Of a stretch of 64,000 bases of DNA, positions 1 through 64,000 are shown in pieces. The stretch comes from Siphonodentalium dalli. Lineage: Eukaryota; Mollusca; Scaphopoda; Gadilida; Siphonodentaliidae. The stretch spans positions 203,754,978 through 203,818,977 of the forward strand of contig CP136066.1 of assembly GCA_032622095.1 (NCBI GenBank), written 5' to 3'. The number at the start of each line of letters is the position of its first letter. Position 1 is the first letter of the stretch. Both the position numbers and the translations under genes were made by a program. A model generated the notes under the pieces. The model did not search any database. It saw only the letters and a program-made list of their open reading frames with translations, and was not told the DNA's origin.

Positions 1-169
1 GGTAACTTTTCAGGATTTAGTCGGAAATATGGTTTGTTGTAATTCATCGGAAAGCTCTCGGGGAGAGCTTTCCGATGAATGGCAACAAGCCATATTTCCG
101 ACTAAATCCTGAAAAGTTACCCATAATTCTACTGTGTTTAAGGAGTCGATTAATTAGAGCATTACTGTA
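1..169. mobile_element. TA-foldback element, cut by window edge
   Basis: The left end lies outside the window. The visible part runs through the central hairpin, where GGAAAGCTCTC meets GAGAGCTTTCC, to the terminal GCATTACTGTA. The two arms are near-perfect complements, so a single strand would fold along its whole length. Confidence 0.85.
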
Positions 170-506
170 TCTTTAGTCCAAAATACTAATTCTTTGGCTC
201 AGAGTTATCAGATATCCATTTTTGAAATTAGTTATTTCTCGAGATATGTACTTATTTGCAGCCTGGACAAATTTACGAATGAAGATGGATAACTCTAAAA
301 TCAATAACTCTAAACTCAAGTGATAATACGGCCATATTTCGTTGAAAAACATGTTGATAAATAACATGTTTTGGGGAATTTTATACCATAGTTGACAGTA
401 TATAGTTAGCATTATTTTGTTGTATCTAAAGCGTATTTTGAAGAAATTATTTTGTTGTTATAACTTGAGGATATGGGGACCGTCTGATCGGACTGAGCAC
501 CTTTAA
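170..506. mobile_element. TTAA-I element, left end missing
   Basis: The right end reads GATCGGACTGAGCACCTTTAA, with TTAA at 503-506. Stretches such as GAGTTATCAGATATC and GGATAACTCTAAAATCAA recur in the complete copy at 60989-61297. The left end appears replaced by the TA-foldback element that ends at 169. Confidence 0.6.
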
Positions 507-939
507 CTGATCGAAACTGTTGGTTACCTAACCCTATAAATTGATCCAGAGTGTGTACACATGGATGTATTGACACTGGGAATACTGCCCCCCCTTGTAT
601 GTTGTGTCCCCTTTGCCCCTCCTGGGAGCAGCTAAAATGGTGTAACCGTGTCACTCTCTGGCCGGGACAACATGTCACATTACTAGTTTGGTTTGTCACA
701 ATTCCCTTTGTTCCGGAGACAAAACAACAATCCTATATCTGGGCGCAATTCATGAAGCTGTAATTATTTTTATTTACGTCAGGGCAAATCAAATGAGTTA
801 TTTGATGAGGAACTGGAGGAAAATTACTTCCTATCCACACAGTAAAAGAGCGGTAATTAAATTCCCTCGAATCGAAACACTTCCGATTTCTTTAAAGGTT
901 ATAACATCACGGGGAGACCCCTGTATAATAGAGACAGTC
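507..939. other. no supported feature
   Basis: Short overlapping reading frames on both strands show no recognisable domain, and no repeat shared with the rest of the window was found. Confidence 0.5.
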
Positions 940-1374
940 CAAGCCTGCAAATAGTCATTTGCATAATGAGGTCCCCAGAGGGTGAATTTAGTGATGGTAA
1001 CCCATGCGTGGATGCTAGAATCGCCAAATTCAACCTCTAGGGACCTCATTCTGCTGAGGCCTCAACTGCTATGGGAGACCTAGGATCAGATTGAAGTTCC
1101 CCAGTTGAAGTTGGTGATGTTCACCCATTAGTCACCTCGATTGAGCATTTATCTTCTGCAAATTAGGGGATACAGAAACTGAAAAGGGAAAAAGTAACTA
1201 TAAAACAATGTTAATTTGAGACTATAGTTACTTTCCAGAAGATGAGGCCTAAGCTGAATGAGGTCCCCAGAGGATGAATTTGGTGATACTAGCCCACTGT
1301 GTAGGGTAGCATCTCTAAATTCACCCTCTGGGGACCTCATTCTGCAAATGATAGACACACTATTTGCAGGCTTG
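940..1374. mobile_element. hAT-B element, long form
   Basis: It starts CAAGCCTGCAAATAG and ends GACACACTATTTGCAGGCTTG. Each end carries a palindrome around GAATGAGGTCCCCAGAGG and its complement. The middle holds GAAGTTCCCCAGTTGAAG and a T/A-rich stretch. The flanking octamers AGACAGTC and AGAGAGCC match at 6 of 8 positions, consistent with an aged 8-bp target duplication. Confidence 0.8.
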
Positions 1375-1382
1375 AGAGAGCC

Positions 1383-2321
1383 ATATAAGAGTTTCATAAC
1401 CCTGGATCAGGCTTCGTTAACGGCCGTCTTAAAAGGAATGACTTCTTCATCCTCATGTTGAACACTCAGGATTTAGTGGACTAAATGGATAACAGGTTCC
1501 CAATAAGGAAACATGTTATGTTCTACACAAGTGGGAAATTACGTTATAAACAAGGATCACAATTAAAGTGTCTGGATAATAAATCATTTCAGTCAGATAA
1601 ACGACAGATTATAATAGTTATACAGAGGACTACTTACGGAAGATAATTACATTCATTTTCCGAACAAAAAGGCTCGATGCACTTCCGCGAACAGCATGGA
1701 TTTGTCATACTCGTCTGGTAGCATTTTCAGTCTCATTACTTCAGGATTAGCTAAAGGACTATAACAACGCAAGCGATTCGTTAATTCAATCAATCACAAA
1801 AGCGATACTTTACGAGTATTGACCTTTGATCTGCTTGAAATAAGCATACGGTGATGTTCACCTATTATTGGATTGTTTTTACACTTGTGAACAATGCCTG
1901 AGATTTTCTTCAACGATTCCAGCTAAAGATACAGCATTGTATTCAGTGCCAATTATTTCGGATAAAATAGTGCCTGGCGGCGGAATTTAAATTTGATTTG
2001 ACAGAATGGTGGTATCGTAATGATTGATTGAAGAACGGTGATGTTAACTAATAGATGTGATACGTAACAAAGGAAACAAACTTCCTTTTTACATTGATTT
2101 CTTGAGAATATAGTACAGTAGGATTCTTCAAGCATAGTTAATTCATCACAGATATCATTGGCAACAGATTCTTGGTTATCACGTTGGTCAGATTATGTGT
2201 AAACCATGTTGCGAGCACGAGTGGAGACTACAGGTGAGTGAGTTTGTTTGAGGGAATTTTTTTTATTAATTGTTTTTCTTCGGGCACAAATCCGAATCCT
2301 AAAGGTGATTGAAGAAGCAGC
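1383..2321. other. no supported feature
   Basis: Unique AT-rich sequence. The longest reading frames are about 60 codons and show no domain. Confidence 0.5.
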
Positions 2322-2701
2322 TTCACCCTTTACCCAACAGAACGGCCCTGTGCCAATGCATTCTCTTATATATGCGAGTCGACCATAGGTCGCCTCGCAT
2401 ATATAAGAGAATGCATTGGCTTAACACATATTAAAAATGATAAAATTGTCAAAGAATGTAGAAAAAATATTATAATTAGGCCAATGCATTCTCTTATATA
2501 TGCGAGGCGACCTATGGTCGACTCGCATATGTAAGAGAATGCATTGGCACAGGGCATAACTGTAACCATCACAATGTGGTCAACGAACCGGTTCCAATGA
2601 AATTCATATTTGTATGGTGTTATTGAGACAGACCGAAGATATTTTAGTCTGTTGAAGCTTTATTTGGGCGTTTTTGGCCGTTTTGTTGGGTAAAGGGTTA
2701 A
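2322..2701 (+). mobile_element. TTAA-C element
   Basis: Left end CCCTTTACCCAACAGAACGG follows a mutated TTCA, and the right end GTTGGGTAAAGGG runs into TTAA (2698-2701). Two copies of the core hairpin flank an AT-rich spacer. A right-hand arm of about 150 bp contains CGAAGATATTTTAG. Terminal CCC next to TTAA is what piggyBac-type ends look like. It is about 20 bp shorter than the 400-bp copies elsewhere. Confidence 0.85.
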
Positions 2702-3294
2702 ACCAAATGTCAACAGTTGGATAAAAAAAAAGCTCCATGAAATGACAAAATACTCAATGCATTGTGAGAATAAGCTTCCATATTTAAATTTTTGTGTTTT
2801 CTGCCCAAAAGTTGAGTGCGTGGTGATGAATTTGGACAACGTTGTTAATGTTCGATTGATATAGATATTTTAGGAAGTTATAAATCTCTATTCACATCAA
2901 AATTTCCTACATATAAGGAAGAAAATAGGGACAATTAAATATGAAACTCCACGGTGTCCGAGTAAACCGCAACATCAGGTGCGATTGTTTCCCGCATCGC
3001 AGTTTACAGCTGCACACATTGCATTTTACTTTATCGTTGTGAGATATATGTATGGAAAGATGGGTTTATTCGAGTTACTGCATGGATATGGATTTGGGGT
3101 GGTTAGTAACAAAACACGTAAATGAATGGTTGTCCCATACAATGCTCTATGTTTTCAAACATTTCTCAATTAGCAACAATTTTGCTGAATGAAACTAAAA
3201 TTTACTTTGAAATTCGGAATGCGCTCAGCTAAGATGATATCTACATTTATAACCTCTGAAATACTGTCACAGCATAAATAGGCATTGCCCAACA
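2702..3294. other. no supported feature
   Basis: Unique AT-rich sequence with no long reading frame and no repeat recognised. Confidence 0.5.
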
Positions 3295-3494
3295 TACAGT
3301 AATGCCCTAAATAATCGACTCCTTAACCACAAGAGAATTATGGGTAACTTTTCAGGATTTAGTCGGAAATATGGCTTGTTGCCATTCTTCGGAAAGTCCG
3401 ATGAATGGCAACAAGCCATAATTCCGACAAAATCCTGAAAAGTTACCCATAATTCTGCTGTGGTTAAGGAGTCGATTATTTAGGGCGTTACTGT
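3295..3494. mobile_element. TA-foldback element
   Basis: Complete copy from TACAGTAATGCC to GCGTTACTGTT, with the last A of the TA mutated. The hairpin centre is shortened. Confidence 0.88.
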
Positions 3495-3519
3495 TGGCTT
3501 GAGTGATCTAGTACTATTG

Positions 3520-3976
3520 TCAGGCCTGAGAATAATGTGCCTGTCATTAGCAGAATGAGGTCCCCAGAGGGTGAATTTAGTAACACTATCCAGCATAGAG
3601 GGCTAGCATCACTAAATTCACCCTCTGGTGACCCATTCAGGTTAGGCCTCATCTTCTCTGGAAAGTTTCGTTATTACCAAATTTCTATAGAAACTCCTTC
3701 AAATAGATTCTATTTCTTTTTTAGCTTAGTTTCTCTATAATCCCAAATTGGCAGATAACACATGGCATAATCGGGGTTCCAAATGGGTGTACATAACAAT
3801 ATTCATCATTTGGGAACTTCAATCTGATGTCTATGTCTCCCATAGCAGATATTCAGAATGAGGTCACAAGAGGGTGAATTTGGTGATGATATCCTGCACA
3901 GCGGGATAGCGTCACTAAATTCATCCTCTGGGGACCTCATTCTGCAAATGACAAGCACACTAAACTCTTCGGTTTC
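3520..3976. mobile_element. hAT-B element, long form
   Basis: The left end is diverged (CAGGCCTGAGAATAATGTG). Two terminal palindromes around GAATGAGGTCCCCAGAGG flank a middle that contains CATTTGGGAACTTC. The right end is weakly conserved (TCGGTTTCGG), so the boundary is approximate. Confidence 0.7.
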
Positions 3977-4211
3977 GGTACTATCGTTATCAATGTGGAG
4001 ATATATTTTGTATTTGATCGAACAAGTATAGACGGCAATATTTGTGAGCATTCTCTAAGGATTAAACGAATCTGACGATCAATAGTGATAAAGTGGCCAG
4101 TACTGCCCGCTGTGTATATCAAATCGTGAACCTGAGATGTAATACAATAGAATTACAGATTTATGAATTTTTTAGCAACATACACAAACATTCAAATACG
4201 ATGTGCATTTA

Positions 4212-4654
4212 CAAGCCTTGAAATAGTGTGTCTGACATTTGCAGAATGAGGTCCCGGATGTTGAATTTAGTGACACTACCCGCATAGTGGGCTTGCGTCA
4301 ATAAATTAACCCTCTGTGAACCTCATTCTGCTTGGGCCTCATCTTCTGGGAAGTATCTACAGCCTCAAATTAACATTGATTTCAGTTACTTTTTTTATTC
4401 TGGGAAGTTTCGATATCCCCTAATTTGCAGAAGATAAAATGCATAATCGAGGTGACTAATGGGCGAACATCACCAACTTCAACTGGGGAACTTCAATCTG
4501 ATCCTATGTCTCCCATAGCAGTTGAGGCCTAAGCAGAATAAGTCCCCCATGGGAGAATTTGGTGATGCTAGCCTGCCGTGCAGGATAGCATCACTAAATA
4601 CATCTTCTGGGGACCTCATTCTGCAAATGACAGCCACACTATTTTCAAGGCTTG
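4212..4654. mobile_element. hAT-B element, long form, with 8-bp target duplication
   Basis: Starts CAAGCCTTGAAATAGTGTG and ends TTTTCAAGGCTTG. The flanking octamers are TGCATTTA (4204-4211) and TGAATTTA (4655-4662), 7 of 8 identical. This is one of the better copies for defining the family limits. Confidence 0.87.
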
Positions 4655-4662
4655 TGAATTTA

Positions 4663-6684
4663 TGATGAATCGCCAATGACATTCATAAATATAGATGACT
4701 GGAGTTTATTCCGAACTTTGGCCTTTATGGACATCAGAGTAACATCTTAGATAGTTGATAAAAGAATAAACTCTTCATGAATATCATTAACAGCTAGATG
4801 ACCTTGACATTTCTCAAAATGAAGAGGCCGATTACAAGGCAGTTTAGTAAACCCAGTGCTCATGCTAATCAAGGAAAGATACACAGCCATTTAAGGACTT
4901 AAACAAAGCAAATTGCTTTTACCGGAATAGAAGGTGCAACGTATCATATGTTTGTGATTGACGTAGTGTCTTCATAAGCGGTAGTGTCTTCATGAGCCGG
5001 TCGATCCAACAGAAGGCTTAAAGCAGCTGGTAGTGTGTAGCAGTTGCATTACGGAACATTAAAATTGGATTCTGTGTTAGACTATATATATAATGCTGAG
5101 AAGATGAAGCAAAATTTGTGACATCAGACATTCAAACAACGCATCACACACACATTAATTCGGACATTCAAACAACGCAATCACGCACATTAATTTAGAT
5201 GCCGACAACAGATGGAAAGGTGATACTTGTAATTGTCGGATGTCACTAATGGACGACTATTATTTATAATACCTTGATGCAGACGGAGAGTCGGTTATAA
5301 TGCACGGGGAGAGGAAACAATCGGAATCAGAAGGCAGCACTTGTGTCGTAGATTACTGTTGCTCACTATCCCCCGAAGCAATCACAATTTTCTTAAATAA
5401 CAAACCAGAGACTACAGAGCGTCATAGGATTAGCTTTTTGTCAGTGACGACATCAAAAGAGGCTGTCTAGATCTATATCTTTGTTACAATAAAGGTCATA
5501 CTCCATGGTAGTTCCTGTATACAAATTGACTAATCCACTCGTCGCCTAATATAACTTTGTTGTATACTAGAATAGCACTACGTGTATATTCACAAATCCA
5601 TATATCGCGATGTACTTCGGAAGCAGTAAAATATAACAATGAAGTGTTAATGTGTAATATAAAACCTTGGGTCGCCTTTGCAAACCTTCAAGTGAAATTA
5701 CGTATACCATGGAATATATTATTCTACATGAAGCCTTCTTATGGTCAACATGAAAGACTCTCTCAAAACATATTCCAGCCATCGGAGATTGATGGGAAAA
5801 CTCATGAATACCAAAATTTAAATCATCACGTGAGTGGTGTGACAAATCATATATTTTTCAATGTCCAGGAAGCGTAGTTAAGATATTCTCCAGACTGTAA
5901 GTCGAGGATTGTCCGACGTGTTTTCGTGTCAGTAGATAGTGATGGAGCCCTTCTCGGGATAAACTCCTTCAGCGTGGAATTGAGAGATTATTCTGAAGGA
6001 TAATTATTCATAATCACGAGCCAGTCTCATCAGTGACGGAAATGGCAGTTCTCGCGTTGATTTGGACACTGCATGGGAATTATACCGTTTAGCCGGCCAG
6101 TTACCAGACAGATAAAATTTTACTCAAGTCCTACCACACAAAACAGAAGGTTCTCTGTTCATGAGCAGATAACACTTATTTTGTTTATACAGATTGTCTA
6201 CTGGGAGCTCGTTTTTCATCAAAGTGATTACTGTAGTGTTCTGGAAAAACACCTAATATCCTAATTATAGCATGTTAATTAACTCCTCGTCAACTTGATG
6301 GAACCAACTAACAATCAACATCGACTATAAATTTCGGGAGAAGATTTTTGTGATTATTAATTTCAATATTCACACCTGTGAATTCACTTGCTAGGTGGCA
6401 CCATTGTAAAGTTACCTGGATTGTAACGATCTATCAGGAAATTAACAGTATAGTACATCCGTTTACCTCTAACATATTGGTTTGTTTGCTGTGACCTATT
6501 GGACCGCTCCAGCATTTAATGACCGAGTGGATATATAACAGATTGTAACAACAATTAGTGTGCACAGCCCTGAATGGTGATCGGGATATATGAGCTTAAT
6601 TGTGTGGAGAATAAAAGTGTAACCACATCTCGTTCCTCAGTGTGCTTCGGAATATCCAGAGCTCGGCTTTAATTTCTGATACAA
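4663..6684. other. no supported gene
   Basis: A 36-bp unit beginning GACATTCAAACAACGCA is duplicated at 5127-5197. The stretch at 5557-5877 is open on both strands but matches nothing I recognise. No dispersed element was found. Confidence 0.45.
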
Positions 6685-6733
6685 ATGGATTTTTCTACAC
6701 TAACATGGCTAATATTATCAGTATGGCATTCAG
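6685..6733 (+). CDS. candidate signal-peptide first exon (speculative)
   Basis: ATG begins MDFSTLTWLILSVWHS, a short hydrophobic run like a secretory signal, and is followed at once by GTGAGT, a good splice donor (GT at 6734-6735). No second exon could be identified. Joining it to the acceptor before the GPCR exon at 24.4 kb gives the wrong frame for the receptor. This may be chance. Confidence 0.2.
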
Positions 6734-6761
6734 GTGAGTTCACAGTACAGATATCGATTTG

Positions 6762-7479
6762 TTCCTTGGGGGGTTCAGCTCAGCTGGTTTCAGGTTCGGC
6801 TCAGATATTTTTGGGTTCAGCTCAGGTAGTTTCGGGTTTGGCTCACATGGTTCGGGGTTCAGCTCAGGTGGTTTTGGGTTTGGCTCACATGGTTTTGGGT
6901 TTGGCTCACATGGTTTTGGGTTTGGCTCACATGGTTTTGGGTTTGGCTCACATGGTTTTGGGTTCGGCTCAGGTTGTTTCGGGTTCAACTCAGGTGTATT
7001 TGGGTTTAGCTCAGGTAGTTTCGGGTTTGGCTCACATGGTTCAGCTCACATGGTTCAGGGTTCAGCTCACATGGTTTTGGGTTCGGCTCAGGTTGTTTCG
7101 GGTTCAGCTCAGGTGGTTTCGGGTTCGGCTCAAATGGTTTTGGATTCATTCAGCTCAGGTGGTTTCGGGTTTGGCTCACGTAGTTTTGGATTTGGCTGAC
7201 ATTGTTTTGGGTTTGGCTCAGGTGGATTTGGGTTCAGCTCACGTGGTTGGCAGTTAAGCTCAGGTGGTTTCGGGTTCAACTCACGTGATTTTGGGTTCAG
7301 ATCAGTGGTTTCGGACTGAGCTCAGGTGGTTTTGGGTTCAGCTCAGGTAGTTTCGGGTTCAGTTCAGGTGGTTTCGGGTTTGGTTCACGTGGTTGGGAGA
7401 TCAGCTCAGGTGGTTTCGGGTTCAGCTCAGTTGTTTTCGGGTTTGGCTCAGATGGTTTTTGTGTTCAACAGTGTCACAT
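6762..7479. repeat. 21-bp minisatellite
   Basis: About 34 imperfect copies of a unit like GGTTCAGCTCAGGTGGTTTC plus one base. The unit length is divisible by three and lacks stops in several frames. Long repetitive reading frames therefore appear (GFGFSSG-type on +, EPNPKPC-type on -). I read these as by-products of the array. Confidence 0.9.
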
Positions 7480-7822
7480 TGAGAAGTGAGTTCTCTCCCA
7501 TATACCAGTTACATCCCTACAGAATATTTAACAACATTGTGTTGTTGATGGTTTGGGGGTATATTTTATATGGTGCAGATTAATCAGATGTCATCATCGA
7601 TGCAGTTCTGGGTAAACCCGACTCGAATAGCTACCCAATACTAGGTCTGGTGAAAATCATACTGTGATAGCTCTGTTATGCTATAAATAACTTGTCATGT
7701 GACCCATGCCTTATGAGGCCACAGCACACACACAAACCTTTACCCAAATGACAGATACTGCCTGTATAAATATTATCTGATGCTTCAAATTAGTGCTAAT
7801 CTCCATTCTCCCATTGATTGTG

Positions 7823-8168
7823 TTAACCCTTTGAGGGTTAACAGCTCACGTGGTTGGCAGTTCAGCTCAGGTGGTTTCGGGTTCAACTCACGTGATTTTG
7901 GGTTCAGATCAGTGGTTTCGGACTCAGCTCAGGTGGTTTTGGGTTCAGCTCAGGTAGTTTCGGGTTCAGTTCAGGTGGTTTCGGGTTTGGCTCAGTTAAA
8001 GAATATAATAAAATATATTAAAATTGTAAAAAAAAAAAAAAATGTTAGACCAATGCATTCTCTTATATATGCGAGGCGACCTATGGTCGACTCGCATATA
8101 TAAGAGAATGCATTGGCACAGGGTATATGGGTTGATACAAAAATCGGACCTGGCACTCAAAGGGTTAA
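7823..8168 (+). mobile_element. TTAA-D element carrying minisatellite cargo
   Basis: TTAA-CCCTTTGAG (7823) begins the element and CCTGGCACTCAAAGGG-TTAA (8165-8168) ends it. The right half is standard: AT-rich spacer, one core hairpin, then GGGTTGATACAAAAATCGG. Most of the left arm is replaced by a 154-bp piece of the 21-bp minisatellite, bounded by TTAA at 7838-7841 and 7996-7999. Confidence 0.8.
7842..7995. repeat. displaced copy of the 21-bp minisatellite
   Basis: Nearly identical, including irregular units, to about 7235-7395 of the main array. Both edges are TTAA tetranucleotides. Confidence 0.85.
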
Positions 8169-8459
8169 CAAGAGATCAGATTATGTTAAGGCTTATATAA
8201 TAAAATCCCATTGTTAGCATGCTCGTTAGTCAGCAACAAGAGCTTGGACACACCACGTGCTAATTACCGTTATTATGCCTACAGTTTGAATGCGAAATTT
8301 TCGATGACTCGCCGAGGTGGCTGCACTTCTATTGGTTGGACATAAATTGTTATTATTAGGGGTTTGGAGGCGACAGTTAGCACCGGTGGACCCACGAAAA
8401 AGTCACAAATGGATGAACCAGGAAAAACTGATATCATTGAATTTAAAGCCACTCACAGT

Positions 8460-8596
8460 ATCTCATTCAGTTAAAAAATATACATTGGAATGGATTATTA
8501 TTCAATGGAGGGATGTTCAGGTAGTAAAAGCAGACGACAGACAGACTCAAAGATAATACAAGTTTAATATTCTTTGCCGGGAAATGTTCAGATAAT
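8460..8596 (+). mobile_element. TTAA-G fragment
   Basis: Shares ACATTGGAATGGATTATTAT, GGAGGGATGTTCAGG, GACGACAGACAGAC and GGGAAATGTTCAGATAAT with other G copies. Both ends are lost. The right side abuts a hAT-B fragment. Confidence 0.65.
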
Positions 8597-8686
8597 CAAG
8601 CCGGATCTTAGTGTGCCTGTCATTTGCAGAATGAGGTCCCCAAAGGGTGACCTTAGTGATGCCAGCATCACCAAATTCACCCTCTA
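8597..8686. mobile_element. hAT-B fragment, short form
   Basis: Left end CAAGCC and the GTGTGCCTGTCATTTGCAG block are followed by one palindrome that stops at ACCCTCTAA, where a TA-foldback element begins. Confidence 0.75.
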
Positions 8687-8894
8687 AATGCTCTAAATAA
8701 TCGACTCCTTAACCACAGCAGAATTATGGGTAACTTTTCAGGATTTAGTCAGAAATATGGCTTGTTGCCATTCATGGGAATCTCAGTGAGAGCTTTCCGA
8801 TGAATGGCAACAAGCCATATTTCCAACTAAATCCTGAAAAGTTACCCATAATTCTGCTGTGGTTAAGGAGTCGATTATTTAGGGCATTACTGTA
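8687..8894. mobile_element. TA-foldback element next to core sequence
   Basis: It has lost the first few bases and otherwise runs to GCATTACTGTA. The sequence after it (TATACAAGAATACATTGG) resembles the second half of a core hairpin. This suggests insertion at a TA inside the core of the E element that continues to 9070. Confidence 0.85.
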
Positions 8895-8899
8895 TATAC

Positions 8900-9070
8900 A
8901 AGAATACATTGGCCTAACAATATTTACCTTGACCTTGTAAGCCAGTGCATTCTCTTATATACACGAGACTCCCAATGGGAGACTCGCATATATAAGAGTA
9001 TAATATGCACTGCATGTCATCGGATCTTTAATGCTGCAACAGCGCAGCTTCCTTCATGATTAAAGGTTAA
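8900..9070 (+). mobile_element. TTAA-E element, right part
   Basis: Contains the spacer TATTTACCTTGACCTTGTAA, a core hairpin with the CTCCC/GGGAG loop (here CTCCCAATGGGAG), then CTTTAATGCTGCAACAGCGC and TTAA (9067-9070). The left end was not found. Confidence 0.75.
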
Positions 9071-9192
9071 CAAACTACATGTATACAAGACCTGTTTTTC
9101 AGCGCTATCTCCACATTGAGGTCATATATATTCAGTGTAGATATGTTTTGACATAGGCTCAAATGAGTCATGTACTGTTAAGGGATATTAGC

Positions 9193-9269
9193 GATTACGT
9201 ATACCCAGTCATCAAGGGATTTATATATTTGTGATTACGTAAACCCAGTCATCAAGGGATTTATATATT
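9193..9269. repeat. 40-bp tandem duplication
   Basis: Two copies of a unit starting GATTACGTA and ending GGGATTTATATAT. Confidence 0.8.
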
Positions 9270-9524
9270 AATTCTAAAAGTAGTGGTTCTGAAACTTTTG
9301 GACCAGAAAATGTGGCCTTCTAATGTTTATTCTGTGGCTTATATACTTTATTTAGTGTCTAAGTTGATAATTATATAGCCATGTTTGTGTTGATGACTAC
9401 AATACTGTACTATCCTAAGTTAATGACTCGTCGAATTGTGTACCCCTCCCCCAGTTAAACTACATTTAGCAACTTTGAAGACTTTGCAACAAATTAAAAC
9501 AGAATAACCTTGAATAATCTGGAT

Positions 9525-9695
9525 AATTTCTAGAATATCCATAGAATTGCAATATTCCATTACAATGTTCGAGTTTATTCTATTTTAAATTTCATTCTAG
9601 TTTGCCATATACCATTCTAGAATATTCTAGAATATTTTCCAATAATATTTAAGAATATTCAAGAATAAAATTCCATAATATTCTAGAATAATCCT
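9525..9695. repeat. degenerate ATTCTAGAATATTC-rich tract
   Basis: Repeated short palindromes of the ATTCTAGAAT and AGAATATTC type make the tract self-complementary. I cannot assign it to a transposon. Confidence 0.6.
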
Positions 9696-9699
9696 GGTC

Positions 9700-10246
9700 A
9701 GGATAGCAGGGGGTCACCATCTTTAATAAGATGGCAAGAAACAATCTTTTATATCCACAAACAAATGTGTAGTAATCCTAGAGATGGGTATATCATTTGC
9801 AGATGGTGACCTGGGTAATTAATTCAAGGTTTATTGCGATATTGGCTAACAAAAGTCACAGAAAACCATGCAATCTCAAGCTGGGATCACCCCCTAATGT
9901 GAATTAGTTTATTGAGGAACAAGTATTAACAAAGAAATATATTGCCTGCCTTGTTTGTTCAATGTTATCAAGTTCCTTGTCAGAAGGGGTCAGAAAATCA
10001 TAAAGTTCCCATGTTTTGTACTGGTGGAATACGATCTCGGGCGTTAGCCAGAGTAGAGATTCATAACATGATCTACTTTACTCCATGCAGGAACATACAT
10101 ATTCCAAGTCTTAGACTATAAACAGTTGCCATCATACTCACAAGGGGACCACACAGGGGTATATATTACATGAAGTTTGGATTGATCGAGCCGTGGACAT
10201 TTAGAAGTATAATCTTACTGAAATGAGTCAATCGCCTTTAGAAGCA
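9700..10246. other. no supported feature
   Basis: Unique sequence with no convincing reading frame or shared repeat. Confidence 0.5.
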
Positions 10247-10384
10247 AACAGTAATGGCCTAAATAATCGACTCCTTAACAACAGCAGAATTATGGGTAAC
10301 TTTTCCAAGATTTAGTTGGAAATATGGCTTGTTGCCTTTCATCGGAAAGCGCTCACTGAGTCGTTTATATAGGGCATTATTGTA
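10247..10384. mobile_element. TA-foldback short variant, copy 1
   Basis: A complete left half is followed by only the last 27 bp or so of the right half (GAGTCGTTTATATAGGGC). This deletes most of the second arm and gives about 138 bp. Confidence 0.8.
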
Positions 10385-10393
10385 CCAATTAAC

Positions 10394-10530
10394 TACAGTA
10401 ATGCCCTAAACAATCGACTCCTTAACCACAGCAGAATTATGGGTAAATTTTCAGGATTTAGTCGGAAATATGGCTTGTTGCCTTTCATCGGAAAGCTCTC
10501 ACTGAGTCGTTTATTTAGGGCATTACTGTA
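10394..10530. mobile_element. TA-foldback short variant, copy 2
   Basis: Same deletion structure as the copy 10 bp upstream (CTCTCACTGAGTCGTTTATT). This suggests tandem duplication of an already deleted element. Confidence 0.82.
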
Positions 10531-10885
10531 CCAACTAACAGCTTGTCGTCAAATATAGCCAAACAGTAACACTGTGACATACCTCACATCAAGCCAATAA
10601 TTGCATCAAATACAGTAATGCTCTAAATAATCAACTCCTTAACCACAGCAGAATTATGGGTAATTTTTCAGGATTTTAGTCGGAAATATGGCTTGTTGCC
10701 ATTCATGGGAAAGCTCTCAGCGATTCTGCTGTGGTTAAGGAGTCAATTATTTAGGGCATTACTGTAATTCGGTCCTTCTGTTTAGCATTATACTGTACCA
10801 ACTAACAGCTTGTCACCAAATATGATAAGCCAACCAGTGACATTGTGACATACCCTCACATCAAGCAAATAATTGCATCAAACGT
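10531..10885. repeat. local duplication linked to TA-foldback copies
   Basis: About 85 bp beginning ACCAACTAACAGCTTGTC and ending CATCAA occurs at 10529-10612 and again at about 10797-10885. Each copy follows a TA-foldback right end, so element plus flank was duplicated together. Confidence 0.75.
10611..10766. mobile_element. TA-foldback deletion variant, copy 3
   Basis: The left half is joined at CTCTCAGCGATTCTGCTGTGG to the end of the right half. Its deletion point differs from the two preceding copies. Confidence 0.82.
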
Positions 10886-11307
10886 GATCAAATATTGATG
10901 GATCTATTCCAAAAGTATGGATGGCATTACGTATAAATCTCATGTGTCAAAATTTCATGTGTTGGTTCAAGGGGGATCATGTTTTCAATCCCACAATCCA
11001 CATGATCGGCAATCATTAGATATTTCAAATAAGGTTTAGTCACATTCAACATTAGAGCGGCAATTAATTTCGGAATAGAATGGTGAAGAATGATGGATCA
11101 TTGTAATGTACTATTCCATAATTGCCAATTGAAAATGCATTTCTCAATCAAGAGACTGAAATGAAATGGCAGCTCAATTTGAAATAGCCAAATTTGACTT
11201 CAGCAATTTTGTTCAAATTATGCGTATAATCAACATTGAAAGGTTGTTGCCAATTGATTTTTGAGCTGGAATAGCTTTCTCTAACAGTTGTTTTTTTTTC
11301 ACTTTGC
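10886..11307. other. no supported feature
   Basis: Unique AT-rich sequence with a poly-T run near 11291-11299. Confidence 0.5.
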
Positions 11308-11519
11308 TTAACCTTCTCTAAACTAAATGGATTCTACAATCATTTATAAAAGTATATATTGGAAAGGTTTATTATTAATTTGGAGGGGTGGACAGGATAC
11401 TAGCAGACAGCAGACAGAAAAACAGATAATACAAGAGCAGAATGGTTAGTATTGATTGGCGAGAAATGTTCAGATAATAAGTTCAACAAACGACCCATCT
11501 GAACATTTCTTAAGGAAAA
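11308..11519 (+). mobile_element. TTAA-G element, right end removed
   Basis: TTAACCTTCTCTAAACTAAATG starts the element (TTAA 11308-11311). ATTTGGAGGG, GCAGACAGAAAAACAG, the hairpin GAAATGTTCAGATAATAAG with its complement, and CATTTCTTAAGG follow. A TA-foldback element interrupts the right end. Confidence 0.7.
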
Positions 11520-11744
11520 TACAGTAATGCTCTAAATAATCGACTACTTAACCACAGCGGAATTATGGGTAATTTTTCAGGATTTAGTCGGAAATATGGC
11601 TTGTTGCCATTCATCGGAAAGCACTCACTGAGAGCAACAAGCACTCACTGAGGCAATTAACAAGCCATATTTCCGACTAAATTCTGAAAAATTACCCATA
11701 ATTCTGCTGTGGTTAAGGGGCCGATTATTTAGGTCATTACTGAA
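11520..11744. mobile_element. TA-foldback element
   Basis: Full-length copy inserted in the G element. A small internal duplication at the hairpin tip repeats GCACTCACTGAG. The terminal TGTA is mutated to TGAA. Confidence 0.85.
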
Positions 11745-11758
11745 CTTGGCAATAAGTA

Positions 11759-11825
11759 TTATCCTTCCATGACTGGAGCTTCCTCACATTTTGCGAAAAC
11801 ACTGAGGCTCCCTATGGGAGTATAA
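11759..11825 (+). mobile_element. TTAA-E fragment, left end
   Basis: CCTTCCATGACTGGAGCTTC and TTTTGCGAAAAC are joined directly to half of a core loop (GAGGCTCCCTATGGGAG). The rest is deleted. Confidence 0.65.
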
Positions 11826-11830
11826 TGTAT

Positions 11831-12870
11831 AATAGTATTTTTGTTGTCAGAATTAGCATATATATATATATGGTGTTCAGATATCAAACTGTTTTCATGG
11901 TGTCAAATATTTATTCTTTGTGATTTTGAATTGAAAGGACTTTAAATTGCTTGTATATCCAGCTACTGAAACCTGTGACACCAAAATGGTTGGTGCTTGG
12001 GATCGAGGCTAAAAGAAATTATTTTGTTTTGCCTCTGCACCATTCCACCGAGGGAAAATATATTTTAAAGGTTACAATATTCTACGTGTGGCAAAAGCGA
12101 GGAAGATAGTTTTAAACAGAATGGTTTAGTTTTGACGATCATTTTTTTATAAAGGATGGTTCATTGATTAATGACACAGGCTGAGCACTCTGCAGCTGAT
12201 AAAACTCTGAAAAACTGTCTTTTTTCATAGGGAGAATTAGCATATATATGGTGTGATGTGTTGCCACCAGCCAATATATTTGTCGGAAATAATTTGCGAA
12301 TGATGTTGAGGACAGCTAGTCTGACAAGATACAGGACAGTAATAGGCAAAAAATGTCATTTATATGCATGACATAGAAATAGTTTCCCTAATTTGTTTCT
12401 TAGATGAAGGTTGTGTATGTCAAATTTAGTAGATGGATATTGGTTGGATATACGAGTATGGCCATGTGAAGAGTCACAAAGAAATTCAATCAAAAAGAGG
12501 TGGAAAATTTGCGTAGGGAATGAGACTAAATTGCTGTAAGCAAAGTAAGAATTATATTTTGGTTTTTGATGTTATTTGCTGGCCTACTTAAAGCTGACAT
12601 GTCTGAGGATGACTATATATTAGTTTCACCTCTCATTACTATGTGTTTAAAGCCTCGTGGCAGTTTTTGAACCATATTATTTCACGATTTTATTTCAATC
12701 TCACGGTTAAAAGATGAAGTCAAATATACATAAAGTTCACCCTGAAGCAGAGTTTTTTTGCATGGCAGAAATTGAATATATTTAATCATGGCGAAGATAT
12801 TGGCAGCTTCAAGCGAAGTTCGATTTTCGATGAGCATACAATGTTTGAACTGCTCACAAATGTAAATATT
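11831..12870. other. no supported feature
   Basis: Unique AT-rich sequence. TTAGCATATATAT followed by GGTG occurs twice (about 11858 and 12237), perhaps a remnant duplication. Confidence 0.45.
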
Positions 12871-13109
12871 TACTACTTTATTTGGGACCTATTATTTGAT
12901 GACATAAAATAAAGCAATTATTCCACAGACAATAGTGCCAACTGCGTGTAATTTGTTCATAACAATGGTGCTGTTTATGCGTATTTGGATATAAAAATTT
13001 ATGATAACAACTTAACAGCGGAGTGTTCACATCTATGATCACTGTAATGCTAGAAGATCGATTATATGCTGCTTTAAAAAAAATGGAACGTATTATGTTA
13101 TTGGTCTGA

Positions 13110-13320
13110 TTCGCTTTTTGTTTCCGGATGATAACTTTAGATAGTCTCAACTGAATGGTATGAAATTTGGTATGTAGATTTACTAGCACAAAATACATGT
13201 CAAGGTCCGCCATCCATCCCTTCTTGTTGGAATTTGCACTCAATTTTCGTTTCCGGACGTTAAATTTACCAAGTCTGAACTGAATGGAAAGAAATTTGGT
13301 ATTCATAGGCACTATAGAAA
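13110..13320. repeat. degenerate dispersed repeat, GAAATTTGGT type
   Basis: Two related blocks each contain a TTTCCGGA-type stretch, CTGAACTGAATGG-like sequence and GAAATTTGGTAT. They resemble the reverse complement of the ACCAAATTTGGT/CATCCGGAAACC repeats at 40.9 and 54.7 kb. Confidence 0.5.
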
Positions 13321-13581
13321 TTTATGCGTCATGGGTATAATGGCGGTATTATTCGTATATATGGTAAATCAGTTGTTTTTATAGTGGAGTATAATAAATA
13401 GAACAATCACTTGATTGAACTGGTGACGTGAAATAATTCATTTGAGTCAGCTAGGGACTATATTGTAAAACACTCAAGTGCAAAATCAAGTGATACTCTC
13501 TATTTTTAATAATTTTACCCATTTTTTACTTTATTCTACCCACATTTTCGTAAACCAGGCTATAATTAATATTGGTGTGAC

Positions 13582-13830
13582 CTCACCCTTTCATGATGGT
13601 AGTCGCGCTTGTGCAGCATTATATCCTGTGCCAGTGCAATTCTCTTATCTAATTATCCAAGGATCACTATGGGAGACTCTCATATCTAAGAGAATGCACT
13701 GGCTTACAAGTTCAAGGTAAATCTTGTTAGGCCAATGTATTATCTTATATATGTCTCGCATATATAAGAGAATGAATATAGCACAGGGTTTTCACTAAAT
13801 GTCAGGAAGCTCCAGTCATGGAAGGGTTAA
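13582..13830 (-). mobile_element. TTAA-E element
   Basis: Begins CCCTTTCATGATGG (TTAA mutated to CTCA) and ends AGCTCCAGTCATGGAAGGG-TTAA (13827-13830). It has two core hairpins. The first has a rearranged loop (ATCACTATGGGAGA) and the second has lost half its loop. Confidence 0.85.
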
Positions 13831-14093
13831 ACTACCCTTATGGAGCCCCTCACAGAAGTGAGCCAACGACACTCAGCAATACAAGCTGCCACCTGTATGG
13901 GGCTCCCTACAGGAAGCTCCAGTCATGGAAGGGTTAAAATACCGGCAAGAAGCTCCAGTCATGGAAGGGTTAAACTACCCTTATGGAGCCCCTCACAGAC
14001 GTGAGCAGACGACACTCAGCAATACAAGCTGCCACCTGTATGGGGCTCCCTACAGGAAGCTCCAGTCATGGAAGGGTTAAAATACCGGCAGTG
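13804..14093. repeat. tandem duplication containing the TTAA-E terminus
   Basis: A unit of about 145 bp occurs twice. The E terminus AAGCTCCAGTCATGGAAGGG-TTAA occurs four times, near 13806, 13914, 13950 and 14057. It alternates between two flanks, ACTACCCTTATGGAGCCCC and AATACCGGCA. Confidence 0.88.
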
Positions 14094-14574
14094 TATACCA
14101 ACATTGATGTCTCTGTAATTCGCGGAGGGAGAGATATCTTCTAAATTGTGAATTCAAAGAGTAAGAATCGATAGAATTTGTGTACTTTTCGACTCTAATG
14201 TGCTTTTATGCCCAGCATACTTTTGATCGTAACTCAGTGATGCAATTGTCAGAGGGAAACCAGACTTAAACAAATGGAATATTGGACACCCACTAAAAGC
14301 AACCGGTGATAAATCAGTAAATTCCATTATCTTTGTCACTATAGTATATCATGTAATTTTAAACAGAGCCTTGATTTTCAGGGGAAAAAAGCATAGCCCA
14401 TGGTACTTGCTCCATCATGGTATATTTCTGTTACATGGGTGGATATATACAGGTGACATGGTAATCAGTCAAGAGATTGATTATCTTTCAGTGCTTAAAA
14501 TTAAACGTGGAATCCTGGTGTTGGGGAAATGAAAACTCTATGAAAGGTCATTTTTTATATGTGGGAATGTGGTT
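14094..14574. other. no supported feature
   Basis: Unique sequence; reading frames are short and featureless. Confidence 0.5.
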
Positions 14575-14791
14575 TACAGTAATTCCCTAATTAATCGACT
14601 TCTGAACCACAGCACAATTATGGGTAACTTTTTAGGATTTAGTCGGAAATATGGCTTGTTGCCATTCATCGGAAAGCTCTCGGGGAGAGCTTTCCGATGA
14701 ATGGCAACAAGCCATATTTCTGACTAAATCCTGAAAAGTTACCTATAATTCTGCTGTGGTTAAGGAGTCGATTACTTAGAGCATTACTGTA
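14575..14791. mobile_element. TA-foldback element, full length
   Basis: A typical 217-bp copy, TA to TA, with arms meeting at CTCTCGGGGAGAG. It is a good reference copy for the family. Confidence 0.92.
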
Positions 14792-15130
14792 CACCAGACT
14801 GGTCTGGTCCTTGACATCAAGTCATTGTATTGACAAACAGTGTTTTATGGTGAACATCTGTCTGCTTCAGTTTGATGAAACGATTATCCTATTATCTTAT
14901 TAATGGGCTGTATGACAGGACTGCTGAGTGGGATCATTACAGTAGTATCTCCAATGTCAGAAGAGTCATAATATAGTCATTATGTCACATTGTGTAAAAT
15001 AGTCAAAAGTGAAACAGGTGCCATATAGGCAACTAGAACAAACAAGTTGTATCTGAGGTACAGTAACACAGTACACCAATACATCATGACATTAGTGCAC
15101 CAGCTCCCCTTGCCCTCGACTGACACCTCA

Positions 15131-15277
15131 ACAACCCTTTCATGATGGGAGCTGCGCTGGTGCAGCATTAAAGATCCTGTGCATTCTCTTATATCTGTGT
15201 CTCCCATAGGGAGCCTCGTATATATATGAGAAGGCACTGGCTTACAAGATCAAGGTAAATATTGTTATACCAAAGTA
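15131..15277 (-). mobile_element. TTAA-E element, truncated
   Basis: CCCTTTCATGATGG-like left end (CAACCCTTTCATGATGGGAG), GCGCTGGTGCAGCATTAAAG, one core hairpin with the CTCCC/GGGAG loop, then CAAGGTAAATATTGTTA. It ends in the second hairpin. Confidence 0.75.
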
Positions 15278-15960
15278 TAATAGAGATGCGAGTATAATTA
15301 TTAACGAACTGCTTTCCTGTCGATATCAAACATCGATCAAACCGCGAGTGTCGAAACATAACATCCAATCAATGTTGCAGAAAATGATACCATCGGGGAT
15401 AACATTTGGCAAATTCAAAAAGAATGTGGCAAAAAATATTTTCATTTGGCAAATAATTTGGCAAAAGTAAAGTTTGTTCCAGGGCGGACCCTGATTGTTT
15501 TTTACCAATAACCAATTGTAAACTGATGATATTTGTGTATATTAGTAAGCAACTATGCGGATCCTAGGTTTTTGGCAGAGGAAATATTCTGGCCTAGGTA
15601 AAAGTACGCTTCTGAAGGTTGTGCCCCCTGGCCCTTCTGCCTTCCTTGGTTTGCCTCTTGATGGTATATTTGAAAGCATTAATTAAGGGATGGCAAAGCC
15701 GAGAGGGTGCCCCCCGACACCTGCCAACGTAACACATAGATTTTTTACATTGGGGAAAAGTACCCTTCCGGAGGTTAAATAGCCACTCCTGGCTTCATGA
15801 TATCTCCCATGGACAAAAGTGCATGCATTGGGACACAGCCCCCTTGTGTTCAAGGGCCTCAACTGACACCAATAGAAGTCCATAATTTTCAGTGAGAAAA
15901 GCACTTCAAAGGTTGAGCCCCTTGCCTGTCAGCTCTTCAGGAACCCCTGGCTCCATGATA
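15278..15960. other. no supported gene
   Basis: Blocks ending in CCCCTGGC or CTCCTGGCT followed by TTCATGATATC or CCATGATATC recur at about 15785-15815 and 15940-15965. This hints at an old internal duplication. No domain recognised. Confidence 0.4.
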
Positions 15961-15964
15961 TCTT

Positions 15965-16110
15965 TAGAAGTATCATAGACCACAAATTGTCCACCATTAA
16001 CATCTAGAGACATTACTGAACCAGCAGGTCTGATATATGAAAGGATGTTTTCTCAGCAGGACACCACTTAAAGAGACTATTTATAACAATTAGGGAGACA
16101 TCTCTCCCAT
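15965..16110. repeat. dispersed repeat, copy 1 of 2
   Basis: GTCCACCATTAACATCT, GACATTACTGAACCAGCAGG and GACATCTCTCCCATTT recur in the same order at 17268-17425. The reverse strand has a 60-codon frame (16013-16195). It is not conserved well enough in the second copy to call it coding. Confidence 0.7.
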
Positions 16111-16345
16111 TTATTTTTACTGTACCAACATCAGAATGAGCAATGGGGGATGCCAGTGTTATGGGCTCACAAACAAAGTACCCTACCTTGTTCACCGGAA
16201 GCTTGTATTCTGCTAATGATGAACCGATAGTCTGCCGTCAGAGCAGTATATTCCAGTCCAAAATAAAAATAGTATAAATAAAATTGTAGAGAACTCTGAA
16301 TCTCAGGTCATGTTATTATATTAGGTTCATTATTCATACAATAAT

Positions 16346-16590
16346 TACAGTAATGCCCTAAGTAATTGACTCCTTAACCACAGCAGAATTATGGGTAACT
16401 TTTCAGGATTTAGTCGGAAATATGGCTTGTTGCCATTCAACGGAAAGCTCTCAGTGAGTCGTTTATTTAGAGCATTACTGAGTGAGAGCTTTCCGATGAA
16501 TGGCAACAAGCCATATTTCCAACTAAATCCTGAAAAGTTACCCATAATTCTGCTGTGGTTAAGGAGTCGATTACTTAGGGCATTACTGTA
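16346..16590. mobile_element. TA-foldback element with terminal sequence in its centre
   Basis: Between the two arms lies GAGTCGTTTATTTAGAGC followed by ATTACTG, the end of a short-variant copy. The element looks like a recombination product between a short variant and a full element. Confidence 0.82.
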
Positions 16591-16789
16591 CATGTAAGTT
16601 ATTGTCTTTTGTATGCCAAAAATTTCCAGTAGTTTTAAGGAGTGATTTATATAAGTTGGAAATTGTATAACTTATATATACATGATGTGTACCTTGAATT
16701 CAGGTATGATATATATGGTAAACTTGTTTATTTTATTTCAACTTTCTGATTGATTCCGAAACTGCCTGTACAGCAGAGTGCTCTGCCTG

Positions 16790-17189
16790 TTAACCCTTTA
16801 CCCAACAGAACGACCCTGTGCCAATGCATTCTCTTATATATGCGAGTCGACCATAGGTCGCCTCGCATATATAAGAGAATGCATTGGCTTAACACATTAA
16901 AAATTATAAAATTGTTAAAGAATGTAAGAAAAAATGGTAAAAAGTGTTAAAAAAAGATTTTGTTTAGGCCAATGCATTCTCTTATATATGCGAGGCGACC
17001 TATGGTCGACTCGCATATATAAGAGAATGCATTGGCACAGGGCATAACTGTAACCATCACAATGTGGTTAAGGAGCCGGTTCCAATGATATCCATATTTG
17101 TATGGTTCTATTGAGACAGACCGAAGATATTTTAGGCTGTTGAAGCTTTATTTGGCCGGTTTTGGCCGGTTTGTTGGGTTAAGGGTTAA
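16790..17189 (+). mobile_element. TTAA-C element, 400 bp
   Basis: TTAA at 16790 and 17186. Intact ends CCCTTTACCCAACAGAACG and GGTTTGTTGGGTTAAGGG. Two core hairpins with the GACC/GGTC loop are separated by TTAAAGAATGTAAGAAAAAA-type spacer. Confidence 0.92.
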
Positions 17190-17267
17190 TTTATTAATAG
17201 CTTATGTTAGCTTCCAGTACCTCTTGTCATGAACTCAAGTGTCATTGCGCATGCCCATTTACTCACA

Positions 17268-17425
17268 TATATGGGTCATACAATGCAAATCGTCCACCAT
17301 TAACATCTCGGGACATTACTGAACCAGCAGGGCTGATATAGGAAGGTATGCTTTATACACAGCAGGTCAACACTTAAGAGACTATCATTAACAATTAGGA
17401 AGACATCTCTCCCATTTTATTAGGA
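17268..17425. repeat. dispersed repeat, copy 2 of 2
   Basis: Second copy of the repeat at 15965-16110, about 85 percent similar by eye. It runs into GGAGCTAAACTCATGTTTCC, part of which is then tandemly repeated at about 17423-17492. Confidence 0.65.
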
Positions 17426-17849
17426 GCTAAACTCATGTTTCCAGATTATTTCACCATTTTATGAGCTGCTAAATTCATGTTTCCATAATTTTCTTCCGTT
17501 TGTTTTTCATTATTTTGGCAGAATACTATAATTGATTTTACTATAATAGATGAGAGTATAAATATTTTATACATAGTCAGTCAACTGTCATTATATCCCC
17601 GGATTACTCAGCAGGGCTCAAATTATCTGGATTCACACTGCAATTTGCGATGTGATTTCCAATTTCTGCTAACCAATTTGCAATGAAAAAACATGTATTG
17701 GCAGGGAATGCTATACAAAATCTACCCAGTGCTGCAAAATGCAATACAAATTAAAAATATTAAATCGATCCCTACTTCAGACCATTATACTGATAGAAGA
17801 TCTGATTACTGTTCTATTATTTTTATTCCAAGTCATTATTTATCACCAG

Positions 17850-17986
17850 TCAGAACTTTAATAGTCTAAGACGAATGTATCCCATCGAAATAATGAGCAT
17901 TAATTGCACAGTGTGGCATCATTTGGTGAATGCAGCACACCTTTCGAGAAATGATAAGTCAATGAGAAATGTCATGTCCACAAGAC
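17850..17986. repeat. inverted duplication, left arm
   Basis: The reverse complement occurs at about 19434-19575, including GTCTAAGACGAATG and TGCACAGTGTGGCATC. The arm ends exactly at a TA-foldback half element. Confidence 0.82.
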
Positions 17987-18102
17987 TACAGTAATGCCCT
18001 AAATAATCGACCCCTAACCACAGCAGAATTATGGGTAACTTTTCAGGATTTAGTCGGAAATATGGCTTGTTGCCATTCATCAGAAAGCTCTCAGTTACTG
18101 TA
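17987..18102. mobile_element. TA-foldback left half
   Basis: Left arm to CTCTCAG, joined straight to TTACTGTA. The right arm is deleted. Confidence 0.82.
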
Positions 18103-18118
18103 CAATACACCAGGAACC

Positions 18119-18206
18119 ATGCAGCCTAGAGGGCGACTTGGGAACAGGGAACAGCCTAGAGTGTGACTTGGGAGAGAGGGACCAGCCTAGAGGGCGACTT
18201 GGGAGA
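18119..18206. repeat. about 32-bp tandem repeat, three copies
   Basis: CAGCCTAGAGGGCGACTTGG and variants, separated by GGAACAGGGAA or GAGAGAGGGAC. Confidence 0.8.
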
Positions 18207-18239
18207 CATCTTCTCCCTAAAATGAGCCACTTAAATTCT

Positions 18240-18361
18240 CTTTGTTTTGTCCCAGAGAGAAATGACTTCTTCTCATATACTAGCATGCATATGGACCAAC
18301 ATCATGTTTAAAGTATATTTAGTGATTATTACTCAGTATACAGTAATGCCCTAAGTAATCG
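18240..18361. repeat. dispersed repeat ending in a TA-foldback fragment
   Basis: GAAATGACTTCTTCTCATATAC through TTTAAAGTATATTTAGTGATT matches 21690-21800. Both copies run directly into the left end of a TA-foldback element. Here only 23 bp of that element remain (18339-18361). Confidence 0.65.
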
Positions 18362-18705
18362 AAATTTATCTCACATAATGCAATAAACTGGAAATGTGCC
18401 GTGCGCTGGCCGCGATTGGACACAATAGCCGGTTAGCCACGCCCAAACATGAACTGAATGTGAATAGATATGTCCGAAACAACACGGACTGTTCCCACTT
18501 TGAAGCGCCCGTGCGATTCGTTTGTTATGAGTTGCGGGTGCCTAACAATGGGATAATCATTTAACTATTCCTTCGCCAGCCTTGGGAATTGGTGTACTTT
18601 ACCAAAAATCAGTGAACGATTGCAACAATGGGATTGTGCTCTAATACTTATTATATCATAGAACCAAACAGTGCGCCAGTATGACTCGTGTATGATAGAC
18701 TGATA

Positions 18706-18846
18706 CAAGTCTTGAAATAGTGTGTCTGTCATTTGCAGAATGAGGTTCCCAGAGGGTGAATTAAGTGATGCTACCCCGCATAGCGGGCTAGCATCACCAA
18801 ATTCACCCTCTGGGAACCTCATTCTGCTGAGGTGTATAAAGGCTTG
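18706..18846. mobile_element. hAT-B element, short form
   Basis: A single palindrome with the ends CAAGTCTTGAAATAGTGTG and AAAGGCTTG. The flanking octamers GACTGATA and GACTGACG match at 6 of 8 positions. Confidence 0.82.
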
Positions 18847-19223
18847 GACTGACGATATTCAGTCTTCATTGTGCATTTCCCTACAAACACAATCATCCAT
18901 ATAAATTAGCCTGTCATTGGAGCCGATGGTATGAAGTTACTAAGACAGCAAGTTCAATTGGGGTAAAGACAGCCAATTCATTTGGGCCAAGGACAGGTCT
19001 ATGATCTGATCTTTGTCATCGATTTCTCTGGTTCGCACATTATGGAACAGTAGATTTGTGCTTTGAATTTTAAGGGTAAAAATATCATATATAGCAAGGA
19101 ACATAGTGAAAATTGCCATCGAAACAGTCACCTTTCTCAAGGCCATGAACCTACACCACCAATCTAGTCTCTAACCCAAAGAGGTTTTTATTTTAAATTT
19201 GTTTAAAACATATAAATGTTTGT

Positions 19224-19385
19224 CTGACAGTATAAACTATAGTACATGAGCTGACGGTATAAACTATAGTACATGAGCTGACGGTATAAACTATAGTACA
19301 TGAGCTGACGGTATAAACTATAGTACATGAGCTGACGGTATAAACTATAGTACATGAGCTGATGGTATAAACTATAGTACATGAG
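19224..19385. repeat. 27-bp tandem repeat, six copies
   Basis: Unit CTGACGGTATAAACTATAGT followed by ACATGAG. The array abuts the remains of a TA-foldback element. Confidence 0.93.
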
Positions 19386-19387
19386 CT

Positions 19388-19433
19388 GTGGAAAGCTGTG
19401 GTTAAGGTGTCGATTATTTAGGGCATTACTGTA
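19388..19433. mobile_element. TA-foldback right-end fragment
   Basis: GCTGTGGTTAAGGTGTCG to GCATTACTGTA. It sits between the 27-bp array and the right arm of the inverted duplication. Confidence 0.82.
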
Positions 19434-19575
19434 GTTTCGTGGACATGACATTTCTTGTTGACTTATCATTTCTCGAAAGGCGTGCTGGATTTACCAAATG
19501 ATGCCACACTGTGCAATTAATGCTCATTATTTCGATGGGATGCATTCGTCTTAGACTATTAAAGTTCTGATTCAG
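19434..19575. repeat. inverted duplication, right arm
   Basis: Reverse complement of 17850-17986, about 1.45 kb away. Arms and element halves are in mirror order. Confidence 0.82.
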
Positions 19576-19742
19576 TAATCATTAAAAACTCATATTTTTA
19601 ACTGAATTTTTAAAGGAAAATAGGTATCGATTGTTCCCTGATTTTGAACATCAAACACACCTCAACCATCTAATAGATGTTCATAAAATACACATAATCC
19701 CTTTTACTTAAAAGTACATTAACTGCTGCAACAAATATCTAG

Positions 19743-19966
19743 TTAACACTTTCAGTGCCAAGTCCGATTTTTGTATCAACCCATATTTCCTCGATCATTT
19801 TTCAAATTTATTGATTATAATAATGTGATACATTACATTATTATAATCTTAGAGCTCTTAAAGCTCTTTCCATCAATGTAACACATTATTATAATCAATA
19901 AATTTGAAAAATGATCAAGGAAATATGGGTTGATACAAAAATCGGACTTGGCACTGAAAGGGTTAA
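19743..19966. mobile_element. TTAA-D palindromic variant without the core
   Basis: TTAA at 19743 and 19963. The two D ends, CAGTGCCAAGTCCGATTTTT and complement, are followed by a different internal inverted repeat (ATTTTTCAAATTTATTGATT and complement). The whole 224 bp is close to one palindrome. Confidence 0.85.
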
Positions 19967-20238
19967 ACGACTTCATGAGTTCCAGATAGTTGCAAACAGA
20001 ATGTCTGAAGTGACCATTTAGAGATTACATTAGTGACATTAGTTTCTGGCCATAAATCCGTTGTCCCTAATTAATTTCAAAAGTAATTATCAACAAACGG
20101 AGAAACAGCCAACGAAAACAGGATGAAACCTATTTGTTGGATTAATGGTATCTACTTTATAATTTCCCAGAGGGTTTTTTGTTGTATTTGAGGATTCACC
20201 TATAATCTCTGTTCATTAATATGAGGTCACTTTATCTT

Positions 20239-20391
20239 TTAACCCTTCCATGACTGGAGCTTCCTGAAATTTTGTGAAAACCCTGTGCCAATATCTCAGT
20301 GAGAGCTTTCCAATGAATGGCAACAAGCCATATTTCCGACTAAATCCTGAAAAATTACCCATAATTGTCGATTATTTAGGGCATTACTGTA
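20239..20391. mobile_element. TTAA-E left end fused to a TA-foldback right half
   Basis: TTAACCCTTCCATGACTGG to CCCTGTGCCAATA (20239-20283) is joined to CTCAGTGAGAGCTTTCC and the right arm to GCATTACTGTA. CTGCTGTGGTTAAGGA is deleted from the arm. Confidence 0.75.
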
Positions 20392-20788
20392 CATCATTAT
20401 TACATTATCCTACCCTTATTCTATTCAATAAACCCATTCTATAAATTGTGATATTAAACATTCGTTTAATAACAGGAAATAGTGACAGGTGACCTTTGAC
20501 TTCCGGTTTGTCGTCTGTTTACATTCCGTAGGCCACGTCTCAAAATACTATGGCTTCCAATAGTTTTCCAACAAACAATAATGAATGAAGAGTTTGAAAA
20601 GATATGTCATTAAATATACACCATTAAATATGACAAAGCGTCTTTATTTATCTGTGACTATTTCATTACACGAGCAAACAATGCATAGCTACATGAAAAC
20701 GTCATCACATGCCTTATAGAAGCCAATGTTAGTTTCGCGTCCCATTTTGTTATTTAGATATGCTTTGTCGAGGTTTTGAATCATGTAA
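20392..20788. other. no supported feature
   Basis: Unique AT-rich sequence with no reading frame of note. Confidence 0.5.
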
Positions 20789-20908
20789 TAAATAGAATCT
20801 ACAACTCGTCCCCATTTTATAGTGGAATTTACAAAACTTGTCCAGTAAATTAAGTCTGGACTCGTTTTGTAAATTACGCTATAAACTGGGGGCTTGTTGT
20901 AGATCCTC
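20789..20908. repeat. imperfect inverted repeat, about 120 bp
   Basis: ATCTACAACTCGTCCCCATT and GTGGAATTTACAAAAC pair with GTTTTGTAAATTACGC and GGGGGCTTGTTGTAGAT, around a centre near TTAAGTCTGG. It may be an old fold-back element; no target duplication is evident. Confidence 0.6.
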
Positions 20909-21016
20909 TATGTACTCACACATTATTTGCAAACTTGGTGATGTGGAATACTCCTCTAGGGTGTCAAGAACAGAGTAGCAAATAATCTTGCCAAAATTAG
21001 TTATTTAAATTTTTCA

Positions 21017-21222
21017 TTGTAAATGTTCAGATAATAAGTTCATAAGTCGTTTGTTGAACTTCAATTATCTGAATATTTCCCTCAATAAATAGGTTCCTTC
21101 TGTACTTTTATTTATCTGTCGTGTGCTTATATTATCTGTACATCCCTGCAAATCAATAATAGACCATTCCGATGTACATTTGTTAACTGACCGGGAGAAT
21201 CCATTTAGTATAGAAAGTGTTA
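21017..21222 (-). mobile_element. TTAA-G element
   Basis: Contains AAATGTTCAGATAATAAG with its complement, CTTCTGTACTTTTATTTATC, ACATCCCTGCAAATC and AATCCATTTAGTATAGAAAG with a mutated TTAC at the end. The side with the GTCAATGAG motif is missing. Confidence 0.65.
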
Positions 21223-21561
21223 CCAATGATTACGAATATGTATAGCAAGAAATCTACATGCTTACGGGAGAAGTGTAACTTCTTCCTATTTTGATCAAAT
21301 AAAACCATAAAACAAATTGGTTCAAAACCAACAAAGTGCTATAACTAATCAGTATATGGTGTTATGATAGCGGGGTAATATTGTCAATATGGTTTAAAAC
21401 CTATATGAGGCTTCAACTAGTCAGGGTACATAGCTCAGTGTTACTATGGTAACATAATAATATTGTCAGGGACAGGTCGACTTGGGAGCAGGCCTTAAAA
21501 TCCCACGAGATTCACAATCAGGATTCTCATTTTGTTTCTCGTAAAAAGTTTTGATTCCCTG

Positions 21562-21640
21562 TAGAAACACTATGTTTAGATTCCCTGTAGAAACACTATG
21601 TTTTGATTCCCTGTAGAAACGCTATGTTTTGATTCTCGTA
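21562..21640. repeat. 26-bp tandem repeat, three copies
   Basis: GATTCCCTGTAGAAACACTA followed by TGTTTT, repeated with small changes. Confidence 0.85.
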
Positions 21641-21689
21641 AAATTTGATGGAATTTAAGGCCTGTTGGAAGCAACTTCCTCCTAATTAA

Positions 21690-21801
21690 ATGTTCTACAG
21701 AGAAGTGACTTCTCTCTCATATACACCTATGCAGACAGCATGTATATTTAAAGTGTATTTTACTTATTATACTGGTGTACTTACTCATTATAACAGTTAT
21801 A
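21690..21801. repeat. second copy of the dispersed repeat at 18240
   Basis: GAAGTGACTTCTCTCTCATATAC to TTATATACAG. As in the other copy, it leads directly into a TA-foldback left end. Confidence 0.6.
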
Positions 21802-22018
21802 TACAGTAATGCTCTAATTAATCAACTCCTTAACCACAGCAGAATTATGGGTAAGTTTTCAGGATTTATTCGGAAGTATGGCTTGTTGCCATTCATTGGA
21901 AAGCTCTCGGGGAGAGCTTTCCGATGAATGGCAACAAGCCATATTTCCGACTAAATCCTGAAAAGTTACCCATAATTCTGCTGTGGTTAAGGAGTCAATT
22001 ACTTAGAGCATTACTGTA
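21802..22018. mobile_element. TA-foldback element, full length
   Basis: TA to TA, 217 bp, with centre CTCTCGGGGAGAG. Small substitutions in the left arm only (GTAAGTTTTC, TTCGGAAGT). Confidence 0.9.
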
Positions 22019-22044
22019 TATATAAAAAAATATTGACATACATT

Positions 22045-22255
22045 TTAGTATTCTATAAGCTACAATCTTCAGAGTGTGCAATAAACGCAACAATACAGTT
22101 GTGTGAACATGTTATTGCACTCGTTTGTCATGCCGCGAGGTAAAATTCGAACCTACGATTCTGGTTATACCATTGTATCACAACAAACTCGTGCAGTAAC
22201 GCTAATCAGTTCGCACACTTGTGTCGTTCTATCTGTATATGCTTGCATGCCAGGG
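22045..22255 (-). repeat. possible tRNA-derived SINE, copy 1
   Basis: About 210 bp shared with 53437-53660. On the minus strand it contains GTAGGTTCGAATTTTACC, close to a tRNA T-arm / RNA polymerase III B box. About 50 bp upstream is ACTGATTAGCGTTACTGC, a weak A-box-like stretch. The resemblance is by eye only; no intact cloverleaf was built. Confidence 0.4.
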
Positions 22256-22436
22256 TTATCTCAAATAGTTTCCCCTTTATTCTTCGTCTACCGTGGCCAT
22301 TCCATAGTCCATAGCGCCAATCAATTTCTGGACGGAGCAATTAATTGTCCCCATGTCTGATGGACTTCCTATCGTAACTACAGATGCTGTTTGTCTGGTC
22401 TGACTATTTAATCTCTCATGGAATATCTATTATATC

Positions 22437-22836
22437 TAAACCCTTTACCCAAAAAAAACGGCCAAAACCGGCCAAATAAAGCTTCAACAGCCTAAAATAT
22501 CTTCGGTCTGTCTCAATAGAACCATACAAATATGGATATCATTGGAACCGGCTCCTTGACCACATTGTGATAGTTACAGTTATGCCCTGTGCCAATGCAT
22601 TCTCTTATATATGCGAGTCGACCATAGGTCGCCTTGCATATATAAGAGAATGCATTGGCCTAAAAAAATCTTTTTTTAACACTTTTTACCATTTTTTCTT
22701 ACATTCGTTAACAATTTTATAATTTTTAATGTGTTAAGCCAATGCATTCTCTTATATATGCGAGGCGACCTATGGTCGACTCGCATATATAAGAGAATGC
22801 ATTGGCACATGGCCCTTCTGTTGGGTAAAGGGTTAA
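22437..22836 (-). mobile_element. TTAA-C element, 400 bp
   Basis: Reverse orientation, starting CCCTTTACCC next to a degraded TAAA and ending GTTGGGTAAAGGG-TTAA (22833-22836). Both core hairpins are intact apart from one change in the first (CCTTGCATATA). Confidence 0.9.
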
Positions 22837-22851
22837 TGGCATATGTGAGAA

Positions 22852-23282
22852 CAAGCCATGAAATAGTGTGTCTGTCATTTGCAGAATGAGGTCCCCAGAG
22901 GGTGAATTTAGTGATGCTACCCCGCATAGCCAGCTAGCATCACCAAATTCACCCTCTGGGGATCTCATTATGCATGGCCTCATCTGCTATGGGAGACATA
23001 TAGACTCCGATTGAAGTTCCCAAATGGTAAATATTGTGATGTACACCCATTGGGAACCTCAATTATGCAATGTGTCATCTGCCAATTTGGGGATATAGAG
23101 AAATAGAATCTATGTGAAAAGTTTCTATAGAAATTTGATAATAAAGAAACTTTCCAGAGAAGATGAGGCCTTAGCAGAATGAGGTCCCCGGTGGGTGAAT
23201 TATGTTATGCAGGATAGAATCACTAAATACACCCTCTGGGGACCTTATTCTGCAAATAACGGGCATATTAAACTCAGACATG
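22852..23282. mobile_element. hAT-B element, long form
   Basis: CAAGCCATGAAATAGTGTG starts it. The middle is the variant with CCCAAATGGTAAATATTG and GTTTCTATAGAAATTTGATA. The right end is diverged (AACTCAGACATG) and the flanks do not match. Confidence 0.75.
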
Positions 23283-24053
23283 ACTGTTGATGAATATGAG
23301 GACGATATGGTATTGCGAAACCATCAAAGGAATTTCTCAGTAATTTCTGGTGGGACAATATGGTTTTATGTTAGGTGCACTATAGCAGATGATTATCAGA
23401 AAGTGCAGTCCACTCAATATCACATTGTCTATACATTGATGATTGATGATTCTGATCTCATCCCGCATTTATGAGATGGATGAGAGGAATTCTCTGAATA
23501 AGAGAGGGAACAAATAACAAAATGGAGGGATTTGTTCCCCTCCCTCCCCAATCCCTTATTCTTACACCATATTTTCGCTCTCAGTATTGTGACCAGCCAG
23601 GCGCTCGGATGGCTATCGCTAATCCCTTGGGTCAACGAGCACTTAATGTTTACTCGGTTTTGAACTTAATGAACCAAATGGTACCAAGGACACCTCTGCT
23701 GTAAAATCCATTTTGCAAAGAAAATTTTTGTATTAATTACAGAACTATTTAGCACACATATATTATTAGGATACTGAATTTTTCTACTTTGGTTTCTCAA
23801 TTGCATGTTTTCTAGATGTTCACCAGTTCCTGATTTGCTAGGTCTCAAACAGCAGCGGAGTCCTTGGTCAGTTACAGAAACCATATTGTTTAATCCTTTC
23901 TTGGAACATTAGGTCCATTAACTTCAAAACTCTCTTGCATAGACAACCCGCCCAACCAGAAATTACTAAGTAATTCCTTTTATGGTATCAGAAATTCTGG
24001 AGTGAAATATATTTTAGATGTGAAAGAGTTTCTAACAGCCCTTTAGAAACTAT
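23283..24053. other. unique sequence upstream of the receptor exon
   Basis: No dispersed element found. It is presumably intron or 5' flank of the receptor gene, because a splice acceptor follows at 24372. Confidence 0.45.
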
Positions 24054-24317
24054 TTAACCCATCTATGACGGGTGCTTCTTGAAATTTTGCGAAAACCCTG
24101 TGCCAATGTATTCTCTTATATGCGAGTCTCCCATAGGGAGCTTCACATATATAAGAGAATGCATTGGCCTAACAATATTTACCTTGACCTTGTAAGCCAG
24201 TGCAATATTCTCTTATATATGTGAGGCTCCTGATGGGAGACTCGCATATATAAGAGAATACACTGGCACAGGATCATTAATGCAGCAACAGCGCAGCTCC
24301 CATCATGAAAGGATTAA
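24054..24317 (+). mobile_element. TTAA-E element beside the receptor exon
   Basis: TTAA at 24054 and 24314. Left end CCCATCTATGACGGGTGC, two core hairpins with CTCCC/GGGAG-type loops, spacer TATTTACCTTGACCTTGTAA, right end CAGCTCCCATCATGAAAGG. It ends 55 bp before the splice acceptor of the receptor exon. Confidence 0.88.
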
Positions 24318-24336
24318 GTGGGAGTCAATAAATCAA

Positions 24337-24373
24337 GTCCTTTTGTTTCATGTATTTTTTATTATTTTTCCAG
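24337..24373 (+). promoter_or_regulatory. probable 3' splice site before the receptor start codon
   Basis: A pyrimidine-rich run ends TTATTTTTCCAG, with AG at 24372-24373, 30 nt before the ATG. This suggests a separate 5' untranslated exon upstream and an intron containing the E element. Confidence 0.6.
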
Positions 24374-24403
24374 GTTGGCTGAGTCAGCATTTACACTGCA
24401 GTC

Positions 24404-25549
24404 ATGGATCAACTACCACAGTTTGGCTTACAAGGAGGTAAAGGGAACATGGAACTAGCCAGAATCAAAGCACGATTCAACCTAAGTCATATTCCATTAG
24501 AAATGTTTCAAAATATATCTGGAATTGACGAGGAGAATTGGGATGTACTTAATCAACTCCCGTGGCAAGTCGGTCTGCTCACCGTTTGCATCTTCATCAT
24601 CGGATTCGGATTCTTCGCGAACTTATGCATCGCAATAATAATCAGTAAAAACAAACAACTGCATACGCCTACTAATATATTCATAATGATGTTATGTTTG
24701 TCGGACATTACGCTGTGTGTGTTCAGTCTTCCTGTACAGTTATATTACCAGATCACACGTAAGTGGATATTTGGTGAAATCATGTGTCACATTCTCATGC
24801 CGACATTCGCTGTGCCGATTTTTGTGTCAACGATGTCGATTCAGATGATCGCGATCGACAGATTCATTCTCATCGTGTTTCCTTTCAAGTCGCGGATGAG
24901 TAATAAACTGGCAATAGTTATAGCGATTTGTGTCGTCATTTTTACATCCCTCATGGCGCTCCCATTGGTTCTTCACACTCGATATGATGTTATCGAACTT
25001 CCGATTCAAATTAAAGCAATTTGCCTGGAAACGTGGATTGGAATGAGGATCCAAATTATTTACACGATCGTTGTATTCATCGTTCAGTTCTGTGTACCAC
25101 TAATTGTGTCAACCGTTTTGTACATTCTAATATACTGCGTATTGCGGATGAAGCAGAAAAAAATGAAGAAACAAGAATCACGACGCAACAGCCGCACGGT
25201 TAAAATTTTGATTTCGATTGTCCTGCTCTTTACAACATGTTGGCTTCCTTGGAATCTTTTCGCACTGATTTCGAACTTGGAGCAGAAGAAGGTTTTCGAC
25301 AACCTGAACGAGTATTACACGGTCACGGACATTATACTGCGAATGTTCGCAATGAGCTCGTCTTGTGTTAATCCATTCATGTATGGATATCTGAACGACA
25401 GCTTTCGCAAAGAATTTGCTAATCTGTTTCGTAGCAAGAAGAAACGGAACAAAAAACGCATGAATGGCTACACGCAAGCCGAAACGACGAAGGCGACGGA
25501 ATATATACATCAAACAGAGCAGACGGCATTTAACGGCGAATCTCTTTAA
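24404..25549 (+). CDS. class A (rhodopsin-type) neuropeptide GPCR
   Basis: An uninterrupted 381-residue seven-helix receptor, expected in the plasma membrane. N-glycosylation sites NLS (26) and NIS (37) lie in the extracellular N-terminus. TM1 about 56-79 (N73), TM2 about 90-111 (LSD, D101), TM3 with C128 and DRF 152-154 in place of DRY. TM4 is about 169-190 and C207 is the likely disulfide partner in loop 2. TM5 has P232, TM6 has F276 and CWLP 279-282, TM7 has NPFMY 323-327. A basic tail follows, with no cysteine for palmitoylation. TM4 lacks the usual tryptophan, with valine near 178. FGEIMC, CWLPWN and NPFMYGYLNDSFRKEF resemble neuropeptide Y/F-type receptors; the ligand is inferred only. 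ATG context GTCATGG is favourable. A splice acceptor lies just upstream, so the coding sequence is probably a single exon. AATAAA at 26196 is the first clear polyadenylation signal seen. Confidence 0.95.
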   Translation: MDQLPQFGLQGGKGNMELARIKARFNLSHIPLEMFQNISGIDEENWDVLNQLPWQVGLLTVCIFIIGFGFFANLCIAIIISKNKQLHTPTNIFIMMLCLSDITLCVFSLPVQLYYQITRKWIFGEIMCHILMPTFAVPIFVSTMSIQMIAIDRFILIVFPFKSRMSNKLAIVIAICVVIFTSLMALPLVLHTRYDVIELPIQIKAICLETWIGMRIQIIYTIVVFIVQFCVPLIVSTVLYILIYCVLRMKQKKMKKQESRRNSRTVKILISIVLLFTTCWLPWNLFALISNLEQKKVFDNLNEYYTVTDIILRMFAMSSSCVNPFMYGYLNDSFRKEFANLFRSKKKRNKKRMNGYTQAETTKATEYIHQTEQTAFNGESL

Positions 25550-25688
25550 CACTGACAATCAATAATTGTGTGGAACATGCATTCATTGTTTTAAAGGCTT
25601 CGAGTTATAGAATGGAATACAGTGTGACAGGATTCATATAAAAAAAGACGGATTTTACTCGAGTAAGATGAACTGGACAATTCAGTTA

Positions 25689-25893
25689 TTAACCCTTTCA
25701 TGACAGGAGCTGCGGCTGGTGCAGCTTTAAAATTCATGTGCCAGTGCATTCTCTTATATATGCGAGTATCCCACTGGGGGCCTCACATATATAAGAGAAT
25801 GAATATTGTTAGGCCAATGTATTTTCTTATAAGCGAGACTTGCATATACATGTATAAGAGAATGCATTGAATCTCCAGTCATGGAAGGGTTAA
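25689..25893 (-). mobile_element. TTAA-E element downstream of the receptor
   Basis: TTAA at 25689 and 25890, in the opposite orientation to the copy at 24054. The first hairpin is intact with a shifted loop (ATCCCACTGGGGG). The second has lost its loop and the AGGAAG part of the right end. It starts 140 bp after the receptor stop codon, so it probably lies in the 3' untranslated region. Confidence 0.82.
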
Positions 25894-26224
25894 GATGTTT
25901 TCAGGGTTCCAGACCTCCAGTTACAACAACAACACAATTAAATTAATTTAACTTAATAATTTTTGCTTCGTTCTATAGGGAAAAAAAACATTTACAATCA
26001 AATATGACATATAAACTAGACCTGTTACCGAATATTATCATTTTGTTACTGAAATTAAGAAAATAATTTTTAGTGTCCATCTAAAAAATATATGAAAATA
26101 TGAAATAACTGCTTATAGAAAATTCAATATCAAACAAAATGGTAACTTTGAGGGAGAATTTTTTTTCAAAACATTATTTAATACACAAGAAACTAAATAA
26201 AAAGTTAAATAAGATTTAAGTCAA
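25894..26224. other. AT-rich receptor 3' flank
   Basis: No element recognised. The AATAAA at 26196-26201 could serve as a poly(A) signal for the receptor transcript. Confidence 0.35.
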
Positions 26225-26298
26225 ATTAGCCTGGAACCCTGCATACATCTTTAATTCAGTGATTAGCCTGGAACCCTGAATACATCTTTAATTCAGTG
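26225..26298. repeat. 37-bp tandem duplication
   Basis: Two copies of ATTAGCCTGGAACCCTG followed by ATACATCTTTAATTCAGTG, differing at one base. Confidence 0.9.
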
Positions 26299-26318
26299 AA
26301 GGTTTTTAAAATTGGAAT

Positions 26319-26741
26319 CAAGTCTTGAAAAAGTGTATCTGTCATTTGCAGAATGAGGTCCCAAGAGGGTGAATTTAGTGATGTTATCCCGCATGCATCA
26401 CAAAATTCACCCTCTGGGGACCTCATTATGCTTAGGTCTCAACTGCAAAGGGAGACCTAAGGACCAGATTGAAGTTCACCAGTTGAAGTTGTTGAAGACA
26501 CCTCAATTATGCATTTTAAACTTCTGAAATTAGGGGATATGGAAACTGAACAGAAGGGAAAAAGTAACAAAAAACAATGTTAATTTTAGACTAGATACTT
26601 CCCAGAAGAGGAGACCTAAGCAGAATGAGGTCCCCATGGAGTGAATATAGTGATGCTAGCCTGCTGTGTGGGGTAGTATATCTAAATTCACCCCCTGGGG
26701 ACCTCATTCTGCAAATGACATACACATTGTTTCAAGGCTTA
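26319..26741. mobile_element. hAT-B element, long form, with 8-bp target duplication
   Basis: CAAGTCTTGAAAAAGTGT to TTTCAAGGCTTA. Flanking octamers ATTGGAAT (26311-26318) and ATTGGAGT (26742-26749), 7 of 8 identical. Confidence 0.87.
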
Positions 26742-26879
26742 ATTGGAGTTAGACTGATCAGATAGCATGGGATGGACTATATCTTAATAAATGCAAAAGT
26801 GATAATTGATCTGATAGTACTGTTGCTTGAGGGGTCAGGTTACTATGTTTTCAGAGTTCTGCAGTATTGGACAAGGAAC

Positions 26880-27253
26880 CAGGGGCGCCGGAAGCATCCA
26901 AGGGCAGGGGGGCAGAGCCTACAAAAAGGGCACTTTTCCGCAAAAAAGGGCATTTTCTCCGCAAACTCGGGAAAATAACCATAAATTCATTGTGGCAAAA
27001 ATCCCTATTTTAAAGGTATTTGTCGGTTTTTATGGCCGTTTTGTGATAAAATTGACAAAAAATTAATATTCCTTGTGAAATTGGTGGTATTTGGACCCAA
27101 AAAGTCACATTTTGCTATAAAAACATGAGATTAAACACACAAAAAGCATTTTCTGTCTCCAGAAAAAGGACAAGTCCTGCCCCCGCTCGCCCCCCTTGGT
27201 CAAGGGCAGGGGGGTCAGCTGCCCCCTCTGCCCCCCCTCTTCCGGCACCCATG
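26880..27253. mobile_element. hAT-type MITE with perfect 8-bp target duplication
   Basis: 374 bp between identical octamers CAAGGAAC (26872-26879 and 27254-27261). The left end CAGGGGCGCCGGAAG pairs with CTTCCGGCACCCATG, followed inward by G-rich and C-rich subterminal tracts. The interior is AT-rich with no open transposase frame. No second copy of this family was seen in the window. Confidence 0.92.
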
Positions 27254-27364
27254 CAAGGAACCAGTCTGTTAATTCAACAAGGGACATTGAATGCGCGCAA
27301 ATAAACAGATATAAGAGTCACAGAAACAATGACAGTTGATAGCTAGTATAGATAGAATTTTTCT

Positions 27365-27764
27365 TTAACCCTTTACCCAACAAACCGGCCAAAACCGGCC
27401 AAATAAAGCTTCAACAGCCTAAAATATCTTCGGTCTGTCTCAATAGAACCATACAAATATGGATATCATTGGAACCGGCTCCTTGACCACATTGTGATAG
27501 TTACAGTTATACCCTGTGCCAATGCATTCTCTTATATATGCGAGTCGACCATAGGTCGCCTCGCATATATAAGAGAATGCATTGGCCTAAAAAAAATCTT
27601 TTTTTAACACTTTTTACCATTTTTTCTTACATTCTTTAACAATTTTATAATTTTTAATGTGTTAAGCCAATGTATTCTCTTATATATGCGAGGCGACCTA
27701 TGGTCGACTCGCATATATAAGAGAATGCATTGGCACAGGGCCGTTCTGTTGGGTAAAGGGTTAA
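27365..27764 (-). mobile_element. TTAA-C element, 400 bp
   Basis: TTAA at 27365 and 27761. Right-hand arm first (CCAACAAACCGGCC), then two intact core hairpins, ending CCGTTCTGTTGGGTAAAGGG. Confidence 0.93.
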
Positions 27765-28190
27765 TAAAATGTACTTTTACTTCCATGATGTAGAAACTTA
27801 AAGTGATGTGAAACACTCCGGTAGGGTGATCAAACAGAAATGGAGAACAATCTTGTTCAAAGTAGTTATTTTTTACAAATATTATATCTAAATTGACAAC
27901 ACACACCGCAATTCTTTTATATTAGATAAATGCAGTGACTGCCGCTGGCGAAATCGATTTCGAGTAGTAAATATTTACAATTTAGCGTAGTTCAGACAAT
28001 GTTTTCTATGGAGTGGTACAGGTCGATTTGCTTGAGATTTTCGGTGATGTTAGTAGAATGCTACATTCCTCCAGTTGGCATAGCACCTGAATACTAACTT
28101 ATCAGTTTCACGCCCCCGAACAAGTGCATAATATGTCTTTAAGGCAGTTGTTGTTGTCGATTTTCGCTCATTAAACTGCTCCTTGCCACA
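27765..28190. other. no supported feature
   Basis: Unique sequence with no convincing frame or repeat. Confidence 0.5.
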
Positions 28191-28196
28191 ATTGAA

Positions 28197-28329
28197 CCAG
28201 CCGCCCGATTCGTAGTAACCAGCCGCCGATTCGTAGTAACCAGCCGCCCGATTCGTAGTAACCAGCCGCCCGATTCGTAGTAACCAGCCGCCCGATTCGT
28301 AGTAACCAGCCGCCCGATTTGTAGTAACC
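28197..28329. repeat. 22-bp tandem repeat, six copies
   Basis: Unit CCAGCCGCCCGATTCGTAGT plus AA. One unit lacks a C. GC-rich against its surroundings. Confidence 0.93.
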
Positions 28330-28479
28330 TCACCCTTTCTGCAGTACCGTTGAATATTGAAGGGAGAGGGCTATGAAATTTAATCTTGATATATAGGTTG
28401 ATAAATGTTAAGATTTCATTATTTTTCCGTTTATATTTTATCCAGGTGGTCGATATTGAGAATGTTGTATTAAAATTGT

Positions 28480-28590
28480 TGTTTTTGTCAGAATTTTAAA
28501 GATTTTATCTCATATTTATCGACATATTTCGATACGGGGACAAATTCAAAAACGAAATTATTAGCTGTATTTTGAAGCCAAACCACCAGG
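28480..28590. repeat. dispersed repeat, copy 1 of 2
   Basis: ATCGACATATTTCGATAC, GGGACAAATTCAAAA and AGCTGTATTTTG followed by AAACCACCA recur at 29965-30135. Confidence 0.6.
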
Positions 28591-28639
28591 TGGATATCGA
28601 AAGAACAGCTTATACCCACAACCCCTTATTAATTAGTTA

Positions 28640-29323
28640 CCCACACCCCCTTACATTTATACTCTAATTAATCAACCCCTTTAACAAGGTTGTACATGTA
28701 CCATAGGTCATTAATGACAGAGGTTATACAGCGATTCAACCCCAGTCAAGTGATTGACATGCAGCTTCTAATTTACTGCGGTACTAGTAATCATTTTTTG
28801 CGATGGCATACTCCACATTAATTTTTCACATGGTCAGTGACCAGACCTGTTTACTTTTAAAATTGGAAATCTGGAGATTTGTCCTCAGAAAGAGGGAGAT
28901 TTCATTTAAAGCGGTCGGTCGGGAATAGCAGAAACCAACACTTTATTAAGTGTGGTCAAATAAGGAAGCTTCTTGTTTGATATATTATAATCCTTGTCTG
29001 GACATTGAAGACCGCATTTACTTACTCAACGCTGTTAAACAAAAGAGAGTCAACGTTGTGTCAACATTTTGTCACTGTTTGACTCGCAGGGGATATGTTC
29101 CTAATTGATTTGTAACACTGTAGCATGCATGGCTTAACGCTTGGTACACCCGTCGGCTAATTTGGGGTTTATCTTTGAAATCGGGAGATTTGGTTTCCCG
29201 ATCGGGAGCACAATGACACAAAATCGGGAGACTCCCGCCGAAATCGGGAAAGTAAACAGGTCTGTCACTGACTGACATTCACAATTGCATCATCAAAGCA
29301 GCATCATACCATGCCAGAAAAGA
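28640..29323. other. no supported gene
   Basis: A quasi-palindromic G/C-rich patch (GGGAGATTTGG, TTTCCCGATCGGGAG, GGGAGACTCCCGCCG) lies at about 29180-29240. Nothing else recognised. Confidence 0.4.
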
Positions 29324-29351
29324 AGGGTCGATTAATTAGAGCATAGCTGTA
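29324..29351. mobile_element. TA-foldback right-end fragment
   Basis: GGGTCGATTAATTAGAGCAT then AGCTGTA. Only the last 28 bp remain. Confidence 0.65.
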
Positions 29352-29726
29352 TTCAGTGATATCTTGTGTCATAAAAAATTCCAGCAGAAGCAGATTTAAA
29401 GGTGGCAGAAACAATGGCTAAGCTCATTCAAGCTTCCAAATTCTGTCTACGTAATTTGGAAAGCGATATAAGATAGGTTGACAAATAAACAAAATATTGA
29501 AATACCAGCTTCATATGCCTGGAAAATACTTTCCAGGGTCACAGCTATTGTAAATTGTTCACATTAAAGTGAAACAAACACTCTTTATTCCTACCATATC
29601 AGGAATAGACTAACTCATAATGCTCTTTTCTGTACCATGCCATGTAAATGGCTGGGGTTTTTTTTGGGACCCAAACATCTTGTTCAAAGTTGTATTTTTA
29701 TGAGTTCAATAAATTTTTCTGAGACA

Positions 29727-29940
29727 TATAATGCCCTAAATAATCGACTCCTTAACCACAGCAGAATTATGGGAAATTTTTCAGGATTAAGTCGGAAATA
29801 TGGCTTGTTGCCATTCATCAGAAAGCTCTCACTGAGAGCCTTCCGATGAATGGCAACAAGCCAAATTTCTGACTAAATCCTGAAATATTTCCCATAATTC
29901 TTCTGTGGTTAAAGGGTCATATACTTCAGGCAATACTGTA
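29727..29940. mobile_element. TA-foldback element
   Basis: Full-length but diverged at both ends (TATAATGCCC; GGCAATACTGTA). Confidence 0.85.
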
Positions 29941-29964
29941 TAATGCTTGTAGAAAGGTATTTAT

Positions 29965-30135
29965 TCAAGTATTTTATCAACCTATTTCGATACCAGGGGG
30001 GGGGAAGATAAACTAGGTAAAACCAGTTTATCTTCCCCCCGGGGGGAAGATGCGCAGGGGGGGGAAGATGTCGTAGCACACCGGGACAAATTCAAAAGCA
30101 AATATTATCAGCTGTATTTTGGAGCGCAAACCACC
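29965..30135. repeat. dispersed repeat, copy 2, with G/C-rich hairpin insertion
   Basis: Copy of 28480-28590 interrupted at GATACCAGG by about 80 bp. The insertion includes GGGGAAGATAAACT pairing with AGTTTATCTTCCCC across a 10-bp loop. Confidence 0.6.
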
Positions 30136-30179
30136 AACTGGCTTAAATTTAACATCTATCGAATACAGTATCTTGCCGC

Positions 30180-30655
30180 AAAACATTCCTCCAATAAATG
30201 TGGGCTGCAGGGTGTGCCGATGGATTTAAATGTCAAATCCAAAATGGCTGCTGATGATGGTAATGTTTGTAACAAATTTTGGGGGAAAAATGATGGCACC
30301 CCAAATATCCATATGAAGTTTGATGACGATTGGATGAGGCATGTGGCCTGTAGGTGTGCCGAAGGATTTAGTCATGCAAAGACTAAAATCCTAGATGGCT
30401 GTCGGCGGCCATAATTTTCATTGAAAATCATTCAAATTCAATAGCTCCCATCTAGAGCTGATCCTAAAGATGCCTGTACATTTTCAAAACATTCCTCCAA
30501 TAAATGTAGGCTGTAGGGTGTGTCGATGGATTTAAATGTCAAATCCAAGATGGCTGCTGGTGGCCATGTTTTTAACAAATTTTGGGGGGAAAATAATGGA
30601 ACCACAAATATCCATATGACGATCAGATGAGGAATATGGCTTGTAAAGTGGCTTG
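30180..30655. repeat. tandemly duplicated unit of about 300 bp
   Basis: AAAACATTCCTCCAATAAAT, GGATTTAAATGTCAAATCCA, AACAAATTTTGGGGG and AAATATCCATATGA occur in the same order at 30180-30330 and 30487-30625. The phrase AAATGGCTGCTG/AGATGGCTGCTGG is reminiscent of dispersed invertebrate repeats. Confidence 0.8.
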
Positions 30656-30657
30656 TA

Positions 30658-30845
30658 AAAATTCACCATTTGGGAAAATCAATCGGAGTCTATGTCTCCC
30701 ATAGCAGATGAGCCCATGCAGAATGAGGTCCCCAGAGGGTGAATTTGGTGATGTTAGCCCGCTATGCGGGATATCATTACTAAATTAACCATCTGCAGGG
30801 GACCTAGCTCATTCTGCTAATGACAGACACACTAACTCAGGCTTG
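30658..30845. mobile_element. hAT-B element, right part
   Basis: Middle segment (CACCATTTGGGAAAATCAAT, CTATGTCTCCCATAGCAGAT) then the terminal palindrome and CTCAGGCTTG. The left palindrome is absent. A small duplication (CTAGCTC) is seen in the right arm. Confidence 0.78.
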
Positions 30846-31452
30846 GTTAAGATCCGAGAGTCACCAGGTGCCCCCTTCTTTGGAAAGATATGCAGGTCTG
30901 ATCTTGTAAATGAGGGATGTTGAGATAATGTGTTTTGAGGAAATGAGATTTCATCTTTAAACCAGCTCGTGGACAAGTGAATGTTACAAATTGCAGACAT
31001 GCACCAAAAAACTTTCTGCATAGCTAGCTCTGATAAACTGATTAGAACTCCACCAAATGGATGCCTTGTTCAGGTTCGATTTTCAAGTGCATAGCTTCTG
31101 AAAAAAATTGTTTGAAAAGCATCTAATGAAACCTTACTACAGCAGTGCATAGGAATCTATGAGACAAATTCTCAATTTGTGTTGGAGATATCGCATGAAT
31201 AAGAATGCATCCAACTTTCCCCAAGGAGCCAGCGTAAAATAATCTAATTTATTCCCGATTATTGCTGTTATACAGTGTGAACCCAAGGGTAAGATGGTTC
31301 ATTCACACCCTGCACTGTAAGGAAATTTTATGCCAATCAACTCGTCTTTGTGCCCTTTGTGTTCTAAAAATTAGTTTATCCTGCATGACCAGACCACTAA
31401 TTCTGGTTGCATTCTCTACAAATCTTGAACGAGACATCCCTAGAAATTGAAT
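30846..31452. other. no supported feature
   Basis: Short frames on both strands; none recognised. Confidence 0.5.
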
Positions 31453-31669
31453 TACAGTAATGCTCTAAGTAATCGACTCCTTAACCACAGCAGAATTACG
31501 GGTAATTTTTCAGGATTTAGTCGGAAATATGGCTTGTTGCCATTCATCGGAAAGCTCTCAGTGAGAGCTTTCCGATGAATGGCAACAAGCCATATTTCCG
31601 ACTAAATCCTGAAAAGTTACCCATAATTCTGCTGTGGTTAAGGAGTCGATTATTTAGGGCATTACTGTA
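31453..31669. mobile_element. TA-foldback element, full length
   Basis: 217 bp, TA to TA, centre CTCTCAGTGAGAG. The arms differ at very few positions, making it one of the best-preserved palindromes in the window. Confidence 0.93.
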
Positions 31670-32115
31670 GTTAACTGTGTGGTTGAACATGTATCGGTAT
31701 CTCAGCTTACTAATAATCTGAGCAGCTAATTTACAGTCCAATTGTAACAAGATGGAACAGATGGAATGGTATTAAAGGTCCACAATCCAATTCGATAGTC
31801 CCCTTATCATCCGATTCCAACTAAATTTATTCAAAAGACGCTTTAGTTATCAGAATTAATTAATTATCCAAAAAAAATGCTAACGACTGTCAACTCTAGT
31901 TAAAATTTTCCAAAACATGTTATAGACTGCATCAACATTTTGTTCAATGCAATTTGTTATCAAGAGCACATGCGGTTGGCTCGTCAAATATTGCTAGGCT
32001 GCCAAATAATCCAGGTTGTGAAAAATAACAGATTTAAAAAATCGATATCTGTTTAATATCCTCTAAACATATTCTCAAAGGGTGAAGTTTTGATTTTAGT
32101 CTCTCCTTAAAACTG
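31670..32115. other. no supported feature
   Basis: Unique AT-rich sequence leading into the 45-bp array. Confidence 0.5.
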
Positions 32116-33400
32116 TGAGATGACACATTGTATACTAATTGTCACCGGACATCCATCCTGTGAGATGACACATTGTATACTAATTGTCACCAGACAGCCA
32201 TCCTGTGAGATGACACATTGTATACTAATTGTCACCAGACAGCCATCCTGTGAGACGACACATTGTATACTAATTGTCACCGGACAGCCATCCTGTCAGA
32301 TGACACATTGTATACTAATTGTCACCGGACATCCATCCTGTGAGATGACACATTGTATACTAATTGTCACCGGACATCCATCCTGTGAGATGACACATTG
32401 TATACTAATTGTCACCAGACAGCCATCCTGTGAGATGACACATTGTATACTAATTGTCACCAGACAGCCATCCTGTGAGATGACACATTGTATACTAATT
32501 GTCACCGGACAGCCTGTGAGATGACACATTGTATACTAATTGTCACCGGACAGCCTGTGAGATGACACATTGTATACTAATTGTCACCGGACAGCCTGTG
32601 AGATGACACATTGTATACTAATTGTCACCGGACAGCCATCCTGTGAGATGACACATTGTATACTAATTGTCACCGGACATCCATCCTGTGAGACAACACA
32701 TTGTATACTAATTGTCACCGGACAGCCTGTGAGATGACACATTGTATACTAATTGTCACCGGACAGCCATCCTGTGAGATGACACATTGTATACTAATTG
32801 TCACCGGACATCCATCCTGTGAGATGACACATTGTATACTAATTGTCACCGGACAGCCATCCTGTGAGACGACACATTGTATACTAATTGTCACCGGACA
32901 GCCATCCTGTGAGATGACACATTGTATACTAATTGTCACCGGACAGCCATCCTGTGAGATGACACATTGTATACTAATTGTCACCGGACATCCATCCTGT
33001 GAGACAACACATTGTATACTAATTGTCACCGGACAGCCTGTGAGATGACACATTGTATACTAATTGTCACCGGACAGCCATCCTGTGAGATGACACATTG
33101 TATACTAATTGTCACCAGACAGCCATCCTGTGAGATGACACATTGTATACTAATTGTCACCGGACAGCCATCCTGTGAGATGACACATTGTATACTATTT
33201 ATCACCGGACATCCATCCTGTCAGATGACACATTGTATACTAATTATCACCGGACAGCCATCCTGTGAGATGACACATTGTATACTAATTGTCACCGGAC
33301 AGCCATCCTGTGAGATGACACATTGTATACTAATTGTCACCGGACAGCCATCCTGTGAGATGACACATTGTATACTAATTGTCACCGGACAGCCATCGTT
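32116..33400. repeat. 45-bp minisatellite, about 29 copies
   Basis: Unit TGAGATGACACATTGTATAC, TAATTGTCACCGGACAGCCA, TCCTG. Some units lack ATCC (41 bp). Variants (ACAGCC/ACATCC, CCGG/CCAG, GACGAC/GATGAC) are interspersed. Because 45 is a multiple of 3, frames stay open for long stretches on both strands, which I attribute to the array. Confidence 0.97.
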
Positions 33401-33438
33401 AGATTCTTGATTAAGATGAGTTCTGTCTATTTAATGTC

Positions 33439-33712
33439 TAGTAATGCCCTAAATAATCGATTCCTTAACCACAGCAGAATTATGGGTAATTTTTCAGGAT
33501 TTAGTCGGAAATATGGCTTGTTGCCATTCATCGGAAAGCTATTTTTCAGGATTTAGTCGGAAATATGGCTTGTTGCCATTCATCGGAAAGCTCTCAGTGA
33601 CAGCTCTCTGATGAATGGCAATCAAGCCATATTTCCCACTAAATCCTGAAAAATTACCCATAATTCTGCTGTGGTTAATTATAAGGACTCGATTATTTAG
33701 GGCATTACTGTA
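33439..33712. mobile_element. TA-foldback element with internal tandem duplication
   Basis: About 60 bp of the left arm (TTTTTCAGGATTTAGTCGG to CATCGGAAAGCT) is present twice in a row. AATTATAAGGAC replaces the usual AAGGAG in the right arm. Confidence 0.87.
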
Positions 33713-33968
33713 AATACTCATTGACGAGTAGTTCTATTAGGAAATGTTCAGATAAGTACAACAAACAACCAGATGCAAGTTGTTGAACTTATTACCTAAA
33801 CATTTCCCACCTAAAGAATATGAATCCTTCTGCACATGTATTATCTTTTTGTCTGACTGTCATCTGCTACTCACATGTCCTGAACATCCCTCCAGATGAA
33901 GAATAGATCATTCCAATGTATCCTATGATAACTAATGGGAGAATCCATTTAGTAATTTAAAGAATGGT
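33713..33968 (-). mobile_element. TTAA-G element, left end removed
   Basis: AAATACTCATTGACGAGTAG, hairpin AATGTTCAGATAA with its complement, GTCTGACTGTCATCTGCTAC, ACATCCCTCCAGATG and GAGAATCCATTTAGTAAT. The first bases and the TTAA are replaced by a TA-foldback element. Confidence 0.72.
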
Positions 33969-34206
33969 CTAACCCTTTCTTGAATGGAGCTTCCTGATAT
34001 TTTTTGAAAACCCTGTGCCAGTGCATTCTCTTATATATGCAAATCTCCCAAAGGGAGCCTCGCATATATAAGAGAAAACATTGGCCTAACAATATTTACC
34101 TTGACCTTGTGCAGTCTCTTATATATGCGAAGCATAAATAAGAGAATGCACTGGCACAGGGAGTTTAATGGAACATTTAATGCAGCTCCCATCATGAAAG
34201 GGTTAA
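33969..34206 (+). mobile_element. TTAA-E element
   Basis: CTAA-CCCTTTCTTGAATGGAGC to CAGCTCCCATCATGAAAGGG-TTAA (34203-34206). The second hairpin has lost its loop and part of its stem, and CTGCACCAGCG is deleted from the right end. The final TTAA is also the first TTAA of the next element. Confidence 0.82.
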
Positions 34207-34534
34207 CCTCTTCGGAGTTAAATGACATTATGACCTCATGTCCTGGGCTGTTGACGTTATTGCCATTTTACATTGGAAAACTACAACGGGAACATCACAA
34301 GAACCATAAAACTGACTCAGTTGAAAGGCTATTATTGTTCACAATCGTGGAACATCAATCACTGTTTGAAACTGCGAGATACAGTTATTCTGATGCACCA
34401 ATCTTTCCTGTTATGAATAATGGCCTACTGATAGTGTGTTGAAGTAGGTCCATAGTTACTATGGACCATATAGCACAAGTCATGCACTTTTACATCCGCA
34501 ATAGTTACGGACATCATAACAGCGAAGAGGTTAA
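34203..34534. mobile_element. TTAA-F element
   Basis: Ends TTAACCTCTTCGGAGTTAAA and CAGCGAAGAGG-TTAA. The interior matches the reverse complement of 61294-61571, for example TGACTCAGTTGAAAGGCTAT. TACGGACATCATAA near the right end and TGACGTTATTGCC near the left end are shared. Confidence 0.82.
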
Positions 34535-34737
34535 AGCCGAGATTGATAAGGCACATTGAGACATCACTTAGAACATATTTATAAAATGCATTTACAACAA
34601 CTACATCAACTGTACTAGTACCTAGAATGGTAAATGGACATCAAACAAATGTATAAGATTTGCCAATATGTGAACTCATATCAAAGCAAATATCGATGGG
34701 AACAAATGCAATTCTTTAGCTTTTATATTAGACGTTG

Positions 34738-35464
34738 ACGAGACAGACACTCACAAGCATGTGTAATGAGTTTGAAGCTGATTACATTGTAGACATACAG
34801 AATACACCTACAGTAGCCAAGAGTACCAAATTTACACCATGCATGACGAGAGCTTTCCGATGAATGGCAACAAGCCATATTTCCGACTAAATCCTGAAAA
34901 GTTACCCATAATTCTGCTGTGGTTAGGGAGTCGATTAATTAGGGCATTACTGTAGTCTTTTTTGAAGGAATCCCTCCATTTCGTTGTAGAGTGGTACAGA
35001 CTACGTGCGACTTCATTGGTTATGGGATGACATATCACTTCACAGATCTGAGGTCAATGACGTGTTGACAATTTTCCCACACATTGTTAAACTCAACTAT
35101 TGCTGGAAAACTGAATACAGGCGATATATCCATAATTCATTATGCTCATCGCAATATAGGAGACATCATCTTCAAGTTTTTTATCAGTCAATGATATTCA
35201 TGACTGATTATTCTTTCGCATCTTGTTGTATTTATAACTATTGCTGAATACTATGATTCTCACAAACATTTACTTTGCCAGGAATTCACTCCATATTTGG
35301 AAACGGTTTATTTCATCATGTTGGGAATCCCAAGTCATCTTAGAAATGAAATATAATAGACATATCTAGAGACGTTCATGTGATAGGAGTTTTGTCAGCT
35401 TATCAAAGAGACTGCAGCTGTGTAGATTCTCATCCAATTTTTTTGGAAATTTGAGGGGGGGGTA
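34738..35464. repeat. large inverted duplication, left arm
   Basis: The reverse complement lies at about 36904-37643. Shared blocks include GAATCCCTCCATTTCGTTGT, CAGATCTGAGGTCAATGACG and GTTTGTGAGAA (as complement). The arm runs from ACGAGACAGACACTCACAAG to a GGAAATTTGAGGGGGGG run. Confidence 0.9.
34849..34954. mobile_element. TA-foldback right half in the left arm
   Basis: GAGAGCTTTCCGATGAATGG to GCATTACTGTA. Mirrored by the left half at 37415 in the other arm. Confidence 0.85.
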
Positions 35465-35473
35465 AAATGTTAT

Positions 35474-35560
35474 AGAGTCGATTACTTAGGGCATTACTGT
35501 AGTTCTCTTAGGAAATGTTCACAGGTCATTTGTTGAACTCATTATCTTATCATTTCGCAA
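35474..35560 (-). mobile_element. TA-foldback end fragment plus TTAA-G fragment
   Basis: GAGTCGATTACTTAGGGC to TGTA (35501), then GTTCTCTTAGGAAATGTTCA, CATTTGTTGAAC and TATCTTATCATTTCG of family G. Confidence 0.65.
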
Positions 35561-35901
35561 CAAAGGAACAAATGCAGTTCTAAATCAGCTTCTACATTAT
35601 ATATATCTCCAGACATGGACATTAGATAACAATTAGTCTGTAATATTCCAAGATGGACAAATTTCTTGAATGGAATTGGATTTGTCCATATGTCAAGTTC
35701 ATGACGATCAATATTGAATAAGAAAGGAGCTGGAAGAACATTGGACGACATCGAGGGGACTACTTTGAGTAATGTGGTTAGTTCATATCGGCAGAGGTAC
35801 CCTGTGGGAATAAAGGCTAGTTGACGAGGCAGACCCTCACCTGCATGTGTAATGAGTTTCAAGCAGCCCAAAGATACGACGCCAACATTGTAGACAACCA
35901 T
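35542..35901 (-). CDS. unidentified reading frame, possible exon fragment
   Basis: A 119-codon frame on the minus strand, without obvious low complexity (NVGVVSLGCLKLITHAGEG, FIPTGYLCRYELTTL, LFNIDRHELDIW). Diverged nucleotide copies of parts of it occur at about 34600-34800 and 37560-37635, so it belongs to a small local repeat family. I do not recognise a domain; a faint likeness to the PVGY region of FYR-N domains is not enough for a call. No clear splice sites frame it. It could be a decayed exon or a chance frame. Confidence 0.25.
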   Translation of the reverse strand: MVVYNVGVVSLGCLKLITHAGEGLPRQLAFIPTGYLCRYELTTLLKVVPSMSSNVLPAPFLFNIDRHELDIWTNPIPFKKFVHLGILQTNCYLMSMSGDIYNVEADLELHLFLCCEMIR

Positions 35902-35926
35902 ATTTGTTTCGACTTATTACTGAAGC

Positions 35927-36046
35927 AGAATGAGGTTCCCAGAAGGTGAATTTGGCAATGTTAGCCCGCTATGAGGGATCGCGTCACTAAATTCACCCTC
36001 TGGGGACCTCATTCTGCAAATGACAGACACACTATTTGCAGGCTTG
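35927..36046. mobile_element. hAT-B fragment, terminal palindrome
   Basis: One palindrome and the right end CACTATTTGCAGGCTTG. The left end CAAGCC is missing. Confidence 0.8.
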
Positions 36047-36057
36047 GTTAGATCAAG

Positions 36058-36274
36058 TACAGTAATGATCTAAGTAATCGACTTCTTAACCACAGCAGAA
36101 TTATGGGTAACTTTTCAGGATTTAGTCGGAAATATGGCTTGTTGCCATTCATCGGAAAGCTCTCGGGGAGAGCTTTCCGATGAATGGCAACAAGCCATAT
36201 TTCCGACTAAATCCTGAAAAGTTACCCATAATTCTGCTGTGGTTAAGAAGTCGATTACTTAGAGCATTACTGTA
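36058..36274. mobile_element. TA-foldback element, full length
   Basis: TA to TA, 217 bp, centre CTCTCGGGGAGAG. It begins 12 bp after the hAT-B fragment. Confidence 0.92.
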
Positions 36275-36428
36275 GGAGCCATCTGCTGCGCCCCTACTTT
36301 TAGGCCAATGTAAGAAACTTAATTGATTCTAATCCCATCTCGACCCTATTTTAATCCCCTCCTCAAATATTTTTATTTGGATAATTTTGAGGTAAACTTT
36401 TTTTCTCATGCCTTAACCTTCAAATAAA

Positions 36429-36555
36429 TTAACCCAGATGGATTCTTAAACATTGGTGGGAAATGTTCAGATAATAGGTCATTTAGGGAACTTATTATCA
36501 GAACAATTCCTAAGGGAACTACTCGTCAATGAGCTTTTAGTATTGAAAGGGTTAA
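36429..36555 (+). mobile_element. TTAA-G element, internally deleted
   Basis: TTAA at 36429 and 36552. Keeps AGATGGATTCTTAAA, GGGAAATGTTCAGATAAT and the right terminus AACTACTCGTCAATGAGC, TTTTAGTATTGAAAGGG. This terminus shows the single-copy form of the 25-bp unit amplified at 46.2-48.15 kb. Confidence 0.75.
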
Positions 36556-36651
36556 GAATAAATAAAAGGTCAGCCGACCACAGTGTTCCCCGACAACGTG
36601 GCAAGTCAATGCCGCTTTGTTAAAGAAATTAAAAACAATGTTGAAATGTTC

Positions 36652-36886
36652 TAAGTCGAAAAGGGTTAATAACTCCATAAAAAATAATTTTTCCATCATC
36701 TATATACATGTTGCACATCTTCAATATATGGGCAACAATATTCTGAAGTTTCAAGTCTCTAGGATGAAATCTGTAGGAGGAGATGATTACACCATGAAGG
36801 TACTCAAAAGTGTGATGGACGGACGGACAGACAGAGTCCGTTTCTATAGTCCCCCGAAAATTAATTTTGCGGGGGACAAATATTAA
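36652..36886. repeat. dispersed repeat with ACGGACGG tail
   Basis: TCTAAGTCGAAAAGGG and AACTCCATAAAAAATA lead to GATGGACGGACGGACAGACA, then GTCCCCCGAAAATTAATTTT GCGGGGGAC, a short terminal hairpin. The arrangement resembles dispersed repeats common in molluscs. Confidence 0.6.
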
Positions 36887-36903
36887 GAATAAAATTTGAC
36901 CCA

Positions 36904-37643
36904 CCCCCCCCCCCCCAAATTTCCAAAAAATTGGATGAGAATCTACACGTAGCAGTCTCTTTGAAAAGCTGATGAAACTCCTATCACATGAACGTCTCTA
37001 TGTATGTCTATTATATTTCATTTCTACGATGACTTGGGATTCCCAACATGATGTAATAAACCGTTTCCAAATATGGAGTGAATTCCCGGCAAAGTAAATG
37101 TTTGTGAGAAACATAGTATTCAGCAACAGTTATAAATACAACAAGATGCGAAAGAATAATCAGTCATGAATATCGTTGACTGATAAAAAACTTGAAGATG
37201 ATGTCTCCTATATTGCGATGAGCATAATGAATTATGGATATATCGCCTGTATTCAGTTTTCCAGCAATAGTTGAGTTTGACAATGTGTGGGAAAATTGTC
37301 AACACGTCATTGACCTCAGATCTGTGAAGTGATATGTCATGCCATAACCAATGAAGTCGCACGTAGTCTGTGCCACTCTACAACGAAATGGAGGGATTCC
37401 TTCAAAACAGAAACTACAGTAATGCACCAATTCATCGACTCCCTAACCACAGCAGAATTATGGGTAACTTTTCAGGATTTAGTCGGAAATATGGCTTGTT
37501 GCCATTCATCGGAAAGCTCTCGCCATGTGGGGTGTAAATTTGGTACTCTCGGCTACTGTAGGTGTATTCTGTATGTCTACAATGTTAGCAGCTTCAAACT
37601 CATTACACATGCTTGTGAGTGTCTGTTAGGGAGTCAATTAATT
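36904..37643. repeat. large inverted duplication, right arm
   Basis: Begins in a CCCCCC run and AAATTTCCAAAAAATTGG. It mirrors 34738-35464 through to CATGCTTGTGAGTGTCTG. The spacer between the arms is about 1.44 kb. Confidence 0.9.
37415..37522. mobile_element. TA-foldback left half in the right arm
   Basis: TACAGTAATGCACCAATTCA to GGAAAGCTCTC. It occupies the mirror position of the half element at 34849. Confidence 0.83.
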
Positions 37644-37657
37644 AGGGCATTACTGTA
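37626..37657. mobile_element. TA-foldback right-end fragment
   Basis: TTAGGGAGTCAATTAATTAG to TACTGTA. It closes the right arm. Confidence 0.75.
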
Positions 37658-37807
37658 ATCTTATCCAAACATCCAGAGACGTTCATCCGATAGGAATTTC
37701 GTTGGCTTTTCAAAGAGACTGAGAATCAAGTAAGTTATCTATATTGGCCTAATTTAATTTATCTATATATAGCGTCGTAGAACGATCAAACTTTCATCAT
37801 ATAAAAA

Positions 37808-37850
37808 TGAGTTCCCCAGAGGGTGAATTTAGTGACGCTATCCCGCTAAT
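37808..37850. mobile_element. hAT-B palindrome fragment
   Basis: ATGAGTTCCCCAGAGGGTGA to CTATCCCGC only. CATCAAACTTT before and after suggests insertion into, or duplication of, that sequence. Confidence 0.6.
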
Positions 37851-38121
37851 CATCAAACTTTCGTCATATATAATTCTGAAGGGAATGCTTGACGGAACAA
37901 ATGCATTTCCTCAAAACATAAGTGACATATTCAATGCAAATTTTTATTGCAAAATGGAATGTTGGTGACAACTTTCAATTGCATAAAAGGATTATAAATG
38001 GGTTAGAACTTCTGGTTTATATCACTGTTCATGGTGTGAATGATTGAAACAAATTTCACTGGGAATTCACGCCTACAGATCATACAAGGAACAAAGTATG
38101 GGATCCAGTAGTAAATGGTAT

Positions 38122-40064
38122 TTAACCCTTTCATGACTGGAGCTTCTTGATATTTTTCAAAAACCCTGTACCAATGCATTCTCTTATAAATGCGAGTCAC
38201 CCATAGGGTGCCTTGCATATATAAGAGAATGAATTGGTCTAATGCTATTTACCTTGATCTTCATTCTCTTATATATTCGAGGCACTATGGATGGGCGGTA
38301 TTGACGTTTTTAAAAACAGCGATTTTTCCAAAATAACACCGCGATATACGGTTAAATAACACCGCGATATACGGTTTTATTGAATATTATTTTACTATTG
38401 AAAAATACCACATAAAATCAAATTTTAAACGAGAGATATAATACTCCGGGTTTTCGTTATAAGGGATTAAAATTCTACACACTATCGCCAGGCAGTAAAT
38501 GATAAACATGGCAACCGTTTAGGAAGTCATGAATCAAGCGATAGCAACTGATGACGCTTCCGGTGTCATTTCAACCTTTCCAAAATATGGGAACTCTTTG
38601 TTAACGTTCAAAATTATCTATTTTGGCTATTCAACTTTACTTTGGTATGTACGTTCCAAATCTTTTCCAAATTTCTGTAAACCGCTCCTGGATCATGCCT
38701 CACAAATCTTGTATCATGATGGACGAGGAAACCTGTATCTGTACAAATTGGGCAACAGAACCATAATCCACCCCCATATCTTTAATATGCTTTGCAGCTA
38801 CGTTTCTTTTCCATCATGATATGCACACACCCGTTTTTATGCACATATCACATGAAAAATTATATTTATAGCGACATAATTATGAGTCATTTTACTATTC
38901 TATATCCTTTGTTGACTTATAGATAGCCGAGGGGTACCCTCGGTTACCAGTCGATCCTTCATACTAGTATTTGCCTGCTACTAGTAGTATGTGGGGTCGG
39001 TGTGGTGCTACCCACCCAGTTTGTAGTTACTAGGCCTTGACATCACCTTTGCCATTTGGCATAAACCATAAAACAAATTTTAAACAAGAGATATAACACT
39101 CCGGGTTTTCGTTATAAGGGATTAAAATTCCACACGCTATCGCCAGGCAGTAAATGATAAACTATGTGCCCATTCTATAAAGTTCCTGACTTCTGGAATA
39201 CGCAACAACATTGAGTGAATTACAGGCTCACTTTATCCTGATTACTCCATTGTTTACATATCAGCACGCGATGCACATTCCCGTTACGTCATAGCTAAGC
39301 ACGTGTTCATAGGTTGATAGAGGACCTAGTAGAATTGGGCCAAGATGGTTCATTCTGGGCTGTCTGCAGTTTATCACACACAATGAATTATGGAACATTT
39401 TTAATTAACTTTTGAACACGGGATTTAGTTAAGGGGGGGGGGGGACTTTATTCAGCTACATGTATTATCATAATAATGAAATAATAATAGCAAAGTGAAA
39501 CGGAAGGGAGACAATGCAGTTCAACTATATTTAAAATTGGAGTTGATGGTAGCGGGGTAGCGTCCCAAGTGATATACTTCGACCAACAGCTGAGGGTCAT
39601 ATTCTGCGTCTGCAAATACTCAATGGCGGGCTAGTTGAATGAAAGTCACGGATTTGCCTGTCAACCTGAGTCAAATTTTAAGATATAAATGAACGACAAA
39701 TACCGCCGAGTCGTGAGTCGGAAAGCCCAAAATACAACCGTTGCATCATTGGTTACAATAAAAGACAATCGAGACTTGGGAGAGACCGATAAAGGCTGCT
39801 TTCAATTAGCGGTCCGCTAAAGTATTCAACTCAGTATTGGATTGTAATTTGAAACCGTCTTTTGAGGTGATAAAACTGCGGTTGCGATATATTGAATTTT
39901 TATTTTACACACGGTTTTTCTTTTCCAAACCGACTATAGTCAATATATTGAAATATCGCCCAGCCCTACGAGGCTCCCTATGGGAGACTCATATATAAAA
40001 GATAATGCACTGGCACAGGGTATTTAATGCTGCATGAGCGCAGATCCCGTCATGAAAGAGTTAA
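38122..40064 (+). mobile_element. TTAA-E element split by a hAT-like insertion
   Basis: Left part 38122-38283: TTAACCCTTTCATGACTGG, first core hairpin, start of the second. Right part 39967-40064: CGAGGCTCCCTATGGGAG to CATGAAAGAG-TTAA. Removing the insert would leave an ordinary E element of about 260 bp. Confidence 0.85.
38284..39966. mobile_element. hAT-like insertion, 1683 bp, no transposase seen
   Basis: The left end ACTATGGATGGGCGGTAT and the complement of the right end, GGGCTGGGCGATAT, share TGGGCG-TAT, a pattern common in hAT termini. Flanks TTCGAGGC (38276-38283) and TACGAGGC (39967-39974) match at 7 of 8. Inside, about 100 bp (CTCCGGGTTTTCGTTATAAG, CTATCGCCAGGCAGTAAATG) is duplicated at 38415 and 39070. 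A 96-codon frame at 38529-38819 is unrecognised. Confidence 0.75.
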
Positions 40065-40092
40065 AGAATATTAGCAGCTACGCATGAGAATA

Positions 40093-40694
40093 TGGTGCTA
40101 GATATTTGCAGAATGAGGTCCCCAGAGGGTGAACTTAGTGACGCTACCCTGTACAGCGGGCTAGCATCACTAAATTGACCCTCTGGAGAATTCTTCCTGC
40201 TTAGTCCTCATCTCCTCTGGAAAGTATCTCCACTGTCAAATTAACAAGATTTTTGTTTCTTTAGAAACTTAATTCTTCACAAAGATTATTCTATTTTTTG
40301 TTTTGATTAGTTTCTCTATATCCCCAAATTGGCAAATGACACATAGCATAATGGGTGCCCAATGGGTGCACATTACAATATTCACCATCTGGCAGCCCTC
40401 TTAATTCAGATTGTTTGGCTATGGCAATCCGCTACGGCAACCATTTGCCATGGCCCATTTTGCTTTGGCAAATGGCTTTGCCATTGGTAATTGCTGTAGC
40501 ATATTATATCGGCTGATCTGGGAACTTAAATCTGAGTATAGGTCTACCATAGCAGATGATGCCATGTAGAATCAGGTCCACCGAGGATGAATTTGGTGAT
40601 GCTAGGTCGCTGTGCGGGGTTAAATGTCACTAAATACAGCCACTGGGGACCTCATCCTGCAAATGTCCGCCACCATATATATTCTCAGGCCATG
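40093..40694. mobile_element. hAT-B element, long form, with internal insertion
   Basis: Both terminal palindromes are present and the left end is truncated (CTAGATATTTGCAG). The middle is the variant with CCCAATGGGTGCACATTACA. About 120 bp near 40395-40515, rich in TTTGCCATGG/TTTGGCTATGG-like words, is absent from other copies and is probably a nested insertion. Confidence 0.78.
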
Positions 40695-40861
40695 TTAATT
40701 TGCAGAAATTTGACTGGGCTAAACATTTGCCTATGCCAGAATGTTTCCTCAGCAAACAAGAGGCCGATTGTGAGTTTAACCCATACCTTGGCAATAGTGA
40801 TTAGCTATTTTTCAACTTGGACGGACGCTAAAATCCATAATATTCAATGTTAATTTTCAAA

Positions 40862-41215
40862 GATTAAAAAACATCTGAACAAACCCATATTCAAACTCCA
40901 TTTGTATTTTGGGCTGAGAAACTCACATACCAAATTTGGTTTCCATCACATAAATGATTTTTGAGTTATTGCAGCAAGTGTGAATTCTAAGATGAAAAAG
41001 GGCCATAACTCAAAAAACTTGGATCAAACCCAAATTCGAACTTAATTTATCTGTATTTTGGGCTGAGAAACACATACACAAAAATTTGGTTCCATTCGTA
41101 TAAAAATTGTTTGAGTTATCACACCATGCGTAAAGTGTCTATAGACAGATGGACAGACAAACATACAGACGGACGGATGAACAGTGATCAATCCGGACAT
41201 CGACACATAAAAAGC
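40862..41215. repeat. dispersed repeat with GGCCATAACTC and ACGG tail
   Basis: Two sub-units each contain TATTTTGGGCTGAGAAAC and CATACCAAATTTGGT or a variant. AAAGGGCCATAACTCAAAA lies between them. It ends GACAGATGGACAGAC and CAGACGGACGG. Confidence 0.75.
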
Positions 41216-41227
41216 CTAGGATCCACG

Positions 41228-41417
41228 TACAGTAATGCCCTAAATAATCGACTCCTTAACCAAGGCAGAATTATGGGTAAATTTTAAGGATTTAGTCAGA
41301 AATATGGCTTGAGAGCTTTCCGATGAATGGCAACAAGCCATATTTCCGACTAAATCCTGAAAAGTTACCCATAATACTGATGTGGTTAAGGAGTCGATTA
41401 TTTAGGGCATTACTGAA
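41228..41417. mobile_element. TA-foldback element, shortened
   Basis: Part of the left arm is deleted (GGCTT joined to GAGAGC). The right arm is complete to GCATTACTGAA. Confidence 0.85.
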
Positions 41418-41488
41418 TCTGTGCCAAGGTTATGAACAAATTCACTGAAAAATGTAGGAATACAAGCTCAGACAAAATTATGCATCTT

Positions 41489-41573
41489 GAGAGCTTTCCG
41501 ATGAATAGCAACAACAACAAGCCATATTTCCGACTAAATCCTGAAAAGTTACCCATAATTCTGCTGTGGTTAA
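41489..41573. mobile_element. TA-foldback right half interrupted by TTAA-C
   Basis: GAGAGCTTTCCGATGAATAG to CTGCTGTGG-TTAA. The arm stops at the TTAA where a C element begins. A CAA triplet is expanded (GCAACAACAACAAGCC). Confidence 0.8.
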
Positions 41574-41705
41574 CCCTTTACCCAACAGAACGGCCCTGTG
41601 CCAATGCATTCTCTTATATATGCGAGTCGACCATAGGTCGCCTCGCATATATAAGAGAATGCATTGGCTTAATACATTTTTTTTAGGCCAATGCATTCTC
41701 TTATA
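41570..41705 (+). mobile_element. TTAA-C element, right part lost
   Basis: TTAACCCTTTACCCAACAGA, one complete core hairpin, a shortened spacer and the first third of the second hairpin. It is inserted at the TTAA of the TA-foldback arm. Confidence 0.85.
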
Positions 41706-41815
41706 TAATATGTCTCCGTAGAAAAGCTATTCATGTTGTACACTTCACTCTCACTAAAATATCCCCCGCACGAGACAGGCATCTTGTAGCCTTGTTCCAT
41801 CAGACATAACCACTA

Positions 41816-42007
41816 TACAGTACTCCCCTAAATAATCGACTCCTTAACCACAGCAGAATTATGGGTAACTTTTCAGGATTTAGTCGGAAATATGGCTTGT
41901 TGCCATTCATCGATGAATGGCAACAAGCCATATTTCCGAATAAATCCTGAAAAATTACCCATAATTCTGCTGTGGTTAAGGAGTCGATTATTTAGGACAT
42001 TACTGTA
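41816..42007. mobile_element. TA-foldback element
   Basis: Complete ends. The hairpin tip is shortened so that CCATTCATCGATGAATGG forms a perfect turn. Confidence 0.9.
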
Positions 42008-42425
42008 CGTTATTCTTATAAGCCTTCTCTGTGCCCCCTGCCATTTGCTGCCATAATGTTCCTTCATGATAGGACAGCTTTCCTTAGGAAAGAAAATCAC
42101 CTTTATTGATTTTCTTATTAATTATGCTATACCAACATATCATTCCAACACTTCATCACAAATATGTGATTTGAGCTCAAGATAAGTCTAGTTTAGTAGA
42201 AGTTTTGCGTCAAGTTTTAACATTACGTATATCAATATGTAATGTACTAATTTAAGAATATGGTGTTTTGCTCGTTTTGGTTAACAATGTTCGTTATTGC
42301 TACAGTCAATTCTAAAAGGGAGTGTGCCAATTATCTTAACCCTCTTCATAAATGGCCGTGTTATTAGCTGACCATAAGTTGAGAACATTCACAAAATTAT
42401 GATGTGCTATCTTTTGTCAATATTT
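42008..42425. other. no supported feature
   Basis: Unique AT-rich sequence. Confidence 0.5.
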
Positions 42426-42553
42426 TTGGAAATATGGCTTGTTGCCATTCATCGGAAAGCTCTCGGCAACAAGCCATATTTCCCACTAAATCCTGAAAAG
42501 TTACCCATAATTCTGCTGTGGTTAAGGAGTCGATTATTTAGAGCATTACTGTA
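42426..42553. mobile_element. TA-foldback element, left part lost
   Basis: Starts inside the left arm at GGAAATATGGCTTG, has a short tip (CTCTCGGCAACAAG) and a full right arm to GTA. Confidence 0.83.
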
Positions 42554-43266
42554 TATTCTTTAGTGGGAAGAGCTTACGGACTCAAAGACTTGTGGGAGAA
42601 GCTTACAAGGCGTCTTCAGAAGTAGTTTAATTTTACAACACCTGCCTATATGCTGTAGTACACAGGAGAACATGTTCCTTCTGTTAATCTTTGATTGTGA
42701 AAAATATGACGAGTGTCATGCAAAATGAAAAACAGTGATATCATCATAGATGAATTTCAAACATCATGATGCTGATATTAATTTCAGTACATTATGATTT
42801 GACAAGAAAAAAGTTGTTTGAAAATAGGCAAATTAACACTGAAATTATGCGCAAATATCAAATAATTTTCAATGAAAATTCTAACTACACTGTTTTAGGA
42901 CTGGTCCAGTGAGCCCTAAGTTGCATATATATACAGTAGAATATACTTTATTCAGCAATGTATATCAACAAAAATTATTGTAAACAAAATATTTTGTTTT
43001 AACATATCACAATATACATTACAGGGAGATTGCATGACCATACGGTCGTCTTCTTACTTTCTCCCAATGGAAATTATCAATTGTTTTCGGACTCCAGCTC
43101 CTTGCCCAATCTATGATATGTTTGTTGAAGATCTTTCATAATCACATTTTATAACGTATGTAAAAGTAAAAGGTAAAGGTGCTGCTTTTACACATACTGT
43201 TGAATATAGTTTTATATTTATGGCGTATTGACTGATGAGATAGGCATCATTTACAATAAATATGTT
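42554..43266. other. no supported feature
   Basis: Unique AT-rich sequence; no long frame or shared repeat. Confidence 0.5.
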
Positions 43267-43666
43267 TTAACCCTTTACCCAACAGAAGGGCCCTGTGCCA
43301 ATGCATTCTCTTATATATGCGAGTCGACCATAGGTCGCCTCGCATATATAAGAGAATGCATTGGCTTAACACATTAAACATTATAAAATTGTTAAAGAAT
43401 GTAAGAAAAAATGGTAAAAAGTGTTTAAAAAAGATTTTTTTTAGGCCAATGCATTCTCTTATATATGCGAGGCGACCTATGGTCGACTCGCATATATAAG
43501 AGAATGCATTGGCACAGGGCATAACTGTAACTATCACAATGTGGTCAAGGAGTCGGTTCCAATGATATCCATATTTGTATGGTTCTATTGAGACAGACCG
43601 AAGATATTTTAGGCTATTGAAGCTTTATTTGGCCGGTTTTGGCCGGTTTGTTGGGTAAAGGGTTAA
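43267..43666 (+). mobile_element. TTAA-C element, 400 bp
   Basis: TTAA at 43267 and 43663. All parts intact and nearly identical to the copy at 16790. The first hairpin is preceded by GGGCCCTG rather than CGGCCCTG. Confidence 0.94.
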
Positions 43667-44393
43667 ATTTGTGATGGAGATTATTAATCTACATTAAGAT
43701 TAATATTAATTAAGTTTAAGGTTTTATCTAAGCTATTTCTTCTTGTAGACTGGTTCGACCCTAGTACTAATATAGTTAACGGATTCAGTGCCGGACCAAA
43801 AGACTCCATCCATGTGACGGCGACGAGATATTTAAAGCATGTTGTACTGAGATTATAACACTGAAGATTACAAATCACATTTTGGGAGACATGACTGTTA
43901 TTATCAACAAGGGTTATGTATACACTCGCATGCATACATGCTGTATTCGATCTGTTTTCGGTCGTAATGATACAAACAAAACATAAATGAAAAATGTCAA
44001 TATGTCAGTGAGTTATTCACACCAGTCTTAAGTGTTTGAAATGTCCGCTCGATCTATGCCTATGGTACAAAAGTCAAAATGTCCAGCACCTAGCTTTCGA
44101 CAAACTTCATAGTCTATAAATCAACAGCTTTTCTAATGTTGTTTCGCCACATGCTAACGAAACCCTGGAAATTTAATGATGTGGCATGTTAAATTCCAAA
44201 TGTTGCCACAGAGTTTTTCCCACAACATTACTTATTGCCGTGTCTAATTTTGAGGATTGTAATGATGTATAATTATATCTGTATCTGTAGTTGTGGCAAT
44301 GCAGGAGTCGATTTTGACTGCGCACATTTGTGGATGAGACCGGTGTGAAAAGGTGACTACAATTGTGATCCGAGCCTAATGGGAAAGAAAGAG
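43667..44393. other. no supported feature
   Basis: Short frames only. Unique sequence. Confidence 0.5.
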
Positions 44394-44639
44394 TTAACAC
44401 TTTGAGTGCCAGGTCGATTTTTGTATCAACCCATATACCCTGTGCCAATGCATTCTCTTATATATGCGAGTCGACCATAGGTCGCCTCGCATATATAAGA
44501 GAATGCATTGGCCTAACATTTTTTTTTCTTATTTTTTTCAATTTTTTACAATTTTAATAATTTATTCTTATATTCTTTAACAGACTTATTTTGTAGGTTT
44601 AGGGCCGATGAGATCGAGCCCTGGCACTCAAAGGGTTAA
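44394..44639 (-). mobile_element. TTAA-D element, short form
   Basis: TTAA at 44394 and 44636. CACTTTGAGTGCCAGG, GATTTTTGTATCAACCC, one core hairpin, T-rich spacer, CTTTAACAGACTTATTTTG, and GCCCTGGCACTCAAAGGG. The interior TTAA of the family is uninterrupted here. Confidence 0.9.
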
Positions 44640-45013
44640 AGAAATACAGAAACTATCTCCGTATCCGTGCAGAGATATATGGTATAGATATGGAAATCAA
44701 CTCCCCATAACAGTGCATAGGTGTGGTAGATTGTCAAACTAAAACCACTGATATATGCACCAGACAAAACACTTCCCATATAAGATTGGCTGTGACAAAC
44801 TTGTCTGGAGTCAGCATGCTATATAAAGGCAAATTATTCAATTTATTAGGACAAATATTTATAGATATTCACAAGTTATTTATTAACTACTGTCAAATAT
44901 AGAGAACATGGAAAAAAATGAACCCCAGTGTATTAATTCTACTTTTATTAACCATTTCATGATGGGAGCTGCGCTGGTACAGCATTAAAGACATGTGCCA
45001 GTGCATTCTGTTA

Positions 45014-45127
45014 TACACACTGAGAGCTTTCCGATGAATGGCAACAAGCCATATTTCCGACTAAATCCTGAAAAATTACCCATAATTTGGCTGTGGTAAG
45101 AAGTCGATAATTTAGGGCATTACTGTA
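45014..45127. mobile_element. TA-foldback right half inside TTAA-E
   Basis: Lies between CATTCTGTTA-TA and TA-TGCGAG, i.e. at a TA of the core stem. It starts CACACTGAGAGCTTTCC and ends GCATTACTG. Confidence 0.85.
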
Positions 45128-45139
45128 TGCGAGTCACCC

Positions 45140-45905
45140 ATAGGGAGTTTCACATATATAAGATAATTCACTGGCTTACAATGTCATGGTAAATATTGTT
45201 AGGCCAATTTATTCACTTATATATGCAAGGCTCCCTATGGGAGACTCGCATATATAAGAGAATTCACTGGCTTACAATGTCATGGTAAATATTGTTAGGC
45301 CAATTTATTCTCTTATATATGCAAGGCTCCCTATGGGAGACTCGCATATATAAGAGAATTCACTGGCTTGCAATGTCATGGTAAATATTGTTAGGTCAAT
45401 TTATTCTCTTATATATGCAAGGCTCCCTATGGGAGACTCGCATATATAAGAGAATTCACTGGCTTACAATGTCATGGTAAATATTGTTATGCCAATTTAT
45501 TCTCTTATATATGCAAGGCTCCCTATGGGAGACTCGCATATATAAGAGAATTCACTGGCTTGCAATGTCATGGTAAATATTGTTAGGCCAATTTATTCTC
45601 TTATATATGCAAGGCTCCCTATGGGAGACCCGCATATATAAGAGAATTCACTGGCTTGCAATGTCATGGTAAATATTGTTAGGCCAATTTATTCTCTTAT
45701 ATATGCAAGGCTCCCTATGGGAGACTCGCATATATAAGAGAATTCACTGGCTTGCAATGTCATGGTAAATATTGTTAGGCCAATTTATTCTCTTATATAT
45801 GCAAGGCTCCCTATGGGAGACTCGCATATATAAGAGAATTCACTGGCTTGCAATGTCATGGTAAATATTGTTAGGCCAATGTATCCTCTTATATATGGGA
45901 GACTC
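45140..45905. repeat. 96-bp tandem array of core hairpins, about eight units
   Basis: GCAAGGCTCCCTATGGGAG starts at 45225, 45321, 45417, 45513, 45609, 45705 and 45801, exactly 96 bp apart. Each unit is one core hairpin plus the E spacer (TGTCATGGTAAATATTGTTA). The units differ at only a few sites, so the expansion is recent. Confidence 0.96.
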
Positions 45906-46019
45906 GCATATATGAGGATGAATTGGCACAGGGTTTTTGCAAAATTTCAGGAAGCTCCAGTCATGGAAGGGTTAAACAATTCTGATGACAGGCAGACGCA
46001 CATCATTATGATTCCCATA

Positions 46020-48167
46020 TTAACCCTTTCTTTACTGAATGGATTCTCCCATTCTTCATTTGGAGGGATGTTAAGGATATATGAGTAGACGACAGCCAGA
46101 CAAAATGACAATACAAGCGTAGAAGAATTCTATGGGAAATGTTTAGATTATAAATAAGTTCAACACACTTATTATCGGAACATTTCCTAAGGAAACTACC
46201 AGTCAATGAGAATTTATTAACTACTAGTCAATGAGAATTTATTAACTACTAGTCTATGAGAATTTATTAACTACTAGTCAATGAGAATTTATTAACTACT
46301 AGTCTATGAGAATTTATTAACTACTAGTCAATGAGAATTTATTAACTACTAGTCAATGAGAATTTATTAACTACCAGTCAATGAGAATTTATTAACTACT
46401 AGTCAATGAGAATTTATTAACTACTAGTCTATGAGAATTTATTAACTACTAGTCAATGAGAATTTATTAACTACTAGTCTATGAGAATTTATTAACTACT
46501 AGTCAATGAGAATTTATTAACTACTAGTCTATGAGAATTTATTAACTACTAGTCAATGAGAATTTATTAACTACTAGTCTATGAGAATTATTAACTACTA
46601 GTCTATGAGAATTTATTAACTACTAGTCAATGAGAATTTATTAACTACTAGTCAATGAGAATTTATTAACTACTAGTCTATGAGAATTTATTAACTACTA
46701 GTCAATGAGAATTTATTAACTACTAGTCTATGAGAATTTATTAACTACTAGTCAATGAGAATTTATTAACTACTAGTCTATGAGAATTTATTAACTACTA
46801 GTCTATGAGAATTTATTAACTACTAGTCAATGAGAATTTATTAACTACTAGTCTATGAGAATTTATTAACTACTAGTCAATGAGAATTTATTAACTACTA
46901 GTCTATGAGAATTTATTAACTACTAGTCTATGAGAATTTATTAACTACTAGTCAATGAGAATTTATTAACTACTAGTCAATGAGAATTTATTAACTACTA
47001 GTCAATGAGAATTTATTAACTACTAGTCAATGAGAAATTATTAACTACTAGTCAATGAGAATTTATTAACTACTAGTCAGTGAGAATTTATTAACTACTA
47101 GTCAATGAGAATTTATTAACTACTAGTCAATGAGAATTTATTAACTACTAGTCAATGAGAATTTATTAACTACTAGTCAATGAGAATTTATTAACTACTA
47201 GTCAATGAGAATTTATTAACTACTAGTCAATAAGAATTTATTAACTACTAGTCAATGAGAAATTATTAACTACTAGTCAATGAGAAATTATTAAATACCA
47301 GTCAATGAGAATTTATTAACTACTAGTCAATGAGAAATTATTAACTACTAGTCAATGAGAATTTATTAACTACTAGTCAATGAGAATTTATTAACTACCA
47401 GTCAATGAGAAATTATTAACTACCAGTCAATGAGAATTTATTAACTACCAGTCAATGAGAATTTATTAACTACCAGTCAATGAGAATTTATTAACTACTA
47501 GTCAATGAGAATTTATGAGAATTTATTAACTACCAGTCAATGAGAATTTATTAACTACTAGTCAATGAGAATTTATTAACTACCAGTCAATGAGAATTTA
47601 TTAACTACCAGTCAATGAGAATTTATTAACTACCAGTCAATGAGAATTTATTAACTACCAGTCAATGAGAATTTATTAACTACTAGTCAATGAGAATTTA
47701 TTAACTACCAGTCAATGAGAATTTATTAACTACTAGTCAATGAGAATTTATTAACTACTAGTCAATGAGAATTTATTAACTACTAGTCAATGAGAATTTA
47801 TTAACTACCAGTCAATGAGAATTTATTAACTACTAGTCAATGAGAAATTATTAACTACCAGTCAATGAGAATTTATTAACTACCAGTCAATGAGAATTTA
47901 TTAACTACTAGTCAATGAGAATTGATTAACTACCAGTCAATGAGAATTTATTAACTACTAGTCAATGAGAATTTATTAACTACTAGTCAATGAGAATTTA
48001 TTAACTACTAGTCAATGAGAATTTATTAACTACCAGTCAATGAGAATTTATTAACTACTAGTCAATGAGTATTTATTAACTACCAGTCAATGAGAATTTA
48101 TTAACTACTAGTCAATGAGAATTTATTAACTACTAGTCAATGAGTATTTAGTAAAGAAAGGGTTTAA
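46020..48167 (+). mobile_element. TTAA-G element enlarged by a 25-bp array
   Basis: TTAA at 46020 and 48164. The left part is typical: CCCTTTCTTTACTGAATGGA, TTTGGAGGGATGTTAAGG, GACGACAGCCAGAC, GGGAAATGTTTAGATTATAA and complement. The right end AGTATTTAGTAAAGAAAGGG is also typical. The unit just before that end has been amplified to about 1.95 kb. Confidence 0.88.
46195..48150. repeat. 25-bp tandem array, about 78 copies
   Basis: Unit ACTACTAGTCAATGAGAATT plus TATTA. Variants TAGTCTA, CCAGTCAA and GAGAAATTA are clustered by region. Frequent in-frame stops (TAA) exclude coding. Confidence 0.97.
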
Positions 48168-48656
48168 CCCTTTCAGTGCCAGGGGCCAATCTCATCGGCC
48201 CTAATTTACGGTCTGTAAAATCGTCCCTAAATTTTTTTTTGAAATTTAATTTTTTTTTTTTTTTTTATAGATTTTTTGGGTTAAATTTTGTTTGGGTAAG
48301 CTTAAGCATGCTATAGCGAATTTAAAAACAAACTGAATAAAACCTTAGGGGCATGTTATAACTCAAAACTATCACCAAGTATTCATAGTAATAATTTTGA
48401 TGCCCAGGTAAAACGTAAGATTCCCTGGCACTAAACCTACAAAATAAGTCTGTTAAAGGATTATATCCTCATGAAACAACAAAACTCTATCGGAAAGCCA
48501 CAATGATCCAAGTCCCATAAAAATCGCGTAATAAATAAGCCGAGAAATAAATAAATAATACCACCACCGGTTGTCGGATATCTCCGTCGCAAAACCTCGC
48601 ATGACGTCAAGCGAGGTAAACTAATTAAAAACAGGGAATCTGAGTCGGAGTTAATT

Positions 48657-48884
48657 ATGTCTACCTATATGGCGATGGAAAATCCGGAATCGACATCAGC
48701 GCTGAGTGTAATGGAATTACTGCGGGGCATATCAATAGCATTGTGTACACATGGTGAATTGTCATCGCGCAGTGAGTTATCTTCACTTGTGATTTGTCTT
48801 AAGTGCTGTTTGGAAAGTTACGGTATTGTTTTGACAAAAAATATGGAGGGACGATTGAGCGGGGTAGATAACACTTTCGTATAA
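48657..48884 (+). CDS. unidentified 75-codon frame in the TTAA insert
   Basis: Starts MSTYMAMENPESTSAL, continues with a leucine- and cysteine-containing middle (SLVICLKCCLESYG) and ends GVDNTFV. No low complexity. No domain recognised, no known homologue and no supporting splice sites. It may be a real small protein, an exon piece or chance. Confidence 0.3.
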   Translation: MSTYMAMENPESTSALSVMELLRGISIALCTHGELSSRSELSSLVICLKCCLESYGIVLTKNMEGRLSGVDNTFV

Positions 48885-48909
48885 AGCTTATAAAAACACG
48901 AGCCGGCAT

Positions 48910-49143
48910 GTGAACTTTATTCGGGTGCGTGTTCGCGATGTTGTTTTACTTTTCCGTATATATGCCCCGAGTGTCCCGTATTTACAATCATTCATTCATT
49001 CTAGTGACTCTCAGTTAGGCATATGCTGTATTCATTTCCAAACGATGTTCGTTTACGTGATATTTGGCGGGATTTCTGTGGGAAACCCGTTGAGCAAAAT
49101 CAGAAACCGATTACATATACCAAATAAAGAGCGTTTAATTTGA
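48910..49143 (+). CDS. unidentified 77-codon frame in the TTAA insert
   Basis: MNFIRVRVRDVVLLFRIYAP and MFVYVIFGGISVGN give it hydrophobic stretches. It follows the frame at 48657 by 25 bp. A TATAAAA lies between them (about 48890). No domain recognised. Confidence 0.2.
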   Translation: MNFIRVRVRDVVLLFRIYAPSVPYLQSFIHSSDSQLGICCIHFQTMFVYVIFGGISVGNPLSKIRNRLHIPNKERLI

Positions 49144-49507
49144 CGAGTCAGTCATGGTTACGAATACATACAATTGCAGTTAAAGTGGGGAGTATGTTGA
49201 TGAATAATTCACGATGACAACTATTCTAAGTCGATTCCCCATTTCCTTCACCATGGCTCAATAAAGAGCGTTCCACGTTAAGAGTTTTCCTAATATGGTA
49301 CGAATAAAAAGAGTTTAATAAAGCGGAAATTGCTATGACAATGATGGAAGGATATATAAAGCATGCATATCGGAAGTTCATGTACATGTATTGACCTGTA
49401 TTGTTGTAATCAGCAAACAATCACTAGAACAACTGTTCTAAGTCGAGTCCCTTTACCTTGATGCAATAAAGAGCGTTCACTATTACGATATATTGCGAAT
49501 AAAGAGC
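49123..49507. repeat. AATAAAGAGCG motif cluster within a diverged duplication
   Basis: AATAAAGAGCG occurs at 49123, 49260 and 49465, with a variant (AATAAAGAGCA) at 49498 and an inverted copy CGCTCTTTATT at 49959. The second and third lie in a unit of about 205 bp that begins ACTATTCTAAGTCGA/ACTGTTCTAAGTCGA. Confidence 0.65.
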
Positions 49508-50375
49508 ACTTGAATATGTGATTCCATATTAAACCGGATTATTATCCCTCCTTCAAAAGGTGTTATATATGATTGGATGTTTAAACGAACCACGGCGAAC
49601 ATTTATATATTTTATAACCCTATTGTTATGCGTAATTGACACATAGAGGTCGATTTATGACCTGGATATTCAATAGACCGCATTGCTAGAGTGCTAATTT
49701 TATAGGCCAATAACCATGCATAGATGCAGTGAATTTCCATCAGTGACAGTCGGCTAGATTGTTATGGGGTGGGGGAAGCAATATTCCGAAATATATATAA
49801 ACACCATATTGCCCAAATATATACATGATTCATAACCAAGGAAAAATGAACTTATCATATCATATTGGCAATGAATGAATTGATTATAATTGATTAAATC
49901 CGACAGCAATAAACCAATTTTGTGTTGTTTTACCGCGTTACGATAAATTAAAACGAAACGCTCTTTATTGACACACGACTAATGGCATCTGGAAATTGGA
50001 ATGTTTACGAGATGATAATTGCCTAATAACTGAGCAAGTCTTCGCGTATATATGCAATCTTGATATGCATATATAATATAACTTGGACTATTCCGGTGAC
50101 GAAAAAATATATATAAACAAGAGCACGCGTTTATATAGATAAATGCGCGCAAAACTGAATAATATACGGGCATGGCTTTATAGTAACAACACATCGCGAT
50201 ACATATAATAATAGTAATAATAACACGATAAAGACATTTAATTACGAGAAAGGCGATGTTTTCGGCGAAGTTTTGCATTTGCAGTGTGATAACGCGACAT
50301 CTTAAAAGGCCGCGATCGACTACATGCAAACTTAAAATACCGCCGTCGCGTATCTATGCGTTGTCAATGAGTTAC

Positions 50376-50445
50376 CACGTGATCGATCACGTGCTATGCT
50401 TCTGTTTACATGTGACAATCACGTGATCGGGCTGATGATCACGTG
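50376..50445. promoter_or_regulatory. cluster of four CACGTG sites
   Basis: CACGTG at 50376, 50388, 50420 and 50440, each directly next to GATC. The first two form the perfect 18-bp palindrome CACGTGATCGATCACGTG. CACGTG is the classic E-box bound by bHLH factors. Binding here is inferred from the motif only. Confidence 0.55.
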
Positions 50446-50777
50446 ACTTCGTCTACAACAAAATCTTCGGCTAACTTCGGATTTTTTTTTAATCGTTATA
50501 AAAATAACGATTGGCGGCCGAATATTAGATTATATGCGCCCAATGGACATTTTATATATATATTATCGGTATATTGAAAGAAAATAATATTGTTTTTTCA
50601 GGACCGTATTCCTTTAAAGATTATAAGAAAAAATTAATTAAAATTGTAAAAAATTGTAAAAAATAACAAATGATGAAAAATTGTTAGGCCAATACATTCT
50701 CTTATATATGCGAGGCGACCTATGGCACAGGGTATATGGGTTGATACAAAAATCGGACCTGGCACTGAAAGGGTTAA

Positions 50778-51235
50778 ATAATTCTGAAGAATCGTAGATG
50801 CCTGAAGTTATGACGCACATATTAAGGATAATATTTTGCAAATAATGGACCAAATTTCAGCTCACTCCACAAGACAGTATGAAGAGTGTCACAGGGTTCA
50901 ATACAATTATATTAATCAGCCAGTCATTGCATGCATTCTGTCAGTAGAACATGCAATGCACATAGATCTTTCACAGGACGTGAAATTATAGCATGTGTGT
51001 TGTTCGGCATCTGACACTTCTATAGGCCCAGAGATGCATCAAACACGTCACTGATTGCTTATAATTACACCAAAGAAACTCTATTTTCATCCGATTCGCA
51101 ATATGTGTAGAAAATTTATTGGTAGAATTTGACAATGACCGAGCGAAAGTTAAGAGAATAAACACACTTCAATTGCTACTTGTGACATGCATACGAAAGA
51201 ATCTTATAATTAAAATTATCACACTTAAAGGGACA
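50778..51235. other. no supported feature
   Basis: Unique sequence between two mobile elements. Confidence 0.5.
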
Positions 51236-51464
51236 CACAGTAATGCCCTAAATAATCGACTCCTTAACCACAACATAATTATGGGTAACTTTTCAGAATT
51301 TGTCAGAAATACGGCTTGTTGCATTCATCGGAAAGCTCTCACTGAGAGCTTTCCACTGAGAGCTTTCCAATGAATGGCAACAAGCCATATTTCCGACTAA
51401 ATCCTGAAAAATTACCCATAATTCTGCTGTGGTTAAGGAGTCGATTATTTAGAGCATTACTGTA
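51236..51464. mobile_element. TA-foldback element with expanded tip
   Basis: ACTGAGAGCTTTCC is repeated at the hairpin centre. The left end is CACAG instead of TACAG, and the left arm has several small deletions. Confidence 0.87.
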
Positions 51465-51544
51465 GATAGAATTTGTACATATTTTTAATATTGACGAGAT
51501 TTTGAAACTTAAAAAGATTTTACATGTTGATAAACTATTTAAGA

Positions 51545-51691
51545 AATGAATGTCGATTTGCTTGCGTTCCATAGAGTATGGATGCAAGTTGGTCTGACAT
51601 TTTGTGTGGAACGCGAAAGTATTCCACACATAAAAATGTCAGACCAACTTGCATCCATACTCTATGGAACGCAACAAAATCAACATCCATT
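51545..51691. repeat. 147-bp hairpin
   Basis: Arms of about 66 bp (GCGTTCCATAGAGTATGGAT, GCAAGTTGGTCTGACATTTT and complements) around a loop near ACGCGAAAGTAT. It lies 80 bp from the TA-foldback element. No target duplication was identified. Confidence 0.88.
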
Positions 51692-52080
51692 ACTTATATT
51701 TCCACTCCACTGAGTCAACTGGCAGATTAGAAGAGCATTAGGAGCCCATTCCAACGTTGTTCTCGTGTCGTGATGCAAGTTGCATCTACACTAAAATGGA
51801 TGCAAGTTGGGGTCAGCGTGCGACGTCATGTGACGTAATTTCGACCAACCAACGTCCTGCATTCATGTTCCACAACGCGAATGCATGTTTGAGTGTAAAT
51901 ATTGTTATGTAAACATTAAAGTTACAGTGAAGGTCATTTTACAAAAAAATTGCCAAATGCAATTGCAAATCAAAAGGTTCAGTTGGAAATGTCTGTTTTC
52001 TTGAAAATAATTAATTGCTCTGATGTTTTATTATAAATTTTTTGTAGACCTTCATGTTTTTATCCAAATTGCTCATCTCG
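51692..52080. other. no supported feature
   Basis: GGATGCAAGTTGG near 51798 echoes the hairpin arm at 51579. Otherwise unique. Confidence 0.45.
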
Positions 52081-52330
52081 TTAACCCTTTGAGTGCCAGG
52101 GGCCGATCTGATCATTCCTAAACCTACACAATAAGTCTGTTAAAGAATATAAGAATAAATTATTAAAATTGTAAAAAATTGTAAAAAAAAACAAAAACAA
52201 AAAATTGTTAGGCCAATGCATTCTCTTATATATGCGAGGCGACCTATGGTCGACTCGCATATATAAGAGAATGCATTGGCACAGGGTATATGGGTTGATA
52301 CAAAAATCGACCTGGCACTCAAAGGGTTAA
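52081..52330 (+). mobile_element. TTAA-D element, short form
   Basis: TTAA at 52081 and 52327. CCCTTTGAGTGCCAGGGGCC, CCTACACAATAAGTCTG-TTAA-AGAATATAAG, an intact core, GGGTTGATACAAAAATCG, CACTCAAAGGG. It shows the uninterrupted interior TTAA site. Confidence 0.92.
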
Positions 52331-52796
52331 TGATAAAATGGTTGGCACTGTCACATGACATAATCGATCCGAGGATTCGATGGGAGCATAGCGGATTTGA
52401 TGGGGTGCCAATGAGGGTTCAAGCTTTTTGGTACATTTTGCTTTTTTTATTAAAATGTGGTAACTTGCGGTATTTTCAATCTGACAAACATACAACTAGA
52501 TAATTGGTTAAAACAGAAAGAAAATTTTCATAAGTTTGAAATTTCATGCCTCAGGCACAACATTAGTTAGAAATTTAACAACATAAAATTGTTCTCCTTC
52601 CTTGATATTCCAACCAGTAAATACCTCCCTGATGAGTTGTCAGACACAGCAGGTCATGGTACTGTGTCATGGAGCATATTATTGCTAATGAGTAGGGTCT
52701 GTTTAATCCCAGTGCCAGACTTTACAATCCAGGTGGGAAGCGCTGTTTGACAAACTCTCAGCCAGAAAGCAAGTTAATGCACCAAGTGATGGGTGT
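52331..52796. other. no supported feature
   Basis: Unique sequence; the frame at 52276-52503 is largely D-element sequence. Confidence 0.5.
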
Positions 52797-52809
52797 GTCA
52801 ACAGAACAT

Positions 52810-53250
52810 GTTTAATGTTCATAATGCTAGCACGGCCAGACTCACAAGAGGCGTCAACAGTATCATCTTCATTACCCAACTTGATATTTATTTATTCCCT
52901 AATATGGAAGCAGGTTAATGTACCTGTGATGGCATTGTCAACAGAACAAGCCTTTCTATGACTGGAGCTTCCTGAAATTTTGGCGAAAAACCCTGTACCA
53001 ATGCACTCTTTTATATTTGCGAGAGAATGCATTGGCCTAAAAATATTTACCTTGACTTTACCTATGGGAGACTTGCAAATATAAGAGAATGCACTGGCAC
53101 AGGATCTTTAATGCTGCACCAGTGCACTCCTGTCATCAAAGGGTTAATGTTCACATGGTGAATGCTAGCATGGCCAAACTCACAAGAGGCGTCAACAATA
53201 TCAACTTCATAACCCAACTATATATATATTTATTCCCTTTTATATGGATA
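52810..53250. repeat. duplicated flank around a TTAA-E element
   Basis: ACTCACAAGAGGCGTCAACA with surrounding GCTAGCAC/ATGGCCA and TACCCAAC/TATTTATTCCC occurs at 52827-52905 and 53163-53240. The E element lies between the copies. Confidence 0.75.
52946..53147 (+). mobile_element. TTAA-E element
   Basis: The left end is degraded (GCCTTTCTATGACTGGAGC) and the right end GTCATCAAAGGG-TTAA (53144-53147) is intact. The loop of the first hairpin and half of the second are deleted. Confidence 0.78.
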
Positions 53251-53436
53251 ATTTTCTCTAGAGTTCACGGTACATTGAGTCAGAATAAAACATATGCCGT
53301 TTGTTGAACTTATTATCGGATTACGTAAAAAACGTCATTGGCAACGTAAACTTTAATAGAAAATGTCTTCACTAAATTGTACAGTCTACATAAAGCACAC
53401 GTTCGTTCACTTAAACAAAACAATATTGACCTAATT

Positions 53437-53660
53437 TTCAGTATATTACAAGCTACAATCTTCAGAGTGTGCAATATACATAGAACAAGACCGTTGTGTG
53501 AATATGTTAACATTATTGCATGCTTTTGTCATGTCGCGATGAAAAACTCGAAATACAGTTCTCGTTTTACCATCGTGTCACAACAAACTCGTGCAATAAC
53601 GTTAACCAGTTCACATAGTTGTGTCATTCTATCTATTTATATGTTGCCTGCACTGCATCT
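53437..53660 (-). repeat. possible tRNA-derived SINE, copy 2
   Basis: Matches 22045-22255 over AAGCTACAATCTTCAGAGTG, the TCACAACAAACTCGTGCA block and TCGTTCTATCT/TCATTCTATCT. The B-box-like stretch is more decayed here. Confidence 0.4.
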
Positions 53661-53687
53661 TGGAAGAAATGGGATTCCCTGCTTTTT

Positions 53688-53967
53688 ATTTCAGTGCCAA
53701 GTCCGATTTTTGTATCAACCCATATACCCTGTGCCAATGCATTCTCTTATATATGCGAGTCGACCATAGGTCGCCTCGCATATATAAGAGAATGCATTGG
53801 CCTAAAAAAATTCTTTTTACCATTTTTTCTTACATTCTTTAACAATTTTATAATTTTTAATGTGTTAAGCCAATGCATTCTCTTATATATGCGAGGCGAC
53901 CTATGGTCGACTCGCATATATAAGAGAATGCATTGGCACAGGGACGTTCTGTTGGGTAAAGGGTTAA
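53688..53967 (-). mobile_element. chimeric element: D left terminus, C right terminus
   Basis: Left: TTTCAGTGCCAAGTCCG, TTGTATCAACCCATATA (D). Right: ACGTTCTGTTGGGTAAAGGG-TTAA (C). In between are two core hairpins separated by the C-type spacer. The switch falls in or next to the first hairpin, which both families share. Confidence 0.88.
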
Positions 53968-54689
53968 GCATATATACATTCACAGCTTGGTCATAGGGAT
54001 GCACGATATTTCGATAATATACCATTTAATCGATATCATTTTAAATACCGATCGAAACCAAATGGATTTTGGATTATTTGATATATCGAGAATGTCAGTA
54101 TCCATTTCAAGTTATCAAATAAAGTTTTTGAATAAGTAAAATTGTCGTATCTATCATTGAAAATTAATACGGCTTGTAACGAATCCTGCAAAAGGAAATA
54201 TAATCCGTGTAGAGCTGTTTAATGAGACACTTAGTTTGCCAGTTTACTGTGTACCTAATTAAGGGAGTATGCCATGGGGTTTCATTCATAGCTTGCTATA
54301 GTCAGTCATGTTGTCGCTATTGTATATAGGATCCCGGGAATAAAACAAAGCGAATCAAGTTGGTCAGGATTCAGAGGCTGGTGTTAACTGAATTTGACTG
54401 GCTTTTATGCACCTCATGTGAATATAAGCTCCACACACCGAAATACGGCTTAAAACAACAAAATACAAAGGTGGCTTTGAGTATAATAGCACTGAAGTGG
54501 GAGTGACATGAAACAAATCAATATAAAAGGCCGCTCGGCCAAAGTGTCCCACGAACCGGTGGCTTCATTTGGAGCGGAGGCTTTGTAGAAGTATACTATA
54601 TGGATAAGACACTTATGCATTGTCTCATTACTGACATGCATACAAATAACCAAATCTTAAAAAAACTCTTAAAGTAAAAATATAACCTC
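53968..54689. other. no supported feature
   Basis: Short frames on the minus strand at 54364-54653 are unrecognised. No shared repeat found. Confidence 0.45.
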
Positions 54690-55262
54690 AAATTGGCACA
54701 AAATGAAGAAAATTACAAGAAAAATCGAATTTTCTAAGTCGAAAAGCCCATAACTCTGAGAAAAATCATCGGATCAAACTCAAATTCGAACTTGACCTGT
54801 ATCTTGATATGACTGATCCACCTTAAAAACGGTATTTGCAATTAAAGGATCCAAACTTGAGATATCATCCGGAAACCGAAAAAGTGAGAAATTTTCTAAG
54901 TAAAACAAGTTGAAAAAGGGCCACAACTCTCGCAAAAATGGGCGAAGGATACCTATATAAGAACTTGACCTGTACATAGGGCTGATAAACTCACATACCA
55001 AATTTGGTTCAGATATGATCACACAAACTGAAGTTATCATCCGGAAACCAGAAACCAGAAAATTACAAGATTCTAAGTAAAAAAAGGGCCATAACTCTTG
55101 CAAAAATGGGCGGAGCAAACCCATATTCGAACTTGACCTGTATTTTGGTATGATAAACTCACCTATGAATTTGCTTTTGATATAATAACCGAAACTAAAG
55201 TTATCATCCGGAAACCATTTCCGGACGCACGGAAGCACAAACGGACGGACGCACGGACGGAC
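54690..55262. repeat. dispersed repeat, about three sub-units and ACGG tail
   Basis: A sub-unit of about 170 bp recurs, with GGGCCATAACTCTTGCAAAA, TTCGAACTTGACCTGTA, CATACCAAATTTGGTTCAGA and AGTTATCATCCGGAAACC. The last unit ends ACGGACGGACGCACGG. The minus-strand frame of 152 codons (54780-55238) follows the repeat and is not called as a gene. Confidence 0.8.
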
Positions 55263-55273
55263 ACCGGCTATTT

Positions 55274-55540
55274 TAATAGGGAACCTCGATTATGCAATGA
55301 GTCATCTGCCAATATATGGATATTGGGAAACTAAACTAAAAAAGAAATAGAATCTTTGCGAAGAAGTTTCTATCGAAATTTTATAATTAAAGAAACTTTC
55401 CAGAGAAGAGGAGGTCTAAGCAGAATGAGGTCCCCATAGGTGAATTTGGTGATGCTCATCCGCTGTGTGGGATAGTGTCACTAAATTCTCCCTCTGGGGA
55501 CCTCATTCTGCAAATGACAGGCACGCTAAATTCAGGCTTG
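55274..55540. mobile_element. hAT-B element, left part lost
   Basis: Starts in the middle segment (GGGAACCTCGATTATGCAAT, TCTGCCAATATATGGATA), then GTTTCTATCGAAATTTTATA, the right palindrome and TTCAGGCTTG. It abuts the ACGG-tailed repeat. Confidence 0.8.
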
Positions 55541-56223
55541 GTAAATACCAATCTGCGTGATGTAATCTTTTAGTGTTGAATTTATGTGAATGTGCATCGA
55601 AACTAATTGCTGTAGAATGCATTTCTTAAATATAGAAATAATAATAATAATATTGATCTCGGTGATCTAAACCAGATCGGCAAGGACCAGACAGCTTACG
55701 GCAGTCTAATGCAGTTTGTGTCGTAATGACTTGGCTAAATATGCCTAGTTTGGTCAAGAACTCAGGCTGAACAGAAATTGACTGGTATACCCTCTGCCCT
55801 TTCACTGACGACTTCGCCCATCTCATTCAATTGTGTTTCTCGTTATATGCTTCTATATTAGAGTCTTCGTCAATGTCATGGAAATTCGCCAATCAGCTTG
55901 GCCTTTGTCCACAGAGTGGATGGCATTCTTATTGAGGAAATTGCCATCAGGCACATGACAGAATTGATTTAATTAAACTGCCTAAGAGACTGTCCATGTC
56001 GGACCACTGGCCGTATTAATGTCCAGATGAGGCCGATCTTTGAGCTCCGCCAGATGCTATCATGGCAAAGCTGACTCCAGACATCTCAGGCCAAATCTCG
56101 TTTGACTCCACCATTGATGAGCTGTCGTTATACCTACCACTGAATTACCTCCCTTCTGCTCCTAAGAATTGCAGAGCAAATCCATAGCAGACAATTCAAA
56201 TTTCTTTCTCAGTGTTTCGGTAC
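55541..56223. other. no supported gene
   Basis: Less AT-rich than its neighbours from about 55860 to 56180, with no open frame of useful length. It could be decayed coding or transposon sequence. Confidence 0.35.
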
Positions 56224-56668
56224 CAAGCCTGCAAATAGTGTGTCTGTCATTTGCAGAATGAGGTCCCCAGAGGATGAATTTAGTGATGCTACCCCGCAAG
56301 GTGGGCAAGCATCACCAAATTCACCCTCTGAGGACCTCATTCTGCTTAGACCTTATCTTCTGGGAAGTATCTATAATCTCAAATTAACATTGTTTTTATT
56401 TACTTTTCCCCTTCTGGGAAGTTTCCATATCCCCTAATTTTCAAAAGATAAAATGCTTAATTGAGGCGACTAATGGGTGAACATCACCAACTTCTAAACT
56501 AGAGAAATTCCATCTGATCCTAGGTCTCCCATAGCAGTTGAGGCCTAAGCCGAATGAGGTTACCAGAGGGTGAAATCGGTGATGCAAGCTGGCATTGCGG
56601 GATAGCGTCACTAAATTCACCCTCTGGGGACCTCATTCTGCAAATGACACACATTATTTCCAGGATTG
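56224..56668. mobile_element. hAT-B element, long form, with 8-bp target duplication
   Basis: CAAGCCTGCAAATAGTGTG to ATTTCCAGGATTG, 445 bp. Flanking octamers TTCGGTAC and TTCGCTAA match at 6 of 8. Palindromes and middle are well preserved. Confidence 0.87.
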
Positions 56669-56706
56669 TTCGCTAAGACATTTGTCTTCTTGAATGACAG
56701 ATTATC

Positions 56707-57021
56707 TTAACTCTTTGGCGAGTAGAACGACATATATGTTGTCTATCGGTTGAGGAAGTGTTATTTTATGTAGACATAACTTCAATAAATCATCTGATTT
56801 ATAAATGATTTGTATAGGAGTTATTTTGATTAATATAATGACCCAAATGTATAAGTGCAATCGATTATGATAACACACGTTAACAAAAAATGCACATAAA
56901 TTAAAACGAATTATTGGACCCTTTTGACCTCAACTTGTTAATAATTATTGCTATGACGTTGACGTTAAATTTACTCATGACGTCAGGGAATTGACGTTAC
57001 AGATACTCTCCAAAGGGTTAA
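56707..57021. mobile_element. TTAA-H element
   Basis: TTAA at 56707 and 57018. CTCTTTGGCGAGTAGAACG and the complement of the right end, CCCTTTGGAGAGTATCTG, form the inverted repeat. The interior has GACGTTGACGTTAAA and GACGTCAGGGAATTGACG. Single copy in the window and no core hairpin. It shares its right TTAA with the next element. Confidence 0.7.
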
Positions 57022-57270
57022 CTCTTTCTATTCTAAAACATAATTCCCATAGGAAATGTTCAGATAAATAAAGTTCCAACAAACGACCCGCACGTTTTTG
57101 TTGAACTTATTATCTAAACATTTCCCTCAATAAATAGGGTTCCTTCTTCACTTTTATTTATCTGTCGTCTGCTTTAATCACCTTAACATCCCTCCAAAAT
57201 CTATAATAGTCCATTCTGATATACAATTTTTAATTGACTGGGAAAATCCACTTAGTACAGAAAGGGCAAT
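57018..57270 (-). mobile_element. TTAA-G element
   Basis: TTAACTCTTTCTATTCTAAAAC, GGAAATGTTCAGATAAATAA with complement, CTTTTATTTATCTGTCGTCT, CATCCCTCCAAAATC, AAAATCCACTTAGTACAGAAAGGG. The right TTAA is degraded. Confidence 0.78.
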
Positions 57271-57415
57271 TAATGAGCATCCTATTGTATTAGCCTGGGG
57301 GCATCCCTGTCTGCTTTCTATACAAGTCGGTCAAATTCAATTTGAAGATATAGAACTATCGACGGAGTGTCCATATGTCTGGGAATATCTCCTAAGATAA
57401 GTCTGGATCAATCCT

Positions 57416-57483
57416 TAACTGTTACATGACTGAGGTTTCCTGATATTTCCGACTAAATCCTGTAAAATTACCCATAATTTTGC
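57416..57483. mobile_element. TTAA-E and TA-foldback fragments
   Basis: TTAACTGTTACATGACTGAG and TTTCCTGATATTT (E left end) join TTCCGACTAAATCCTG and TACCCATAATTTTGC (foldback right arm). The arm stops at the TTAA of the next element. Confidence 0.7.
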
Positions 57484-57953
57484 TTAACCCTTTCAGTGCC
57501 AGGTCCGATTTTTGTATCAACCCATATACCCTGTGCCAATGCATTCTCTTATATATGCGAGTCGACCATAGGTCGCCTCGCATATATAAGAGAATGCATT
57601 GACCTAACAATTTTTCATCATTTGTTATTATTTTTTACAATTTTTTACAATTTTAATAATTTTTTCTTATATTCTTTAACAGACTTATTTTGTAGGTTTA
57701 GTGCCAGGGAATCTTACGTTTTTCATGGGCATCAAAATTATTACTATGAATACTTGGTGATAGTTTTAACATGCCCCTAAGGTTTTATCCAGTTTGTTTT
57801 TAAATTCGCTATAGCATGCTTAAGCATACCCAAAACAAATTCAACCAAAAAAAAACAAAAACAAAAAAAACTTTACTTCTTTTTTTTTAGGGCCGATTTT
57901 ACATACCGTAAATTAGGGCCGATGAGATCGGCCCCTGGCACTGAAAGGGTTAA
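57484..57953 (-). mobile_element. TTAA-D element, long form
   Basis: TTAA at 57484 and 57950. CCCTTTCAGTGCCAGGTCCG, core, CTTTAACAGACTTATTTTG (uninterrupted interior TTAA), CATGCCCCTAAGGTTTTATC, GATGAGATCGGCCCCTGG, CACTGAAAGGG. 470 bp. Its right TTAA is the left TTAA of the following E element. Confidence 0.92.
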
Positions 57954-58243
57954 CCGTTCCATGACTGGAGTTTCAGGAAATTTTGCAAAAACAATGTGCC
58001 AATACATTCTCCTATATATATATCAATGTATTAAAGAGAATGTTTAGCTTGACCTTGTAAGCCAGTAAATTCTTTTATAAATGTTAGCCTCGCATATATA
58101 AGAGAATACATTGTCCTAACAATATTTAACATGATTTGACCTTGTAAGTCAGTGCATTCCCTATGGGAGACTCGCATATATAAGAGAATTCACTGGCACA
58201 TGATCTTTAATGCTGCACCAGCGCAGCTCCAGTCATGAAAGGG
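57950..58243 (+). mobile_element. TTAA-E element
   Basis: TTAACCGTTCCATGACTGGA to CCAGTCATGAAAGGG. The last TTAA is lost (GATA). It contains three remnants of core hairpins rather than two. Confidence 0.8.
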
Positions 58244-58337
58244 ATATACATATGTACATGTCAAATTTTCTGACAATCGACCAAAGGATTCTAGAGATAC
58301 AACATATGTCAGGAAAGAATTACTTATTTTGAGGTGT

Positions 58338-58795
58338 TTAACCCTTTCAGTGCCAGGGGCCGATCTCATCGGCCCTAATTTACGGTCTGTAAAATCGACC
58401 CTAAAAAAATTATAAAAAAAAATTTGGTTTGAATTTGTTTTGGGTATGCTTAAGCATGCTATAGCGAATTTAAAAACAAACTGGATAAAACCTTAGGGGC
58501 ATGTTATAACTCAAAACCATCACCAAGTATTCATAGTAATAATTTTGATGCCCATGAAAAACGTAAGATTCCCTGGCACTAAACCTACAAATTAAGTCTG
58601 TTAAAGATTATAAGAAAAATTATTAAAATTGTAAAAAATTGTAAAAAATAATAACAAATGATGAAAAATTGTTAGGCCAATGCATTCTCTTATATATGCG
58701 AGGCGACCTATGGTCGACTCGCATATATAAGAGAATGCATTGGCACAGGGTATATGGGTTGATACAAAAATCGGACCTGGCACTGAAAGAGTTAT
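58338..58795 (+). mobile_element. TTAA-D element, long form
   Basis: TTAACCCTTTCAGTGCCAGG to CACTGAAAGAG-TTAT, 458 bp. Contains CCTACAAATTAAGTCTG-TTAA-AGATTATAAG. This shows the empty interior site that is occupied in the element at 48164. Confidence 0.92.
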
Positions 58796-59206
58796 TAGAC
58801 TGACCATGACAGCTAAATGGAAAATGAATCAATTCATTGGTCAGCAAGAGAGCAGCGATTGTATAAACGAAGAAGGAATATTATGTGAGGTAAATTCGTT
58901 ATTGATACCATGTCTCACTCCATAGATATAATGGTCAAAATCAATCTGCATCTGAAGGAAAATATCTATAAATTATATATGATACGTGTTTAGTGACCAG
59001 CTTTGGACAAAGGGAGAACTTAATACTTATATTATACTTTGTGTTTTATTCAATAGACACCATTTGGTGGATAAATAGGAAATATCAGTATATAGGCCAT
59101 TACAATAGTGAGGAATCAGGGAAACGATTGCAGTGTTGCGTAAATTGGTATATTATTTATGTTTGTGTACACCATCAATGTATGCACCACGTCAAGACTA
59201 TAGTCC
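58796..59206. other. no supported feature
   Basis: Unique sequence; the 84-codon frame at 58993-59247 is unrecognised and runs into repeat. Confidence 0.45.
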
Positions 59207-59350
59207 CCCTTTCTTTACTAAATGAATTCTTCCATCCAGTTAACTAACCCTTCCATGACTGGAGCTTCCTGATGAAATTTTCCGAAAATCTTGTGCCAAT
59301 GCATTCTCTTATATATGCGAGGCTCCCTATGAGAGACTCACATATAAACA
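59207..59350 (+). mobile_element. TTAA-G end fragment and truncated TTAA-E
   Basis: CCCTTTCTTTACTAAATGAA and TTCTTCCATCCAGTTAA (G, 59207-59243) precede CTAACCCTTCCATGACTGGA and one core hairpin with the CTCCC/GAGAG loop. The E element stops after CACATATAA. Confidence 0.7.
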
Positions 59351-59444
59351 CCTCAAACTACTAAGTCACTCACAACATGCTACTGGTAGAAATGAAATGA
59401 AATGTGTTTTTATGTAGCCTGAAATTTGAAATTACCCTAATGCC

Positions 59445-59595
59445 CAAGCCTTGAAATAATGTGTCTGTCATTTGCAGAATGAGGTCTCCAGAGGGTGAAT
59501 TTAGTGATGCTACCCCGCTATGCGGGGGCAGCATCACTAAATTCACCCTCTGGGACCTCATTCTGCAAATGACAGACACACTATTTCAAGGCTTG
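59445..59595. mobile_element. hAT-B element, short form, perfect target duplication
   Basis: 151 bp, CAAGCCTTGAAATAATGTG to CACTATTTCAAGGCTTG, flanked by identical octamers CTAATGCC (59437-59444 and 59596-59603). Nearly one complete palindrome. This copy fixes the family boundaries and target length. Confidence 0.95.
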
Positions 59596-59691
59596 CTAAT
59601 GCCTACTGTAAAACAACTGTAAAACTGGACATTGAAACTGCTTATTGATCAGTGCAATTTTCATTGAAGAGTTCCCCATTATTTCAGTTGG

Positions 59692-59969
59692 ATAACTCTT
59701 TCAGTGCCAGGGGCCGATCTTATCGGCCCTAATTTACGGTCTGTAGAGTGCCAGGGCTGATAAAAATCTGGCACTGAAAGAGTTAAAGAATATAAGAAAA
59801 AATTATTTAAATTGTAAAAAAATAATAACAAATGATGAAAATTTGTTAGGCCAATGCATTCTCTTATATATGCGAGGCGACTTATGGTCGACTCGCATAT
59901 ATAAGAGAATGCATTGGCACAGGTTATATGGGTTGATACAAAAATCGGACTTGGCACTGAAAGGGTTAA
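59692..59969 (+). mobile_element. TTAA-D element with a second D terminus at the interior TTAA
   Basis: ATAA-CTCTTTCAGTGCCAGG to CACTGAAAGGG-TTAA (59966-59969). At the interior site, AAAAATCTGGCACTGAAAGA and G-TTAA (59783-59786) precede AGAATATAAG. This is a right-hand D terminus nested in the left arm. Confidence 0.85.
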
Positions 59970-60049
59970 TGTGCAGAGCGCATCAGGTCATCAGAAGTCA
60001 TCCAGTAATGGTGAAGCTAGTTGGATTCAGGGCGTTTGAAATAGGAGCG

Positions 60050-60180
60050 ACCAGGTCGCCTCGCATATATAAGAGAATGCATTGGCCTAACAAATTATAT
60101 ATTATTTTTAATAATTTCCAAAAATTGTAAGAAAAAAATGAAAAATAAAATGGTAAAAAATTGTTAAAGAAATACATACA
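60050..60180. mobile_element. core-hairpin half plus spacer fragment
   Basis: CAGGTCGCCTCGCATATATA and GAATGCATTGGCCTAAC, then AT-rich C/D-type spacer. No terminus remains. Confidence 0.65.
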
Positions 60181-60541
60181 AGTATATGTACTTATATTTA
60201 CATACTAAGTGTTGTCATCACTAAATCCAGCATTCTGATTGGTCGGCGCCCACGTGGCTAGTTGCAGTTATTTCTCAGTGAATGCGCAACGGCTCATAAC
60301 ACCAAGCTCATAACACCATCGATACGTCATTGGGTTTGGAAAGACAAACGCGTAATGTTTTGGGTGCATTTGGACTCGCGCAGGATTGACTTAATACATC
60401 ATCGAGTTTCAATATGAAGAGAAATTGTTCCTATTAACTTTTGCCAAGGGTGCTATTGGGTATTTTGGGCTGTTTTTGTCACGATACACTTTTCGATTTA
60501 AATACATTTACAAAAGTGGCTTTTTCGCTAAATGTATATAA
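60181..60541. other. no supported feature
   Basis: Unique sequence. ATAACACCAAGCTCATAACACC is a small direct repeat near 60297. Confidence 0.45.
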
Positions 60542-60706
60542 ATATAAGGATTAACTGTCATGTGGACTATTTTTATGGAGATGTAACCGTGAGGTAAGTG
60601 GTCATAACTTGTATGTAAAACCCTTCGTGTTTTACACAAGTTATGTCCACTTACCTCACGGTTACATCTCCATAAAACCAGTCCACATGACAGTTAATCC
60701 TTATAT
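60542..60706. repeat. 165-bp near-perfect hairpin
   Basis: Arms of about 80 bp (ATATAAGGATTAACTGTCAT, GGAGATGTAACCGTGAGGTA and complements) meet at CCTTCG. Few mismatches, so it is young or kept intact. No family in this window matches it. Confidence 0.92.
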
Positions 60707-60753
60707 ATTGTTCATAGATCACTCTCCACAATGGAGGCATTAAAGATATTTAT

Positions 60754-60944
60754 GTTAAAGAATGTAAGAAAAATTGTTAAAGAATGTAAGAAAAAATTAT
60801 AAAAAAATTATAAAAATTGTTAAAGAATGTAAGAAAAATTTATCAAAAATTGTCAGGCCAATGCATTCTCTTATATATAAGAGAATGCATTGGCACAGGG
60901 TCTTTAATGTTGCACCAGCGCAGCTCCCATCATGAAAGGGTTAA
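60754..60944 (+). mobile_element. chimeric element: C-type spacer, loopless core, E terminus
   Basis: GTTAAAGAATGTAAGAAAAA is repeated three times. Next comes a core without its loop (CTCTTATATATAAGAG), then CCAGCGCAGCTCCCATCATG and AAAGGG-TTAA (60941-60944). Confidence 0.82.
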
Positions 60945-60988
60945 CTTCAGAAGGTACCTTGATTTTATAAGGCACCTCAAGATCAATA

Positions 60989-61297
60989 TTAAAGGTACTC
61001 AATCAGATTAGACGCTCATGATTACTATTTCTTTGGCTTCATGGTAAAAAATATTTGATTCGAGTCGAGGATCGATGAACCCACCCATCAAAACTCTGAG
61101 TTATCAGATATCGATTTTTGAAGTTTGTTATTTCTCGAAATGTGTAATAATATGTGGCCAAGAAACACATGGTCAAATTGAGGGTTTCGGACAAACTTGC
61201 AAATGAAAATGGATAACTCTAAAATCAAGTGGCAATACGCTCAAATTTCGTGATACTTTAGTGATAATATTTTGTTGATCGGATTGAGTACCTTTAA
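60989..61297. mobile_element. TTAA-I element, complete
   Basis: TTAA at 60989 and 61294. AAGGTACTCAATCAGATTAG pairs with ATCGGATTGAGTACCT. The interior has GAGTTATCAGATATCGATTT and GGATAACTCTAAAATCAA. It shares the right TTAA with the next element. Confidence 0.82.
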
Positions 61298-61571
61298 CCT
61301 CTTCGCTGCTATGACGTCCGTATCTATTACGGACGTAAAAGTGCACGCCGTGTGCTATATGGTCCGTAGAGATTAGTGCATCGGAATAACTGTATCTCGA
61401 CGTTTCAAACAGTGTATGATGTTCCACGATTGTGAACAATAATAGCCTTTCAGCTGAGTCACTTTTATGGTTCTTTTGACATTCCCGCTATATTTTCCCA
61501 TTGGAAAATGCCAATAACGTCAACAGCCCAGCACACGACGTCATAACGTCATTTAGCAGCGAAGAGGTTAA
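61294..61571. mobile_element. TTAA-F element, complete
   Basis: TTAA at 61294 and 61568. CCTCTTCGCTGCTATGACGT pairs with ACGTCATTTAGCAGCGAAGAG, i.e. long inverted ends, with a further ACGTCCGTA/ATTACGGACGT pair inside. Confidence 0.87.
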
Positions 61572-62089
61572 GTATAGTCTAGCAGAAGGCATTTACTGAC
61601 AAATACAAACGATAAATATGCACACCATTAAAATCTTCATATCAGTAGTGAGCTATCTGTGCTCGTAAATCCTACAACACTCCATACCAGTTTTTTTGAG
61701 CGCAACAGCTTTTGAAATCATGACTAGCATAACAATATATTGTCGTATCGATTTAGATATTAGAAAATCACATTTTTCAACTTGACAACAAGAAATCAAA
61801 GTTTCATACTCTCAATTATTTAGTCCTGAAGAAACTAAAGTTAATCAAAATTTAGTGCTCTTTTTATTGTTGCAAAGGAAATGAATTAGCATTCCATCAA
61901 CATTGTGCCTGCAAACTTCAATATTCGTTTATCTGATGCGACATAGAATTATTGAAGTACATCATGCATTCCTATCAAATAAGTTCATACAGTCAATTCC
62001 AATTAACTAGTAAATGTACTAGTAAACACCATAAAGGAGAGATTTAATCCAGCTATTTATTAAACTTGACCCATTGACGAGTTTAATTT
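61572..62089. other. no supported feature
   Basis: Unique AT-rich sequence. Confidence 0.5.
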
Positions 62090-62370
62090 TATCTTACATT
62101 CTATAACAAATTTTATCATTTTGTCTTATATTCTATTACAATTTTATCATTTTTTTATCATTTTTTCTTACATTTTTTAACAATTGTTTAACATTTAAAA
62201 AACAATTTCTTACAGTTTTTTTAACAATTATAAAAAATAGTAAAAAATTTGTTAGCCCAATGCATTCTCTTATATATGTGAGGTGACCTATGGTTGACTC
62301 GCATATATAAGAGAATGCATTGGCAGAGTTTTTGCATAATTTCGAGAAGCTCCAGTCATGGAAGTGTTAA
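62090..62370 (-). mobile_element. chimeric element: C/D-type spacer and core, E terminus
   Basis: Repeated TTTTATCATTTT/CTTACATTTTTTAACAAT spacer, a core with the GACC/GGTT loop typical of C and D, then GAAGCTCCAGTCATGGAAG and TTAA (62367-62370), which is the E terminus. The TTAA also begins the next element. Confidence 0.8.
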
Positions 62371-62581
62371 CCCTTTCCTTACTAAATACTCATTGACGAG
62401 TAGTTCCTTTAGCAAATGTTCAGATAATAAGTTCCACAAAAGTAGGGCATTTGTTGAATTTAATTATCATTTCACATCAAAGTATAGGAATCTTTCTGCA
62501 CCTACCTGTATTTCATAAACACCCCTCCAAATGAATAATAGACTGTTCCAATGTATACTTTTATAACTGAGTGGGGGAAAT
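62367..62581 (-). mobile_element. TTAA-G element, right end removed
   Basis: TTAACCCTTTCCTTACTAAA, TACTCATTGACGAGTAGTTC, CAAATGTTCAGATAATAAG, CACCCCTCCAAATGAAT. It stops at GGGGGAAATCC where E sequence begins. Confidence 0.78.
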
Positions 62582-62938
62582 CCTTGACCTACATGTAGTA
62601 AGCCAGTGCATTCTCTTATATATGCGAGGCTTTCTATGGGAGACTCGCATATATACAGTAATGCTCTAATTAATCGACTCCTTAACCACAGCAGATTTAT
62701 AGTTAATTTTTCAGGATTTAGTTGGAAATATGGCTTGTTGCCATAATAATCGGAAAGCTCTCAGTGAGAGCTTTCTTATTAATGGCAATAAGCCATATCT
62801 TTCCAACTAAATCCTGAAAAATTACCCATAATTATGTTGTGGTTAAGGAGTCGATTATTTAGAGCATTACTGTAAGAGAATGCAATGGCACAGGATCTTT
62901 AATGCTGCACCAGCACAGCTCCCTTCATGAAGGGTTAA
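62582..62938 (+). mobile_element. TTAA-E element, left part lost, with nested TA-foldback
   Basis: Spacer TTGACCTACATGTAGTAAG, second core hairpin interrupted at TA by a foldback element, then CTGCACCAGCACAGCTCCC and TTAA (62935-62938). Confidence 0.83.
62654..62874. mobile_element. TA-foldback element inside a core hairpin
   Basis: The core reads CGCATATA-TA, element, TA-AGAGAATGC. Removing the element and one TA restores CGCATATATAAGAGAATGC. The arms are slightly longer at the tip (CATAATAATCGG). This is the cleanest proof of the TA target duplication. Confidence 0.93.
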
Positions 62939-63352
62939 GACAATGGCTCTGAATGAAAAAAAGTGGAATTTTCTTAAAGATGTCCCCCATTTTGCATGGT
63001 TGCTTCTGGCACCCTATATATTCCTTTAAGTTTCCCATGTTCGCAGTGATTAATTGAATGGGTGTGATTTGTCATGCTAAGCATGGCGTAAGTAGAATTC
63101 CATGATGGATAATGCCTCCCTCATCAGTCAATTCTGAAGCTGAGAAAATTCATAGACTCCATGTCCTGTCAGTTCACTAACATTCTCCAACATTATACGG
63201 CAGTCTAGATTCCTATTGAGGTATCCTGTAATATCACAGATACCTACCAAAGTTTGCAATCTTGACTTATTCGTTATTTGTCATTTGTCAATGTCACCTT
63301 TTCTGTGTTGATTGATTAAAATCGTTTTATTGAGCCATCATCTAGTGGGACA
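62939..63352. other. no supported feature
   Basis: Unique sequence without repeats or convincing frames. Confidence 0.5.
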
Positions 63353-63784
63353 CAAGACTTGAAATAGTGTGTCTGTCATTTGCAAATTAAGGTCCCAAGA
63401 AGGTGAATTTAGTGATGCTACCCTGCACAGCGGGCTATCATCACCAAGTTAACCCTGTGGGAGCCTCATTCTGCTTAGGCCTCAATGGGATACCTAGGAT
63501 CATAATGAAGTTCCCAAGTTGAAGTTGGCGATGTTCACGCATTGGTCACCTCAATTATGCAAATTATAATCTGCAAATTAGGGGATATAGAAACTGAAAA
63601 AAAAGTAAAAAAGTAACTGAAACAATGTTAATTTGAGACTACTTCCCAGAAGATGAGGCCCAAGCAGAATGAGGTCCCCAGTTGGTGAATTTAGTGATGC
63701 TAGCCCACTGTGTGGAGTAGCATCACTAAATTCACACTCTAGGGACATCATTCTGCAAATGACAGACACACTATTCAAAGCATG
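63353..63784. mobile_element. hAT-B element, long form
   Basis: CAAGACTTGAAATAGTGTG to CACTATTCAAAGCATG, with both palindromes and the GAAGTTCCCAAGTTGAAG middle. Flanking octamers do not clearly match. Confidence 0.83.
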
Positions 63785-63864
63785 GGAACACATTGAGCTA
63801 CAATCTCAACAGAGGCATATCTTGTATTGGTTATAATGCTGTATTTTCGTTTTCCAATTCAGTG

Positions 63865-64000
63865 TACAGTAATGCTCTAATTAATCGACCTCTTAACCAC
63901 AGCAGAATTATGGGTAACTTTTCAGGATTTAGTCGGAAATATGGCTTGTTGCCATTCATCGGAAAGCTCTCGCCGAGAGCTTTCCGAAGAATGGCAACAA
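63865..64000. mobile_element. TA-foldback element, cut by window end
   Basis: TACAGTAATGCTCTAATTAA through the tip CTCTCGCCGAGAG into the right arm. The right end lies beyond the window. Confidence 0.9.

Follow-up and report, generated by a model that had tools for sequence, protein, structure and literature searches.

The window, that is, the whole 64-kb stretch of Siphonodentalium dalli DNA that was analysed, carries short TTAA elements of three end families (C, D and E), which are probably piggyBac-type MITEs that exchanged ends, comprising five outer sequences, by recombination through a common palindromic core. Copies with different ends share this core, some copies are discordant or chimeric, the subterminal sequences of the families do not align, and the hairpin varies less than the rest of the element.

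The core is a 67-bp near-perfect palindrome flanked on its outer side by CCCTGTG and on its inner side usually by CCTAAC or CTTAAC. Its 20-base arm occurs 86 times in the window with at most three mismatches, against 0.02 expected in shuffles, and with a 26-base arm and at most seven mismatches 92 arms were detected, 66 of which pair into 33 complete palindromes. A scan of the joints between core and ends located the hairpin with C, D and E ends alike, bearing out the claim of the first-pass annotation that all three families have the same hairpin in common. The same annotation had the hairpin usually set between CCCTGTG and CACAGGG, which is not supported, as CCCTGTG is present on the outer flank only of each hairpin and the CCCTGTG ... 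CACAGGG frame holds two inverted hairpins in C and E elements, while D elements have one hairpin each. Regarding the hairpin centres, C and D have GACC-ATA-GGTC and E mostly TCCC-ATA-GGGA, and these represent two core lineages with a mean distance of 0.10-0.20. Folding of four hairpin copies gave z-scores of -7.3 to -15.6 relative to shuffles. A tRNA search of the window found none. Exact core patterns had no match in viral and prokaryotic contig collections, nor did one C element in a plasmid collection, results of little weight given the viral, prokaryotic and plasmid content of these collections; in a literature text search, five of six motif strings were unmatched and the sixth, a 14-mer, appeared in 13 papers with unrelated titles.

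The C elements are the following.

2322..2701, + strand: the most diverged C element; two hairpins in inverted orientation, 2353-2419 and 2481-2547; TTAA on the left changed to TTCA
16790..17189, + strand: C element, 400 bp, hairpins 16821-16887 and 16969-17035; TTAA both sides
22432..22836, - strand: C element with hairpins at 22592-22658 and 22739-22805; TTAA decayed on one side
27365..27764, - strand: C element; TTAA both sides
41570..41707, + strand: C-short end with hairpin, cut off in the second hairpin
43267..43666, + strand: C element; TTAA both sides

The D elements are the following.

7995..8168, - strand: D end, single hairpin 8050-8116, cut short beside a 21-bp tandem repeat
19743..19966, unstranded: hairpin-free element with D-left ends on both sides, a 40-bp D end module on another palindromic core
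44394..44639, + strand: D element, 246 bp, one hairpin 44445-44511
48164..50777, - strand: D element split by a 2.15-kb insert; most of one hairpin arm lost between CCA direct repeats
52081..52330, - strand: D element, one hairpin 52213-52279
57484..57953, + strand: D element, 470 bp, one hairpin 57536-57602
58338..58790, - strand: D element with a single hairpin, 58677-58743; TTAT in place of one TTAA
59692..59969, - strand: D element with a single hairpin, 59851-59917; ATAA in place of one TTAA

The E elements are the following.

24054..24317, + strand: E element, E-left and E-right ends, two TCCC-type hairpins
25689..25893, - strand: E element; TTAA both sides
33969..34206, + strand: E element; left TTAA now CTAA
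38122..38281, + strand: E-left end, intermediate hairpin centre (ACCC/GGGT), truncated
44948..45975, - strand: E element with an internal tandem array, 7.8 copies of a 96-bp hairpin unit (45153-45897)
52950..53147, + strand: E element, hairpins damaged; left edge approximate
57950..58243, + strand: E element next to a D element, the two meeting at one TTAA; decayed TTAA on the right
59247..59343, + strand: E-left end, truncated hairpin with centre in opposite orientation

Regarding the termini, the consensus tips of C, D and E all start with TTAA followed by CCCTTT or CCCTTC, so that the ends, previously annotated as unrelated, are unrelated only behind the tip; there the consensus strings, which were assembled by eye, aligned no better than shuffles between the 6-base tip and CCCTGTG in 12 of 12 comparisons between families (p 0.18-1.0), in contrast to the two ends of a single family, which do align (E-left with E-right, D with D-right and C-short with C-long; p 0-0.012). 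TTAA followed by CCCTTT, with at most one mismatch, was detected 56 times when the 591 TTAA sites were read in both directions, whereas 20 first-order Markov simulations had a mean of 5.4 and a maximum of 11. Not all 56 are element ends, three lying within C spacers and some coming from other TTAA families. The C-type tip occurs 11 times in the window (at most three mismatches), and single-copy deviations were found at 44394 (CACTTT) and 44948 (CCATTT). Thirteen elements, picked for recognisable ends on both sides and including the hairpin-free element at 19743, were checked for TTAA, which is present at both ends in ten, the C copies at 2322 and 22432 and the D copy at 58338 each having one decayed copy; 12 of the 13 measure 205-470 bp and one 1028 bp. 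TTAA at both ends and the tip CC[C/T]T are as in piggyBac-superfamily MITEs, this tip motif being described as piggyBac-type in the excerpted texts of PMC2872659 and PMC10813416, the latter of which reports CCCTT to be the best-conserved motif of piggyBac TIRs.

C and E each have two distinct subterminal sequences, so that five outer sequences, rather than three, meet the core. The joint scan returned 42 places, 37 of which join the core to one of the five (C-short 7, C-long 5, D 7, E-left 8, E-right 10) and 23 of these 37 have the exact CCCTGTG, a common junction partly built in by anchoring the scan on CCCTGTG and the first arm (at most six mismatches); truncated or gapped joints visible by eye at 13830, 20239 and 50777 were missed. 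The centre is GACC in 19 of 19 C and D joints, while the 18 E joints include ten of TCCC type (one, at 38164, has this label as a fallback and actually reads ACCC), one GACC and seven without a readable centre. The hairpin starts about 27 bp from the tip in C-short, 45-48 bp in D and E and 150 bp in C-long, and the D right end has no palindrome.

That five outer sequences all end at CCCTGTG is also consistent with nested insertion, in which the core would itself be a TTAA MITE with the tip CCCTGTGCC, in elements of the form TTAA-CCCTGTGCCAATG, that entered several unrelated host MITEs, the composites then spreading with the host ends. CCCT matches the piggyBac tip motif CC[C/T]T, CCCTGTG-hairpin-spacer-hairpin-CACAGGG constitutes an inverted-repeat unit in C and E, TTAA lies at most 8 bases before CCCTGTG in nine of ten E-right joints (typically TTAAAGA), and there is a precedent in the coral element CMITE-IN (PMC2872659, as excerpted). 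However, TTAA directly precedes CCCTGTG in none of the 37 joints and is absent within 8 bases in the C, D and E-left joints, no TTAACCCTGTGCC tip is found among the 56 TTAA+CCCTTT matches, and D has half a unit; we therefore regard nested insertion as unlikely.

Regarding variation, the hairpin is several-fold less variable than the remainder of the C and D copies. Hairpin differences in five C copies (of seven aligned) amount to 3/670 sites against 34/1267 elsewhere (p 3e-4), and in six D copies (of 11 aligned rows) to 2/402 against 7/285 in the outer end (p 0.04), gap columns being dropped and the Fisher tests treating changes common to a subfamily as independent; leaving out the old C copy at 2322 gives a C contrast of 2/536 against 16/1031 (p 0.044), and p is 0.11 against the long outer end alone. 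Stem changes in eight E copies comprise 16 cells with both sides changed and still paired, 36 with one side changed and two with both sides changed and unpaired; 13 of the 16 paired changes fall on two adjacent pairs at the centre and were probably inherited, which makes paired changes weak evidence for selection on the fold. The corresponding counts are 14, 24 and 7 in seven array units and 0, 4 and 0 in 19 C and D copies.

MITE-derived microRNAs are known, and a hairpin conserved for its transcript as a small-RNA precursor, with end exchange incidental, would fit the length and fold of the putative 67-nt transcript (31 base pairs, one mismatch and a 3-nt loop), which resemble a pre-miRNA, and the stem centre, which stays paired between the two core lineages. 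This explanation is nevertheless improbable, as an Rfam search at gathering score returned no match, the centre is unreadable in seven of 18 E joints and the common outer CCCTGTG is left unexplained.

The exchange of ends through the core is suggested by the following discordant, mixed and chimeric copies and by the close identity of C and D cores.

53689..53967, - strand: chimera of a D outer end with its tip lost and TTAA missing, the CCCTGTG-hairpin, an inner region of C type, a further hairpin and a C-short end with TTAA
60753..60944, - strand: mixed copy with E-right end, hairpin 60858-60893 minus its centre and C/D-type AT-rich inner region; inner edge approximate
62080..62370, - strand: discordant copy in which an E-left end meets a hairpin of C/D type (62257-62323) and an AT-rich inner region; approximate inner edge

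Distances and the tree were computed for 34 hairpins, namely the 33 paired palindromes and 24197-24266, with 25 unpaired arms omitted. C and D cores are indistinguishable by distance (mean 0.006-0.010 between and 0.004-0.012 within families), and 14 of the 34 copies have an identical hairpin sequence, nine with C outer ends and five with D, the chimera 53689-53967 being one of the five. The AT-rich inner regions of C and D also align (score 62 against a mean of 41 in 500 shuffles, p 0.002). In the core tree (67 columns, 18 distinct rows), the one well-supported branch groups the E-ended hairpin at 62257 with the C/D cores, with rough support of 95/98 from a bootstrap that had not settled. The C and D cores are too alike for the tree to give the number or direction of exchanges, and one or two events suffice.

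Near-identical palindromes are hard to assemble, and the discordant copies could accordingly be assembly errors or local deletions between neighbours, with C/D core sharing going back to a single old fusion. The tree, which cannot resolve the C/D cores, is compatible with one such fusion, and the D end of the chimera at 53689, without tip and TTAA, may be the product of a local deletion that fused two adjacent elements. The copy at 62257, however, carries private substitutions in its end as well as its core and is thus not a simple collapse, and at least one fusion is still required to place one core on C and D ends; there is little likelihood that this explanation accounts for the discordance.

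Plain descent, in which C, D and E ends would be diverged forms of one ancestral end around a slower-evolving core, has the CCCTTT/C of the consensus tips and the lower hairpin variation within families in its favour, but is already strained and very unlikely, since 14 C and D cores are identical yet their ends align no better than shuffles, the several-fold contrast within elements falls short of the far larger ratio needed, and 62257 and 53689-53967 are discordant. The first-pass preference for cassette exchange over divergence is partly supported: the equality of C and D cores, 62257, the D-C chimera and the D end on a hairpin-free core agree with it, whereas every readable core centre in the window other than that of 62257 follows its end family. 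In the comparison of core with ends that the first-pass annotation proposed, and as far as one window allows, passing of the core between ends fits better than descent by divergence.

Under exchange of ends, the elements would be non-autonomous TTAA MITEs of piggyBac-superfamily type, with transposases presumably encoded elsewhere. A Pfam scan of 100 of the 166 ORFs of at least 64 aa outside three tandem arrays gave no hits, and so no transposase, and the six frames of the 2.6-kb D copy 48164-50780 contain no transposase or autonomous partner, the one weak Pfam match there, SMN_Tudor, being below cut-off. The only clear gene in the window is a neuropeptide-receptor-like GPCR. The internal module, consisting of CCCTGTG, the 67-bp palindrome, CCTAAC and, in C and D, an AT-rich spacer, may have been joined to the five outer sequences by recombination or template switching between copies. 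E copies are diverged and therefore presumably older, and C and D copies near-identical and therefore presumably younger; in the likely order, the module would first have occurred with E ends, then in its GACC form with an E end (62257 and perhaps also 60944), and would subsequently have spread with C and D ends. The long palindrome may seed recombination and be kept for helping transposition, a role possibly comparable to that of the subterminal palindromes bound by the piggyBac and piggyBat transposases.

Similar sharing of a core among elements with different ends has been reported before, from corals and from fruit flies. The CMITE families of Acropora corals, as excerpted (PMC2872659), likewise have TTAA, CC[C/T]T tips, one conserved internal region under different TIRs, one copy with a discordant internal region and tandem arrays, and the left tip of CMITE family VI, CCCTTTCACTGCCA, is one base apart from the D tip CCCTTTCAGTGCCA; C, D and E similarly have different TIRs around a conserved internal region. 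CMITEs are, however, of homogeneous size, about 100 bp, against 205-470 bp for 12 of the 13 measured here and 1028 bp for the other, and their 75-bp internal region, likened by description and not by sequence, is not described as a palindrome in the excerpts, whereas here a 67-bp palindrome is present, often twice inverted. Galileo of Drosophila mojavensis also has one central region with TIRs of three subfamilies and chimeric two-subfamily copies attributed to ectopic recombination and gene conversion (PMC3573991, excerpts); it belongs to the P superfamily with 7-bp target duplications, in contrast to the TTAA target here, and its TIRs are about 300 bp to 1.2 kb in related subfamilies, whereas the ends here are short, piggyBac-type and fail to align from one family to another. 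piggyBac and piggyBat share TTAA, a short tip and a subterminal palindrome with these elements; according to the excerpted PMC11707139 the palindrome is 19 bp in piggyBac and imperfect in piggyBat, short in comparison with the 67 bp here, which lies 150 bp in at C-long and is missing from the D right end.

More tentatively, the core might form an independent lineage that persists beyond the elements carrying it, as a hyperparasitic module surviving the death of one transposase system via new ends that another recognises, with its hairpin as recombination site and homogenisation across families. How non-autonomous elements outlast their transposase is a question still to be answered. A near-unchanged core on five end sequences in 64 kb offers a small natural system where end-switching might be dated and breakpoints read, and as the hairpin is less variable than the rest of the copy, selection on the core and gene conversion through the palindrome could be tested against each other in the full genome.

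Investigation of the window, which is rich in repeats and animal-like in composition (37% GC), bore out the abundance of the hairpin, the 20-base arm of which is matched 86 times against 0.02 expected; 66 of the 92 arms found pair into 33 complete palindromes. The complete layout is CCCTGTG, a 67-bp palindrome and, in most copies, CCTAAC or CTTAAC (together, the core), and single-stranded DNA folding of four hairpin copies gave z-scores of -7.3 to -15.6. The first-pass annotation had placed this hairpin in three families of TTAA elements (MITEs), C, D and E, and their ends do have the core in common: in a scan for joints anchored on CCCTGTG plus the first hairpin arm, the outer sequence at 37 of 42 places is of five kinds (C-short 7, C-long 5, D 7, E-left 8, E-right 10), while the five places without any of these appear to be chance matches. 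CCCTGTG is exact in 23 of the 37 joints; the choice of anchor partly dictates this common junction, and what the scan demonstrates is that likeness between outer sequences ends at this junction.

Regarding element anatomy, a complete C element (~400 bp) opens with a short end that puts the hairpin 27 bp from the tip; next come an AT-rich spacer and an inverted copy of this hairpin, and the far side is formed by a long end of 150 bp. In the D element the only hairpin lies 48 bp in from the left tip, the right end being hairpin-free with a short palindrome of its own, GGGCCGAT-ATCGGCCC, and the E element has two diverged hairpins and two differing subterminal sequences behind a similar tip. The CCCTGTG...CACAGGG frame described earlier thus fits the two-hairpin unit but not each individual hairpin. 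TTAA is present at both ends in 10 of 13 elements checked, with one decayed TTAA in the other three.

The termini, previously regarded as unrelated, are so behind the tip but not at it, where every consensus end (C, D and E) opens with TTAA-CCCTTT/CCCTTC, a hallmark of the piggyBac superfamily, for which the tip motif is given as CC[C/T]T in one account (PMC2872659) and CCCTT in another (PMC10813416). Matches to this tip with at most one mismatch number 56 in the window against 5.4 expected, not all of them C, D or E ends, with three inside C spacers and some in other TTAA families. In 12 cross-family comparisons of the stretch between the tip and CCCTGTG, alignment was no better than for dinucleotide shuffles (p 0.18-1.0); within a family, the two ends align with each other (p 0-0.012).

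The hairpin is identical in 14 of 34 copies compared, nine with C and five with D outer ends (a D-C chimera at 53689-53967 among the five), and mean core distances are 0.006-0.010 between C and D, 0.009 within D, 0.004-0.012 within C and 0.10-0.20 from C or D to E. Variation is 3/670 in the hairpin against 34/1267 in the remainder of five C copies and 2/402 against 7/285 in the outer ends of six D copies, in tests which count inherited changes repeatedly; minus the old C copy at 2322, the C contrast is 2/536 against 16/1031 (p 0.044), and taking just the long outer end for comparison gives p 0.11. Since hairpin variation within elements is just several-fold lower, the C and D ends can hardly have drifted from one ancestor while keeping cores so alike.

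Several copies combine ends and cores discordantly or carry family ends on other cores:
62257: E-left end with a GACC-type centre (C/D core lineage), grouping with C/D cores at 95/98 support in a 67-column tree with bootstrap not settled; AT-rich spacer related to C and D spacers
60944: E-right end with C/D-type spacer; hairpin centre deleted, so that core type is unreadable
53689-53967: D outer end joined via the core to a C body; the D tip is without TTAA, so this chimera may be a local deletion product
19743-19966: hairpin-free element with a 40-bp D-left end on both sides
13826-14083: another core with E-left tips

Modules therefore occur in more than one combination. Against exchange, core type otherwise tracks end family, with the GACC centre in 19 of 19 C/D joints and, among 18 E joints, 10 of TCCC type (E core lineage), one GACC and seven unreadable; as the C/D portion of the tree does not resolve, a few exchange events may be enough. 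The region 13806-14090 is a 143-bp tandem duplication, each unit having an E-left tip joined to a different core.

Since CCCTGTG itself satisfies the CC[C/T]T rule, and TTAA lies at most 8 bases before it in nine of ten E-right joints (mostly TTAAAGA), the core could derive from a TTAA MITE nested inside other elements, for which CMITE-IN is a precedent (PMC2872659); however, TTAA immediately precedes CCCTGTG in none of the 37 joints, and because C, D and E-left joints have none within 8 bases, we consider this origin unlikely. One core with differing ends, as read here, is an arrangement already in print. Acropora CMITEs are described as TTAA, piggyBac-type MITE families that differ in their TIRs and share a single conserved internal region, with a discordant copy and tandem arrays among them (PMC2872659), and Drosophila Galileo as a single central region with TIRs of three subfamilies (PMC3573991). 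Unlike these, the elements of the window have a long, often doubled palindrome and five outer sequences from three mutually non-aligning families, and they are larger than CMITEs.

Signs of hairpin instability are seen in several places: near 50713 an arm has been lost between CCA repeats, at 60858 the centre is missing, at 59289 the centre is inverted, and the E element at 44948-45975 holds an array of 96-bp hairpin units (7.8 copies). Further features of the window are:
46020-48167: TTAA element containing ~2 kb of 25-bp satellite (46194-48154), a second tandem array within a TTAA element; the unit resembles the subterminal motif TCATTGACGAGTAGTT, present singly at 33718, 36532 and 62390
48458-50612: 2.15-kb insert within a D element, with TTAA on both flanks (by eye), tips of weak similarity (AGGATTATATCC / AGGAATACGGTCC) and recurring AATAAAGAGCG; a Pfam transposase was not found in the insert
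62650-62870, 45000-45135, 20290-20400: MITE starting CAGTAATGC that lies within or beside hairpins, having inserted at TATA of the stem in one case (62650); a repeat search of the window listed a 137-nt segment of the family 18 times
61307-61571: further TTAA element, distinguished by its tip, TTAACCTCTTCGCTGC
24054-25549: contains an E element whose end lies <100 bp upstream of the first ATG in an unbroken ORF for a neuropeptide-receptor-like GPCR

The single clear gene in the window encodes a rhodopsin-family GPCR, with its best likeness among solved structures to prolactin-releasing-peptide and neuropeptide Y receptors.

Regarding a role for the hairpin, pairing of its centre is kept between the two core lineages, the changes being mostly probably inherited. 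We propose that a transposase may bind it, as described for the subterminal palindromes of piggyBac and piggyBat (PMC11707139), or alternatively that it may act as a recombination seed.
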